This document shows, in pieces, positions 1-64,000 of a stretch of DNA of 64,000 bases; position 1 is the first letter of the stretch; each line of letters begins with the position of its first letter. The DNA is from Heterotrichella gracilis (taxonomy: Eukaryota > Sar > Xanthophyceae > Tribonematales > Xanthonemataceae). The position numbers and the translations under genes were made by a program. The notes under the pieces were generated by a model, which made no database searches, had not been told where the DNA came from, and saw only the letters and a program-made list of their open reading frames with translations. The stretch covers positions 1 through 64,000 of the forward strand of contig JAULBX010000670.1 of NCBI GenBank assembly GCA_032358255.1. The letters run 5' to 3'.

Positions 1-747
1 TGTTCTTTAACACCACTATTGTTGGAGACACATTGACTTTGATTATTCCGCTGCACATCTAGAACTCTGCTGTTACAGCTACAGCTGGGGACATCCCGCA
101 AGTACCTGTGAAATAACCCTGTGTTTGCTACGTATACACTTGCCCAGCCATGAACATGACAGCGCATCCTGCATCCCACAGGCAACTTCCAGTATGGGTG
201 CAGTTATATCCACCATGTGAACTTACCCTGGCAGACAATATACCCTTGTAAAGGACCCTTTTAAAATTCCTCAGGGAAAAACTACTCCAGGAATGTACAA
301 CTCTTCACTGGCATAGAGTTGTGTAGTCACAACAAATTGCAATAGTTTGCCGCTAAAAAGGTTTAGCAAAACGTGTGCAAGATGTCTGATACCCAACTGT
401 GGGGAAGACTCAGCCTGATGAACAACAACATGATGGGCATCATACAAAATCTCAACGAATTGCCAACTTTATCCAACCTATACTATAGGCTATAGTGCAC
501 TGCAGCACTATCACAGCGGCATTACAGAATTGGTGAGCAGACAGAGACATAGCCTGCTGCGCACAAAACAGGTATCCGAGAGACAATTTAAAGTGACGAG
601 CAGTCTTGAGAACAATTTGGACCAGTGATCTCTTGAAAACAGTCTGAAGGGCAGTCATGACCCTGCTGACACTCACACTAAGCAACTCCTGGCTTTGGAT
701 GTTCGTCCATCAAACGCATCACGTGGAGAGAAGCCTTAGAATAACAT
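1..747. other. No recognisable gene
   Basis: I see no exon-like coding stretch here. The only ORFs are short and of low complexity. The segment lies just 3' of the terminal exon of the minus-strand SGNH hydrolase copy B, so it probably holds that gene's 3' UTR and intergenic DNA. Confidence 0.5.
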
Positions 748-3700
748 TCAACATGTATCCGGCAGTGATGGCAGCACAGTCCTCAAGCTTGGTAGGAAAC
801 AGTTGGCCAGTTTCTGCATGCCCTGGGTGTTTGGATGCAGCATGTTGCTGTACATGAGGCTGCTGTCCAGGTAACGATTGGATCCCTGCAAAACATAATA
901 AGCTGTAACTGAGACAGTTGGTTGCTATCAATGCAAAAACTGCAGTTGTGCAGAAATAAACAACCCTACCTCTAAACCCTGAAGCATTACACGTATGACA
1001 AATTTGGGATAAACAGCAACTTGAAACCCATCCGATGCTGTGTAAAGCACATGGCACACCTTCTTTTTCAGTACCTTGTTTTATACGCTACCCTAACCAC
1101 CATGGCACAGCGCAAGCCAGCCAGTATAGCCAGCCATTTTGGTCAAGGTATAACGAGCGGCTCAATGTTTGGCGCCGTACCTTGCCCACCTAAGTACTGA
1201 TGCTGCCACCTGGTTCTTGAGCTCAGGGATCACTGCCACTTTCTGTTGTACACCCTGCCAAGGTCTGCTAGCTGTCCCATTGTAAGCGACTGGTAAACAT
1301 TGCGAGGTTGTACAACAGTGAGTGGCAGCGAATCCTCTGCTTTAGACCCGGGTGACAGCAGTGAGCCACCAGGTGGACAAGATTACGGCGCCAAATGTTG
1401 AGCCCAAACCTCAGACTGAGAGGCAGGCAGCAAGGGAATCAGGGCAGCATGGAACCTCCATGATGATGCATAGAGCTGGTCACAATGGAGCTGTGCAGCA
1501 TCAACCAACTAACCTTCTAAATAAATGCAACTCTGAATACCAGCTCTTAAGCTGGTATTCAGAGTTGTCAGTTTGCACAAACTCTACTGACATGTGGACA
1601 CGCTCTTGGTGCATTGACAACCACGGTGCGGCACAATAATGGCCATTCTGGCGACTTGACCAGGAAGTGGAAAAGGGTACTTACCTGCCCGCTCATCAGC
1701 GCGCTGCTGCAGTCAAGGTACTGTATGCCGCCACCACCAGCAAGCTCAGAGGAAACAATATTGATCCCATGGATGGTGTCAATCCTGTCTTGGAAACTGC
1801 ACAGGTGGAAACAAGTTCATTGCTCTTGTGCAATGCAGGAGCCTTATGCACCTTGTGCATTGCGACTGGGGAGCAGTCGGTGCGACTATCCAGCGCAACC
1901 CTTTTTTGGAAGATGGATAAAAATACCAAAAAATAACGACAAAGAAAGGGTTAAAGGACTTGTACTCGGCATCAGATGGAAGATTCTTCCACCTCCCCTG
2001 CATATAGGAAGGGACTGGAAATGATACAGCAGGTGGACTCCCTTTGTCCACGCCATCATCGTCAATGCCTTGGTGCGGGAACTGGTTAAACGCGCGGAAT
2101 GCCAGTGGCCCTGCCCCCACATCAAGGCCCTAAATGATGATAACATGGACGAGGACAGCCCACCAGCTGGTATCGTTTCCATTCACCTCCTATGATGCGA
2201 GTAGGCCAATCTTTAAGATGCCAGGTGGGAGATCATCAGCTCAGATTTATTTCCCTCGGCAGATGCATGGAAGTGGCAGACAGGAACAAGGTAAAAGAGT
2301 ACTAAGAAAAGTAGTTGATCCAGAATTGGCACATTACCTAGGAGGCACTGCGGAGTTCACGCATCAGATTTCAAGAACCATCGTATAATAGGTAGGTATA
2401 ATCAGAATTTACCATCTTTAAACCTGTCACCTAAAGTGTGATGACAGGTCACGGGCCCAGCGATTACCCATTGCGTCAATCTGCATGGCGGCTACGCATC
2501 GGGTATATACTCAACCAATGGTGATTAGTAAACTTCTTTCAAAAAATATCTAAAACAAATACCCACTGCAGTATCATACTCATGACCCACCCGCCATCTG
2601 AAATCTTGCTTTCGTCCTGACTGCCTCTAGGCAGGATCCCCACAACAAACACGTGGTCAACACCGCCAAAATCTCTGATGTCAGTGGCTATTGCCAGGAT
2701 GCGGTCTGCGATCTCTGAAGGGTCGTAGGTATTGCTGTTAATCTGCACCATGTCGCCATCATAAGTACATGTCATGTGCACAAAATCTCACTCCCTGTAC
2801 ACTTTAAATCCACAATACACCTCGGGGCAGTGATCAGAGACACCCAAAATTAACATCAATGTCCCTTGTACAACCATCAACGCGGCGCAATGCCGAGCAC
2901 AAATGTGTAATGTAATAAGTGCGATGTATGGGTCTTTCAGAGGTAGCTCACAGCTATATGCCCCACCAGCTGCGCACAAAGATTTTCTAGATCATCACAC
3001 AATAGGGCACAGCAAATGCAGCCCATGCGTGGCCATCCTCCGCATGGTTGCAGGACAACATAAACCCTAAACCTTAGCAATTTCCTGCACCAACCCCCGG
3101 GGGATCACCTGAGGCCCGCGTTGAGGTCGTTGGTGCCAATGAGCAGCACAGCGGCAGTCATCTCCAAGTCCCTGGAGATCTCACCGTCACACAGCCGCCA
3201 CTCCATTTGCATCGTAGTGTCACCTGAGGATACAGTGCACTGGTCAGGTCAAGGCTATAGCTACAGTCTGTTGGCAATTTTCATATGAGTCCACCTGATG
3301 ATTGTAAAACAAAATTTGGGACAATCATTGTTTGCCTTAGCGCTATGTTATATGAGTACCACGGCAAGAATGTGGCTGGGACTCACTGCAATATGCTTGT
3401 GCACAGGCAGCTAGTCTCAGCCAGGATCCTGAAGTGGTCCTCATATGACATAGTACTAAGCCAGCACTTGTCGTGAAAAGCATGTGGTAATTTAAAAAGC
3501 TGCGCATGCGTGTGCATATCGACCCTGGCAGCACGTTTCAATGTAGTACCATGATATGACATAATGGCGCCCTTATTGTGGTGGTATGAGTCTTGTAAAT
3601 TGTCTGTTATTTATAATATTGGCAGGGGTTGGTGCGCATACTCAGTGAGTCACTGGCAGACAATTTCACTGTGCCCCAGTATATCCATGCAGGTCTGTGC

Positions 3701-4681
3701 TGTGTGTGTTCTGCGCAGATCAAAGGTGCGCACCGTTGATCCCAAAGGCATCAGCATCTACTCCTGACGAGCTATTGAAGCACTTTTGAAACACGTCCAG
3801 AGCCCAGCCAGGCTGCCGCCATGCCTCGGTGATGCTATCACCATAGAAGACCAGCTGCAAGGGCTGCAGAGCAGAATTACTGGATTACAAGACATGCGGG
3901 GTCAATGCCGGGTGTATTCCACCATATTGGAGTGGTTTCTGGGGTCCAATCATAACCAAGTCTTCTAATGGGATAATATAAAAAGGTTCTGGTTATGCCA
4001 GTGGCTCCCTACATGGGGCCTGCGTACGAGTGTGGTCCTGCGTAGCCTGCGGCAGCGTGGCACTGCCCCCCTAGTTTGGTTCAACTTTCATGCAAGAAAT
4101 GGATTTGCGTATGCGCAGTGCTGGCAAATACTGTATCTAGTAAGTACTTACCAAGCCACGATTCTGCGTGCCCAGCAGCTGCTGCCAGGTCGGAGCTATA
4201 AATACTTTGCAACATTGCATGCCATGGTAAAACCCTTTCTGAGCACAGCTTAACCCTAGTTTACTCCTCCCACCCCGGGGGCCCCTTGGGAAACCTTGAA
4301 GGGTTTTCACCTTTCAGCCACTGTATACATGCAAGAGCTAAAATGGACACAAATGCTAGTGCAAGCTTGAGTCTTTAACATGTCTCAGTGGACATGGCCA
4401 CTCTGGCACTCAGGCACTTTCCTTCCTCAGCTACCAACCATAGGCTCAGCAATGGAACAAGGAAGTTCACCATGTGATCTGACACACCCCACCTCCTGCT
4501 GGACAGTGGACATACCCACCAACCGAGCTTTTGACCCAACTAGACATACCTGGCGATCCTGAACGTGCTGTTCCACAATGTTCATGTACTCCTGGTGCTT
4601 CCAAAGTGATCATCATGGGCACGGCCAACGGGTGCTGGCAGCACCCGTTGGCCGTGCCCATGCTGAGCAGTTCGCTACCAT
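748..4681 (-). CDS. GDSL/SGNH hydrolase copy B, divergent and possibly a pseudogene
   Basis: This is a paralogue of the neighbouring SGNH hydrolase copy A (5943-8125), with the same exon order. Clear exons on the minus strand are 3863-3734 (block I, YGDSITEAW, with the nucleophile Ser), 3223-3109 (WRLCDGEI and block III GTNDL), 2734-2591 (IADRILAIATDI, VVGILPRG) and 885-748 (NMLHP then NTQGM, ending at TGA). A matching first-exon fragment lies near 4681-4550: NCSAWARPT corresponds to DCPAWAHPT of copy A. It is interrupted by a perfect inverted duplication, and its frame is broken before the HQEYMNIVEQ part. An exon 5 equivalent near 2120-2030 (RAFNQFPHQ) is only tentative. The block V catalytic Asp of D-x-x-H is Asn here. 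Splice phases agree for exons 2-4. No signal peptide exon was found. Catalysis may be lost. The family is sure, the gene model is not. Confidence 0.6.
1528..1567. repeat. Perfect short hairpin (18-bp arms, 4-nt loop)
   Basis: The arms at 1528-1545 and 1550-1567 are perfect reverse complements, separated by the loop ctta. The hairpin sits in a presumed long intron of SGNH copy B. No U-tract follows it, and a bacterial-type terminator would not apply in a nuclear genome. Confidence 0.8.
4614..4662. repeat. Perfect snap-back inverted duplication inside SGNH copy B exon 1
   Basis: The arms at 4614-4636 and 4640-4662 are 23-bp perfect reverse complements with a 3-nt loop (ggc). On the minus strand, the left part encodes the conserved SAWARPT segment of the hydrolase. 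The inverted copy follows at once and throws the reading frame into a stop before the rest of the exon, consistent with a recent templated inversion (foldback) mutation. Confidence 0.85.
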
Positions 4682-5942
4682 GGCCTCGCAACGCCATGAA
4701 ACGCATGCAAAGGTAACTAAGAGGAGCCATGGGGCGCAAAACGGCTTGAAGGCTGCATGGTTCACCATTATGGAAGAATTAGCCGTGCGTGGACCTAATC
4801 TATCTCACTACTAGTTGACGCAGCAGGTCGGCCACTGGCAAGCTATTAGCTGTGGCCAGCAGCTTGCAAAATATGGCTGCTGCACCATGCAAGCTTGCAG
4901 GGCTGTTCCAGCGCGTACTTGGAAGTTGAGGCAGAGGTTAAGGACGTAGCAGGGCCGCATAGTCGCCCGAGGAATAATTTGTTGTATTCAAGGTACGTGC
5001 ACCCCGCCGACCGACCGACCATTGGTCATCACTAGCTTCCACGCTTGGATGGTACCTGTCTGGTACAATAGCGGTTGAAAAGCGGGGAGAGACTATGGCG
5101 CCCTACAGCCCATGAAAATATTGCACTTCCATGAACAGTCGCAGCCTCACCAGCTCCTCCCATGTTGAAGCATCTATTGGCCACAAGGACCAACCATAGG
5201 CCAGATCCCTACTATGATGCTGCCAGGGGTGAAACGGATGCTCATCTTGCATGTTGTTCACCACTGTTGAACAATGGATAGACACATGCGCGCTAGCTCC
5301 AGTGCCAAAAAGTTTATTGCCCGGAGTGCCATCAGTGCCACCGTGTTGCGTGTGATTGACATGCTTGGATATCATTACAGTGTGCATGTCAGAATACTTA
5401 TGGCCTACCACATGCGCATCTGCATTTATTGCAGACCTGTGGCCTTCTTGCACACGCGCATGTGGTAGGCCATAGTGAGAGCCTGAGGCGGATGACTATG
5501 CCCATTGCAATTGCATGACAGCTGTTGCAGGACGCAGCTGGGCACTCGTCTACTGTGCATGCGTCAGTCAGCAAGCATGGGTGTACAAGGTCGCTTTGCA
5601 ACGCATGCTCATAAGAATCTCAACGCCAATCAACCTTAGTCTCAACGTCCACCAATGCATCAAATTTTCAACAGCCTTGGGCATGTGCACACAACATCCA
5701 ACGGCATGAGCAAGCTCGGCTATCACTGTGCATGGCCAATTGCACAAGCACCACAGTGCCACAACAACGATGAAAAGGAAGTCAATTAATGGATTGTTTG
5801 CACTCCCAACAGATGGAAAAAGACCAGCAAAATTGCATTGAAATCGTCAAACCATTGGCTGCAAATTTTGACCCTTAACAGGATGACAAACTTTGCTACG
5901 TCCCTAGTTCAACCCAATAAGCACACCCCCCGCACTGCTCTG
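4682..5942. other. Intergenic spacer between the two SGNH paralogues
   Basis: This is about 1.26 kb between the presumed 5' end of copy B and the stop codon of copy A. No gene is recognisable on either strand. It contains the long-loop inverted repeat at 5399-5474 and the 3' flank of copy A. Confidence 0.5.
5399..5474. repeat. Inverted repeat with 19-bp perfect arms and 38-nt loop
   Basis: The arms at 5399-5417 and 5456-5474 are exact reverse complements, with core sequence ggcctaccacatgcgc. This is the third perfect short inverted repeat within about 4 kb around the SGNH genes. Confidence 0.8.
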
Positions 5943-8125
5943 TCAGCAGCTGGTGGGCAACTCTAGCAGGGTTTGATGCAGGTGCGGAAGGAGGCAATTG
6001 GCCAGCGCACGCATGCCAGTGCCATCAGGGTGCAGGTAATCGCTGGCCATCAGGTTATCCTTGAACATCATATCACCCTCCTGCACACACAGTGTGCCAA
6101 TGTTACTTTCCATACCGGCATTTGCTTGGCTTCGTTCAAGTTTACATTAAAATACACAAACTGAACCTTGCCGAGCAATGGTATACATTTCACAAAAAAC
6201 TAATTATATTCCTGACAAAATCCACACTTGTGAATTTGCCGAACGTGCCTGAGGCACAACAAGTAATCACACCAAACTCCCCCAGCCCTTCGCACCTGGT
6301 TCTCCACAAATGTGTTCACGCAGTCAATGTATTGCGCACCCCTGGCACCCGCAAACCTTGACAGCAGCGAATTGATGGTGTACACATGTGACGCAATCCT
6401 GCGACTTGAGGCAATTTATGGTTGACATTCATCGGTTGGAGCAGCAAATTTGAATGCAAATCTAAGGGTATAGCTGCACTTACTGACTGCGGACAAAGTT
6501 CTTGTCTTTATCATTCCCGCGCGGCAATACCCCGACAGTGAAGACCTCCGATTGTTCAGATATTTGCTTCACCAGTGTGGCAATGTCCAGGATTCTGGCA
6601 GCAATGGCCTCATCTGTGTAGTTCTGCAGCCATGCAGGGGAGCCGGGAAATCTTACTTATGTGCGCACATATACGGTATTGCAGTGACTCTAACACTGAA
6701 CATGGCCCTTGCAAATAATATCCTGAGCCTTATTCCTAGTGGTGCTACAGTGAAACCTGGAGAATTTATTGCTGTGCAAGAAGTGTGCACTTATCTTTCT
6801 ACCACCAGACTGAATGGGGGATTGAATTGCCTGACAGGCTCAGTGAGTGATGACACCCTACACCCGACACAGCCTGGAAGCCCATGCGTTACCTTCCTGC
6901 TGGCAATGAAATCCAAATCATTTGTCCCAATCAATATGACCACTGCTTTGACTTGCAGCTCTGGCTTGAGCTCGCCATGGCACAGTCGCCAGGTCAAGTT
7001 AAACGTCTGATCACCTGCAAATATGTTGGTTTTTAGGTAAATTACAAATGACAGCACATTGCCTCAGTAAATGAACAGCAATTAGCACTAAATCAGTGCC
7101 TTATTACGAGACAAAATCGGCAACTTGTGCTGAGCATTGTTAGTGTAACTCCTGCCAGTAAGTCAATATACCGCGCATTTCACATTATTTGATATTTAAA
7201 TTGGAGTGTACGCCAATTAATATAAATTTAGTACGACCAGTCTCAATGAGGCCAAGCATGCACGCAGTCAAGGGCTGCTGCAGCAATTACCACCAAATTA
7301 TCGGAGCTGCCTACTGGTGGTCAGCTGTTACTACAAGACACCTGGACGCAGAGTGGCTGTACTTGATACACTGTACTGAGTTGTGACATACTGTGCTGGC
7401 CAGGCGTGACACCAATCTGTATACCAAAATGCATTAAATGCATGGCTGCTTACCTGCGATCCCAAAAGCGTCTGCGGTGACGTTGAAGGCTGTGCGGTTG
7501 AAGCAGGCGCTGAACGCATCACTGGCACCCGCCACCCAGGAACCATAGGAGTCAGGACCAGGCGCGGGTTTGCCAGAAAATGTCCCCTTCCACTCCTCAG
7601 TGATGGAGTCTCCATACAGCAACAAGTCCACTTTCTACCAGGCAGGAAAATATATGTCAGTACCCGGATGGGCCATGCAGCGCCAAGCTGCAGTGCCCCA
7701 ACACGTTTGTGACAAAAGCAGGCGCCCACCCGCACTGCATTGCATGAATGAATGTGACAGTCAGGTTCAGATCATGTGACAGAAGCAGTCTCGAATACGG
7801 TAGTATTTGCAGCCTTGCATTGCCTAGGATATTTCAAAGAAGTCCTTGTGGGAAGCAGTTATTAAGTGTACTACACCGCATGTGGACTGGCGCCTCCAGA
7901 GTTGCCCACGTGTACCTGTCCCGCAGTCTTGTATGCATGCACCTGTGCCGCATGCTCAGCAAACAGGGCATAGGATCCGTTCTTCTCTGTTGGGTGTGCC
8001 CATGCTGGGCAGTCCACAGCAAACACCTGTTGTGCTGGTGCCAGACTGCAGGCTGCCAACACTGCCAGCCCCAAGCCAAGGCCTGCTGGTGACTTGGACA
8101 GGTGCCTGTGCTGAGCCTTTGTCAT
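5943..8125 (-). CDS. Secreted GDSL/SGNH-family hydrolase (esterase/lipase-like), copy A
   Basis: This is predicted to be a secreted serine esterase acting on ester-linked acyl or acetyl groups; the substrate is unknown. Exons on the minus strand are 8125-7916, 7634-7454, 7014-6893, 6623-6484, 6398-6296 and 6080-5943. All phases close, giving 297 residues. The N-terminus has a hydrophobic signal segment (about residues 17-36, LGLGLAVLAACSLAP) and no other membrane span. All SGNH blocks are present: YGDSIT with nucleophile Ser80, block II Gly in FGIAGDQTF, IGTNDL (160-165) and SDYLHPDGTGM with Asp266 and His269. The start is the first ATG in frame before the signal segment. It is transcribed away from the PC-esterase gene at 9681, so both could share the 8.1-9.7 kb promoter region. 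It could be an acetylhydrolase or a GDSL lipase. The family is sure, the substrate is not. Confidence 0.88.
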
Positions 8126-9680
8126 TGTGGGTACTTTGGCCTCCAGCAAATAATTCTTTTGCGTTCACAGCGTCTGCAACCCTTTCTGAAAGGTGCCAAC
8201 GCCAGTTACCAACCTTGGACCACTACTGTACTACAAGCAGTCTGCCAAGTCTGGTTTGGTGGCCCACTACTTTCCTTCCGAAAAACTGTTTACCTAGGTT
8301 AAGACCGTTCACAGCTCGCTGACCACTGGCATGATAAAGCCCCAAGGCAAGCAAGATAAAGTTTAGGTGCTATGTGGTATGACACAGGGCGTCGTGAGCT
8401 ACCGCATATCCTACAGGGCGGCGTGCTTAGAATCAATGCATGCAAAGCATCAACTCTGGAGCACCATGTTCTGACTCCGAGCAACTAGCGCATGCACTAA
8501 ATGAGCTGCGTTTGTAGCCATGCTGACAACAAGCACTTCCTTTGGTGGCTCACCGGTTGTGTTAAGGGAGAATGGCAGGCAAGGGGACAAGCAGTGATCT
8601 GTAGGAAACGAGAGGATCCTCTGATCGATCATGTGTACCCCCGCTGCATGGGGACCTCCCACTCGTGGTCCGGACGCACGCGCAAACAAAAGCCCAGATA
8701 AAGAGTTGATGGTTCCCATGCAAGGACAAGAAAGAAGCATTTGTTGCGTCACGCAAGTGGCCACAGCGTCATCTTGTAGCACGAGTCAAGAAATATTGGC
8801 GACAGGACATGTACGTCAGCTCGTAGCAACAAGCCCCTTTCCCGTGTAACGCTGCAAGCGCAGCTACTCGCTCAGCTCACGGCCGGACACCCTCTTTGCT
8901 TGTTTGACAGCGTCGCTGCCTAGCCTCAGCCTATTAGGTTGTCTAAGGCAGTGGACTAGCACTGGCACTGAACTCTGCCGCTGCCACTGCTACTGCTTAT
9001 GCAGCTGTCGAGTCAGACTGGCACTGCGGCAGGCCAGAAAAGGAGGCTGTTGTACTACAGCGCAGTGATATTGAGTATCTCGGTGGAGCTTTGTCTGTGC
9101 AGCGTGAACTGGGTTGTTGCCTGAGTAACTCCAATCATTGCAGCTGAACACAACTGGAGCGCACAGTTGGCACAGGTGGGCACCAAATACATTGTTAGCG
9201 GGCCTAATAAACAATTATTTACATGCAAATGTTACCAAAGTTACAAAGTGTATATATACAGTGGACTGGGTCATGTAAATCACAAGCCAGGATTGGTGTG
9301 TGCTGTTCACTTGGGCAATGAACAGCAGTCAATACAAGGCTGCGCCCAACACAGATTGTGTACCCAGGGAAACTCACCAAGCTTGGCAGTGTGTGATCTG
9401 CGTGCTGTACCGTAAACCACCATATGGCTCAAGGACATAACGCGCGGTGCACCTTGGTGTGATTGCAGGGCCAGGTGGACTCCCAACATCACATCATCTC
9501 TGCTGTGGTTGAGCAACTCAATAACGTTGACCCAAGAATGACAGCCACAAGCTCACGGGTTTGGCAACTTTCCCTCAGCCCAGTCCAATATTGACCAGCG
9601 CATCAAGCAGGCAGATTCCAGGGACATTTGATCCTGGACCAGCGCGTGTGGGTAGCAGCACCTGGAGTGCCACGGCCAGC
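8126..9680. promoter_or_regulatory. Divergent 5' intergenic region
   Basis: This is about 1.55 kb between the start codons of two divergently transcribed SGNH-fold genes (hydrolase A on minus, PC-esterase on plus). It must hold both 5' regions. I cannot point to a convincing TATA box or other element, and no additional gene is evident. Confidence 0.4.
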
Positions 9681-12600
9681 ATGCAGCAGCTCAAGAACCC
9701 TCTGTACCTGCTCAGCGTCCTCTTCACTGCAGTGGCGGCAGTTGGGTTGCTCAACCACGCGTTCAGCAGCCCACCTTGTGCGGTGGTGCTGGCCAGCTCA
9801 CACAGTGTGGACCCTCCACAGCATCTCAAAATACAGCTGACGCATCGCCATGTGTTGCAAGCACGCAGCTTGGAGTCAAGTGCAGATGAACAGTATGGTG
9901 ACTCACCTGCACTTGTTTCAACAAGCTTTGCAGAAGGCGGTGCACATGGCGCCGCAAGAGTCAACGCAGCTGCTGTCAGAAATGGCCATGTGAGCAATGG
10001 AGGCGATGCATTGGAACCACATTACACAGATATCTGGCACCACCATCACCACTATCACCACCATGGCGATAGCATCAAATCAGACAACAAGGGGGAGCAA
10101 GGACAGGTATACAAAAATGCTGTTCATCATCACAAATCAGACACCAGTGGGGATGCGCCAGCAATGCATGTGCAGTCAACGAGTGCAGGCAACACTGGCA
10201 ATGGCACCAAAAATTCATCTCATGCACCTGCTACTGGATCTCCTGTGAAGAGTCCAGAATCCCAGGTGTCTTCTACCTCGCCTGCCCCAAGCTATATTGA
10301 AGCAGCCCTCAACAGGACGCCTGATCATCCCTTTGGTGACTTTGACAAAATGGAGGAGTTGCTGTCTGAGGAAGACAAGAAACTGGGGGACCCTGTGGCT
10401 GGACAGGTGTGAACAACCTTGAGATCATCGGATCAAATTGGAAGAACTCATTGGGTTTGCGTCATTATGGCATATTGTTGGCCATTAGGAGTATTTCTAT
10501 TAGTCATGTGCAGAGTATCAGGTACCAGGTTTTGTCAAAACCATTGGCTTGATGGTGTGCATTGTGGCTGGGCAGGAGCACATCAAGGCCTACCGGCGTC
10601 TGCCTTCCGAGGCCTTCACCGACACAGTTGACAAGTGCGTCTGCCCTGTGAGCATGAACCAGCTGAGCTTCTTTGACGTGCAGCAAGGAAAGATGCCCTA
10701 CCTGTTTGGAAGGCATCCAGCGTCACAGGGCATACAGGTGCGCACAGGTGCATACAGGTGTGCTTGCAATTGAGACGCATGAATTGTATTTGCTCTCTGT
10801 GCAGAAACTGCTTCCTGATACCTCAATACTGATGGAGTGTCAAATTGAATACTGATGGAGTGTCACATCTGTGCAGCCACACGAGAATGTTTGGTGGGAG
10901 CAGCTGTGCAGCTTCCGCAAGAACGTGAGCTATGGCGAGGAGCTGTACAAGCAGAAGCCCAGCTACTGGGATGTGTGCCCCGTGACACTCACCGATGAAC
11001 TGCTACACAGCTTCATCAGCAGGCAAGTCCACTGATTTGTTATACAATGATTGAATTTGTGCATCTGTTTTGTTGCATGTTGAGGACTTTTTCAGCTACA
11101 GTTACATTCATGGCTCTGGAGGGATGCATCCACAGACAATAGCCACACGCCATGCATGCCTGTCCAGCACAAGTGCATGTCGATGATGTATGGCAATTTG
11201 CGTCTAGTTTGAGTTCAAACGCCAACGAAAATATTGTCAAGATCATAATAGGATCCATGCACACGCAATTGTTGGGGAAATATTGACAGTCTGTTCTCTG
11301 AAGGATGCTGAATTAAATTAAATTGAAGCTCGTCATTTAACATTGTTACGATAAAATTAACACAAGTACTCTGAAGCATGAAAACTGTAACACAACTTGG
11401 TGCGCAGGGGCATGGAGAGCATGCTCATGCTCTCTCCATGTGACATGTGGTCTTACCTGTACGGCAGAACCCTCTGGGTGGTTGGAGATTCCCAGATGCT
11501 GGATTTTTACCGGGCGCTGAGGTGAGGCTGCCACTACAGTGCTGACACTGTTGAACTATCTTTTGCCACTGGCCACTGACATTGAAGCATGGTTCCATTT
11601 TCAATTTAATGAGATATAATAGGACGCACGCCAACTGCACGCCAATCTTGATGAGAATTCCTTGCTTGATGCATTTTCTTATAAATGCGCTGCAAGCTAT
11701 GTGCACACCATGCCTGAGCAGTGATTGCTGCTGCACAGGTGCTCCCTGCTGGCATGCTACACAGTATGTGCACATCATGTCAGATTACGGTACTACCTAG
11801 GAACGGTTCACTGCTGCTGTTCATGCGTCTTGCTATAAGCTACGCGCACACCGTTCCTGACCAGTGCTTGCTGCTCCCAGGTGCTTCCTGCTTGACTTCC
11901 ACGACACAGAGCTGTACAAGCCCCACGATGACCCCCAGGTGCTGCACGCCATGTCCAAGGATGGCACCCCCCCCGACTGCTTTGTGCTCATGGACAGGGC
12001 GAGGGTGTGCTTTGTGCGGCTGAACGTGGGGGAGGACGTTGTGGACCTGCTCAGGCTGTTTCCTAAGTGAGTCCACTTAGAGATGCAAACCAGGTCCTGT
12101 GAGAGACATGTGATGGGAGACATTAGCATTGTTGTGCTGCGTGGCTGCCGTAATTTTGTGTGCAGCGCACATGTCTGGCTGGTTTGGCACCTGACGCTGA
12201 GCATGTAGGGTTCCTTGATGATGGATTGGATGTGCAGCGATGCACCAAGCCAGTGCCTGGGGCCCCCAGCTCATCCCTGTGTAGGCAATCATCATGGTGA
12301 TGGCGGATTAGATGTGCACTAATGCCGGTAAGGCGCGTGGGTTTGGTGCAGGTTTGGGTCCACCCAGTAGGATATCATGGTACTAAAACCTGGGCTGTGG
12401 TGCAGGTTTGGCTCAACCCAGGACAACATGGTACTAACCTTGGGCTGTGGTGCAGGTTTGGCTCAACCCAGGACATCATGGTACTGAACTACGGGCTGTG
12501 GTACAAGACAAGCGATCAGGGCAGGGAGCAGCTGGAGGTCGCTGTGCACAGCCTGGCAGAAACCTTTGTGGGGCTGAAAGGCCAGCTGCCTACCATGGTG

Positions 12601-13193
12601 TGGAAGGACATCCCTCCCCAGCATTTCCAGACCAAGCACGGCGAATGGCCAAAGATCGACAAGTTCCCGCCCTACGACTGCGTGCCCATGGCCAATGTGA
12701 GCTTGAGGGATGACGGGCAGCTGGAGTCAGACCCCTATGATGAAGTGATACTCCAGGTACAGTATTGCTGGAAATGCATTTCTGTTCATTTATGAAAACC
12801 AATAATTTTATTTTGAATTGATTATATTGCTGCAAAAAAATGGTTCATATGCCTCAAACGATGGTTGCAGAGTTGGCATCTCTCAGTGGCGGCACTTCAC
12901 TAGTACTTGATAAAAAGAATTGAATTTATATTAAAAATGCTGAATTTAGTTTTCACTGTGTGCTGCAGGGTGGGTGGAGAAACCAGCTGGCCAACCGCAT
13001 ACTGGGCGACGCGCAGATCCCCATCGTGCACACCTTCAACACCAGCGTGGCCATGTGGCAGTACCACAGGGACAACGGCAAGGGCATGGAGTGCACCCAC
13101 TACTGCTTCCCCTCCTCGCCACAGACATGGATCCAGGGGCTGCACAGTACTCTGGAGACAGTCATGGGCCCGCAGTGCAGGGGGGAGATGTGA
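9681..13193 (+). CDS. Type II membrane PC-esterase / trichome-birefringence-like (TBL) protein
   Basis: This is likely a Golgi polysaccharide O-acyltransferase or esterase of the PC-esterase superfamily. Exons are 9681-10406, 10576-10737, 10877-11022, 11408-11521, 11881-12066, 12456-12756 and 12969-13193. Phases close, giving 619 residues. Intron 3 uses a GC donor (AG|GCAAGT). Residues 5-25 (LKNPLYLLSVLFTAVAAVG) are a single N-terminal membrane anchor. A low-complexity stalk follows, with a His cluster (HHHHHYHHH). The catalytic half shows WVVGDSQMLDFY (Ser373), MVLNYGLWY and ECTHYCFPS near the C-terminus. Plant TBL proteins carry DCSHWC at that last position, so the Asp of D-x-x-H is Glu586 here and His589 is kept. 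The ATG at 9681 is chosen because it opens directly before the membrane segment. Exon 6 has three tandem copies of its acceptor region and exon 7 is echoed in the 3' UTR. Confidence 0.85.
12350..12505 (+). repeat. Tandem triplication of the exon 6 acceptor region
   Basis: Three copies of a 50-54 bp unit carry gtgcaggtttgg followed by ccag-ga-atcatggtact. Their AG acceptors lie at 12350-51, 12404-05 and 12454-55. Only the third copy opens into the reading frame used by the PC-esterase (FGSTQDIMVLNYGLWY). The first two are degenerate. Confidence 0.85.
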
Positions 13194-13425
13194 GGCGGGA
13201 CCGGGTATCCACTGTGGGATTGTGAAGATATGTGTAGCAGCCTCCGTTGCACTCTGGCGACAGGCATGGGGCTGGCCCTGGTGCATGGGGGAGATGTGAG
13301 GCGGGGGCTGGGATTGCGCTTTGGTGATGGGATTGTCTGGGTGTATGTCGCAGCCTCCACTGTATATTGGAGACAGGCATGGGGCCTCAATGCGGGAAGG
13401 GGATGTGAGGCGGGTGCACAGGGGG
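13141..13425 (+). repeat. Degenerate 106-109 bp tandem repeat from the last exon into the 3' UTR
   Basis: The end of the terminal exon (tctggagacagtcatggg through gggagatgtgaggcggg) is repeated twice more downstream. The gatgtgaggcggg landmark falls at about 13187, 13293 and 13402. The stop codon TGA lies inside the repeated motif. Units two and three are noncoding. Confidence 0.75.
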
Positions 13426-14478
13426 TGTGAAGGACTCGGGGGCTTCTTGGGACTTGTTGCGGCAGGCGTTGAGGGCGAATGCCGCAGGGAATGGCTGAAA
13501 CGGGGTCTATCAGCGGGTCATAGGATGTAGGAAGGGGATTCCAATACAACCCTTTTCAGCAATCGAGCTATCTGAATTTTTTTTATTTATTTTTCGCGGG
13601 TGCTGAATGGCTGTTCCGCACAACGGTGTGCAGTTGCATTTACCCAGAAACCGACTAGCGTTTTACAAGGCGTGATGCACTTCACAATGCCAACCAAAGT
13701 CGCACTAGGCAGTCTTTACAAACTAGCTTTACCCATTTTCAGTAGTAACCAGGTCCCATATGGTCCTTTAGGGGCACACAGGGCAATAAGCCGATGACGC
13801 CTTGGAATGCCTTTTGTTTGTTTGTAAACAGGCTGTAACGACAACCGTTGTCTTATCGTGAGGTGCGCTGCCTAGGTCACCCAAATAGCTCAGCCAAGCA
13901 ATGCGGTAACCCTTGCCATGTGCTGTGGGTGGGGTGCACAACCCTTGTCCTTTTAGTCCTTTGGGGTGCTGGACTGCACCTGCACCTTCCTTGCGCTGTA
14001 CACGGGCACGTGGGTGCCAGCAGTGCCCACGCCCTCCGCACCTGCCTGAAACTGCACAAGGAATTACAAGGATCCCACGGGAGCAGTGGGAGAGATGGGT
14101 GCATGTCCCGTCGCGTGATAAAGCAAGTTACCTTGCACAAACACATGGGCATCTCTTTATTGTGGCTGTGGAGGTGCAATCTGTGCTGTTTTCACGGTCA
14201 TGAAGCAAAAGTCACCATGGTATTTTTAAATAAAATCCAATTGACTGACGTCCTCGCTTTCCAATCAATTACTCCCCTGCTTCAAGTGTCCTAAAACGTG
14301 AAAAGTGACCCTGCAGCCTGAAGTTACTGAAGTTGCACAACGCCAAGGCAGTTTCAACACACAACCGGCACTGCGCTATGCCAAAACGCAGCACCTGCAG
14401 CTACCTATCGTTGGCACGAGCATGGTGAACGGCTGGCACGCAGTTGCATGAGGGCACGCCACCACATAGTCAGTCACC
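13194..14478. other. Intergenic region between PC-esterase and kinase
   Basis: Apart from the 3' UTR repeat (to about 13425), this 1.3 kb holds no recognisable gene. It includes the presumed promoter of the kinase. A plus-strand ORF at 13848-14294 has no family resemblance and is best read as chance. Confidence 0.45.
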
Positions 14479-17400
14479 ATGGCGAAAAGGGTTACCCTGG
14501 TGCCGCCGATAGAGCAGAGCGCGGACAGCCTTGAAATCAACAACCTGCACCTCGGCATAACCCCCGGCAGCCCGGATGTCGACGGGGATGGCAAGCGCTC
14601 GCCTGATATGATGTCAATCCATGGGGACAGCGTGAGTGTTCACCCGTTGAACTGCGTCACATAGCGTCATACACCTAAGGCACAACCCTATTCAAGCACC
14701 TGGTTGTCCCCTTTTTGTAGGCCGCTCGGAGACGTGCCATCACCGAGCTCCTGTTTTTCGCCAGCGTGGGAGACGTGCGGAGGTGTCAGCGTATCGTGCG
14801 GTTATGGAACCTCAAGGTGGGTCTCCAACCATGTGCCATGCGCCTGCTTTCCCTGTTAGATCCTTGGCGTGCCTCGCTGTGCAAGGGTCTAAAACTTGAG
14901 CGCTGTGTCATAGGTCTCGGACAAAGGCTGCTGCGACTACGACAAGCGGACGCCTATGTAAGTACTGCACACACCCTCAGTGCACAGGTGGACCGTTGCT
15001 TGCTGTTTGGCATAGTCCAGTACAACGCAGTCACCACCGTGCTATCAAACGCTGCACCACCCACCTACCATTGCAAGGGGTTTAAGGACTGCATCCCGAT
15101 GGGCTAGGGGATTCCAGTTTCCACCGCTATGCATGCATGGCTCATAACCCTACCCTTGCCCGTTGCAGGCACTTGGCAGCAAGCGAGGGCGCGTACTCGG
15201 TCACGGAGTGGTTCCTAGAACAAGGGGCAGACGTCAACGCCCTGGACAGGTTCAAGCACACGCCACTCGAGGTACATCCTCCCCCTGCCTAGCACCCCCA
15301 CCGCCTGCGTTGACTGGACACCAAAAGCGCCGTTACCCATCTCCCTAGTGTTTCCACTGACTCCACCCGTTCTGCCTAGTGCACTAGCTATGCTGAGTGG
15401 GCGCCAACTGGCTGTTACCCACCTATAAAGCTTCGCTAACTCAACCAGTTTTGCAATAATAATATAATTATTATTGCACGCAGGACGCAGTCAAGGGGGA
15501 GCACATAGAGGTAGCAAAGTTTCTGATTGACCATGGCGCCAAAATCTTTGAAGACGGCAAGGTAAGAGGGTGGGAAAAAGGGATAGGGTGCAGGGTGGAG
15601 GGGTGCAAGGGACCCATGCAGCCTTGGCATTGCACAATCGCCACCCCATGCATCCTCCCGAATGCGTGGCGCCATGCAATTGCACCATGGTCTTGGGGTT
15701 GCGTGAAACAGCCACCATGCTTCACATACAACTGGCGCACCTGTCCCTAAATGGAAGATAATAGGAGCAAAACACTCAAATGAAGAAGGACTGCCATGCA
15801 CGACCATGTTGCAGCTTGTTGACTTAGAGGACTCCACAGGTTTAGCTGTAGGGTTTAGGGTAACAAACCCTCAACCCTCAAACCTGTGTCCTTGCAGCTC
15901 GTGGAGCTTGAGAAGTCCAAGCTCGCCCAGCACGCGGTGCACATCCCCAGCGACCCATATGAGCTGGAGCAGGACTGGGAGGTGGACCCCGCGTCACTCA
16001 CAATCATGGAAAAACTCGGTAGGGTCCCCACTTGCACAAGCCTGCATCCCCAGTGACCCCGCCTCACTCACAATCATGGAAAAACCCGGTACGGTCCCCA
16101 CTGGCACAAGCCTGCATCCCCAGTGACCCATATGAACTGGAGCAAGATTGGGAGGTGGACCCTGCGTCACTCACAATCATGGAGAAACTTTGTACGGTCC
16201 TTGATCCTCACATCGCCTGCATCTCATGCATAAATGCGGCTCGCACCGCGCCACAAGCAAAATATCTATGAACATGTGAACATTTGGATATATGGGAGCG
16301 CTTTCTGAAGGAAGAAAAAATAAAATAGCAGGCCGTTTCCAGAACTAATCTTGTAATACTTGGTACGGGTTCCGCCCCCGCGCATGCATCCTATCTCAGC
16401 CGCTGCCACAATGTGAGCTTGGGTTGAATTTTGAAGTTGCTGAATCTGACGATATGACAGCCGCAAAAGTCTTTTGTTTGTTTATTTTACACAGTTTACA
16501 GGATGTTGCATATGCATGCATTGTGCAAAGCGCAAAATCATGGCATCATGCTGTCTCCACATCAAAGGCGCACCATGCCGTACTCCAGACGCATTCTCCG
16601 TCCTTCTCAAGTCGAGGGCGAGTTTGGCATCGTGCGATGTGTACCATGCGCATGCATGCCGAACCATCGTGGCAGTTATAACCCTCAAATTTACAGCAAT
16701 TTGCATATGCATGCATTGCGCGAAGGGCTGCAAAACACCGCACCAGCAGCCTATTGTTAATGCACTCAATTTACTGACCTTGCCCGCACTGCGAACACAT
16801 CTACCCGCCATCCTGGAGGGTTAACTCATACCCCCTTTCCAGGTGAGGGCGAGTTTGGCATTGTGTACAAGGCGCAGTGGTACGGCACCATTGTTGCTGC
16901 AAAGATCCTCAAGGTGTCGGACCACATCGCGCTGGGGGACTTCAAGACCGAAATCGAGGTGCTGCGCAAGGTGCACCACCCAAACGCGGTGCAGTTCCTA
17001 GGTGCGGGGGGATGGGTGGCAGGAATCACGGGGATTGAAAAAGGGATAAGTGCCCCTTTTCGAGAACATTCTCTTTATGGCCTGGGCATGTGCCTAAGAG
17101 AGGTGATGGGGCATGCAAAGAGCTGCACCTGAGCCGGCCAGTAGTCAGCTGGCTTGTGGACATTGTTCATCGGTCATCGGTAGTTGGCATGTGGCATTAG
17201 GGCGATGAATTGCATTAGGGCCACATGGGGTACTACCTACATCTTTTTCAGAAATACAGCCTAGGCTAGCATGGGGGCAAGAGCAAAATGCACCCCCTGC
17301 TCTTCATTTCAACTCCTTGCCCGTAATCCAGTGCGTGCACCCCCCACCCCCCACCTCAGTGGCTGCACAAAAGAGCCCTACCTCCTTATATAAAATTGCA

Positions 17401-19435
17401 AAACGCGTCCTCTGCTCCCCATCCAACGCCTTGCCCTCAATCCAGTGCACTCCCCCGCCCCCACCCCCAGGTGCCTGCACGAAAAAGGAGCCCTACATTC
17501 TTGTGACGGAGCTCATGTACGGCGGCTCGCTTGCCGATGCCTTCCAGATGCCCATGGCCATCAGCCTGCGCAGGGGGCTGGAGGTGGCGCTGGACACCGC
17601 ACAGGGGCTGGCATACCTGCACAACAGGTGGGGGGGGTGATGGGAGATGGGTTTAGGGTTTAGGGTCTAGTAACACCCACAACAGGTGATGGGGTGGGGA
17701 TGGGGGTGTGGGGGTGGGGATGGGCTTTCTGGGGGTGGCGCTGGACACTGCACAGGGGCTGGTATACCTGCACAACAGGTGCGGGGGGTGGGATGGGTGG
17801 GTGGGTGGTGGATGGTGCATGGGCTGGCGTACCATGGCGGATGGGTGCGTGGGGTGGTGGGTCCGTGGTGGTGGGGTGCTGTGATCACGGCCACATGGGC
17901 GCAAAGTTGCCAATGGCAGGGCAGTTAGGACTGGGGGCCATTCCACGAATCCATGGGCATGTGCACAGATGCCATGCAGGCATCGTCCTCCATCAACAAA
18001 CCTGCCAGTATCTTACACACACACATCACCATTCTCTGAAAGGCGCCTGCAACCTGCCGGGCGTATATGCCAACAACCCCAAACCCCGCCCCACGAAAAC
18101 CCCATTGCCAACTCCACACACCCATCCTAAACCTATCGGCCCCATCCCCATCCCTATCCCCATTCCCCACAGGAAACCCAGCGCGATCATCCATCGGGAC
18201 CTTAAGCCCGGCAACCTGATGATTGCCGGGTCACTGTACAACTCCCGGGACAACCTGGTGTATGACTCTGGGGTGATTAAGCTTGCGGATTTCGGGCTGT
18301 CCAAGTCGCTGCCGGTGAACAAGCACGCCAGCTATGACCTGGACTCGAAGTTCAGGCTGACAGGAGAGACGGGGTGGGTGTGGGGGTGATGGACGGGGTA
18401 TTGTGCTGTCATTTGACCAAAAGTTGTGTGAATGTGATCCTATCGGTTGGGCGATAGGATGGTTTTGGGCTGTGAAGTGGTTGCTGGTGAAGGAGGACTG
18501 CTTGTCAATACACCTGGATTGTACAGTTTAGCGGCGTCTCCTACTCCGAACTGTAAAATCCAGATGGATGGCCTGACGCGTATAACTAGAAACCTCCTAT
18601 TTGGCCTCCATACCCTCCTTTTCGCCCATCACTTGACACCCTCCATGCCTCTTAACCACCCTCCTGCTACTCACTCCCCCACTCGCCACCACCTCCTCTC
18701 ACCTCTCCCCCTCCTCCCCCCCGCAGCTCCTACCGCTACATGGCCCCCGAGGTGTTCCGCCACGAGCCCTACAACCCCAAGGTGGACGTCTACTCATACT
18801 CCATGATCATGTTCCAGCTATTCGAGCACCACCCGCCTTTCTCGGGCATCGACCCAGTGGAGGCCGCCAAGGAGGCCGCCATGTACGCGCGCAGGCCCGC
18901 GTTCATCACCCTTGCCAGGAATGGGCACAACCCGGTGCACACTGTGAGTGGGCGGGGGAGGGTTTGTGTTAGGGTTTAGGGTTTAGGGTAGGCCGGCCTT
19001 CGTCACCCTTGCCCGGAATGGCCACAACTCGGTGCACAGCGTGAGTGGATGGGTCTGGTCAGGCTTTGGAGGGTTGTATATGGTTCTGTGTTGTACCTAG
19101 CTTAAGGTTGTATTTGAGTGCTTGACGAACCCAACGTTGTAGGGTGCAGGGTGTGGGGTTTAGGGGGCATCAAGCGCCTGATCAAGTTCTGTTGGTCCCC
19201 CGACCCCGCTTACAATACTACATATTTCTTATTATTACTAAATTGCCCTGTAAACTTACAAATTTGGCCACTACCGCAGGGCATCAAGCGCCTGATCGAG
19301 TCCTGCTGGTCCCCCGACCCCGAGGACCGCCCCGCCTTCCCAGACATCGTGGAAACGCTGCAGGCCCTCATCAAGCAGGTGCCAAGGTCAAACACGCATT
19401 CGGGGGGAGGTGGGGGGTGCTGCTCGGTGCAATGA
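14479..19435 (+). CDS. Ankyrin-repeat protein kinase, plant ILK / Raf-like MAPKKK (group C) type
   Basis: Serine/threonine (or dual-specificity) protein kinase with N-terminal ankyrin repeats, like plant integrin-linked-kinase-type Raf-like kinases. Exons are 14479-14631, 14721-14816, 14914-14957, 15169-15271, 15484-15561, 15898-16018, 16843-17001, 17471-17627, 18173-18373, 18727-18943 and 19280-19435. Phases close, giving 494 residues. Ankyrin signatures are KRTPMHLAASEG, GADVNALDRFKHTPLE and GAKIFEDGK. Kinase motifs are the glycine loop GEGEFG (199-204), VAAK219, HRDLKPGN (Asp313), ADFG (Asp343) and YRYMAPEV, followed by SPDPEDRPAF. All catalytic residues are intact. The C-terminus is a Gly run ending CCSVQ, which fits a CaaX prenylation box with an adjacent Cys. 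Several introns contain partial copies of neighbouring exons. The start ATG has good context (accATGg). Confidence 0.93.
16019..16205 (+). repeat. Two ghost copies of kinase exon 6 3' end in the intron
   Basis: After the real exon 6 donor at 16019, the block that includes tcactcacaatcatgga, with the following donor-like cggta or tgta, recurs at about 16042-16100 and 16107-16200. The second copy also repeats the PSDPYELEQDWEVDPASL coding stretch almost intact. Confidence 0.85.
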
Positions 19436-20983
19436 CCGGGGGTGGGGTGGGTGGAGGGTGGGCGGTGGCGACAGGGATGCGGTGATCATTGGTGGGTGTG
19501 CCGGCTGAGAGGGAGGGAGAGGGGGAGGGGAGGGGGGAAAGGGGGGGGTTAAGGGCATTGCCTCACCTGGAGTGTTTGTGGCGAGCCTTGCGGTTGAGTG
19601 GCATAGTCTGAGGGAGGTTGAGACCCTGGTGTGACCCTGGTGGGTGGGGGGCGAGGGGTAAATGTTGGAGAAGAGAGGGAGAGGGGTGGGGTTGGGAGGC
19701 GTTTGGTGCCTGAACTAGTGAACGGATGGTACCTCCAGCACTGTACTTTGATTTAGCTCAAGGCAAGGCCAGGCCTTGGGAATTCTGCAAACAATTGATG
19801 AGCCCTAGTGCAGGGTATCATTGGTTTCAGCATTGACCTTCTTACCTAAGTAGGGCAGGTATACATATGTACAGCCATTACCCCTGCACCCGCGTGCTGC
19901 GCATTTTGTGATTCAGCCAGCATGCACATCAAAGGTGCAGTAGGGGGGGGGCAGAGGCTAACGGCCGAGGCATGCCATGGGGTGCGTTCCCTAGGTTGAC
20001 CAATTTGGTGTACCACACCCAGTTTTCGAGCAAGGTTGCTGTTGTTGTTTGTTATTTTGAGCAGCCTGGCTTTCCACGCGTGACTACACCAGGAGTTGCG
20101 TGATGAGTTTCTGTGCTCGTTTCTGGTGTTCAGTGCGACTGAACCCTACACTAGGGTTTTTGGGCACCCTACCCAGGAATTGTGCATGTCAGCTTAACAT
20201 ATTGGGAGCTGGCACACAGGCATTGCTAACCCCAAGGCAGTTGTAAGCCACGTGAAGCTACTGTAGCATCTGGTAAATGCATACGTAGGTCACGCATGAA
20301 TGGCCCTACTTAAAATTTCGAGTCGCAAACAAGCGGCACCGTTAGTCCCACTTGCCACACACTGGCGTGTTCCCCTTATGTGTGCCCGTTTGAGTGGCAG
20401 GGCAGAGTGTGGGACCACAATCAGAGCACAATATATTGGGTAATACCTCCGCGCCCTAGGGTTTCGTTACCCCTTGCTAGGGCTAGCAAAGTCGGGCACT
20501 GATGCAGGCACCCAGGCACCAACAGTGTTGGTAATGACGCGATGCAAAGCTGTTGAGCCGGCAGTGAAGCTTTTGAGTGGCAGTGGATCACCATTATAGG
20601 GTTTGCACTCATGCATGCATGCATTCGTGGCACCATCAATTAATTAGAGGATGTGAGGTTGAATGGCCAGCTTACTTGTGAGTTACTTGTTTAAAGGCTT
20701 CCTATTCTTCGTGTACCCACCACCACAGTGATATACCGCCAAAGGGTTTTTCTTTCCTCTACTACGTGCCAACCCTAGTATGGGATCCCATTCCACCTCC
20801 ACCCGTGGCATACGCCCACGCCCTCGTGACCTCCTCTAAATCGTCTGCAAAGCCCAATAACAGCTGAAAGTGCTTCACTTGACGGTCTGATCCCACCCAT
20901 CGGCCTCGTTACAAGCCCGAACTCCCACACTCCACTCGCGCCTTCCCACAGCCTAGCCGCGCACAAGAGCCTCTCCTGCAGCC
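19436..20983. other. Intergenic region between kinase and amidase
   Basis: About 1.5 kb with G-rich low-complexity DNA just after the kinase stop (19436-19560) and no exon-like coding sequence. It contains the kinase 3' UTR and the amidase promoter. Nothing else could be recognised. Confidence 0.45.
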
Positions 20984-23900
20984 ATGGCAGGAAGCAAACT
21001 GCACCGGATCCGCCTGATAGCGGTCTGCTTAGTACTGATAGCAGGTGGGGTATCCACGTGCTAATTGGATGCGTGCATGCATGAGCCATTCAAGTCATGG
21101 TTGGGATACTTTTACCAGGTGGTGTCCTGCTCAAGTGCTCAGTCCCTGGTGCAAACTCTCTAGTAGCCAAGTCAAGTCAGCCAGGGTTAAAGCCATAGCA
21201 ACCAGGCTGTTGAGGTGCCTCCCCTGACCACCCTCCCCACACCACCACACACACGCAGGTGCCGCCCCCCAGGAGAATCACGCTCCCACCCCAGTACACC
21301 CCTCCGCACAAACGCTGCCAGTCATCCCACACGGCGCAAAGCCCATGCACCACACCCTGCTCTAAGACCCTAAACCCCAAACCCTTCAGCTATGCAAGTA
21401 GACCCTGAATTCCACACTCCCCGTAACCCAAAACCCTGTGCACACAACCCTAACCCCTGTGCACCCCTGCTACCCCCCCTGTCGCCTAAACCACCCAGAC
21501 CCTACCACCCTAAACCACCCAGACCCTACCACCCTGAAACCACCCAGACCCTACCACCTTAAACCCACCGCTGCAGGCTGCGCAGCCTCCCCCCCACCGG
21601 AAACCTGCACCACCACCACCGGGCCCCACCCCCCACCACCAGACCCTGCAGCCGAGGCCCTGCTTGAGCTGACAGGCAGCCAGGCGGTGGCTAAGCTGTG
21701 CGCAAGGGAGGTGACCGCGGTGGAGTATGCAACTGCGGTGCTGGGGAGGGCAAAGCGCTATGGGTGCATCAACGCATATGCTGCGCTGCGGCCGGAGGAG
21801 GTGAGGACAACAGTTTCTTTCTTCTTGGCAAGAAAAATAGATCGGAATACGGTATTGGCCAGAGGCGACGTGATTAGTGCTGGGCAGGGCGGTTTGATTG
21901 GGGTGCATCAGACCCTAAACTTTAAACCCTAAAACCCTAGCTCCACCTCCTCGCGCATGCAGGGCACTAGTGGGACCCCCCGCCAGGGTTGAGGATGTAG
22001 AGTGAGAGCCCTAAACTAGGGTTCATGTTAGTGAATCGACCCTGTGCGCATCCCTCGCCCTGCAGGTGCTTCGCGAGGCCCAGGAGGTTGACGACAAGTA
22101 CGACAACGGGGAGGAAATCACCCCCCTGTGCGGGTTGCCGGTGGCTGTGAAGGACAGCATCGATGTGGCGGGATACCCTACGGTGGCGGGCTGCCCGGCG
22201 CTGGAAGGTGGGTGAGATAACCCTAAGAAACCCTTGGAAACTCTAGAAACCGGGTGTGTACTAGTCAACTGGGAGTGAGACAATAGTCAAAACCCTAGCT
22301 GTTTGTGCGCTTCTGGGCGATCAGGTGTGGGTGGGGCACAGGGTTAGGAAACAAGGTTCATACAGGGGGTTGCATGGGTATTCACAGATGGCGGGCTGTC
22401 CTGTTAGTGGCTGGTTAGTGAAGAAACCTTATAAGCACATACAGTAAACAGCTGTGCTACATGATTTTGAACCATATCGTATAGCATACGCATCCATAAC
22501 CCCCTTGACTTCAACCCTGTACCCTACGCAGGGCTTGTCCCCGCCCTCAGCTGCCCCCTGATCGACCACATACGGGCCGCCCATGGCATCATCCTGGGCA
22601 AGACGCGCATGCACGAGCTGGCGGCTGACGTGACCTCCATCAACCCCCACTATGGGCCTGTGTTGCACCCCTACAACAACACCATGCATGTGGGAGGTGC
22701 GTGGATGATGGAGGCCTGGTCATTGAGATGTGGGTACCATGTGCCATTGTCTGCCTGGTCATTGGGTGTTTGAGCATTGTCTGCCAGATCAACGGTGTGT
22801 GAAGCTTGCATAATGTATATGTGATTGTCGAGTGCTTAATCAGTGATGTGCTTGACCAGTGGTTGTTTGATCAGTGTGTGACCAGTGAGCGCCTGATGAT
22901 GAGCGCTTGGTCGGTGCCTGAATGCTGAGTGGTGACCTGATCTGAACCGATACTCAGTGGGTGCCTGGTCCATCACCACCACGTCCCAGGCAGCGGCAGC
23001 GGCTCAGCAGCGGTGGTGGTCGCTCTGCACAGACACAGGCACATCCTACCCACAGCCTCTGCCCCATGCACCACCCCTCCACCACCCTCCACAACATCCT
23101 CCGCATGCAGTGCCCCACCCCATCCCACCCCACCCCACCCCACACTGCAGGCAGCAGCGGCGGCTCCGCAGCAGTAGTGGCGGCTCGTATCGCTCCCGTG
23201 GCTCTGTGCACAGACACAGGCGGATCCTGCCGCATCCCCGCAGCCCTCAACGGGGTGTATGGCTTCAGACCAACCACCGGGTGCTACCGTTCAGGGGGGA
23301 GGGTGGTGCCCATGAGCCCAATGCGGGACACAGTTGGTAGGTGAAACCCTGAACCAAAACCCTGTAATCTAGATGCGCATTCCATAACCCTTAATAGTAT
23401 GCAGCCAATCCCTAAATCTAGTTGCGCATCCCGCGGACTTTCAACGGGGGTGTATGGATTCAGGCCCGCCACCTAGTGCTACTGGTCAGGAGGTGTGCCG
23501 ATGAGCCCATGTAGTAAATGAGGGGTAACAGTAGGTAGGTGAAACCTTACAACTAGACCCTAAATGCTTGACCATAAACAAGTGGGTGGGTGCCGTTGGA
23601 ACTCCAGTGCCTAGATGCTGCGGGTGATGGCCCATAGGAGTGAATATTTTACATGTAAATGCCACAGGAACCCTGCTTCCCATGTGATGCCATTCCATTG
23701 TCGCACACCAGTCCGAATACCGACTATATATCCCCGCCCCACTTCCTCCGGCATATACATGGTCTTTCCTGCAGGCCTGAATGCCCGCAGCGTGGATGAC
23801 ATCATCCTGTTCCACCACCTGCTGTCCAGCTGCCCCACCACCATCCCCCACATGGAGCTGCAGGGGCGCAGGCTGGGGGTGCCGACCCACTGGTGGAAGG

Positions 23901-26700
23901 GGCTGGGGTACGAGGTGGGTGTAGGGTTTAGGGTTTAATGAGTAGGGTTTGAGACTCAGGGTTTAGGGTTCAGGGCTGGGCGCAGGCTGGGGGTGCCAAC
24001 GCACTGGTGGAAGGGGCTGGGGCACGAGGTTGGTGTAGGGTCCGAGTCTTAGGGTTTTAAGTGTTTGGGGGGACGCAGGCTGGAGTGCCGGGCCACTGGT
24101 GGGAGGGACTGATCCCCAAGATTGGTGGAGACTGGGGTAACTTTCCAAGATTTATCATGTACCTCTTTACCTCGTTTCGCCCCTCGCCCAGACCAAGCGC
24201 ACCTACCGCGGCACCCTGAAGCAGCTGCAGAATTTAGCTTAGTGTTTAGGGTTTTCCCTCTCTTTTCAGGGTTTATAGTTAGGGTTTTAACCCCCTTTCG
24301 CCCCTCCCGCAGGCCGAGCGCACCTACCGCGGCATGCTGAAGCAGCTTCGGGCAGAAACTTCACTCTTCAGGGATTAGGGTCATGCATACAGGCTTTCCA
24401 CCCCCTGTCTCCCCCCTTCCAGGCCGAGTGCACCTACCGTGGCACCCTGAAGCAGCTGCAGGATCGAGTTTAGGGATATTTAAAAAAACCCTTAGGTATC
24501 TCAGGCTCTCCACCCCCTGTCTCCCCTCCTGCAGGCGGAGCGCACCTACCGCGGCACCCTGAAGCAGCTGCAGGACTCTGGCGTCGAGCTGGTAGACATG
24601 GACATGCAGCTGCTGATGGACGTGTATGCCAAGTTCACACCCGACCTCATGTTCATCTTCCACGAGATGCCCAGGGAGCTGGGAAGGTGAGCCTGACAGC
24701 AAGTGCTCACTGCTTCCAAAGCGTTACAGTATCTAGCAGGTTTATTTGACAATCAAAGCTTCCATGTGAGTGTTTTTCAATATGTTTTGTACTAACAGTG
24801 CACTTAATTGTGCACTCGGTACTAGCTAGTTTCATGCTCATAATGCAGTCAGCCTTGCGGTAGCTCGCGCCAGTCGACTCTGTCCTTGCATGAACCAATA
24901 GTAAACAAAAAGAAGAGTTCTGTTTTGTCTTGCAAATAGGTAGTGACAAATATATGCCAATATAAAATGTGCTGTTTTGCGCAGGTACCTGGCCATGCAC
25001 AACTACAACGTGAGCTTGTCACATCTTGTGAACAGCATCACCAGCCCCGCAGTGGCAGGGTTCATGCGGGAGATGCTGGACAAAGACCCCGAGGAGTCGC
25101 CAACCTATGAGGAGTACCTGGCTGCAATCAAGACACGTGAGTTGGGATCTCTCACATGCATGGCACGGGGCGCAGGGTGGGGACTGCCTTCACAACCACA
25201 ACCACGCGTTTGGCAAGGAAGGCTTCGTAAAGCACCGGCTGATGTTATACCCCATGGTGGTGGGGTAGGTCGTTCTTATGAAGTGGTAGCAAAAGAATAA
25301 CATTGCTTAATGCAATGACTGATCAATTGTAGATGTAAACAGAGGGGTATCATTCTTTTTCTTTGATTGTTTTGGGTTCAAATAAATGGTATGGTGCACT
25401 TGCAAGCGTGTAATAATTTGTGTGTGCACCCGCAGACGTGCCCTTCCAGGTCGCCATGTGGGAGGCCTACTTCGATGACCTCGACCTGGACCTCATAGTA
25501 GTCCCCACCACGCCCATCACCACCCGCCCCATCTACGACGTGGAGCCCTTTGCCGAGATAAACCTGCTGCGGGACCACGTGTACAATGTATATGGCAGGG
25601 CGCACACCGCGGACACCCAGGCCAGGATCCCCAGCATCTCGGTGCCCATCGGGTTTGCCCTGGACGACCTGCCGCTGGGCTTGATGTTCTACGGGAGGCC
25701 AGGCAAGTCTTCGGCATTTGAGCATTGCAGGCATTGCCAATCATTAAAAATAAGAAGAAAGGGAAAAAAACGTGTGTGAATGTGCACAAATAAGCGCCTG
25801 GCGGGTGCCTGCATAAAAATGCATGCATTAGTACTGGCAGGCTGGGGGTCAATGCCCATCGGGTTTGCGCTGGATGACCTGCCGCTTGGTCTACGGGAGG
25901 CCAGGCAATTGCATGCCCTGCTCAGGGTTTACCCTGAACCCTAAACCCAAACCCTAAACCCTGAAGTGCATGCCCAATGCTCGTGCATGCATGGAAGATG
26001 GAGTCGAGTACATGCTAGTATACGCAGGAGCGTGCATGGTGGAGCACCTGCATGCATGATGAGATGCAGTGTAATTTCCTTCTGTTAGGGTGACCTGCTG
26101 CTGGGCTTGATGGTCTACGGGAGGCCAGGCAAACGCATGCATGCGTGCGCATTGCGGGCAAGCGTGCACTGTGCAGTGCAGGAAACATGGATGGATAACT
26201 GACCAACTGCACGCATGCTCAAATGCGATGGGTTCTTTCTGTTATAAAATCGGTTGTTGGCCAGCTCTCCACAACTACCTGTAATGCGTTCATTGCCATC
26301 GGTAAAAAACTCTTATAAAAGCTGCATAGCTATCAAATATAATGTAACTATTTAATTTATTAATTAAATAGTTACAAAATTTGTAATTATTTTATGTCTT
26401 ATAAAAGTCTGGGGTGGTGCAGGAGACGACGGCAGGGTGCTGGGCTTTGCCAAGGCCCTTGAGGACATCTTTGACCCCATGCCGCCCCCGCCCGCCACCC
26501 CCGATTGCCACGGCTGCTCGGCTGTGATACACCCTGTCGAGGTCTCTGTGCCCGACAACATCATGCTGGACTCGAGTGCAGCCACTGGGGGGCTGCCTGG
26601 GGGGACTGGGTGGGTGCTGGATTTCAAAGGGGAGTGCGTGCTCAAAGACAGGCTGCGATTTCCGGCCAGTGGGGAGTGGGCAGTCTTGAAGGAGAGCTGA
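20984..26700 (+). CDS. Amidase-signature family hydrolase with N-terminal signal/anchor
   Basis: Hydrolyses amide bonds using a Ser-cisSer-Lys triad; the substrate is unknown. Exons are 20984-21044, 21577-21800, 22066-22207, 22532-22696, 23151-23336, 23775-23914, 24535-24686, 24985-25136, 25436-25702 and 26423-26700. Phases close, giving 588 residues. Intron 9 begins with a GC donor (CCAG|GCAAGT). Exon 1 encodes a hydrophobic leader ([12 protein letters not shown]), which suggests entry into the secretory path. Catalytic motifs are PVAVKDSID (Lys124), [13 protein letters not shown] (cis-Ser200) and [16 protein letters not shown] (nucleophile Ser223). C-terminal motifs VPTTP and [18 protein letters not shown] are typical of the family. 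Seven or more partial exon copies lie in its introns. It could be a fatty-acid amide, mandelamide or allophanate-type enzyme; the sequence alone does not decide. The family assignment is secure. Confidence 0.92.
22989..23048 (+). repeat. Ghost copy of amidase exon 5 catalytic region
   Basis: About 150 bp before the true exon 5, an AG acceptor is followed by a degenerate copy of the [10 protein letters not shown] coding block running into ctctgcacagacacaggc, the codons of the CTDTG motif. It is shifted out of frame, so it cannot substitute for the real exon. Confidence 0.8.
23430..23515 (+). repeat. Ghost copy of amidase exon 5 3' end
   Basis: A degenerate copy of the exon segment from gcgcatcccgc through ggtgtatgg-ttcag to gagcccatg lies about 95 bp after the real exon 5. 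It contains an in-frame stop (cacctag) and ends in a donor-like sequence. Confidence 0.8.
24186..24580 (+). repeat. Four tandem copies of the amidase exon 7 5' end
   Basis: The unit 'pyrimidine tract, AG, gc-gagcgcacctaccg-ggca-cctgaagcagct' occurs at about 24186, 24303, 24412 and 24525, at a spacing of roughly 110-117 bp. Only the last copy continues into coding sequence ([19 protein letters not shown]). The earlier three run into stops or non-homologous DNA. Confidence 0.9.
25851..26131 (+). repeat. Two ghost copies of amidase exon 9 3' end
   Basis: Copies of the sequence coding [12 protein letters not shown] and YGRPG, including the GC donor context (ggccaggcaa), lie at about 25851-25906 and 26089-26131 in the intron after exon 9. 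Both are internally deleted. Confidence 0.8.
26344..26375. repeat. AT-rich perfect hairpin in amidase intron 9
   Basis: Arms 26344-26357 and 26362-26375 are exact reverse complements (gtaactatttaatt) around a tatt loop. The hairpin ends 46 nt before the acceptor of exon 10, so it could bring the branch region and acceptor closer together. That role is inferred. Confidence 0.7.
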
Positions 26701-27503
26701 GTTGGGGAGTTTCCAAAGGTGCTGCAGCAGGTAACCTCGCCTAGAAAGATGCTAGCAGGGGTGCGGATGGGGAACAGGGTCTTCTAGACTGAGTGGGAAC
26801 CATTGGTGCCTTTCCAATGAACACCACAATTTAAAGTATGCAGCAATGGTTCTTTACAGATTTTACACACAGTGTGGGGCACAATACCCTGCTGAGGTTC
26901 AATAGGTTGATGCTATGTGCCACATAGGAGGGCATACTACGTCTTATATCTTACGTGTTTTCCTCCCCTGTACCGTGCATAGCGTGTAAGGGGTGCTAGA
27001 GGCTGGCCGTTGCCAGCAGTTCTTGTGCTACGTACATTGCTGGCTGCACGTTGCTTTTGCCAAATTCAGATTGATTTGTGCGAAGTGCACGAGCCTTCGG
27101 GTACCACTCACTGGGTAGGAGTAGGAATGGTCTGTAGCGCAAAGGCTGCTTCCCCAAGGGACAAACAAAATCCAACTTGATATTTAATATATATTACAAT
27201 GTTTGCAGCACGCTTGACTGGCTTCCTGATTGAAAAACAGGTAGGATCAATGCTCTCACACAGCGTGAGAAAGTGAAGGACGAGGGCTACATCTTACCAT
27301 AACGTAAGAAACAATGGCTAGATCTTATCAACTGAGCACATGATCAAACACTAATAAAAGCAATTACCCTATTGTCCATTGAAAGCAATTTCTGTCTAAA
27401 CAAGACAATATCTGACCGTCAAAAAAATCTTGAGATTTTTGTAGTACAGTTCTGTATGAAAGCATTAGTTTTCTCCACAGGCGTGCTAATCGTCACAGTG
27501 TGT
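26701..27503. other. Convergent 3' intergenic region
   Basis: Spacer between the stop codons of the plus-strand amidase and the minus-strand GH24 gene. No further gene is recognisable. It must hold both 3' UTRs. Confidence 0.5.
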
Positions 27504-28789
27504 CTATTTGGGTATCCATTTGCGAGAACACTGCTGCTCCCAGTCCTTGCCTCCCGGGGCTTTGCTCCGCTGCACCACACACTTCTTCTTCTTGTCCATC
27601 CTCAAGCAGTCCGGCACCTTGACATCTGCTTCAGTGCAACTGCCTCCCTTGGCACCCGGTTTGAGCACAATGTAACCTGTGTCTGGTGGCTGCACAAAGC
27701 AAGCTTCCACTTTAAAGAACGACGCAGGAAGCTCTTGTCCACTAGTGCGGCCAAACTCCCACAGCTGTTTCCTGGGCGCCAGCCTTATAACATACTCCTT
27801 GAGCTTGGGATCGTCGCCAATACCTTTGGCCACAGTATCCCACTTGCAGGCGCCCACCTTGTAGAGGGTCTTACTTACTTCACGCTGGTGGTAGGTGTCA
27901 AAGGCAACTGCACGCATGTCGTCGGCCATGAACTCCCAGTCAAGTCCCAGTGACTTGGAAAGGACGTGGTAAGCGTCCTTGGCAATCTTCAGAAAGGTTT
28001 CATCAGCTTGTGCCTGGGTGATCACTGTGTTGCAGGTGGGATCCACACCGCTGACAGCCCTCTTAGCGTTTATCATGCCGTACCCAACTGTCCACACATC
28101 CCACCTCTTCTCACCAACAAGGTAGCCGCAGTACCCATTGAGCTTGCACTTCTCGTTACTCTTCACGAAGTTGAGTGCACGCTCACTGAAGGCTGTAGCT
28201 CTGTTCCTGCGGTAGCAATACCCTGCCTGCCTGTTTGGCTCTTCACCAGTTGAGTGCGGCAAGCTTCCCGGGCACCTCTTCAAGTCTGTATCCGTATCGG
28301 AGGCGCAGTACTGGCGTTTGCTGGGCGGGAAGGTACCACCGGTGCAGCAGAACTGATTCCCGGTGCAGCAGTATTCGCCGCATTTTCTGGAAGGAGGGCA
28401 AGCTGTACATTGCACAGGGCACAGCTGTTAGGAACCTTGTATGGGTAACCGGGAGCCATTTTATATAAGTTCTCCAAAGTAGCACATACTCACTTGGTAG
28501 AGGTACACACCCGAAGTCAACGCCGCACCTGGTCCCTGCAGGCAGAGGGAGCTACCTGAGGGTTCATACACCCACTAAAGTTGCGGGGTCGGCAGCAGAG
28601 AACTGCGCAACACCTGCAGGCACCCGCCTCACCTTCAGGACAGCAGTAGTTAGTTTGCACAGGAAAACCAAGGTCGTAGTTCACCGTGGTGCAGGAACAG
28701 TCCGAGTCGGCCAGCGCTGGTAGTGAATTTGACACTATGGTGGCCACCACCAGGGCCACGTGGGCCCACTTGAGGAGGACCTTAACCAT
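27504..28789 (-). CDS. Secreted cysteine-rich protein with phage-type (GH24-like) lysozyme domain
   Basis: Predicted to be a secreted muramidase-like enzyme cleaving peptidoglycan, useful against bacteria. Exon 1 starts at the ATG at 28789. Its donor is either at 28529 (CAG|GTGCGG, preferred) or 28556; both keep phase. Exon 2 is 28424-27504. The product is about 393 residues. The signal peptide is residues 1-27 (HVALVVATIV core, cut after LPALA). About 100 residues with paired cysteines follow (YCCPEG, CRCCAVLCC, EYCCTGNQFCC), recalling granulin- or carbohydrate-binding-type modules. The second half resembles GH24: FVKSNEKCKL with a candidate catalytic Glu, DVWTVGYGMINA, VITQAQADETFL and MRAVAFDTYHQ, then LAPRKQLWEFG. 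The Glu-to-Thr spacing is longer than in phage enzymes because of an inserted Cys segment. The domain is common in phages and bacteria, so transfer is possible. The family call rests on motifs only. Confidence 0.8.
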
Positions 28790-29226
28790 CCTGCCTGCGA
28801 TTCACGACAACTTTGGGTTTTCGTGCGATGTGCGTAAAATGAATATCAAAGGGCACCGCGCGAGGCTGGCACCACCTTTTCATAATGTAAGTAAGGGTGA
28901 ACCAATGCTTGACCATATGGGGCAATACAGGGGACGGGACAACCGACAAAAGGCCATGGCGACGTGCGCCATATGGGTGCATGCATGCATGCAACTACAA
29001 TGAGCAAGGGGCGCAGCCTCGCCAACCTCCATCTCCACAACCACACCCATCAGCCACAGCAAGAGTTTCCTCTATCAATGTACACGTGGCACGAGGGCAA
29101 CAATGCAACAGCAGGAAGGGTTGCAAACGCTGTGTCCCTCCGGGAGAGGGTTTCGCCTCGCAGAGAGTGTTGCGGTTTCTAGACCGCATGTTTACGCTTA
29201 CGCTGCAGCAGTGCGACACGAATGGG

Positions 29227-29331
29227 TTATCGCACTGCAGGGCCCAACATCGAGAATGTTACCCTGGGATTCGAGACCGGCGGTCGAGAATCCCAGGGTC
29301 ACATTCGAGATGGGGCCCTGCAGGGCGATAA
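29227..29331. repeat. Long foldback, about 48-bp imperfect arms with tiny loop
   Basis: The left arm begins ttatcgcactgcagggccc and the right arm ends gggccctgcagggcgataa. Nearly all bases between them pair (cgagaatgttaccctgggattcgagacc with its partner, a few mismatches), leaving a loop of about 3 nt. A transcript would form a hairpin of about 105 nt, the shape of a microRNA precursor or a small foldback transposon. Confidence 0.8.
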
Positions 29332-29969
29332 AGGATTTATCGCACATGCCAAATGAATATATATCAGCTGCACAGCTCCAACCAGTCTATTTTGCATGCA
29401 TCTGTTCACGACGTACACTGGCAAGCTTGCGAGAAGCCAGCATAATATTGTGGCATGCTAAATAGCTCACCATGCAGCAAAGGTTCACTCCATCACGACG
29501 GTCGCACGCTGCATGCTTAGATGCCGCGTGATGTTCTTGCAGCAAAGCCACTGTGCCTACTCTGCTTTGACTGTGTGTTTAAATAGATGTTTCCTGCTTC
29601 ATTTTGCATAGCATCAAGCAGCTACATTCAGTATCCCACAACATTGCTCAGTACTGCGTGCTCATGTGCCACCACATCAACACGGCGTGGCTGCGAGTTC
29701 GTCAGAGCGTTCCAGCAGTTACTCTCAAAAGTAAGGTCTGCAACGAGCACTCCATTGCACAGATAAGCCTGCCATTTGTCCATCACACAGTGCGTTCTGC
29801 GTTGTCCATGCTAGGTTTTCAACCAGGCTTGCATGCAGCATTGCGTGCGGGAAGGCCTGTTCATTCGTTTGGTTTTCGTAGGCTGGATCTAGTCACTGTA
29901 GTTTGGCAAATTAGTTGGCAGATACTGTTCGCGTTTGTCCAGGAGATCATGCTTTCGAACTTTTGCCAA

Positions 29970-30155
29970 TGACACAAGTGTTTTGGCAGGGGTACAAGTG
30001 TGTTGGCAGGGAAACATGCGTTGGTTTGGCAGGGTGATATCACAGTTTGGCAGGGTGATATCTCAGTTTGGCAGGGCGATACCCTAGTTCTGGCAGTGCA
30101 ATATCCCAGTTTTGGCAGTGCAATATCTCAGTTTTGGCAGTGCAATATCTCCCCT
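29970..30155 (+). repeat. Degenerate tandem array of a 20-23 bp unit
   Basis: About nine successive units of the type cagttttggcagtgcaatat occur. The early units read ttggcaggg and the later ones ttggcagtgcaatatc. The array decays toward its 5' side. Its function is unknown. Confidence 0.75.
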
Positions 30156-30509
30156 GCCAAATTGACGGGGAGCCATCCCCAATTTGGGGGGTGAAATACG
30201 ACCTCGACAAACCCTGGTAATTTCCTACTGTAGGCCATTTGGCAGTGCGATAATATCCAATAAATACCGTTTGTATTCTTGTTACGGATTTACAGTCTAT
30301 TTGACAGTCACATTCGGGGAGCCAACCCGGGCTCGCGGTTCAATGCTTGTGAACCAGACACGCATTAAACCCAGCTGGTCATATTATGCCGCTCCAATCA
30401 ACCCACCTGGAGTTTGTAACAGCACACTTCACAAAAACAACAAACTCTAATGGGCACATGTTGACAAGGCAGGAAACGGTACGTTTCCTGATATTACCAA
30501 TATCTTATT

Positions 30510-31002
30510 GCGTAGTTAAGGGGCCACTGGCTCGCACCAGGGCACCGATCAGCCAGAACGGCTGGTCAAGCATCGGCCTTAGCCAATGCCAGCATGCATA
30601 GCACGCAAAAGGGTTTGACGTTTGGTGTACACAGCAAAGGAGCCTTGAATTGCAAGGAGTTGCAACTCAGGAATGAGCTTGGCAATCACACTGGGAGCTA
30701 AGCCAGTAGCAGTCAGGGCAGCAAAGGTGGAGACAGGGATAATTACTGTAAGAAAAGAAAACAAAAGAAAACAGACGCCAAAGGCGTAAATAAGGCGGCA
30801 TAGCAACTACGCATAGCCCCCAAGTCAAGTCAGTCAGGGAACCCGTCCCTTGGGGGTAACGTTGACTAGCCTTCACAGAAAGTGTAACCTCAGAGCGCAC
30901 CAACATAGAAGGCTAGTTAGGCCTCAAGGCCTTAGTAATACTTGACCAGCCGTTCTGGCTGGTGTGGTGCCCTGGTGCGAGCCAGTGGCCCCCTAACTAC
31001 GC
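30510..31002. mobile_element. MITE-like element with about 64-bp terminal inverted repeats
   Basis: The terminal inverted repeats lie at 30510-30573 and 30938-31002. They begin gcgtagtta and share ggggccactggctcgcacca with few mismatches; an agccagaacggctggtcaag core follows. The interior of about 365 bp has no transposase-like ORF, so the element is non-autonomous. No clear target-site duplication was found. It lies 230 bp beyond the 3' end of the G-patch gene. Confidence 0.8.
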
Positions 31003-31232
31003 CTCTGTGCGTTCCCCTTCTTTCTTTCTTTCTAGAAGGACCCAGACTGGGCCAGGCTCTGGAAATGTCACTCCGACTAGTTCTACTAAACATGTCAAAA
31101 CGAAGTCAACTTGGAAGACTTGTCAATTTGAAGCATTAGAGGAAGCTGGCACTACGGCGGTCCTACATGCAAGCCCTCGGCACCACAGGCATTTTCTTAA
31201 AGCTGCATTGCCGCATATTGCATTGCATGCCG

Positions 31233-34200
31233 TCAGCTGTCCTCATCAGAGTCATCTGCAAACGCCGCCACTGCTGGGCGCAGCGCGGGCTTTCTGGCGG
31301 CAGGCTTGGCGGGCATGGACATCTTACCCACAGCCTGCAGCGCCCACAAGCACGGCTTATAAGTGCAGGGCGTGGCATATATGGTTTACATATATAGCAA
31401 TGGCTTACAAGATACCTGTGTATTCAAAAAGGGACCTGTATCATACAAGAAAACTCATTCCCAGGTACATGGTTGGTCTGCAAAAGGGAATGATCACTTC
31501 CATTGACCTTGGCAATTTTTATTCTTGCCATAATGACAATAATGGATATTGCCAAGGTCCTTGCCAGTGCCATTCTCAAATGCAGACCAACCATGTATGC
31601 GGGAGTGGGAATTTTATGCAATATTGTAGTTGGCAGGGCCACAGCCCAATGATGCAAAATATGTGCGCAGAACAGGGCTAATTCAGTAACGAGCACTCCA
31701 GCACCGCCCACGTACCATGCTTGGCGCACTGGGCTTCCCCATGGCAAGGTTGAACTGTACCGATGGCCGCGCCACTGCCAGGGGGGGTGCACTAGTGGAG
31801 GGTGGAGAAGTGGGTGGCGGGGGGACATCATCTGGTGGTGGTGGGGGAGGTGCCTCTGCCAACCCAGCCTTCGCTTGTTGCGCTTTTTGGAACCTGCGCA
31901 AATCGCATCAGTTCAGAGTTGCAAAGAAAGGCAGATCAATTGCTTGAGCCTCGTTGTGGTGCAAGTGACAGGTTGAGCGAGGCTGAGTAGATCAATTAAG
32001 TTATCAAAATGCACAAGGCATTACCTACCACTTTTATGGAAATGGCACAACGTGGGGATTTGTAAAGATTCTGCATGATGCGCACATCAATCAACATGCC
32101 TAGACCATTTTCAATATTGCAGTCAAATCTAGAGCACTCTAAATGATAATCCAACAAGATCACCCAACACATCCGCCCGTGTGGCCACCGTTATGCAAGT
32201 GTAAAACTTCCATTATTAAATCATTTTAATTGCACGCACTGCTCGTTCAGCTTTGCCAGCTCCTTCTCCACCCTCCTGCGCTCCTTCCTCTCTCGCTCCC
32301 CCTTGGTGCGCTCCTGGTCCATCACACGCAGGTCCACCAGCCGCTGCATGACAGGTGGCAACGCCTCAGTGCAACCACGTGAGCACAACATCGACCCAAC
32401 TGGGTGCAATGTTGGCACACTACACGCCCATGTTGACCCAGCTGCGCGAACCACCAACCGTTGCATGACAAGCGGCAACGCCTCAGGCCAACGTATACAC
32501 AAGTCATACACCAATGCCCCGTTGTAGGGTTCAGGGTTTAGGGTTTTAGGGTTTTACACTAAACCCTAAACCCTAAAACTGTACCTGCAACCCTGCTCAG
32601 GCTGCACATGATGTAACGGGCACCCTAAACCCTAAACCCTTGTTTAAGGATGGTCAGCACATGCGCCCAAGCGTGCCTACCTTTCTGTGGTGGTGGTCGT
32701 ATGAGCTGAGGTGCACCTCCATCTCCATGGCTGTCTTGTACTGCTTGTGGCAGGTCTGCAAAGGGGGGGCGCAATCACAGGCAGGCTGAGGGGATGTCAC
32801 ATGGCGCCAGGGGGGCAAGGGTGATCATCGATGACATACTTATTTACTTATCAAGTTACATGCATCAATGACGTAAGTATGGTCAATGAATGATCAATAA
32901 TCCATAAGGATGATCATCAATAATATAAGGTTTACGAGTACGATGCCAGCATTCACATTCACATCCACATCCAGCATGCAGCTCAATGCATTCCCCCACG
33001 AATGCAGATGCCAGTGGAATCAAACAAACATGCAATGCCCAGCACCATGGTTGCTTACATCGCAGTAGAACACTTTCTTGACTTCGCTGATCTCGTCTTG
33101 GATCCGTTGCTGCCACTGCGCCTCCAACTACACAAAGCGCACACACACCAGGGTGGTAATATCCCAGGAAAGGAGTTTGTTGGAGAGGGGACAAGCTGCA
33201 AGGCAGGCGCCTGTTGGCAGCATATCCAGCCCTTGCCTCAGACCCGCAGAAAATTGCATTGTGCCGTCACAAAGCAAGCTTGAAAGGCCTGGTTGTTGAT
33301 ACAGGACGGGCACCAATCTGGCAGCTACCTCTCGGTCTCGAGCCTTTTCTTCGCTCTCTTCAGCTTGGACCTCCACCTCTAGCCTCTTTCGAGTGAAATT
33401 CTCGGCCTTGGTCCATTTTTCTTCTTCCTCCTGCTTGCCTAGCCCCAGTCGAAGACCAGCTTCTACTCCCGCCTTGACAGGCTCAACAATCCCTGGGATT
33501 GGCAGATAAGAAGCAAATCAGTCCTTGACCTGTGCATGTTGTCCGTGTCACTCTGGGGCGAGACGGTACGGGTATTACAATTATTATTCTTGTTCTGACC
33601 TGTGCAGGGGTACTTGTTGTCATGCTTATTATTATTTAATTCTTATCCTTATTCCACGATCCATGTACTCAATAATATTCTTCTTAATTTGGTGGCCAGT
33701 GCAGCAGGTGCAAAGGAGCAAATTCCCGTACCATCCTCGTTCCTGCCCAGCCCTTGTCCCTTCCAGCCCATCTTCTGCAGCATCTTGAACCCCAGGTTGT
33801 TGTCCGGGATCGCCGTGCTTGTGCTGGCCCCTTGTATGTCCCAGGCGTTCTCTGCTCGGTGGTCGATAGGCAGCGCATAGTCCTCCTGGTCTGCTAAAAG
33901 GGCTTCCTCCTGCTCTCGCTGGGCACACAACAAGACAAGCCTGTGTCAGTATCAGCAAGGTGCCTCCTCCCGGCAATACCTTGGCCAGTGGCCCTCAACG
34001 CCATGAGTGGCCCAAACAGCCAGCTTCTTTCTGACCAACAGAGTTATTGCTGGGAACCTCACCTCTTTTTCTTTTTTGACAGGCGAATCATGCCTGTCAG
34101 TGACCTCCCAGTCAAGCGTCAAGCCAGCGCCAGTTTACTCCAGGTCCAGTTGGCTTGATGCTCGGCATGGGGCCCACTGACAGGCACGATAGCCCTTTCA

Positions 34201-34574
34201 GAAACGAAAAAGGAGTTTGCCTCCCAGCAATAATCGTGTTGTTCAACTACCCGCACACTAGTCATATGGCTGCCATGGGGTGACGCCCAAAACAGACGTA
34301 CTATTCTGCTTGCTGAGAACTCCTCCCCTCTGCCAGCTTGTAGTCTCCGATCCACCACCTGGAACTGTGTCAGGGGAATGGAGGCATAGGCAGAACCAAC
34401 CCCCGGTGGTGGTGGGCGAGCATGTGTTGTTGAAGGCATGGGTTGTTGGGCATGGGCTGGCCATCCCCCCGCTGGCTGCGACTGGACGGCCCCTTCGTAT
34501 GTTGGCCTATACTGCGGATTCGGCACCGACGCATCGTCTGCCGGCCGGTCAGAAAACTTTGTCCTCTTCGACAT
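31233..34574 (-). CDS. G-patch and C2H2 zinc-finger protein (GPATCH8-like), putative splicing factor
   Basis: Nuclear RNA-processing protein; G-patches bind and stimulate DEAH helicases. Exons on the minus strand are 34574-34302, 33918-33732, 33492-33329, 33127-33059, 32755-32681, 32343-32240, 31893-31716 and 31334-31233. Phases close, giving 383 residues. The G-patch is at about 129-175 (NLGFKMLQKMGWKGQGLGR, then NEDGIVEPV). A charged helix follows (KQEEEEKWTKAENF), then a C2H2 finger joined across an intron (FYCD, TCHKQY; Cys230, Cys233, His246, His252) ending in SSYDHHHRK, the hallmark of the GPATCH8/ZNF804 type. A basic coiled coil (ERERKERRRVEKELAKL), a Pro-rich tract and an acidic end (FADDSDEDS) close the protein. 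It lies head to head with cactin, another spliceosomal protein. The donor of exon 1 is the least certain junction. Confidence 0.88.
31466..31602. repeat. Imperfect foldback in the last intron of the G-patch gene
   Basis: The left arm (31466-31520) contains acatggttggtctgca and accttggcaat. The right arm (31545-31602) contains their reverse complements in order. Mismatches and small bulges lie between the two matching blocks. The element is wholly intronic. Confidence 0.75.
32526..32579. repeat. Head-to-head telomere-like tract in a G-patch gene intron
   Basis: G-rich telomere-like units (agggtttagggttttaggg) at 32526-32556 are followed after about 3 nt by C-rich units (aaaccctaaaccctaaaac) at 32560-32579. 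This makes a self-complementary inverted telomeric motif. A further accctaaaccctaaaccct tract lies at about 32621-32640. Confidence 0.85.
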
Positions 34575-35085
34575 GTCCGAGACTTATACATGCATAAGGG
34601 GACGTTGTGTGTTTGGATTGGAGACCGCCTTGTGCACGCAAATATGAAAGCACGCGTCGGGCAAACCACTTATCGACAGTCAAACTCTAGAAGGTTCAGG
34701 TTCGGTGGTGTGCCCTGCCTAAAATACCCTGCAGCCCAGCAAACAATCCTTGACAAAAGTGACACATATTGCGCGGGACTCCCTGAGGGGAATATTGAGG
34801 CAGGTACTTGTTTATCTTTATGACAGCTCTAACTCAGAGTCTAAGCCATATCTCCCGCTGCCTACCTGCGCTATTTTATCTCAGGTGCATACTCCAGGCA
34901 CCGATATCACGTTGTCACATCGTTGGTATATGCATGCATGTTGGCATAGACAAGTCAGCACCTGCAACAACCTGCAACAAGCTGCAGGTGTCTACTAAGC
35001 AATATCCCTTTGGTGTTGCGTTTCAATGGTACACTTTAGGTCTGCGTAGCGGTGGATCACTGCTTAGTGGCAGCTGGCTCCAGCC
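34575..35085. promoter_or_regulatory. Shared divergent promoter region, G-patch protein / cactin
   Basis: This 511-bp interval separates the ATGs of two divergently transcribed splicing-related genes, so it should hold both 5' UTRs and promoters. No core element was convincingly identified. Coregulation is an inference from the layout. Confidence 0.5.
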
Positions 35086-38000
35086 ATGGCAAAAGACAAG
35101 AAGGACAAGAAACAGAAGAAGGACAAGAAGAGCAAGAAACGGAGCCGTGACGAGTCCAGCGAGGATGAAGAATACAAAAGGAGCAAGGCGGAAAAGCTGG
35201 TACGTTGCCACTCAGTGCAACCTGGCAGTCTACTTCAGGCAACATCATCCGGCTGTGCAAGCTGCTCGCAGTGTGCACATGATCTCTCCAATGGAAGCAA
35301 GACACAACAACAACCCCTAGAAATCCTTTTGGGCAAGAAAGTGTTGGATTGTATCTGCATGCATATTGCATTGCACATGCATATTACCCACAGCGCAGCA
35401 TGCGGGACGACTTGCGGTATGCGGCACAACCCTGAATCAGACCCCTATGCCACAAGGCCACCCACCCTACTTTTAACTTGATTGCACCAAACGACACACT
35501 GCACATAACCATGTGTGGGGCCGAAGAGAGGATGTGCATGTACAGGCAGCATGTTGTGTCGCAATGCATATCCCAATACTGTTGCTATCTTCAGGCCAAG
35601 TAAGTAGTCAAGCGCCCCAAGCCACCATCCATACCGCAAGGCTGTGCAGTACGCGCCGCACCAAACCCCAGTTTATCACTAGGCGCACCGTTGCATGTTG
35701 TGTGCAGAAATCTGGAGCGTTTGCCTGTACACACTACATCCCAATCCGCGTATTCATCCCCGTTCCTCCCTTAGGCCAGGAAGGTTGCCAATTGGTTAAG
35801 CACCTCAAGGCGCACCCCATACCTAAACCGTAAACCCTAAGCCCCAACCCTAACCTCAAACCCTAAACCCTATACCCTCCCCTCAGGCCAAGAAGGTTGC
35901 CAAGCACCTGAAGGCGCACCCCACAGCGACAGCCCCAACCCTGAACCCTAAACCCTAAACCCTACACCTACACTCAACCCAAGAAGGTTGCCAAGCACAT
36001 CAAGGCGCACCCCACAGGCACAGCCCTTACCCTAAACCTTACACCCTACACTCAGGCACAGCCCTTACCCTAAACCTTATACCCTACACCCTCCCCTCAG
36101 GCCAAGAAGGTCGCCAAGCACCTCAAGGCGCACCCTATCCCGCAAGGCCACAGCAATGAGGACAACCCCTTTGGGGACGCCAACCTCAGCGACAGATTTG
36201 TGTGGAACAAGAAGATAGAGAAGCAGCTGGCGGAGGGGCATGATGTCAAGGAGTTTTCGGCCCGTGCAGAGAAGCAGCGACAGATCGAGCGCCAGGTGGG
36301 GTCATATTTCAATCGCAGTGACAGCCGTGATCGGTTATATTTGCATCAGATTTGAATCCTTCACAATTACATCAGAGTAAATCAGATTGAGCGCCAGGTA
36401 GGTGCAGTCTCATTCGCAGTGACAGCAGTGGTCAGCTACAGTTGCAGAAAAAAACCCTCAAATACATCAGATTATGTCAGATTGAGCGCCAGGTATGGTC
36501 AATTGCAGTCACAGTGACAGCAGTGATTAGTTATACTTGCATGTATCAGTCGCAGGTACATCAGTTCATCTGGAAATTTCCATTCTGGGCAGGCCCTTGT
36601 GCGCATGTACGCATCATTTGCACACGAGAAAACACATACCTGGGTCCACATGTGCATGGCGGTGCTGCATATGCACCTCGCGCACCCAGACAGACCCCAA
36701 TCGTCCCAACACTCATGCCACCAATTAACCCCCACCCACCCCCTCCCCCTCCACCACCACCAGGCTGAGATTGAGAAGGTCAGGATTCGGCGCGAGGAGC
36801 GGGAGGCGGAGAAGGTTCGCATGGAGGAGGAGCTGTCCCTGCTCCAGAAGGAGCGCATGGTGGCAGAGGCGGTGGAGCTGGAGGCCAAGGAGGAGGTGTT
36901 CCACCTGCAGATGGCAATCAAGGTAAGCACAGGCATGGTGTTAAGGTTCACGCTTGCATGTAGGATCCATTTTTACATTCAAAGGGATAGCATTATCCAC
37001 TAGGTCGGTGTTGTTTGCTTTGCATTCCCGGGGCCACCATGGGCTGACTTGACCCAACAGGATCTCACATCGCGCACAGTCAACAAATGGTTTAGACAGT
37101 GCTGAGGATGGACTACAATTGACTGGTGATTGGCCTGCATTGCTGTTGTACATGTAACTAAGTGATTAAGTGTGGCCTTCCAACAAGCGGCGGAGCGGCT
37201 GCATGAGGGGCGGCTTAAGGCCATTGACCTCGTGGCAAAGCCTATAATTGTATTTTTAGCCTTATCTCGATTGTACTTTTGTGGTCGATTGTAATTGTAA
37301 CTGTAATTGTCACTAACCTAGTTACTGTGCCCGTCCAGCGTGCGGAGCAGCGGCTGCGCGAGGGCCGGCCCAAGGCCATCGACCTGATGGCCAAGAACGT
37401 GTACCTGGCAGACGTGTTTGACATAGAGGGCGAGGAGCCATACGCGGTCATGGGCAGGCTCACGGTGGCGCAGCTCAAGGAGCTCAGGGATGACATTCTG
37501 GACTTCCAGGTGGGGCCAGGATTCTAGTGCTTGATGAAATAACGCAAGATCATGTGGTGATGTAGTGCAGTCCTCTTGGTGAGGGGCCGAGCTCTCAAAT
37601 GTCCAATTACAGTTCCAAAACATGTCAGCCTTTGAGCCAAATAGGGGGTTTGTCTATATGCGGTGATGGGCAGACTCAATGTGGGGCAGCTCAAGGAGCT
37701 AAGAGATGACATACTGGACTTCCAAGTGGGGGCACAAGGGCTTCGATACACAAATAAAGATGTGATGTAAAGAAAGTCCTGGTGTTGAGGGGCCGAGCGT
37801 CCCAGTGTCGACATAGGATTACAAATCCATTCGTTTGAACAACCATTTTCATGTATTTTGAGAGTATTGTAAAATCTGGAACATCAGATTCTCAGTTTCT
37901 GCCCACTCTGCTTGCAGGACCTCGACCGCCGCGAGGCGCTGCATGCTGAGTACTGGTCCGCCACCCTGCTGGTGTGCGAAGCTGAGCTGGCTGAGGCCTC

Positions 38001-41000
38001 GCGGCAGGAGGACATTGACCGCGCGCGCATGAAGGGCGAGGCGCCCCCCGCGCACACGCTGGTCAGGGAGGCGGGGCTGCATGGGTCGCTTGACCAGGAT
38101 GTGCAGGTGAGGGTCTGGGTAGGATATTTGGGTTTGGCAGACAAGTGCCTGTGAGAGTATGGGATGGACAGCTATAAGTTATAACTTAACTTTGAGCAAG
38201 GAGTTTGGGGGTTGAGGCCTTGAAGGGGATGCAGGAAGGGAGACGTGCATGAAGGGCGAGGCGCACTTTGCGCACACCCTGGTGCAGGTGAGGGTTTGGA
38301 CAGTTCCTTGTAGTGGTGAAGCGTGGGCAAAGCAGCCCTGACCATCCCCTCCCTGTGACCCACCAAACCCCCCACATAAACACCATAACCCCCTTGTACC
38401 CCCATCCCCACCACACCCTCTTCATACACCATACCCCCTTCACCCCTTTCCTCGCCATAATCCCCACATACACCATAACTCCCACCCTGTACCCCACCGC
38501 ACACTCACCCCCTGCAGATGATGCTCACCGGCAAGTCGCACGCCGAGCTGCTGGAGCTGGAGGAGGGCATCCGAGACCAGCTGGACTCAGGCGCCGCAGC
38601 TGACCCCGAGTACTGGGTGGCCGTACTCAAGCGCCTGCGGGTGCACAAGGCCAAGGCCAGGCTGCGGGGGCTGCATGCGCAGCTGCTGGAGCGCCAGCTG
38701 GCGGCAGATGGGGAACGGGAGCGGGTGGATGTGGCTGCCGCCATGGGCTGGAATGAGGAGGACCAGGTGGGTGGGGGGTAGGAAAATAGCAATCTTCTAT
38801 TATATTCCATGGTATAGATTTTTTAAATTTAAAAGAATACCTTTTTTATAAAGCTTTACACGAAGGTGGAATGAGGAGGGGGTTCTGCAGGTACAGTGGG
38901 GTGTGCATATGTGGCGAGATGCGTGTTATGGCAGGATCGGGTGGATGTGGCTGCGGCCATGGGCTGGAAAGAGGAGACCAGGTGGGTGTTGTGGTGGGGG
39001 GTGGGGGTGTTCTGCGGGCATGGTGGTGTGTGGGCGTTGGGGAGATAGGGGAAGGAGAGCGGGTGGATGATCATGATGATTTGCAGCGGCCAGGCTGTCT
39101 TGTGCAGTATCACATGGCTTGGAATTGGGCTACATGTATGCATTGGACCAATGGGACTTCACAACACCCTAGGGACTGCATTCAACCTTCATTGTATAGG
39201 TCGTGCAATAATCCAGCGGTGGCATTGAAACACTGTTGGGATCCTGCAACATGTCCTATGCACTGCAGCAGCTGCTTTCTCTTCTGCCTGACACAACCCC
39301 CATGTGTGCCCCGCCCCGCAGGTGCCTCGCCAAGGGGTGGTTTTGCACAATGACGAAGAGATTGAGCTGGCTGAGGAGGCAGGGGAAGAGCAGGAGGAAG
39401 AAGCAGCAGGGGTGGCAGGGGAGGAGGAGGAGAGTGAGCAGGAGGAGAACGTGGGGCAGTACAGCCCAGAGCCGCTGCGGCCGGAACAGGTAGGGTTTAG
39501 GGTGCAGCTGGCGAAGGTTTTAGGTGCCGCTGGTGGCCCAGCACTGCATGGGAGTGCTTTACTATATGGGCAGGTGCAACTGGGGCATGATCCATTGCGA
39601 TGCGATGCAGCTGGTTGGACTTTGAAACCATCTCCATCTGTCTAGCAGCCCAATGTGCTTCCCCCTCCTGCCCATTCAGTTACACCTGATGCTTTGGCGA
39701 CGCTGCCGCCTCCCAGCCGCCAGTGTGTGCCGCGCTTGCCTTGACTCCCCTGCTTGCCCTAGTTGTCCCTCACCCTTATCTTGTCTTGTCTACTTACTAC
39801 CCCCTGGTTCCCCAGGTCCATGGCCAAGATGTGGTGAGTGAGGTTGAGGACATGCGCATACTGGAGCTGCTGCGAGCGCAGGTGAGGGGGGGTATACTAC
39901 TGATGCAGGGCTATGGTAGCGCAGCGATAGTCCCTAGTGACTGTGACTACCTGTATCATCGCTGTATCATCCTTTGGTAATAATCAGGTGGAACATTTCC
40001 CATGCGTTCCAGCGGCACGGTGCGATCATCGACTTGCTCATAACGCCCTCGGGCAAGCCACTCTTTCCATGAGCTAACAAAAATCGACGTACACAAAACA
40101 CATCAATCATGCATTTTGGTTTATTCGTTTTCACAGTTGTGGGCCACTGCGATAGGAGAAAAATACAATAAATCAAATAGATTAAACAATTGATTCCAAT
40201 TTACGTATCTTTGCAGGTGCGCTACCGCGACGCGCAGCTGTTCCGCGCCGCCGCCGCTGCTGCGGCATCCGGCAAGCCCTCGGGCGCCGACGACGCGGAC
40301 CGCGCCTACCAGCGCCTCATCTCAGACCCCGGCTCCCAGCTGGGCAACCACAACCCCATGCTGCGCTACATCACGGACGCCGCGCCGCAGCGGGGCGAGG
40401 CAGCCATGCGCTCCGGCCTGCCGCCACCCGGGGAGGACCCCAAGGACCGGCAGTTCATGGTGCGCTCGCTTAGGGTTATCTTGTAGGGTGCGGGATATTG
40501 GGTGAATTGAAGGAGGAGAAAGGTGGCCCCTTCCGTTAACTCAACACTTACTTAATTTCCTTGTTTGTGCCTCTTTCAGGCCAGCGCCAGCCGCATGATG
40601 GGCGACATGAACGAGGAGAAGGACGCGCCATTTGGCGGGGAGGTGGCGCTGGAGTCGCAGGTGTACTGGTGGCACGAGAAGTACCGGCCGCGCAAGCCCA
40701 AGTACTTCAACCGCGTGCACACGGGCTACGAGTGGAACAAGTACAACCAGACGCACTACGACTCGGACAACCCGCCGCCAAAGGTAGGGTTGCCGTGCAG
40801 TTAGGGTAATATCCCACTGGTTAGGGTAACTAGTGGTGGTCATACATGCAGACGCACTGCGACTCTAACAACCCACCGCCAAAGGTAGGTTGGCTTGCAT
40901 CCTGTTTTTGTTATCTTCACACTGTGGCAATGCAGATGGAGTAGCAGTCGGGCTCGCAGCTGTGGCGCCGGGGAGCTTGGTCCGAGCACTGTTTCCACCC

Positions 41001-41417
41001 ATTTGTTGCTACCCCGCAATCTCAGGTGCTCAGGTCAGCCCATGGGGCCTACGGTTAGGGCCATATTCTGGAGTTGGGGTATCATTGACCTAGTCACTAG
41101 CAACCCGTGACACGTGCCCTAAACCCTGCCCCCGCCCCCACCTCCAGGTTGTGCAAGGCTACAAGTTCAACATCTTCTTCCCCGACCTCATCGACAAGAC
41201 AGAGGCGCCAACCTACTCGGTGGAAAAGGACCCAGCCAGCGCCGACGGCAGCATGTGCTACATCCGGTTCCATGCGGGCCCGCCCTACGAGGACATCGCC
41301 TTCCGCATTCTCAACAAGGAGTGGGAGTACAGCCACAAAAAGGGGTTCAAGTCCACCTTTGAGCGGGGCATCCTGCACCTGTACTTTAACTTCAAGCGGC
41401 AGCGGTACAGGCGGTAG
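35086..41417 (+). CDS. CACTIN: Cactin, spliceosome-associated protein
   Basis: Conserved nuclear protein needed for pre-mRNA splicing fidelity. Exons are 35086-35199, 36101-36295, 36764-36922, 37339-37509, 37918-38106, 38518-38766, 39322-39489, 39816-39881, 40217-40459, 40580-40783 and 41148-41417. Every intron is phase 0. The product is 675 residues, close to the usual length. The N-terminus is Lys-rich (KDKKDKKQKKDKKSKKR). NPFGDANLSDRFVWNKK and the following Glu/Arg-rich helices are the cactin mid region. An acidic tract (EEAGEEQEEEAAG) follows. The C-terminal cactin domain is intact (YWWHEKYRPRKPKYFNRVHT, KYNQTHYDSDNPPPK, VQGYKFNIFFPDL, GPPYEDIAFRI), ending in FNFKRQRYRR just before the stop, as in animal and plant cactins. 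Most introns contain partial copies of an adjacent exon. The start ATG has favourable context (ccATGg). Confidence 0.94.
35774..36150 (+). repeat. Four tandem copies of the cactin exon 2 5' end
   Basis: The unit gccaagaaggttgccaagcac-t-aaggcgcacccc recurs at about 35774, 35886, 35978 and 36101, separated by telomere-like ccctaaaccct spacers. Only the copy at 36101 opens into exon 2. Copies two and three keep a nearly intact AKKVAKHLKAHP coding frame and a plausible acceptor. Confidence 0.9.
37186..37244 (+). repeat. Ghost copy of cactin exon 4 5' end
   Basis: A degenerate copy of the exon 4 start (cggagcggctgc--gaggg-cgg, then aaggccattgacct) lies about 150 bp before the real exon 4 acceptor. 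Confidence 0.75.
37655..37728 (+). repeat. Ghost copy of cactin exon 4 3' end
   Basis: The sequence coding YAVMGRL-V-QLKELRDDILDFQ is repeated with substitutions, and its donor is altered to caagtg, about 150 bp after the true exon 4. Confidence 0.8.
38246..38296 (+). repeat. Ghost copy of cactin exon 5 3' half
   Basis: The stretch cgtgcatgaagggcgaggcgc followed by tgcgcacac-ctggt and a caggtgagg donor repeats the end of exon 5 with internal deletion. Confidence 0.75.
38932..38986 (+). repeat. Ghost copy of cactin exon 6 3' end
   Basis: A copy of cgggtggatgtggctg-ggccatgggctgga with the accaggtggg donor follows exon 6 in the intron. Confidence 0.75.
40848..40892 (+). repeat. Ghost copy of cactin exon 10 3' end
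   Basis: cagacgcactgcgactctaacaacccaccgccaaaggtagg repeats the coding end THYDSDNPPPK with its donor, 65 bp after the true donor. It keeps a usable donor site. Confidence 0.8.
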
Positions 41418-42433
41418 TACCAGAGTGTGTGTGTGGGGGGGGGGGGGGCAAGGGCGTGGTGTGAGAGAGGGTGTGGGGTGGGGGTGGCGGTCTGTGGGAT
41501 GCAATAGATACCGTGGTTGGTGGGGTGGCGCCAGGCATTCATAGATATATACAGCCATGGCATCGGCGCAGGGCTATAAAATATTGTCATTTTGGCATCT
41601 GATGATTCATAATGAAGTTCATGTGGCGGTCATTGACCGCGCCCCATCAGCCATCATGGCATTGCCTGCGGGCATCAAGGGCAGCCTGCGGCAATTAGCC
41701 ATTGGCCCCTATTAGGCCATCCTATGAGGCCATTAGCCCCTTGACAAAACCGTTTTAATTTGGCAATAATTTGACGGTCACCGCGACGGCGTCGAAATTC
41801 GTTCATGACAATGTCATGTGGATATCGCCCATCAGCTGACTAGACTAAGTCCTGAGCAAAGGTCCTGGGTGCGAACCCTGCGGATAGTTGGCGCTGCCAG
41901 CGACATGATGTGATGTCTGACACGGCGTGCAGGCTGCGACCCGGACCCGATGGCCAGTTGCATATATTAATTTTGCAAACGGCAACATGGTGCCATCATG
42001 CTGGTAACCACCCCGGGCCCGCACACTGGCAGTAATTGCAATGGGTGAGTAATTTTGTTACAGCGAACTCATTCAGATTCTGAACCACTCTAAAATGTTG
42101 AACGTTAAGTCTTGATGGTGCATTAAGCATATATGATACAGTGTCAGTGCAGACTGTCGTGACAATCATTTGCATCTTGTTCAATTATGTTATTTCTGCA
42201 GCCTGACACCCCACACCCCACCCCACGTCGCCCCTTTCCCTGCGTCGTCCTTTCAACCCTAGCTCAGGGCCATGCCCCGCCCAATCCCGGCGGTAGCACT
42301 TGCTCCTGCACCCCGACCTCCCCCGGTCGCCCATAGTACCCTAGTTTAGGGTTTGCGCCCTGCTCATGCCCGGCGGTAGCAGGTGCTCCTGCAGGTTAAA
42401 CACCACCCCCCCTCCCTTGTCTCCTGCTCAACC
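41418..42433. other. Convergent 3' intergenic region
   Basis: One kilobase between the cactin stop and the RanBPM-like stop. It begins with a gtgtgtggg-type run of 14 G residues (about 41433-41448). It ends with ghost copies of the last RanBPM exon (about 42270-42400). No gene is recognised in between. Confidence 0.5.
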
Positions 42434-42497
42434 CTAGTTTAGGGTTTGCGCCCTGCTCATGCCCGGCGGTAGCAGGTGCTCCTGCAGGTTGAACACT
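42270..42497 (-). repeat. Tandem copies of the last exon of the RanBPM-like gene
   Basis: The block ctagtttagggtttgcgccctgctcatgcccggcggtagcaggtgctcctgcaggtt occurs at 42341 and 42434, a period of 93 bp. A more decayed copy lies at about 42270. The block at 42434 is the genuine 3' end, where cta is the complement of the TAG stop. Confidence 0.85.
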
Positions 42498-45400
42498 TCC
42501 CCCTGGTTACCGTTGCATGCGTGCGCCTCCTGGTGCACCGCCACTAGCTGCTGAAGCACGCGCTCAAGCACGGCCTGGGGGGGCGAGAAAGGGGAGGGTC
42601 ATATGCGGGGCACGATGGACATTGTTTCCCACTTTGCCATGTGGTCTAGGGTTTAGGGTTCAGGGTTCTTCCCTTGATCTGAGCCCGGAGAAAGAGGTGC
42701 GATACTAGGCTTAGCAGGGCTACTTGGCGTGCCGCGGGAAAATCCAGAGGCTACTTAGGGTTTAACCACCTCCACACCCCTTGGCAATACCCCCGCGCCT
42801 GAGGCCGCTGCGGCCTGCTCCCTGCCCCTGGCCAAGCCACTGAACTTAGGATCATTACATACAATAGGAGGCTTTGCCTTCTCTCATATGCCCGTTGGCA
42901 AATCTTGCACCCCCCACCTGAGGTTCCGCGCCCTGCGCATCCCCGCTCGCCGCCGCCAGCATGGCCCTGTTGACCACATCCGCCACCATTTCCCGCTGCC
43001 CCATCCCCAGCAGGTGGGCCAGCGGGGACTCGCTAGGGTTTTCGTAGGCGATGAGCGCCACCACGCTGTGCAGGACCTCGTCCAAGCCAGGGTTGTGGCC
43101 GCGCAGGTTGGAGAGGGTGGACTGGGCAAACTGGACCGCCTCTGAGATCCTGCCAGACCTGTGGAGGGGGTGGGAGTGTTGTGAGGGGTGGGGGGTGACA
43201 GGGGGAGGGTGGTGGGTGTGGGTGCATGCCAACCCGACGCGTGCACCATCCACCCAGGCTGCATTTGCAAGGACACCGTCACAGCAACGATGTCAGATCA
43301 TTGAAAACGTGTGTTAACAATGAAAGGAAGTTGCGTCGTCCTCCCATCTCCCACCCCTCACCCCACAAACCGAACGGGCAGATAATTAGTTCCATGCACT
43401 AACGCATCCAGGTTAGCAGCAGGTCTTGGCACATCCGGCGCCAAGCAATTAGGTCATTAGTATTGCATGGTCTACACCAGCAGGATACTGATGCCAACAG
43501 AATTAGAATGGTCCATTGGTACAACCCCCACGAGGTTGGTTCTGCACGAACCATCGGGACATACAACCCACCTGATGAGCTCTATGTAGTGCTGGCAGCT
43601 GACGTGGAAGTGCGCCTCCCAGCTGAGCTGCATCAACCCCATGTCACCCAGCACAGACCGAGCAGCCTCCACCTCGCCACGCACAATATGCTGACGCACG
43701 CGCTTGCGCAGGCCCAGGTTGGCAGCCTCAGGCCCATCCTGGCCCCTGCGAGTGGGGTTTTACCAGTGGGGATGAGGGTGGGGATGAAAGTGGGGATCGG
43801 CGGGGACCAGAGTGGCAGGATGGGATAAGGACAGGGACAGTGATGAGCACCCGCCCCACACGATGTGCTGACGGGGATGGGAGTGGGGATGGCGGTGATG
43901 TGAGTTACATTGTCGGGATGAGAGTGGGGAATGTGAGGCACTGCCTTTCCAGCGGGCATGCATGGGTCGGAAGCTTGGTGGGGGGCAGAGGCGGGGTTAA
44001 TGGTTCATTCGCATCAGAAAACCCTGAACCCTAACCCCCACCTGTCCGGTGCCATGCGCCCGCATCCCCCACCAGCCACAATGCAATGCCCTAAACCCTA
44101 GCCCAAAAACCCTAACCCCCACCTGTCCAGTACCGTGCCGCTGGCCTCCCCCACCGCTCCCGCGCCAAGGTCAAATGCCGCCAGCGTGTCGGCATAGCCA
44201 TAGTGCAGCAGGTAGTTGCGCACCATCTGGTGGCAGTCCGCGGGGGGGATGTGCGCGCTGCAGGAGCGGGAGAGGGCATGTGAGGGAAACGCGGAAGTGG
44301 GGTTAGGTAATGGTGAGTGGCGGATGGCGCAAATATAGCCGTTGGGAGCGTTTAACGGTGGTGCAGGGTGTGCGCCAAACAGGGCATGTGTGCCACCTCC
44401 TGTCATACCTATGCACCGCCACCTCTTGCTGCTCCCGCTCATCCTGAAGCAGCGCCTGCACAAAGGTGGTTAAACCTTATAATTTTGGCGCCAATCTAAG
44501 GCTCTATGGGTGTTTGCAAATGTAGTTTGGTGCGGCAGTGCAGTGGCAGTAAACCAGGCCAGACACGTTGCTGGCAGAGCAGGCTACGCACCTCCACATC
44601 AAAGCGGAAGGGCGCGTTGCCAAAGTTGACCTCCACGCAGTCTGACTGACTGCACGCGCACACGCATGCCGCTGTAAGTGAGTTTGCTGTCGCAAATGGG
44701 TGTAGTGGGTTAGGGTTTAGGGTTTAGCATCACACACCTGTGCAGGCCGATCGTTGGGAATAAGGGGACGGCCGTGACGCCCTTGAACGCCACGCCTATG
44801 TGCTTGCCGTTCTTCCTGCAAGGAATATAAATCCTCTCAGTTACAACCCTTAAATCCGGAAATGCACTTCTTCACTGGTTGGTGGGGTGCGGGCACGGGG
44901 GTGGTGGTTGTGAGGCTGGTGGTTGTGGGTGCGGGTGTGGCTGAGGCTGAGGTGTGGCGTGGGTGGTGGTGGCATGGTGTGATAGAGGTGCTGGTGGTGG
45001 TGGGTGGTGGTGGTGGTTGGGTTGGGGTACCCACGTAAAGAACACCTCCTGGCGCCCCAGGTGGAACCCTGCGCCAATGGTGTCCCCCGCGCCAAAGGGC
45101 GGCCCATAGTCCTCCCCTCTCGTGCAGTTCGAGTACTTCTTCCCGCTATCTCCCCTGTACCCATAGCTGTTGGGCTCCCACCTGAAGGCGCCAGGCACAA
45201 CCATGGCTCATGTGACTGGGATTAAACCTGGATGGCTAAACGGCATGCAAGAAGGTAGCACAATCAGCTCAGTTCAGGCAACGCATCGTGATCTACGTAC
45301 CCAGGGTGCCTTCCCATCTTGAAGTTCTTGTCAGAAAAGCCCACCCCGATCTCGCCCCGCTCGCTGGCTTCCTTTACAGTGACCTCGAAGTAGTACAGCA

Positions 45401-45569
45401 GGCGCTTCCGGGGCACGGAGTGGTTGCCCTGTATGCACCCCACGTCGTTCTCATGCTGCGCCTGGCCTGTGTACTTGACCGTGAGCTTGTCCTTGCTGGC
45501 TTCCAGGAAGAGGTTGAAGTCGCTGATGTTGAGCTCGGAAGGGAGGGGTTCCTCCTCCACACCCGCCAT
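42434..45569 (-). CDS. RanBPM/RanBP9-like SPRY-LisH-CTLH-CRA protein
   Basis: Scaffold subunit of the CTLH/GID E3 ubiquitin ligase. Exons on the minus strand are 45569-45301, 45181-45035, 44815-44738, 44649-44592, 44455-44409, 44257-44123, 43745-43572, 43158-42918 and 42574-42434. Phases close, giving 429 residues. The SPRY domain spans about residues 45-180 (YYFEVTVKEASERGEIGVGF, YGYRGDSGKKY, GDTIGAGF, FFTKNGKHIGVAF, VEVNFGNAPFRFD). A LisH motif follows (MVRNYLLHYGYADTLAAF). CTLH is RKRVRQHIVRGEVEAARSVL and CRA starts at SGRISEAVQFAQSTL and reaches the C-terminus. The last residues, RAQTLN, are encoded by a telomere-like aaaccctaaac that leads straight into the stop. It lies head to head with CCR4. 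The start ATG is in frame after an upstream non-ATG extension. Confidence 0.92.
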
Positions 45570-46061
45570 GGTTTCACTGCCAAGCAAGCAGCGTGGCGTG
45601 TACGGTATTACATGGGATGCGTATTGGAGAGTTCATAAGTGGGTTTCGGGTCCCCGAGTTTCTATCGTAGTTCGACGACAGATATGAAGGTGTATCGTTT
45701 ATGCATGCATTTGGCATTAGGTGGATGGGCACCGTTATTGCAGCGGCGATGCTTTCTGCGACTGGAAGAGGCACAGACACAGACACAGACTCTTTCAGTT
45801 TGGGCCGCTATTTATGACATACAAGGGCCGAGGAATCTGCAAATTCTCCCTTGTCCTTAGAACGGCGGTCCGCCGATGCAGGCGGCACGAGCGGTGGCAC
45901 AGGCGGGGCTGGCGAAAACAGAGGCATCAAGCAAGTCAGGTTCTATAAACCTGGAGTTCAAACCCTTTGGCTGATTAACAGGACGTTCCGGGCAGGCCAA
46001 CGTCCCGGTTGTGTTCGCCTGCTGCGCAGGAAGGTAGCGGTATGGAGTGAAAAGATGTCCT
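45570..46061. promoter_or_regulatory. Shared divergent promoter region, RanBPM-like / CCR4
   Basis: This 492-bp interval separates the start codons of the minus-strand RanBPM-like gene and the plus-strand CCR4 gene. Both encode parts of turnover machinery (protein and mRNA). No specific element was identified. Confidence 0.5.
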
Positions 46062-49000
46062 ATGGCTCAAAGCTTCACCATCGTTAGCACAAGGCTCCCC
46101 TCGGGAGACAGTCCAGTATGCACTGTGACGTTGGAGCCGTACGTGCTGATACGGAAGGCAGACACGAACAACACTGTAGCCGCTGACGATGCCCCCGAGG
46201 AGGGAGCCTCGGACGGCCGCTACTTGCTCAAGTCGCGGTGGTACCGGAGTGGCAACAGCAGGGGGGGGGCAGTGTGCTGGATTCACCAGGACAAGGATGC
46301 CATCATCCAGTGCATACTGTGCCTGAGGACCAAATGCGACGCCAGGAAGAGCTACCACTGCTCGCCAGAGTGCCTCAAGGAGCACTGGCACTCGCACAAG
46401 GACATGCATCAGTCTCGGCAGAATGGAGGTCAGCCATCCTTCTGACACGCTCCAGCTCAATAATGGCCCACTCAGCAGCTTGTCTAAAGCTTTCCGTGCC
46501 CACTCCCCGTGCAGGAGAGTCCAACGGGTACGACTACAGCTTCAAGAGCACCACGTACAGCAACGGTGGGGAGAGCTGGGTGGAGGTGAGGCACCAAGGT
46601 CCAATTTTGACCACGTCCAGCACCACTGAGGCCCTGGCCCCCGCTGAAAGCCCCCATCATCCCTCGCAGGTGGGGAAGTCACGGCTGTACACTCCTAGCC
46701 CGGAGGACGTGGGGAGCATCCTCAAGTACGAGTGTGTGGCGATGGACACGGCACTGGCCTACCAGGACGTGGGCAAGACCTTCTCTGTGCAGACAGGGAG
46801 GGTCAAGCCAGCCCCAACGCCACCCAAGCGTGCCATGATTGCCCTCCCGGGCGCCAAGCGCAACAGCCAGGCCCCAACCTTCACGCTGCTGACATACAAC
46901 CTGCTGGCTGACCTCTATGCCACGGTATGGAGGGGACCATCACCCACCCCTGCACCACCACCCACACCGCCCCATCTTCATTTGGGATCACAGACTCCCC
47001 TGATTGCACCTAGAACACCTCCATCACAGATTAAGAACCGTGTTAAGCCCTCACCAGGCATACAGAAGCAGGGCAGGACGTTTGGGAGGCACTGCTGTTG
47101 TTGTTTGCCCTCACCACCACCATTGCAGAGGTCTACATGAGCCTGGACCTTGGTAGCTGCTTGGAAAAGACAAGGATCCTTGGTGCGTGGGTCCTCAGTT
47201 GGTGGATGCAACCAGATGGCGCAGGCCTGTACCTTGTGCCCTGTACCGCTCGCAGGGCGACATGTTCAGCCACTGCCAGCCCTACACCATGTCCTGGCAG
47301 TACCGCAAGCAGAACCTGCTCAAGGAGCTGCTCAACTACAAGGCGGACATCCTGTGCCTGCAAGAGGTGCAGAGCAACCATTTCCTGGACTTCCTGTCCC
47401 CGGAGCTGCAGGTAGGCCCAGGGACACACGGCAGGGTCTCAGTGATTTTGCCCATCATATTGCACAGGGCCACCTGCCTTGACTTGACCCAGAAAGACCT
47501 AGGCTCACGCAAGGATGGAGACTGTTTATACCAGTCTTCAGGATTGACCTGTTTGGCGCCGCTCGCGCAACGCTGACAGAGTAAGAATAATGAATGGATT
47601 TAAAAACATTAGTCGCTGCAGAGGCACGGCTACACAGCCATCTACAAGAAGAAGACCACCGAGAGCTACACGGGGTCCTCCTTCTCAATAGACGGCTGCG
47701 CAACCTTCTTCAAGAGGGACCGCTTCTCGCTGGTCAAGAAGTACGAGGTGAGCTGGCGGGTAGCTGCATACTCAATTTGCATGATGACTGACAACATGCA
47801 TTAAAGAAGGGTTGATTCTCGTTAATCAAGAACTGTGGGGTGAGCTGGCGGGCAATAAATCTACATTCAATTTGATGAGATTTTAACTAGTTACAGTTTT
47901 CTAAAAATGGGCAGCTTTTCGCACGTTAGGTGCTGGGCTGGCCAGGAGCGCAGTGGCTTGCTGCCTCCTTTTTAGGCGCCACTGGTGCGGTTGGGCTGGC
48001 TCGTTAGGGGGCAAGGGTTGGTGTGCTGGTGGTGACAGGTACCGCCCCAGTACCGAGGGAGCATAATAATTGTCCACGAGCTGCAAACACCCGAATCAAC
48101 CTGCATGTGCATCACAAGCAGGGTTGCGGTTGTCACGCTGCGCATTTCCTCTGACAGGCCTGCAACTCTGTCATGAGCGACCTAAAGCGTCACGGATGTT
48201 GGGGCATGCATGCCACTGGGCACGCATGCTAATTGTAAACTGGGTTGGTGGCGCAGGTGGAGTTCAACAAGGCAGCCATGTCTCTGTCGGATGCCATCGC
48301 GCCGGACCAGAAGAAAGCGGCACTCAACCGCCTGCTCAAGGTAATTCTATGTTATAAGAGGGGTTGGGTGCAGGGTGTTTGCCTTCCGCATCCTGTCATG
48401 CAGAGGCTGCACGGTGGGGTATTTAGACAGCATCACAACTTTGTGGGTTGTACTAGAGTCGGGGGGGTGCCTGTTTCTGCCCACTGCCATGATAGCCTGG
48501 CACGTGCTATGGTTTGGACCAACCGCACTGGCAAGAAATGACACCCATGGCAACAAACGTCATCCATGTGAGTGCCCTTGTTCCAACACTGAACATGCAT
48601 GGTCATGCACCTCTCCTGCCACCACCACCCGCCATGATACCCCACCCAGCAGCCACCCCCGCCCACCCCCGCCCACCTCCCGCAGGACAACGTTGCCCTG
48701 ATCGCTGTGCTTGAGGCCCTTGACCCCGCGCACCCCGAGACCCAGGGCAGCGGGCGGCGCCAGCTCATCTGCGTGGCCAACACGCACATCCACGCCAACC
48801 CGGAGCTGAACGACGTCAAGCTGTGGCAGGTGCACACGCTGCTCAAGGTGAGGGACATAGGAGTGGGTGGGCAGGGTTGGGGTCTTTATTTTCTGGGGGG
48901 AGCATGAGCAGGGTGCTGCAGCGTCGTCGTCATGGCCGATGCAGTATACCAGCAGGGGAGGGGCACAGACAGGACGATGCATGGCAACATTCTTGGACGC

Positions 49001-50406
49001 ATTGGCACATCCTGCATCAACACCTGGATGCACGCATTGCACCGCCACGCATCACCCTCTGGCCATTGCATTACCATTGCAACCACGGCTCCATGCTACC
49101 CACACCGCATGCAACAGCCCCTGTGGCACATGCACCCGCGTCACCTGCCCCCCACCCGTTGCTATTGCAGGGCCTGGAGAAGATCGCCGCCAGCGCGGAC
49201 ATCCCCATGCTGGTGGCGGGCGACTTCAACAGCATCCCGGGGAGCGCGGCGCACTCGCTGCTGGTCAAGCGCATGGTGGAGGCAAACCACCCGGTGCGTG
49301 CACGTTGCCTTGACTAGAAAAGTGGTTTAGGGTGGAGTGCTGTGGCCAGGGGTAAAGGGCAGGCATCTAGAAAAGGTGGACCATGGGTGAAGGGCAGGCA
49401 TAGGACGAGGGGGTGGGGTGGTGTGCTGGGAATCCCAGCCTGGGAACGGATGCATGAGAGGGCAGGTTGGCATATGAGGCCATGATGCAAAGAAGGCAAA
49501 TCGCACTAGAATGGGTGTTTCATGCAGCAGCTGGTATCTTCTCTTTCAGCGATTGCATGTGCCCAGTCTGCGATTGGGTCAATGCCGACGCCCATGAACC
49601 CTTGCACGTGCGCAATCAGCCCAGGCAAACATGCCCCCGGCAACGTGCGCTTGCACCATGCACCACCCCTGACTGTGCCCCTTGGGTTCCTGCAGGAGCT
49701 GGCAAACGACCCCCTGGGTATCCTGCGCCCCGCCTCCAAGCTGCAGCACCAGCTGCCCCTGGCCTCCGCATGCGCCGCACTGGCTGCGGCACCCGACTCA
49801 GACCCAGTCATCCGGAAGCAGAAGCAACGCCTGGATCCCAAGTGGCAGGTGGGTTTTGGGTTTTAACATATGAGGGCTCCAGGTACCTGTATATCTGGTG
49901 CGGCATGATGGATGGGCACCAGCTCGCGTCCGATGACCCTTTGTTTTGGCCCATAAGTAATGGCACTTGGGGTAGTGAGTCCCCCATGCTTGCCATTCTC
50001 TCGCCATGAGGCGTGGCACTGAATATGTGCATGGGCACAAAGGTTCCTCATGAGTTGGATATCATTGCACTACTTGGTTGGCGTTTCTCAGAGCCGGATG
50101 GGTTTTGTGACTACCTTGCCACACCAAACGCAACAATTAGTAGTCCTGCAGCCAGGCATAAGGTCACCTGCCTCTTATTGCTGAAACCCTATACCAATGC
50201 AGGAGCCCAAGTTCACCAACCAGACCAAGGACTTCAAGGGCACGCTGGACTACATCCTGTACACCACCGACTCGCTGGTGCCTGTGGGGCTGCTGGAGCT
50301 GCCGGAGGAGGGCGACGTGAAGAAGCCAAACGGGGGGGTGCCCAACGAGACGTGGAGCTCGGACCACATTGCGCTCATGGCAGAGCTGCAGTTCAAGGGC
50401 CACTAG
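46062..50406 (+). CDS. CCR4: CCR4-type poly(A) deadenylase (CCR4-NOT catalytic subunit), plant-like
   Basis: Mg-dependent 3'-5' exonuclease of the EEP fold that shortens mRNA poly(A) tails. Exons are 46062-46428, 46515-46585, 46670-46924, 47256-47411, 47622-47747, 48257-48340, 48686-48847, 49171-49293, 49696-49848 and 50203-50406. Phases close, giving 566 residues. The N-terminus carries a MYND-like Cys/His cluster (Cys72, 84, 87, 92, 100, 104; YHCSPECLKEHWHSH) in place of the leucine-rich repeats of yeast and animal CCR4, as in plants. Catalytic residues are all present: LCLQEVQ (Glu268), VANTHIHANPE (Asn385, His387), VAGDFNS (Asp425, Asn427), TLDYILY (Asp515) and SSDHIAL (Asp553, His554). 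A TGTAA motif, the common chlorophyte poly(A) signal, lies near 50914. The start ATG at 46062 fits the plant N-terminus. Confidence 0.95.
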
Positions 50407-51497
50407 GTGGTCGTGGTGGGTGGGTGGTTGGAGGAGGTGGTGGGTGGGTGAGAGGGTGAATGGTTCAAAGTGTGTTGTCACACACGCAGCACAGCACAGC
50501 CCGTTGGGTTGTGGGTGGGTGGAGGAGGTGGTTGTTGTCAGGGAGGGGGTGGGTGGTGGGTGCGGCTGGACCCAGGGTACTGAGACTGTTGGGTGTGGTC
50601 GCCGGCACTGCGAAAGCGTGAAAGCGATGGAGTGCGTCGGAGTGTGCTGTGGTGGGGAGGGCGCGGGAGTGGTGGCCGGCAGTGTGCTGTCTCAGACAGT
50701 GTCTAGCGTATCGTATTTTGTCTTTCAGTTTGGGCCCTTTCAGCACAAGTCTTTTGCTGGCAGTGCAATCTTGCAGCAATATCAGCTGGCTTCTCAACGT
50801 TGGGTCAGCTCGACTGCTTGTGCTGTCAAAACGTTTAGCTCGTAAGAAACGAATACACCTCTTTGCTATTGATGCTGGAAGTGCACTGGGATCGTTTTAC
50901 CTTTGCATAACACTGTAAGCTCTCCGCAGTCTCCCTGGTTAGGACTACACATGTGTGGGACGTCTGAGTCACAGAAGGACCAGGTGGAATCTGGGCTAGG
51001 CAACGCCCAACCACCAAGGTAAAGCCCGATGCCACTTGAGGCAGTCCAACAGCTGCTCTTAAGTATGCTCAGGGCTACCCCAAGAGGACAGGTTGATAGT
51101 TGGGTTTGCATGTCCAACCCACTCCACCGCCTGGCGAGGCTCAGGCTGGGTTTTTTCCTGGTCGGGTAGAACTCAGCCTCCTCCTTGACACAAGGCGTGT
51201 GTCAAAAGACGTTCAATACTGCCAGGTTGGTTATACCTGAGGTAGAGGCAGTAGTCTGTTGACGCACACCACTTGTCAGGCCCCCGAATTATTACAGCTT
51301 GAAAGTAGCATGCAAGGTCTAGCCCAGTGTTTTGCAGCTCGAGGACCACGCACTTGGTTGACGCAGCATCAGAAGGGAATGCAACTTCGCCACCTTTAAT
51401 TTCACCTGCACCAGAGTTATAGGGTGGCTGCAACGGTTTCTCTGGGCTGTTTTCAGCATTTTGGGAACCTGCTCTTGGCTCAACATCTGGAAGAACC
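50407..51497. other. 3' UTR of CCR4 and intergenic DNA
   Basis: About 1.1 kb beginning with G-rich repeats (gtgggtgg type). A minus-strand ORF at 51173-51655 (contains KGGEVAFPSDAAS and KWCASTDYCLYLRY) looks protein-like but could not be joined to a start or other exons. No gene is assigned. Confidence 0.4.
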
Positions 51498-51817
51498 ATG
51501 CCGCCAAAGAAGCAAAACGGGAGCGAAGAGGAGATAAAGAGGGTACCCCTTTTCCGAGTTGGCACGCAGGTAACGTCAGCACAGATGGTCGCCTCGCAGT
51601 GAACCAGAGATGGTGGCCACCCAGCATGCATGCATAATGGCAGTGGGCAGCACATGCGAGGCAGAACGCTGCTAGGTTAGGTTTGCAGGCTGCACAACGC
51701 AATGCTTTTGTTATCCGGCATGTTCTCATTCTCAAGCCGTCACTTCTGTACTTCTTCACCGCATGCATGTCCATCGCCACATTTGCCCTAGGATTACCCT
51801 CAAAGTTGAGTAGTTGA
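51498..51817 (+). CDS. Possible small single-pass membrane protein (66 aa), two exons
   Basis: Exon 1 (51498-51569) starts at an ATG in good context (gaaccATGcc) and encodes a charged head, MPPKKQNGSEEEIKRVPLF. Its donor is CAG|GTAACG. A strong acceptor (gtttgcag) at 51688 begins exon 2 (51689-51817) in the same phase, which encodes one hydrophobic segment (SLLYFFTACMSIATFALG) and ends at TGA. The result is a 66-residue tail-anchored-like protein. I do not recognise the family. A 199-codon ORF on the opposite strand (51319-51918) overlaps it, and only one is likely real. The spliced small protein is favoured by its ATG context and splice sites. Confidence 0.4.
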
Positions 51818-51946
51818 TGTGCACGTTCAACTACACGGCGTTTTTCCAGCTCAGAAGGGATCTGAAAGCCAACCTTAGCGCGTTGCATCCGCCTGTTCAA
51901 GTGCGGTGGCAGTGGCACCGAAACGGGTGTGACTGTTCACCAAAGA

Positions 51947-53370
51947 ATGTGGCACCACCCTGAAAGCCTGTCTCTTTGGCCAACACAGGACTCCTTGGTC
52001 AGCCCAATTGACAGAAGAAGCGATCTGTACAGGCAGCAAGCTCGGCAGATTCTTCATGATAGGCCTGAGCTAGCCGCTAGAAAACCCCAGCCGCTGTTTA
52101 CAGTGCCCAACATCCTCACCTTCTTCCGCATCATCCTGGTGCCTGTACTAGGGGTTCTGTACTTCGACACCAGGGTATATGCGCCACTGGCAAGTGCATT
52201 CGTCTTCCTCTTGGCGTCAATCACGGACTGGCTGGATGGGTACCTGGCCCGCAAGGTACTTGACTGCTCGTTTTGTTAGCCCCTTGAGGGGGCTGTCCTT
52301 TGCCAGTCTATGGTTTGTGTGCGGACCACCCCAAACTGACGGGTGGTCTTGCGCTTTGCAGCTGAAGATCGCGACTGCTTTTGGCGCATTTTTGGACCCA
52401 GTGGCTGACAAAATAATGTAAGGCTGTGGCTGCGCTGGGGTGTGCCCGCCTCAGGCCTGCAATGCAATGTCATGCGCAGGTTGCAGTCCAGCAGGATCCG
52501 TGGAGGTCATTGCGCTATCATATATCTGTGATGTGGAGGATGCATTCCAGCGTCTGCGGAGGCCAATGTCGTGTCATGCACTTGTACATACTGTACCCCG
52601 TCCAGGCATTGGCTCACCCTTGTTGCTTGCCCATTGCAGGGTGTCGACAGCACTCGTGCTGCTTGCCACCTCCCCGCCAGCGCCCCTGAGCCACAAAATG
52701 CTGTCAGCACCTGTGGTCATCATCATAGGCCGGGAGATAGCCATGTCTGCGCTGCGGGAGTGGGCAGCTGCATCGGGTGGCGAAGCGCACAAGGTAATGC
52801 CCCACCTGGATGTGTTTGCCAGTCCCGCATTTCAATGCCTATTCCGACGCTTTGCCATAATTGCATAGTATGCAAGAAATGAAGCAGCGTTGTGCGCGCT
52901 TTACCCAACATGGGTGGCAGGCCCATACGTCAATGCCTGCATAACGGGCGCCACAAAGGCAGTGCATGCACGATTCATGCAGAATGAGTGAAGCAGCATG
53001 GTACAAAGTTTGCTCATGCGTTGCAGGCTGTGAAGGTGAACTCCTTGGGGAAATGGAAAACAGCGCTGCAAATGGTGGCCATGTCATGCATGTTCTTCTT
53101 GCGGAAGGCAGACAACGTGCTGGGGGACCAACCACACGGTATGGCGGCGGATTGTGGTCCAGTGCAAGTAGCAAATTCACCCGTGTTCCATGTTACAGGT
53201 TGCTGACTGGAGTTGTTTGCAATGCAGTGCTGCGGGCGCTGCAAGATGGCATTTTGGTATCATATGTGCTGCTGTGGGGCGGGGCATGTCTGGCAGTTCT
53301 CTCTCTGTACTACTACATGGCCAACGTATGGCACTTTTTCCGCCACCCAGAAGACTTGAAGGCCCAATGA
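51947..53370 (+). CDS. Phosphatidylglycerophosphate synthase (CDP-alcohol phosphatidyltransferase)
   Basis: Transfers the phosphatidyl group from CDP-diacylglycerol to glycerol-3-phosphate, the first step to phosphatidylglycerol, needed for thylakoids and mitochondria. Exons are 51947-52255, 52362-52417, 52640-52793, 53027-53138 and 53228-53370. Phases close, giving 257 residues from this ATG. The signature D-x2-DG-x2-AR-x8-G-x3-D-x3-D is intact across the first intron (DWLDGYLARK then LKIATAFGAFLDPVADK). FTVPNILTFFRI, IIIGREIAMSALREW and KVNSLGKWKTALQM are typical of PgsA/PGP1. Several membrane spans follow. The open frame continues upstream of the ATG to 51866, so an upstream exon with a transit peptide is possible. 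The acceptor of the last exon (53227) is the least certain. Confidence 0.92.
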
Positions 53371-53762
53371 AGGTTCACACAACAGTGTGATATCACTCAA
53401 CAAGAAAGCACAGCCAGCTGAAATACTGGTCCACTGGAATTTCATGGACTGCAGCCTGCCGTGTAAAAAGCTGTAATGGAAAAAGCAGAAAGGATGGGGG
53501 AAAAAATGCTGCAAGTGCTGACAGGTGCTATTTGGCAACTCCGCTTGACGAGATCTGAGACTGTGCAAACGCCACTCCACCCCTGGGTTGCATCTCTCGC
53601 GGATCTAAAAACTGTGATATCGCAGCGCGAAGCCACCCTCTCTCGTTCCTTGCCAACTGCGCTGTTTGCGGAGGCCGCGTGCAAGCATCCTTGCAAGCTG
53701 GAGGAAAGTGCTGGCATTGCGACAGCTCCTTGCCTGTTATGACCAAGCCATCGGGCTGTTGG
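53371..53762. other. Convergent 3' spacer
   Basis: About 390 bp between the stops of PGP synthase (+) and PAM16 (-). A TGTAA motif near 53471 could serve as the poly(A) signal of the plus-strand gene. No gene lies here. Confidence 0.5.
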
Positions 53763-54475
53763 TCAAGAGCCCCCCGGGTGCTGCTGCTCCCACTCCTGCT
53801 CAAACCGCTCCTTTGCCCGAAACACTTTGCTTTGCAGGTAGAAGGACCCGTGCTTCTGGTTGGCTTCCATCAAATGCTCAAACCTCTGCACCACACAGCA
53901 GCGCTCAAACCCATGCCTGTCCATTGGAACAGGGCGCCCTCATGCACATGCCTCCAACGCACTATTGTCTGTTGGGTAGCTGCCTACCTTGAGCACTTCC
54001 TCCTTAGCTGAGTTTGTCTCCACCCCCAGTATCAAGGAGGCCTCCTGGATGCTCATCTGTGCAGCCTTGAGGCCAGCCTTGGCTGTCTCTGCGGTGACCC
54101 CTGCCTTGGTGCCATCTACAGTGCAAGCGCGTTGGGTTGGACCATGCACACGAATATGACACGAATGTGTAGCCATGCAAGAGCTGCTAGCCCTTTATGC
54201 TGCCCTGAGAGCAGTGCGTGGTGAGTGCGTATGGGGTATATCAGCAAAATAAAACACACACTTACTGATGATAGCTTGGCGGTATGCCTGTGTTGCTGCC
54301 CTGAAAACCACTGATCCTCCCGCCACAAGCAAGTTGGCTATGATACGGGCGGCCTGTTCCAGCACCACAACGTGTAAGCAGCCACAAAACCACTGTCATT
54401 GCACCAGTGGAAATGGTTGCAGCCACATATGCATGCATAAGCAAGAACAAGAACACGAATTGACAAACCCACCAT
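53763..54475 (-). CDS. PAM16: PAM16/TIM16 (Magmas), mitochondrial import motor subunit
   Basis: J-like regulator of the TIM23 import motor that pairs with PAM18 at the inner membrane matrix face. Exons on the minus strand are 54475-54473, 54353-54266, 54115-53988 and 53885-53763. Phases close, giving 113 residues, the usual size. The N-terminal AARIIANLLVAGGSVV is the hydrophobic anchor segment and FRAATQAYRQAI follows. The J-like domain reads MSIQEASLILGVE, then RFEHLMEAN and KHGSFYLQSKVFRAKERFE, with no HPD, as expected for PAM16. The coding part of exon 1 is the ATG alone (ATG|GTGGGT), spliced to GCCGCCCGT. The MAAR start fits the family, and no other in-frame ATG precedes it. Confidence 0.93.
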
Positions 54476-55770
54476 ACGAATAAAGCTCTGCAGGGGGGGA
54501 AAGCGTTACAGCACTGGCGTATTTCCAGAAAAGCAGGTGCCTGCAGGTTAACGTTGGCACAAGGCCACGGCCTTCGAAGGTTTCTGGTGGCACACGAGCA
54601 CGCCAGTAGCTCCCCGAGTGCCCCTTTCAGAAAGTAAAATACAACTGCGCTTGGATCTGGTTCACTAGACCTGTGTTTTTACACGCGGCAGCAAACGGAC
54701 TGTCAATTGGCAGCGGAGCACCACAGTCCAATGGGCATGCGTGTGGACAAAAACGGCTGCGCTTCCTTTAGTTTCGACAGCGAGAAAACCCTCGGCTTTT
54801 ATCCAAGGCAGGCTGCAACTAGAGATTTGCTTGCTGGGTAACGTTCAAAACTTCACAACACCAACAACTTTGGCAACTGAGTTTGTGGGCGGCAGCTAAA
54901 AGTGCACCACAGGACGTCGACTTTTGGTTACCCCCATTGCTTAGAACGACCCTACGAGGGTTTCTAAAACCCTGCCCCACTACAGGATTACCACATATGC
55001 TGAGTTTTGATTGCAACTCCTGTCAACCTGGAAATGTACTTCAGTCAGTAGTGCAGCGCATTGTTCAACACCTGCCGCCCCAACCCTTGCAATACACGGA
55101 GTTGCCAGTCACTGCAAGCAGCGCAGAGTTGCGTACTGCATTTCAAATATGAGCTGAGCTGACTCAGGACGCATGCTCAGAGCCCAAAGGCACTACTACC
55201 TCAACTTCTAGCGCAGCGCCAATTTCCAATCGACTCAGATATATCCAGAGCTGATAATGGTTTCATGCTGTCATTTTGGCACATTGTCCGCGCTGAGCCT
55301 CAGGCCAGGCTCATTGCGCTGCACAAGTCTCAGATCAGTCGTGGAAGTGCCTGCAGATACTGTACAGCATGAAAAAAATTCCTAAGTATACCCAATAGCT
55401 CTTGGAGTACACATCTGATACCAAAACCTTTCTGGCATACAGGACAGCAAAGTCTGGCAGTAATCTGGCTCCACTAAGCCTCATCTAAAATGACTGTACC
55501 ACAAACAGCAAAATTATCCATGATGAAACATCAGGAGGGAAAGGAAGATCAGGCATATGAACGGACAAAACTGACCTACATATAGGTGATGTATGGGAAC
55601 AACCGTTGATGACTACTGTTGATACCAAAATATGTGTGTAGCTGTGACATAGCACCCGTATATGGCCTGTGCACAGTACCATGCGGCAAGCCAAGCTAAC
55701 CACAAACTAGACTGATAAAATAAATGTGTGCATGCAGGCAAGTGCTAGCCTCGATTTTTGCACATGTTGC
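54476..55770. other. Intergenic region
   Basis: About 1.3 kb between the PAM16 start and the stop of the GT32-FkbM gene. It should include the PAM16 promoter. ORFs here (for example 54883-55152 plus) show no recognisable features. Confidence 0.45.
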
Positions 55771-58612
55771 TCACGATGTGTCCATTACTGGCAAGGGAGT
55801 GATGATATCTGCATGCGCACTCGATGTTGCATTGGCTTTCGTAGTCACCAAGTCAGGGACTGGGAGCATGAAGAGAAGGTTCTCAGGTGCCAAGCTGCCT
55901 GTCTTCTGGTGCAAAGCAATGCCGCGCGCTGCAACCCTGTCAAACATTTCTGGGCCTAGGCGGCACCATGTTGGCTGCTGCAATGCCTGCTGTGCATACT
56001 GCCCCATCAGCCCATGCGCCCTGATGCTGCGGGTGATATTGGCCCACCGCTCATCACAAATGCTGCCCGCATGGGAGATGTCAGTGTAACCCATGTCATA
56101 CAGAGTCCTGATGACACCAGCGGCAGACTCATACCCAGCTCCCTGGGCCAAGAAGGGGTAGAACTCTATGAATATGGTGCGGGTTTGCGAGGTGCTGATC
56201 ATATCGCGCATGCCCTCCACCACCCACCATTCCCAGCCGTTCACGCTGATGTGCACGCTTGCCACATCCTCCAGGCTTGAGAGAGCAACGAAGGCCGCCT
56301 CGCGCTTGGAAGTCTGCATGCATCGGGGAAGAGCCGATGACATGTTGTGCGCCTGCATAGAGGAAAGGGTCATGTTGCAATCGCATGGCTGAATCGCAAT
56401 CATGGTGCCAAATTACTAGGCCAAAAATCGTCACAGTAAAGCATGTGCCTGAGCAAGAGCATCAAGATTGGTTGAGCAATAACTACTGCCGCAAATGAGA
56501 ACGCAGAAATATCCACCTCCGCTGATCCATAGCCACGCCGCAAGGCCTCAGTGGCCACCATGCTTTCCAGGCTTGCTGGAGAGCGAGCCACGCAAATGTC
56601 TTCTGACCAGCCACCCAGAGCCAGCTTGTGCACCTTGATGGCTCTGCTGAAGCCGTTGTACTCAATGCTGGCCTCAAAAGCTCCAAGGCTTTGCGGCGAA
56701 AGCTCAAATGCTGCAACGTTGTGGCCACGCGCTGCGGCAGCCAATGAGAAGAACCCATACCCCGCCCCTATGTCTACAAACGTTCTGGGATTTTTTCCTC
56801 CATCCCCCAAAGCACCAACCACAGCCTCCACAATGCTGGGTCTCCTAGTTGCTGCTATGCCTGGCTGCCAAAGCCCGTGGATGGTGATCTGGTGGCTCAC
56901 ATCCATGCCTGCCTGATGCTCCCCCACGCCTACCAGGTGAGTCAAAATGGTGAATTGGGGCTCCCACTCCACACTGACTGGGTACAGTGCTGGTAGCTTC
57001 ACCTCCACCTCAGATGCTGCCTCGTCCACGACATACAGCTTCCTGCAAAGATACAAAAATACCTTGTTAAAATAGTGTTATCGTTTAACTTTTTTTTTGC
57101 ATGCATGAGAGCACCGCTGATACAGTAGTACGCCTACACCGCACGCCTTTTAACCCATTGCGCCAAATTAATTAATTATTTGCCTGCGCAATAGTGCGCG
57201 ACGGTAGTGCAGGCTCTATGTGTGTGAGGTGACCCAATGCAATTGAGAATGAATTGATTTAACAAGCCTCATTTATCTAGACCTCACCTGCTAGGCCTCA
57301 CTTGACTGGGCAGCAACTGCTGTAACAAGGTGAGCAATTGCTGTGGGCTTGAGTGCCACCCACCCAAACGTTTCCATGACCCCAAGAAGTGATGCAGGAC
57401 CACAATGTCTGGGTGATTTATTGGTAGCCCGTCAATTCCCCAGGGGTGCGCTCCAAAGTGTGCTTTGGAAAGGACCCTCACATTCCAAGGATTGTTGCCC
57501 TGTGGGATGACAGAACTAATTTTAAACTTTTCTAATAAAGACATTTCAGAAAAAACAAGTATGAACACTGTAATGATGGGCTCAGCATTAGTACAGCCAT
57601 GCTTGCCAATGGAATTATGACATAGGCTTAGCCATACCTGTGCCGGTGTATGTAAGAAGGCGTGCTTCAGTATAATATCTGTAAATAAACCTGGTCCTGT
57701 CCTCTCCAGTGTGGCAAAATTGGTGTTTGCTGTAAACTCTGTGGCTGCGTTGTTTGCTATTGTGTCACATATCTCCCTCAGTGCAGGATGGCCTGGCGCC
57801 CCAGCGAAAACCCACTGCAATATTTGTCGCTTGCGGGCATAATGCCTGTCTGTGGCAATCTGTTCTGAAGCAAACTCGTTCTCCCAGCTCACCACTAGCG
57901 TGTCCTTTGGCTGTATGATCAGGTCAAAGGGCCGCAAGCACTCTGTGTCAATGTCTGCATACACGCCTCCATAGCGCAGAACCACCATGTATCTGAAGAA
58001 GTCAGAGCGTTCTACATCCTTTGGCAGGTGGACATAGGCGTTGAGGTACTCCGGAAACTCCCTCTTGATAAACTGTAGGCACTCCTTGTCACCATAGAAC
58101 CTGATTTGCCACTCTGGGTTCTTGAGCTTCCATGACTGCATGTATTGCTCGATGACAGCTGGAACTGATCTGCTTCTGTAGGTTTGATGTATGACCCTGG
58201 GGATGAGCTTGGGTGCCACATTCTCAAGCAGTCCTCGAGGGGTTATCTTTGGGCCTCCTGACAGACGGCTGAGCTCCTGCACATCTTCACCGGGGCTGCT
58301 GTGATAGAGCTGGCCAGAGTACACTGACAGCCCGGTACACAAAAAGTACGTGAATGTGAAGGCTTGGATGACGCCAAGCAGCAGGGTTATCGCCACAATC
58401 CAGCGGAATATGACCAGGGAAGGACTGGTGGGCCTCTTCTTGTCCAAGGTGTAGCAGCTGAACGTGTGCAGCCCAGTGTGGTGTGGCCCCAGCTGCCTGC
58501 CTGCCTCACGCACGTTGTGGTGGTACTGGCTGACCGGTGCAAAGGTCTGGTTGACGGTATTCAGTAGTGGGCAGCTGTTGGTCCTCACATGGCCGGAAGG
58601 ATGCGAGTACAT
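55771..58612 (-). CDS. GT32 glycosyltransferase fused to FkbM-type methyltransferase
   Basis: Predicted Golgi type II membrane enzyme joining a sugar transferase (OCH1-like GT32) to an FkbM SAM-dependent methyltransferase. Exons on the minus strand are 58612-57638, 57499-57288, 57042-56517 and 56313-55771. Phases close, giving 751 residues. The membrane anchor is at about 66-95 (VIFRWIVAITLLLGVIQAF). GT32 motifs are IPRVIHQTYRS, DFFRYMVVLRYGG and the DXD in VYADIDTECL (220-222). The methyltransferase half begins near residue 396; its SAM motif is TFVDIGAGYGFFS (486-495), and HISVNGWEWWVVEGM matches the FkbM region usually read as DVEG-E. Exon 2 ends AGCAG|GTGAGG. If the intron were kept, TGA would stop after GT32 alone (396 aa). 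The methyltransferase has no ATG of its own near its start, which favours the fusion. Substrates are unknown; methylated surface or secreted glycans are a guess. Confidence 0.85.
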
Positions 58613-60029
58613 ATGGCTGTCGACAAGACAGCTGGGCAACTGGGACGCAAGGCAACATGTGATGCTTTTGAAAGTTCAAACTTTCCTGGTGGGGCAATGG
58701 AGCGATGTGGACGGAGCAACCAATGCCTAAACCTTCCTCAGTGCGTTGTCAACGTTAATGAGTTTCGCAAGGACAGTGCGGTGTCATCGTTTTGACGACC
58801 ATCGCTGATGGCATGCTGCAACAGTTCAAACATGCGGTTCAACAAGGGTGCCAGTCAACGGGGTCTTTTACAACCATGACTGCAAAAGATGGTGTGTAGA
58901 GTCGCCACGAGTCTTTACAGTCGACTGCTGTTGCAAGTGGGTTGTGTCCATCCGATGACAGCTTGTAACATAACAACTCGTCGCTTCTCCTGTTGGAAAG
59001 CTGCAGTCCCCGGGAGCAACAGCACAGGAGCATTGAACCCACATTTCTGCACCCACTTGCGGTTCGTCTGAATTGCAGAATGGTTCTTACCAGTCAGTGC
59101 TAATCTGCGCAACCAGTCCTTCTGCTCTCCCCAACTCTTCCAGGGGACTCTGCATATAGTTCCAGGTCCCTGGTTGCCCAATGATGCTCTTCACAGCCAC
59201 TGTGGCATTGTTGCATCCCATTGGGCAATTAGCCCTGGCGTTGCAACGTTTCACAGACAAAGGCTGTTGGCAGTCAAAATCACAGTGAAGCAAAGCCTTG
59301 CCAATTTGCCCTTGCAATCGCTGCAAGTTGACGTCTTAGCCAAAGTCCATGGGAGTCCCCTCCAACAAGGAAAAACCAACCAGGACGTGGGCAAGCAAGG
59401 CAGCCCCACGAAATCAACCAAGCAGGTTACTTTACAAAACACTACACAGAAAGGTGCACTGAATGTTGGTCCTCACCCTGCTCACTGCCCATGGCGGTGG
59501 CCACTCATTGTGCCTGGGTGCAACACATTGCAAGAGAGCAAATGGCACCGGCAAGACCTCGCCCTGATTGTTCAAAACCTAAGGTTTTCACACCCACAGA
59601 AACGTTGTAACCTCAAAAATCACAGATACTTTTCAAACTTACAAATCATGCCAAGGTCAAACTGGACAGGTTGGTTCAGTCTGGCCTGACTGCACCTGCA
59701 TTTTCCCCTTGCACACCAAGAAAACCTGTAGGTGCCACAGCCTGAGGTCGCAAACAGCAGCAAGATGAAAACTGAAGCAAATCACTATTGAGTTATGATT
59801 GGTACATGTGGTAGCTGTATGCAGGAAACATGCATTGATAATGCTTTGCCATTTGCGGCTGTGAAGAACTGCGCAGACGATAATGCCTTGCCTGGCCTTG
59901 AAAAAAACTGCCAAACGTCAAAAACAATACCTGAGATTTTACCCAACTGATCCTGCCAGTCTGCTGTGGCCTGGACTGCTGCCTGTCAATGCAGCTGCTG
60001 TTGAAGGAGAACGGATTCGCATTAGCGCT
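58613..60029. other. Region between GT32-FkbM and SRP receptor genes
   Basis: Contains the 5' flank of GT32-FkbM, a possible minus-strand cysteine-rich gene fragment (58839-59320) and DNA without recognised genes. A 171-codon plus-strand ORF at 59174-59689 starts with TTG and has no family features. Confidence 0.4.
58839..59320 (-). CDS. Possible cysteine-rich protein, partial two-exon model
   Basis: An acceptor (cttgcag) precedes an exon at 59320-59091 with coding-like, Cys-rich sequence (HCDFDCQQPLSVKRCNARA, NCPMGCNNATVAV, PGTWNYMQSPLEELG) and a good donor (ACTG|GTAAGA). A second exon ends at 58839 with HNPLATAVDCKDSWRLYTP and DPVDWHPC before TGA. The most obvious acceptor would create TGA at the junction, so the exact join is unresolved. 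No start exon was found. The family is not recognised. Confidence 0.3.
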
Positions 60030-63000
60030 CTACTTGAGCAAGCTCTTGACAACGCTCTTCACGTTCAGGCGCTTCAAATCCACGTAGGTTTGACCGCATC
60101 CAACAAACATGATGGGGGCACCAGACGTGTACACCATGGACAGCGCAGCGCCGACCTGTAATAATGCAACACATTTCAGGACAGGGAGGGTTTCCTTCAG
60201 AAGCCCCTGCCACAGCACACAGGTCAAGCAGCACAGCATAGTGCACAAAACAATCTTCAACATAATGCTTGCAACAGGCCGTACCTTGTCGTCAATTGTG
60301 TCAAACTTGGTCAACACAATCCCGTCAATCATGTGGGGGTTGGGGGTAGTGGCCAGGTCTGCCAGGCGGCGATTGAACTTGGTGAGCTGGTCAACCGCAT
60401 CGTTGCCCACCAGCGCCTCACCCACAAAGAGGACCAGGTCTGGGCTGTTGAGATTGATGAGATTGGATAGCGCGCGCATGAGCGGCTCGTTGTCCTGCAT
60501 GCGCCCTGCACCCGCGACTCCCCGTCAACACACATGCAGCGGCACATGAGGCTGGCATGGATACCACAATGCATGCATTTACATGCATGTGTATAGAGAG
60601 ATGGACTCTGCATTGCGCCACCAGCACCACCACGTGTGTGAGAAGGGTGCAAGAGAGAAAGATGGTAGATACACACAGAACTGCATGGACTGACTTGACC
60701 CAGCAGGACGTTTGCACCAATTGCAGAACACCAACAATGGTATAAACAGCGGGAGGACCATGGTCCTGGCACTGCCTGGTGACGCATGCACAGCTATATG
60801 CCTATATGGCTGTTGATGGAATGCATGTACCGATTAGATATCTCTGATTACTGCCCAGCAGCAGCTTTATTCAGTCCACCAACTGCCAGCGCACCTGCAG
60901 TGTCCACCAGCACCACGTCACACTTGGTGCGCTCTGCGCTCTTGACAGCCTCATATGCCACCTTGGCGGGGTCCTTCTCGTACCCGCGCTCATACAGAGG
61001 CACCCCCAGCCTGGTGCAGTGAGTCTTCAGCTGCTCAACAGCTCCCGAGCGGAACGTGTCGCACGCGGCAATCATGGGCTGCACATTGAATCCCCAGGTG
61101 AGCATGTCTATTGCTACAAGCACAGGCTCCACAGCGAGGCCTCAAGTGCCCTTCTGACTGCCCCACGCATGCATGTGAATACCCAAGCTGGGCCATGCAA
61201 TGCATGTTCTGACTTGCACAGATGTGGAATGCAGGCATGAGCCACGCAACTTTGTTGTTCACACCTTCACATCGTTCTGGAGCAGCCAGTAGCATATCTT
61301 GGCAAGGTTGGTGGACTTGCCCACCCCGTTCACCCCGACAAACACGATGGTGTATGGCTTGCCGCGCTTCTGCGCTGTGCGGACCTCATGCAGCACGTCA
61401 ATGGATCGCTTGGGTGTGAGAATGCGGGTGAGCGCCTCCTCGAAAGCTGTCCTGACCGCACTGGACACCAAGGTGAAGGACCCAAGCTTCCTGCCCTCCA
61501 GATTTGTTGCCACAGACTCGCACAGCCTGCAGAATCATGCATGCTCAGGTGCTACAAGTGCACCGCCACCTCGCCCAAATGCCTGGTGTACCATACAGCA
61601 GTGTGCACAATCCAAATGCCAGGCCTAACTGCAGCAGTGTGCACAATCCACATGCCAGGCGCATCATGCAGCAGTGTGCACAGTCCAAATGCCAGGCGTA
61701 TCATGCAGCAGTGTGCACAATCCAAATGCCAGGCGTGTCATGCAGCAGTGTGCACAATCCGAAGGGTGCAACTCACTTCTCAGCGATTTCCTCCGCCACA
61801 TTCCGCTCCATCAGCTTCTTCTTCATCTGTGCAAGCCCTGCTTCGATGTCCTCGCGCTTCAGGGCCTGTGTGCCCATCACGCTGACACCGATGTTGCGCA
61901 CAAAGGAGGCCAGCAGTCCAGATTTTGCAGGAGCAGCTGTCTTGCTCGCACCAGCAACTGCAACCTCGTCCTACGCAGTGCAGACAGGCATTAATTACCA
62001 GACGCACGGCCATGTAAGAACCCAGCCCTGCCGGTTGTTTGGGTGGATGTAAAGCGCCTGTGACAGCTGCGGCTGCGCCCTACCTCGTCAGTGGCATCAT
62101 CTTCCTCGTCCTCAACGTCGTTGTCCACAAGGCTCATGGGAGCTTTAGACAGGTCCACTGGGGTGGCCCCGTTGGCGCCCGATTCTGACAGCTCCCCATC
62201 CTTGGAGAAGTCCAGGTTGCCTGGCTTGTCCCCGTACTCGCCCCAAACCCGCTCTTGCTGCACAAGAAGGCCACCACTGAGCAATGTGATGCAGTGAGAG
62301 GTGGCGCATGCACATGCAAATCAGCCAGGCACCCAGTACTTGCCAACCACCCCTGTGGAGCGTACCTTCTTCTTCTTCTCAGTTGGCTTCTTGGGCTTGC
62401 TCTCTTTCAGTGACTTCAGCGTCTTCACTGAGGCAGCCGTCTTGCTGCCTTTGGCGCGCTTGGCCAGCTTCTTCTTGTCAAGGGCACTCAGGTTGAACGC
62501 TGTGTCATCGCTCTTGCCCTGTAGCCACCCCAGCCGGTTGTCAAGGTCAGGACAATGCATGCATACAGTGGCAAACCACATGTCCGCAAGCTGTCACCAT
62601 ACCTCTGTCACTTCCACATCACTGTCAGTGCTTGTCCCCAGCAACCCCTCAGTGGCAGATGTCACCTCTGTCTTGGCGACATCGGTCTCATCGTCGTCCT
62701 CATCCTCGTCGGCATCAGTTGTTTGCACTGTGCTTGCCCTTGCCTTGCCAGCACCCTGTTGATAGCACCAATAGACAGTCATAAGCTGGGAATGCATCCA
62801 TGAAGCTGAAACCATTGAGGTATTGGTTATGGGACCTTACCCTCCTGACTGCTGAGCCTTGTGTGAGTTGCTGTGGGCGCTTGGCCAGCTCCGCCCTTTC
62901 TTCACACTCCCTGAGGATCTGCCTGAAGGTCTCCTCAAAGTTCTTGTAGTCATAGTGACGGGGCTTATACTGTGGCGCAAACTCCTGCTTCACTGACTCC

Positions 63001-63371
63001 AGCAGCTCGTCAATGTACAGCAGCTTCAGTGCCCTCTGGTAGACTGACACAAACACCAGCCCCAGCCCCTGTGACACACACGAAACAGTTTTCTGCAAGG
63101 ACCCACCTCGGTTAACTTGTAAGATTGGTGAACACAACCTATTCTCAACCACCACAAGAGCAAATTCCTAGACACCCACGTTGTGAAGCGTCCACTTGAG
63201 GGTGTATGCAGCTCCAGCTCCGGGGGCGTACGAGAAGTTGCTTTCTCCCGACCGCTCCTCCAGCAAGCACGTCCTGATCAAGGCGTTGATTGGGCTGCCC
63301 TTGAGCGCTGTGAGCTGGAAGGCCCACAGCAACGCCCCGCCCTTTGTGAAGATGGCAAAGTAGTCAAGCAT
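60030..63371 (-). CDS. Signal recognition particle receptor subunit alpha (SRP-alpha / docking protein)
   Basis: ER membrane GTPase that docks SRP-ribosome complexes, pairing its NG domain with SRP54. Exons on the minus strand are 63371-63180, 63068-62841, 62755-62603, 62518-62366, 62257-62084, 61970-61777, 61526-61265, 61078-60895, 60505-60285 and 60155-60030. Phases close, giving 628 residues. The N-terminal SRX domain starts [16 protein letters not shown] and includes [15 protein letters not shown] long charged linker follows, with acidic ([12 protein letters not shown]) and basic (KKPTEKKKK) tracts. The NG domain has the G1 loop [11 protein letters not shown] (429-438), [27 protein letters not shown] (split by an intron inside the Gly codon), TKFDTIDD and [14 protein letters not shown] near the C-terminus. 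No signal or transit peptide is seen. This is the ER form rather than chloroplast FtsY, because SRX is present. Confidence 0.95.
61589..61765 (+). repeat. 37-bp minisatellite in intron 6 of the SRP receptor gene
   Basis: Five units built on gcagtgtgcacaatccaaatgccaggcg occur. Their gtgtgcaca landmarks fall at 61601, 61637, 61674, 61711 and 61748, a spacing of 36-37 bp. It is entirely intronic and ends just beside the donor of exon 6 (61776). Confidence 0.88.
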
Positions 63372-64000
63372 ACTTGTTGTTTCAAAGTGAGATCAAGCAC
63401 CAGATCAATCCTAGAAACAGTAACTAGCGGTTCGTAACTAGATATAGCTAGACTCGGTACGCAGGAGAGGTTTTCGGCTATGCAATGACAATCCACCCAG
63501 AATCCACCCTGCGATTATGGTGCTGAGAAGTGGTGGGTGCCTTTTTATGTGGGTTGCCCAAGTGGCACAGGCCGTATCCCCGTCACCAGGCAGTGTTTCC
63601 GGGCAGATATGAACTGGGCTTTTCCAGAAGCACACAGCAATTCTTTCAACCTGCAGTGATAAGTGCTGGTGGTTACGCTGAAAATAGGGTGGTCTCGGGA
63701 GCAAGCTGGCACCGATACAGCCTGCTGCCCACGCAGGGTTGGTCCTCATGCATGACTACAAATGTCCAGCTGCGAGACCTGCAACCTGCCAGCGCTGGTG
63801 GGTCGCGTTGCTTTCTTGCGGCCTTTTCATATGCGTTATATATTAGACTAATGCTTTATGTGCCCTCGCAGCAACTTCATCCTCACGAGGTCCGCGAGGT
63901 TTTGAGATGTACGTATTGGGCCTTCCTTATGGTACTCTTACGTTACTATTTTGCATATGCTAAAGGTGCCACCTCAACCCTGACGCAGGCTTGTTGCACA
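63372..64000. other. 5' flank of the SRP receptor gene
   Basis: About 630 bp upstream of the SRP receptor start, to the window edge. It should contain the promo­ter of that gene. A minus-strand ORF at 63438-63749 has no recognisable features. No other gene is supported. Confidence 0.4.

Follow-up and report, generated by a model that had tools for sequence, protein, structure and literature searches.

The window (the whole 64,000-nucleotide stretch analysed) holds a PC-esterase-like gene, a kinase, an amidase, a gene model at 31233-34091, a cactin, a RanBPM-like gene and a CCR4-like gene, each with exon edges that recur nearby as short copies, here called ghosts. The name PC-esterase-like is unverified, because Pfam gave no family for that model. 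Copy spans are 11694-11892 and 12344-12505 in the PC-esterase-like gene; 15942-16200, 17283-17502, 17578-17811, 18893-19048 and 19165-19322 in the kinase; 22987-26140 in the amidase; 35768-36542 and 37147-40899 in cactin; and 42253-42503 and 44027-44155 in the RanBPM-like gene. All six genes in which the first-pass annotation had described exon-edge copies do carry them, the CCR4-like gene by one weaker pair only. The individual features are as follows.

11694-11750 (+): ghost of the start edge of exon model 11881-12066 (aligned 11837-11892), 84% identity
12344-12404 (+): ghost of the start edge of PC-esterase-like exon 12456-12756, in a 50-bp array of 3.1 units (12344-12502)
13251-13417 (+): last modelled exon (12969-13193) has its end copied here, beyond the exon, 69-78% identity
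16055-16200 (+): two donor-edge ghosts of kinase exon 15898-16018, without a foreign spacer, 95% and 90% identity
17283-17387 (+): start-edge ghost of kinase exon 17471-17627, 74% identity
17649-17670 (+): telomeric tract between the donor edge of kinase exon 17471-17627 and its ghosts
17729-17797 (+): donor-edge ghost of kinase exon 17471-17627, 91% identity, with a partial further copy just upstream
18969-18989 (+): perfect three-unit telomeric tract, immediately ahead of the ghost at 18990
18990-19048 (+): donor-edge ghost of kinase exon 18727-18934 (end as modelled; second donor 10 bp on), 86% identity
19165-19208 (+): start-edge ghost of kinase exon 19280-19409, 93% identity
22987-23025 (+): start-edge ghost of amidase exon 23151-23336, 82% identity
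23425-23546 (+): ghost of the donor edge of the same amidase exon, 72% identity
23917-23975 (+): degenerate telomeric tract between amidase exon 23775-23914 and its first ghost
23978-24111 (+): two donor-edge ghosts of amidase exon 23775-23914, 94% and 84% identity
24159-24463 (+): three start-edge ghosts of amidase exon 24535-24686 at 110-121 bp spacing, including the acceptor and the tract upstream of it (family D2)
25853-26132 (+): two donor-edge ghosts of amidase exon 25436-25706, separated by a telomeric tract
32451-32492 (-): ghost of an exon edge (32334-32375) of gene model 31233-34091, 86% identity
35768-36018 (+): three start-edge ghosts of cactin exon 36101-36295, each having an upstream tract of its own (families D1 and D5)
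35822-35878, 35937-35968 and 36067-36092 (+): telomeric tracts between or before the cactin copies
36383-36542 (+): two donor-edge ghosts of cactin exon 36101-36295, 75-83% identity
37147-37240 (+): start-edge ghost of cactin exon 37339-37509, 73% identity
37656-37798 (+): donor-edge ghost of cactin exon 37339-37509, 75% identity, part modelled as exon and absent from human cactin
38244-38293 (+): copy of part of cactin exon 37918-38106, modelled as exon, 84% identity
38934-38988 (+): donor-edge ghost of cactin exon 38518-38766, modelled as exon, 93% identity
40843-40899 (+): donor-edge ghost of cactin exon 40580-40783, modelled as exon and absent from human cactin, 84% identity
42274-42410 (-): copies of the edge of RanBPM-like exon 42434-42574, 78-96% identity
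44027-44073 (-): ghost of the donor edge of RanBPM-like exon 44123-44257, 85% identity, telomeric tract 44089-44119 between
47816-47852 (+): weak donor-edge ghost of CCR4-like exon 47622-47747 (pair 47724-47760 / 47816-47852), 81% identity, 36.5 bits

The copies had been described as short, in the same orientation and close to the exon edges they resemble, and the repeat statistics bear this out. With the low-complexity filter on, direct repeats dominated the self-comparison of the window, with 39 alignments of at least 38 bits at spacings of 70-426 bp; at 40 bits or more, 39 direct pairs lay within 800 bp and one farther apart, and 10 of the 15 inverted matches were hairpins with centres no more than 50 bp apart. 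Across 26 ten-kb pieces (260 kb, comprising 20 sampled places elsewhere in the genome and 60 kb of the window), we found 92 direct pairs spaced 50-450 bp versus 3 inverted pairs, the same-strand, short-range pattern expected of end-joining tandem duplication, and two dinucleotide shuffles per piece yielded no pair at these spacings. The window (60 kb) contributed 38 of the direct pairs and the sampled places (200 kb) 54, the latter including three alignments at one place, L024 (8634-9244), that lie on either side of an N gap and probably reflect misassembly. A check set beforehand, comparing exon-intron similarity with that of control pairs, was run and came out in favour of the copies: exon edges resembled the adjacent intron in 31/779 tests, against 0/1123 for random length-matched introns, 0/717 for non-adjacent introns of the same gene and 1/779 for reverse complements. 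Ghosts also occur beyond the window, in 17 of 282 introns at the 20 sampled places. The suspicion that misassembly, low-complexity sequence or faulty gene models produced all this can point to the L024 pair 8891-9244, which flanks the N gap, and to gene models predicted without RNA support, but the copies differ by 3-32%, most have their own spacers, they came through the low-complexity filter, and the direct-over-inverted excess counts against an artefact because it is independent of gene models; we regard it as exceedingly improbable.

Among the 73 primary pairs (the three L024 alignments included), copies had a median length of 71 bp (5th-95th percentile 37-239) and a median spacing of 115 bp (70-279), and the sizes of 40-90 bp and spacings of 50-150 bp first proposed describe the middle of these distributions, the full ranges being wider. 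Post hoc, 21 of the 73 spacings fell at 100-119 bp, near 108 bp; the 20-bp bins on either side held 8 and 5. The two members of a pair abutted in 20 cases, were separated by a spacer related to the sequence beyond the copy in 15, and by a spacer without a detectable duplicate in 38, and many events were therefore not clean tandem duplications; of the earlier reading as short tandem duplication, the short same-strand duplication stands and the clean tandem arrangement fails for many of the events. Even among pairs of at least 86% identity, the spacer was unrelated in 14 of 23 (one of the 14 being the L024 N-gap pair). Some spacers were AT-rich, 12 of 51 falling below 42% GC versus 10.9% of random intron windows, and the one of these 12 that was searched genome-wide for an organelle or repeat origin (38774-38933) matched itself only; as to introner-type dispersal, 1 of the 40 direct pairs of at least 40 bits in the window lay beyond 800 bp. 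A search for an allelic copy of window positions 15000-27000 gave 13 short matches and no long one among the matches listed, a weak result, since the query's own place was likewise absent.

Two further proposals, that the copies carry splice sites and that introns holding them are longer, agree with our counts. GT or AG was kept in 32 of 38 exon/non-coding copies spanning a predicted splice site, and in 5 of 6 others that were exon on both sides according to the gene finder; median intron length was 380.5 bp with a ghost versus 250 bp without (p=0.0001). Such features could recall the birth of new introns through tandem duplication of an exonic AGGT site, and one intron of 398 does fit (L033:6396-6537, minus strand), but ghosts spanning a splice site hold an extra copy of an existing site, and in-register matches were found in 0/398 introns between intron start and downstream exon start and in 1/398 between intron end and upstream exon end. 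On these last counts we rejected intron birth as a general account, and consider it barely credible as the origin of the ghosts.

The graded decay noted earlier is borne out. In 53 pooled pairs (one L024 N-gap alignment among them), exon and ghost differed at codon positions 1, 2 and 3 at rates of 0.100, 0.115 and 0.188, compared with 0.194 in the aligned intron parts, and codon differences comprised 117 synonymous and 174 non-synonymous changes. The ghosts look dead, and their differences match one-sided neutral decay. If they were instead functional duplicated exons, used together or alternatively, copies that keep frame and sites would be the place to look: kinase copy 16115-16200 shows 7 synonymous and no non-synonymous codon differences from its exon, and the copy at L010 2850-2952 shows 7 and 1. 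Yet the kinase copy has a poor donor (score 0.1), human cactin is without the extra modelled stretches, and the pooled codon-position data, in which non-synonymous changes are numerous and positions 1 and 2 differ at about half the aligned-intron rate, do not show protein-level constraint on both copies; on the pooled differences we rejected functional exon duplication, which we hold to be very unlikely. The same codon-position decay leads us to infer that the concentration of pairs at exon edges is partly survivorship, because selection holds the exon copy and the pair stays recognisable for longer.

Telomeric repeats at the seams had been overlooked in the first-pass annotation. Of 39 ghosts, 15 had a TTTAGGG-type 7-mer no more than 30 bp from their exon-interior end (13 of 33 when counted by intron; ghosts within one array are not independent), against backgrounds of 5.6% at matched intron offsets, 7.1% in random intron stretches and 6.9% at random near-exon positions. 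Nineteen permuted heptamers reached 0-3/39 at the same seams, the five commonest of all 7-mers there were rotations of the telomere repeat, and the signal was present both at the sampled places (7/17) and in the window (8/18). A test that placed the seam without exon calls, from which the three L024 alignments were dropped, gave a weaker contrast (25/86 inside versus 10/75 outside, p=0.012), the outside value itself exceeding the 6.1% of random introns. The telomeric 7-mer was absent from 24 of the 39 seams, and the four kinase-locus ghosts in the test had none. Ordinary short tandem duplication, by replication slippage or end joining without telomerase, with telomeric sequence abundant in introns from some other cause and meeting the seams by shared location, would suit these seams, the 20 abutting pairs and the 15 related spacers, but not the seam excess over matched offsets and random near-exon positions, and we judge it rather unlikely.

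Perfect telomeric 21-mers numbered 834, with no hit for the reversed pattern or for one permuted repeat. In the sample, telomeric sites fell 104 times in introns, 17 between genes and 3 in exons, and tract density per 10 kb was about fourfold higher in introns than between genes (5.43 versus 1.29). Direct repeats flanked 19 of 86 intronic telomeric sites, compared with 93 of 1500 control intron sites and 0 of 747 swapped flanks. Internal telomeric repeats far above chance, with flanks duplicated at some sites, are what is looked for in interstitial telomeric sequences (ITS) inserted by telomerase. Introns with ghosts held telomeric sites in 11 of 28 cases and others in 56 of 379, a comparison on which we do not rely because it is confounded by intron length. 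The TTCAGGG variant, as in contig-end arrays, was tried as a signature and dropped (10 versus 3 TTTGGGG in the sample, 67 versus 62 genome-wide).

The position of the tracts bears on whether they preceded the duplications. Of the 39 ghosts, 11 had a tract at the seam only, 4 at the far end only, 4 at both ends and 20 at neither, the G-rich strand was oriented towards the ghost in 11 cases and away in 4, and the tract order expected from healing of both ends gave no signal (2 versus 2). Interstitial tracts might have come first, being fragile through stalled forks and G-quadruplexes and triggering template switching that copies nearby DNA, so that a tract would stand at the seam because it caused the break. 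Consistent with this, the intron-side ghost end is also enriched in the telomeric 7-mer (10/39), tracts occur at both ends of some ghosts and inside some copies, as in cactin, and telomeric sites and pairs rise together per 10 kb (rho 0.57, p=0.0025, 26 pieces), a trend that speaks equally for the break-repair account given below; against it, seam-only tracts exceed far-end-only tracts, and the abundance of tracts in introns is left unexplained. We think this order of events improbable, albeit worth keeping in view.

The best explanation, to which we would give about an even chance judging from sequence, is repair of staggered breaks with duplication, often with filler made by telomerase. A DNA break with staggered ends, or two offset nicks, would start the duplication; the region between the cuts would be kept by both ends, which would be filled in and then joined, leaving a same-strand copy of mostly about 40-110 bp. 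In roughly one third of cases a telomeric tract stands at the seam, as would be expected if telomerase extended the broken 3' end before joining. Duplications that spare the exon would survive, and selection would keep the exon copy while the spare drifted neutrally into a ghost; because of that drift, introns would grow and temporarily gain extra donors and acceptors. The data show the duplications, how widely they occur in the genome, their neutral decay, the splice sites they carry and the telomeric excess at seams; we infer staggered breaks, telomerase as the filler source and a process running today. More tentatively, and with a distinctly smaller chance of being right, telomerase could be a routine break-repair polymerase in transcribed DNA, the ghosts being long target duplications at breaks patched by telomerase and the process a leading source of longer introns and of new splice sites.

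Intron growth and the origin of splice sites are usually inferred from rare single events; one genome here seems to hold a dense, graded series of them, orderable by decay and with the repair product kept. The telomere repeats often present at the seams suggest that faulty DNA-break repair lengthens genes, and if telomerase makes the filler, an enzyme of chromosome ends would shape gene structure.

Several known systems resemble this one in part. In plants, tandem sequence duplications reportedly arise from offset nicks, on the same strand, locally and over tens to about 100 bases; the local same-strand size is alike, but here abutting pairs make up only 20 of 73, and telomeric filler turns up frequently. 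Introns gained through duplication or break repair show short direct repeats and splice sites near intron ends, which are also seen here, whereas in our case existing introns are lengthened and the in-register signature of birth is nearly absent. The Chlamydomonas reinhardtii telomere repeat is TTTTAGGG. A report on that green alga describes interstitial telomere repeats as a band of about 200 bp and suggests end fusions (PMC6549138); such repeats are shared, and here the perfect 21-mer far outruns its reversed control. No precedent at the scale of introns was found in the open-licence literature searched, and mammalian precedents exist: short interstitial telomeric sequences were inserted at double-strand breaks, with random filler and direct target duplication at some loci, attributed to staggered breaks, target duplications being present at 6/130 rodent, 4/25 primate and 3/66 horse loci, and human tracts are intronic only in proportion to intron length (PMC2246262; PMC7215372). 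The internal telomeric tract and the direct duplication are common to both systems, whereas here, on the sequence of a single genome, tracts are denser in introns than between genes, duplications are longer and many copies carry exon edges.

The first-pass annotation had described degenerate copies of exon edges lying in the adjacent introns or flanks (here called ghosts: decayed, same-strand copies), and the exon-intron similarity test that it had proposed bore this out, with matches in 31 of 779 adjacent comparisons versus 0 of 1123, 0 of 717 and 1 of 779 in the controls. The pattern also held beyond the window, as had been supposed: 17 of 282 introns at the sampled places carried a ghost, compared with 9 of 96 window introns and 28 of 407 overall, and upstream-exon (15/388) and downstream-exon (16/391) copies were equally frequent. 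This detailed analysis covered 309 kb of an assembly of 68.5 Mb in 903 contigs: the window, 20 places sampled elsewhere and 13 small loci. The sampled places, 20 ten-kb pieces across 15 contigs, were chosen by coordinate, although the sample is not strictly random, its contigs having been taken from those with kinase matches and known sizes; one piece (L020) itself contains a kinase match.

Gene models over the 309 kb are predictions of a self-trained gene finder. They gave 410 introns with a median of 256.5 bp, with predicted donor consensus AG/GTRNG and acceptor consensus TGCAG/G (slash at the splice site). Models in the window included the following:

Window, gene-finder model: ankyrin/kinase gene fused with the amidase into one model
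Window, gene-finder model: SPRY/CTLH protein
Window, gene-finder model: CCR4-like nuclease with an endonuclease/exonuclease/phosphatase domain
Window, gene-finder model: cactin

Some cactin ghosts were miscalled as exons by the gene finder, and in an alignment with human cactin two or more of the additional cactin stretches faced gaps in the human protein. The chlorophyll-binding family had 43 matches in the genome; for a 178-residue piece of one of them, at locus L040, the best solved-structure matches were chains 7pi0, 9is4 and 6kac. Since 7pi0 and 6kac are Dunaliella and Chlamydomonas structures, we take the genome to belong to a chlorophycean green alga.

Same-strand similarity at 50–450 bp is far above chance: across 26 ten-kb pieces (the 20 sampled places, 200 kb, plus 60 kb of the window) we found 92 same-strand pairs, versus 3 inverted pairs and 0 in shuffles. 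The window was denser, with 38 pairs in 60 kb; the 200 kb of sampled places held 54, including 3 beside an N gap. Density was uneven, with a variance of 8.2 against a mean of 2.6 per 10 kb. By self-comparison, window positions 1–11693 and 44156–61574 held no duplicate pair of at least 38 bits, though both are gene-bearing; a 36.5-bit pair lies at 47724–47852. At L024, one of the sampled places, a run of N is flanked by a direct repeat (144 bp, 97% identity) with two shorter repeats beside it (8634–9244); these are probably an assembly artefact at the gap and no ghost. A minisatellite of about five 37-bp units (window 61575–61760) falls within a minus-strand gene model (60030–63371) that presumably encodes a signal-recognition-particle receptor.

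Among 103 alignments at 50–700 bp, 52 crossed a predicted splice boundary versus 31.7 ± 4.2 under random placement, wholly intergenic pairs fell below expectation (6 versus 18.6 ± 3.9), and exon-intron pairs as a class were mildly above it (32 versus 24.5 ± 4.2). The exon-edge pattern would need no special targeting, since duplications that spare the exon would survive and copies that contain exon sequence would stay recognisable longer.

In 53 exon/non-exon pairs, only partly independent and with overlaps inside arrays, codon positions 1, 2 and 3 differed at 0.100, 0.115 and 0.188, and aligned intron parts of copy pairs at 0.194. These values are as predicted if the ghost evolves neutrally next to an exon that stays fixed, which would give the change of one lineage at positions 1 and 2 and of almost two lineages at position 3 and in the introns. 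Splice dinucleotides were retained in 32 of 38 copies spanning a predicted splice site, about the expectation under 10% neutral divergence per base. Unlike the pooled ghosts, a kinase exon copy at window 16115–16200 (within 15942–16200) showed 7 synonymous codon differences from its exon and no non-synonymous one.

Start-to-start spacing peaked at 100–119 bp (21 of 73 primary pairs), and a second, looser group lay at 180–226 bp. Twenty of these 73 pairs abutted, 15 had a spacer related to the sequence past the copy (p < 0.01) and 38 had a spacer for which no such relation was found; at 86% identity or above (n = 23) the counts were 4, 5 and 14, the last including one N-gap pair. Twelve of 51 spacers were AT-rich (under 42% GC; e.g., window 38774–38933 and 19209–19278), and one such spacer, searched genome-wide, had no other match.

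The genome carries a TTTAGGG array with TTCAGGG variants at the end of contig C173 (L012) and a CCCTAAA array about 130 bp in from the start of contig C712 (L014). Exact telomeric 9-mers occurred at 104 sites in introns (125 kb sampled), 17 between genes (86 kb) and 3 in exons (98 kb), against 3–25 sites in total for each of 14 permuted heptamers. A perfect telomeric 21-mer was found 834 times genome-wide, longer arrays contributing several times, versus 0 for its reversal and 0 for one permuted repeat. Extrapolating from 51 telomere-like tracts in 200 kb, we infer many thousands genome-wide. In gene sense, TTTAGGG tracts leaned to the intron 5′ half (28 versus 10) and CCCTAAA tracts to the 3′ half (30 versus 20) over the 309 kb, a bias that could stem from splicing selection or repair polarity.

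Telomeric DNA was enriched at the duplications. A telomeric 9-mer was present in the spacers of 20 of the 91 pairs that have one, versus 5.7 ± 2.3 in length-matched random intron windows. At the seam, the ghost end matching the exon interior, 15 of 39 ghosts (13 of 33 by intron) had a telomeric 7-mer no more than 30 bp away, against 7.1% of random intron stretches, 6.9% near exons, 5.6% at matched offsets in other introns and 0–3 of 39 for permuted heptamers. The five top-ranking seam 7-mers were telomere rotations, two of them also among the commonest general intron 7-mers. By source, the seam signal appeared in 7 of 17 ghosts at the sampled places, 8 of 18 in the window and 0 of 4 at kinase loci, with the G-rich strand running towards the ghost in 11 and away in 4. 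When exon calls were used solely to drop exonic flanks, inside positions still exceeded outside ones (25/86 versus 10/75, p = 0.012).

We give about even credence to an origin in staggered breaks repaired with duplication, often with telomerase-made filler. The further proposal, that telomerase is a routine break-repair polymerase in transcribed DNA and a main engine of intron growth and of new splice sites, we hold as tentative and the less probable of the two; the enrichment of the intron-side ghost end as well, if weaker (10/39), lowers its odds slightly. Tracts lay at the seam only in 11 ghosts, the far end only in 4, both in 4 and neither in 20, a distribution compatible with either order of tract and duplication. 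Because 24 of the 39 seams lacked a telomeric 7-mer, telomerase can explain only part of the pattern unless older filler has decayed. In the open-licence literature we found no paper joining intron gain, telomerase, double-strand breaks and telomeric repeats, and none joining telomere-like sequence with introns and Chlorophyceae genomes; among the matches listed, no title named the duplicated-exon-edge pattern. Two reports on mammals describe telomeric tracts inserted at double-strand breaks, sometimes accompanied by a target duplication, which is ascribed to staggered breaks, and sometimes by random filler (PMC2246262; PMC7215372). The anatomy here agrees with the mammalian insertions, the density being greater and the duplications longer.
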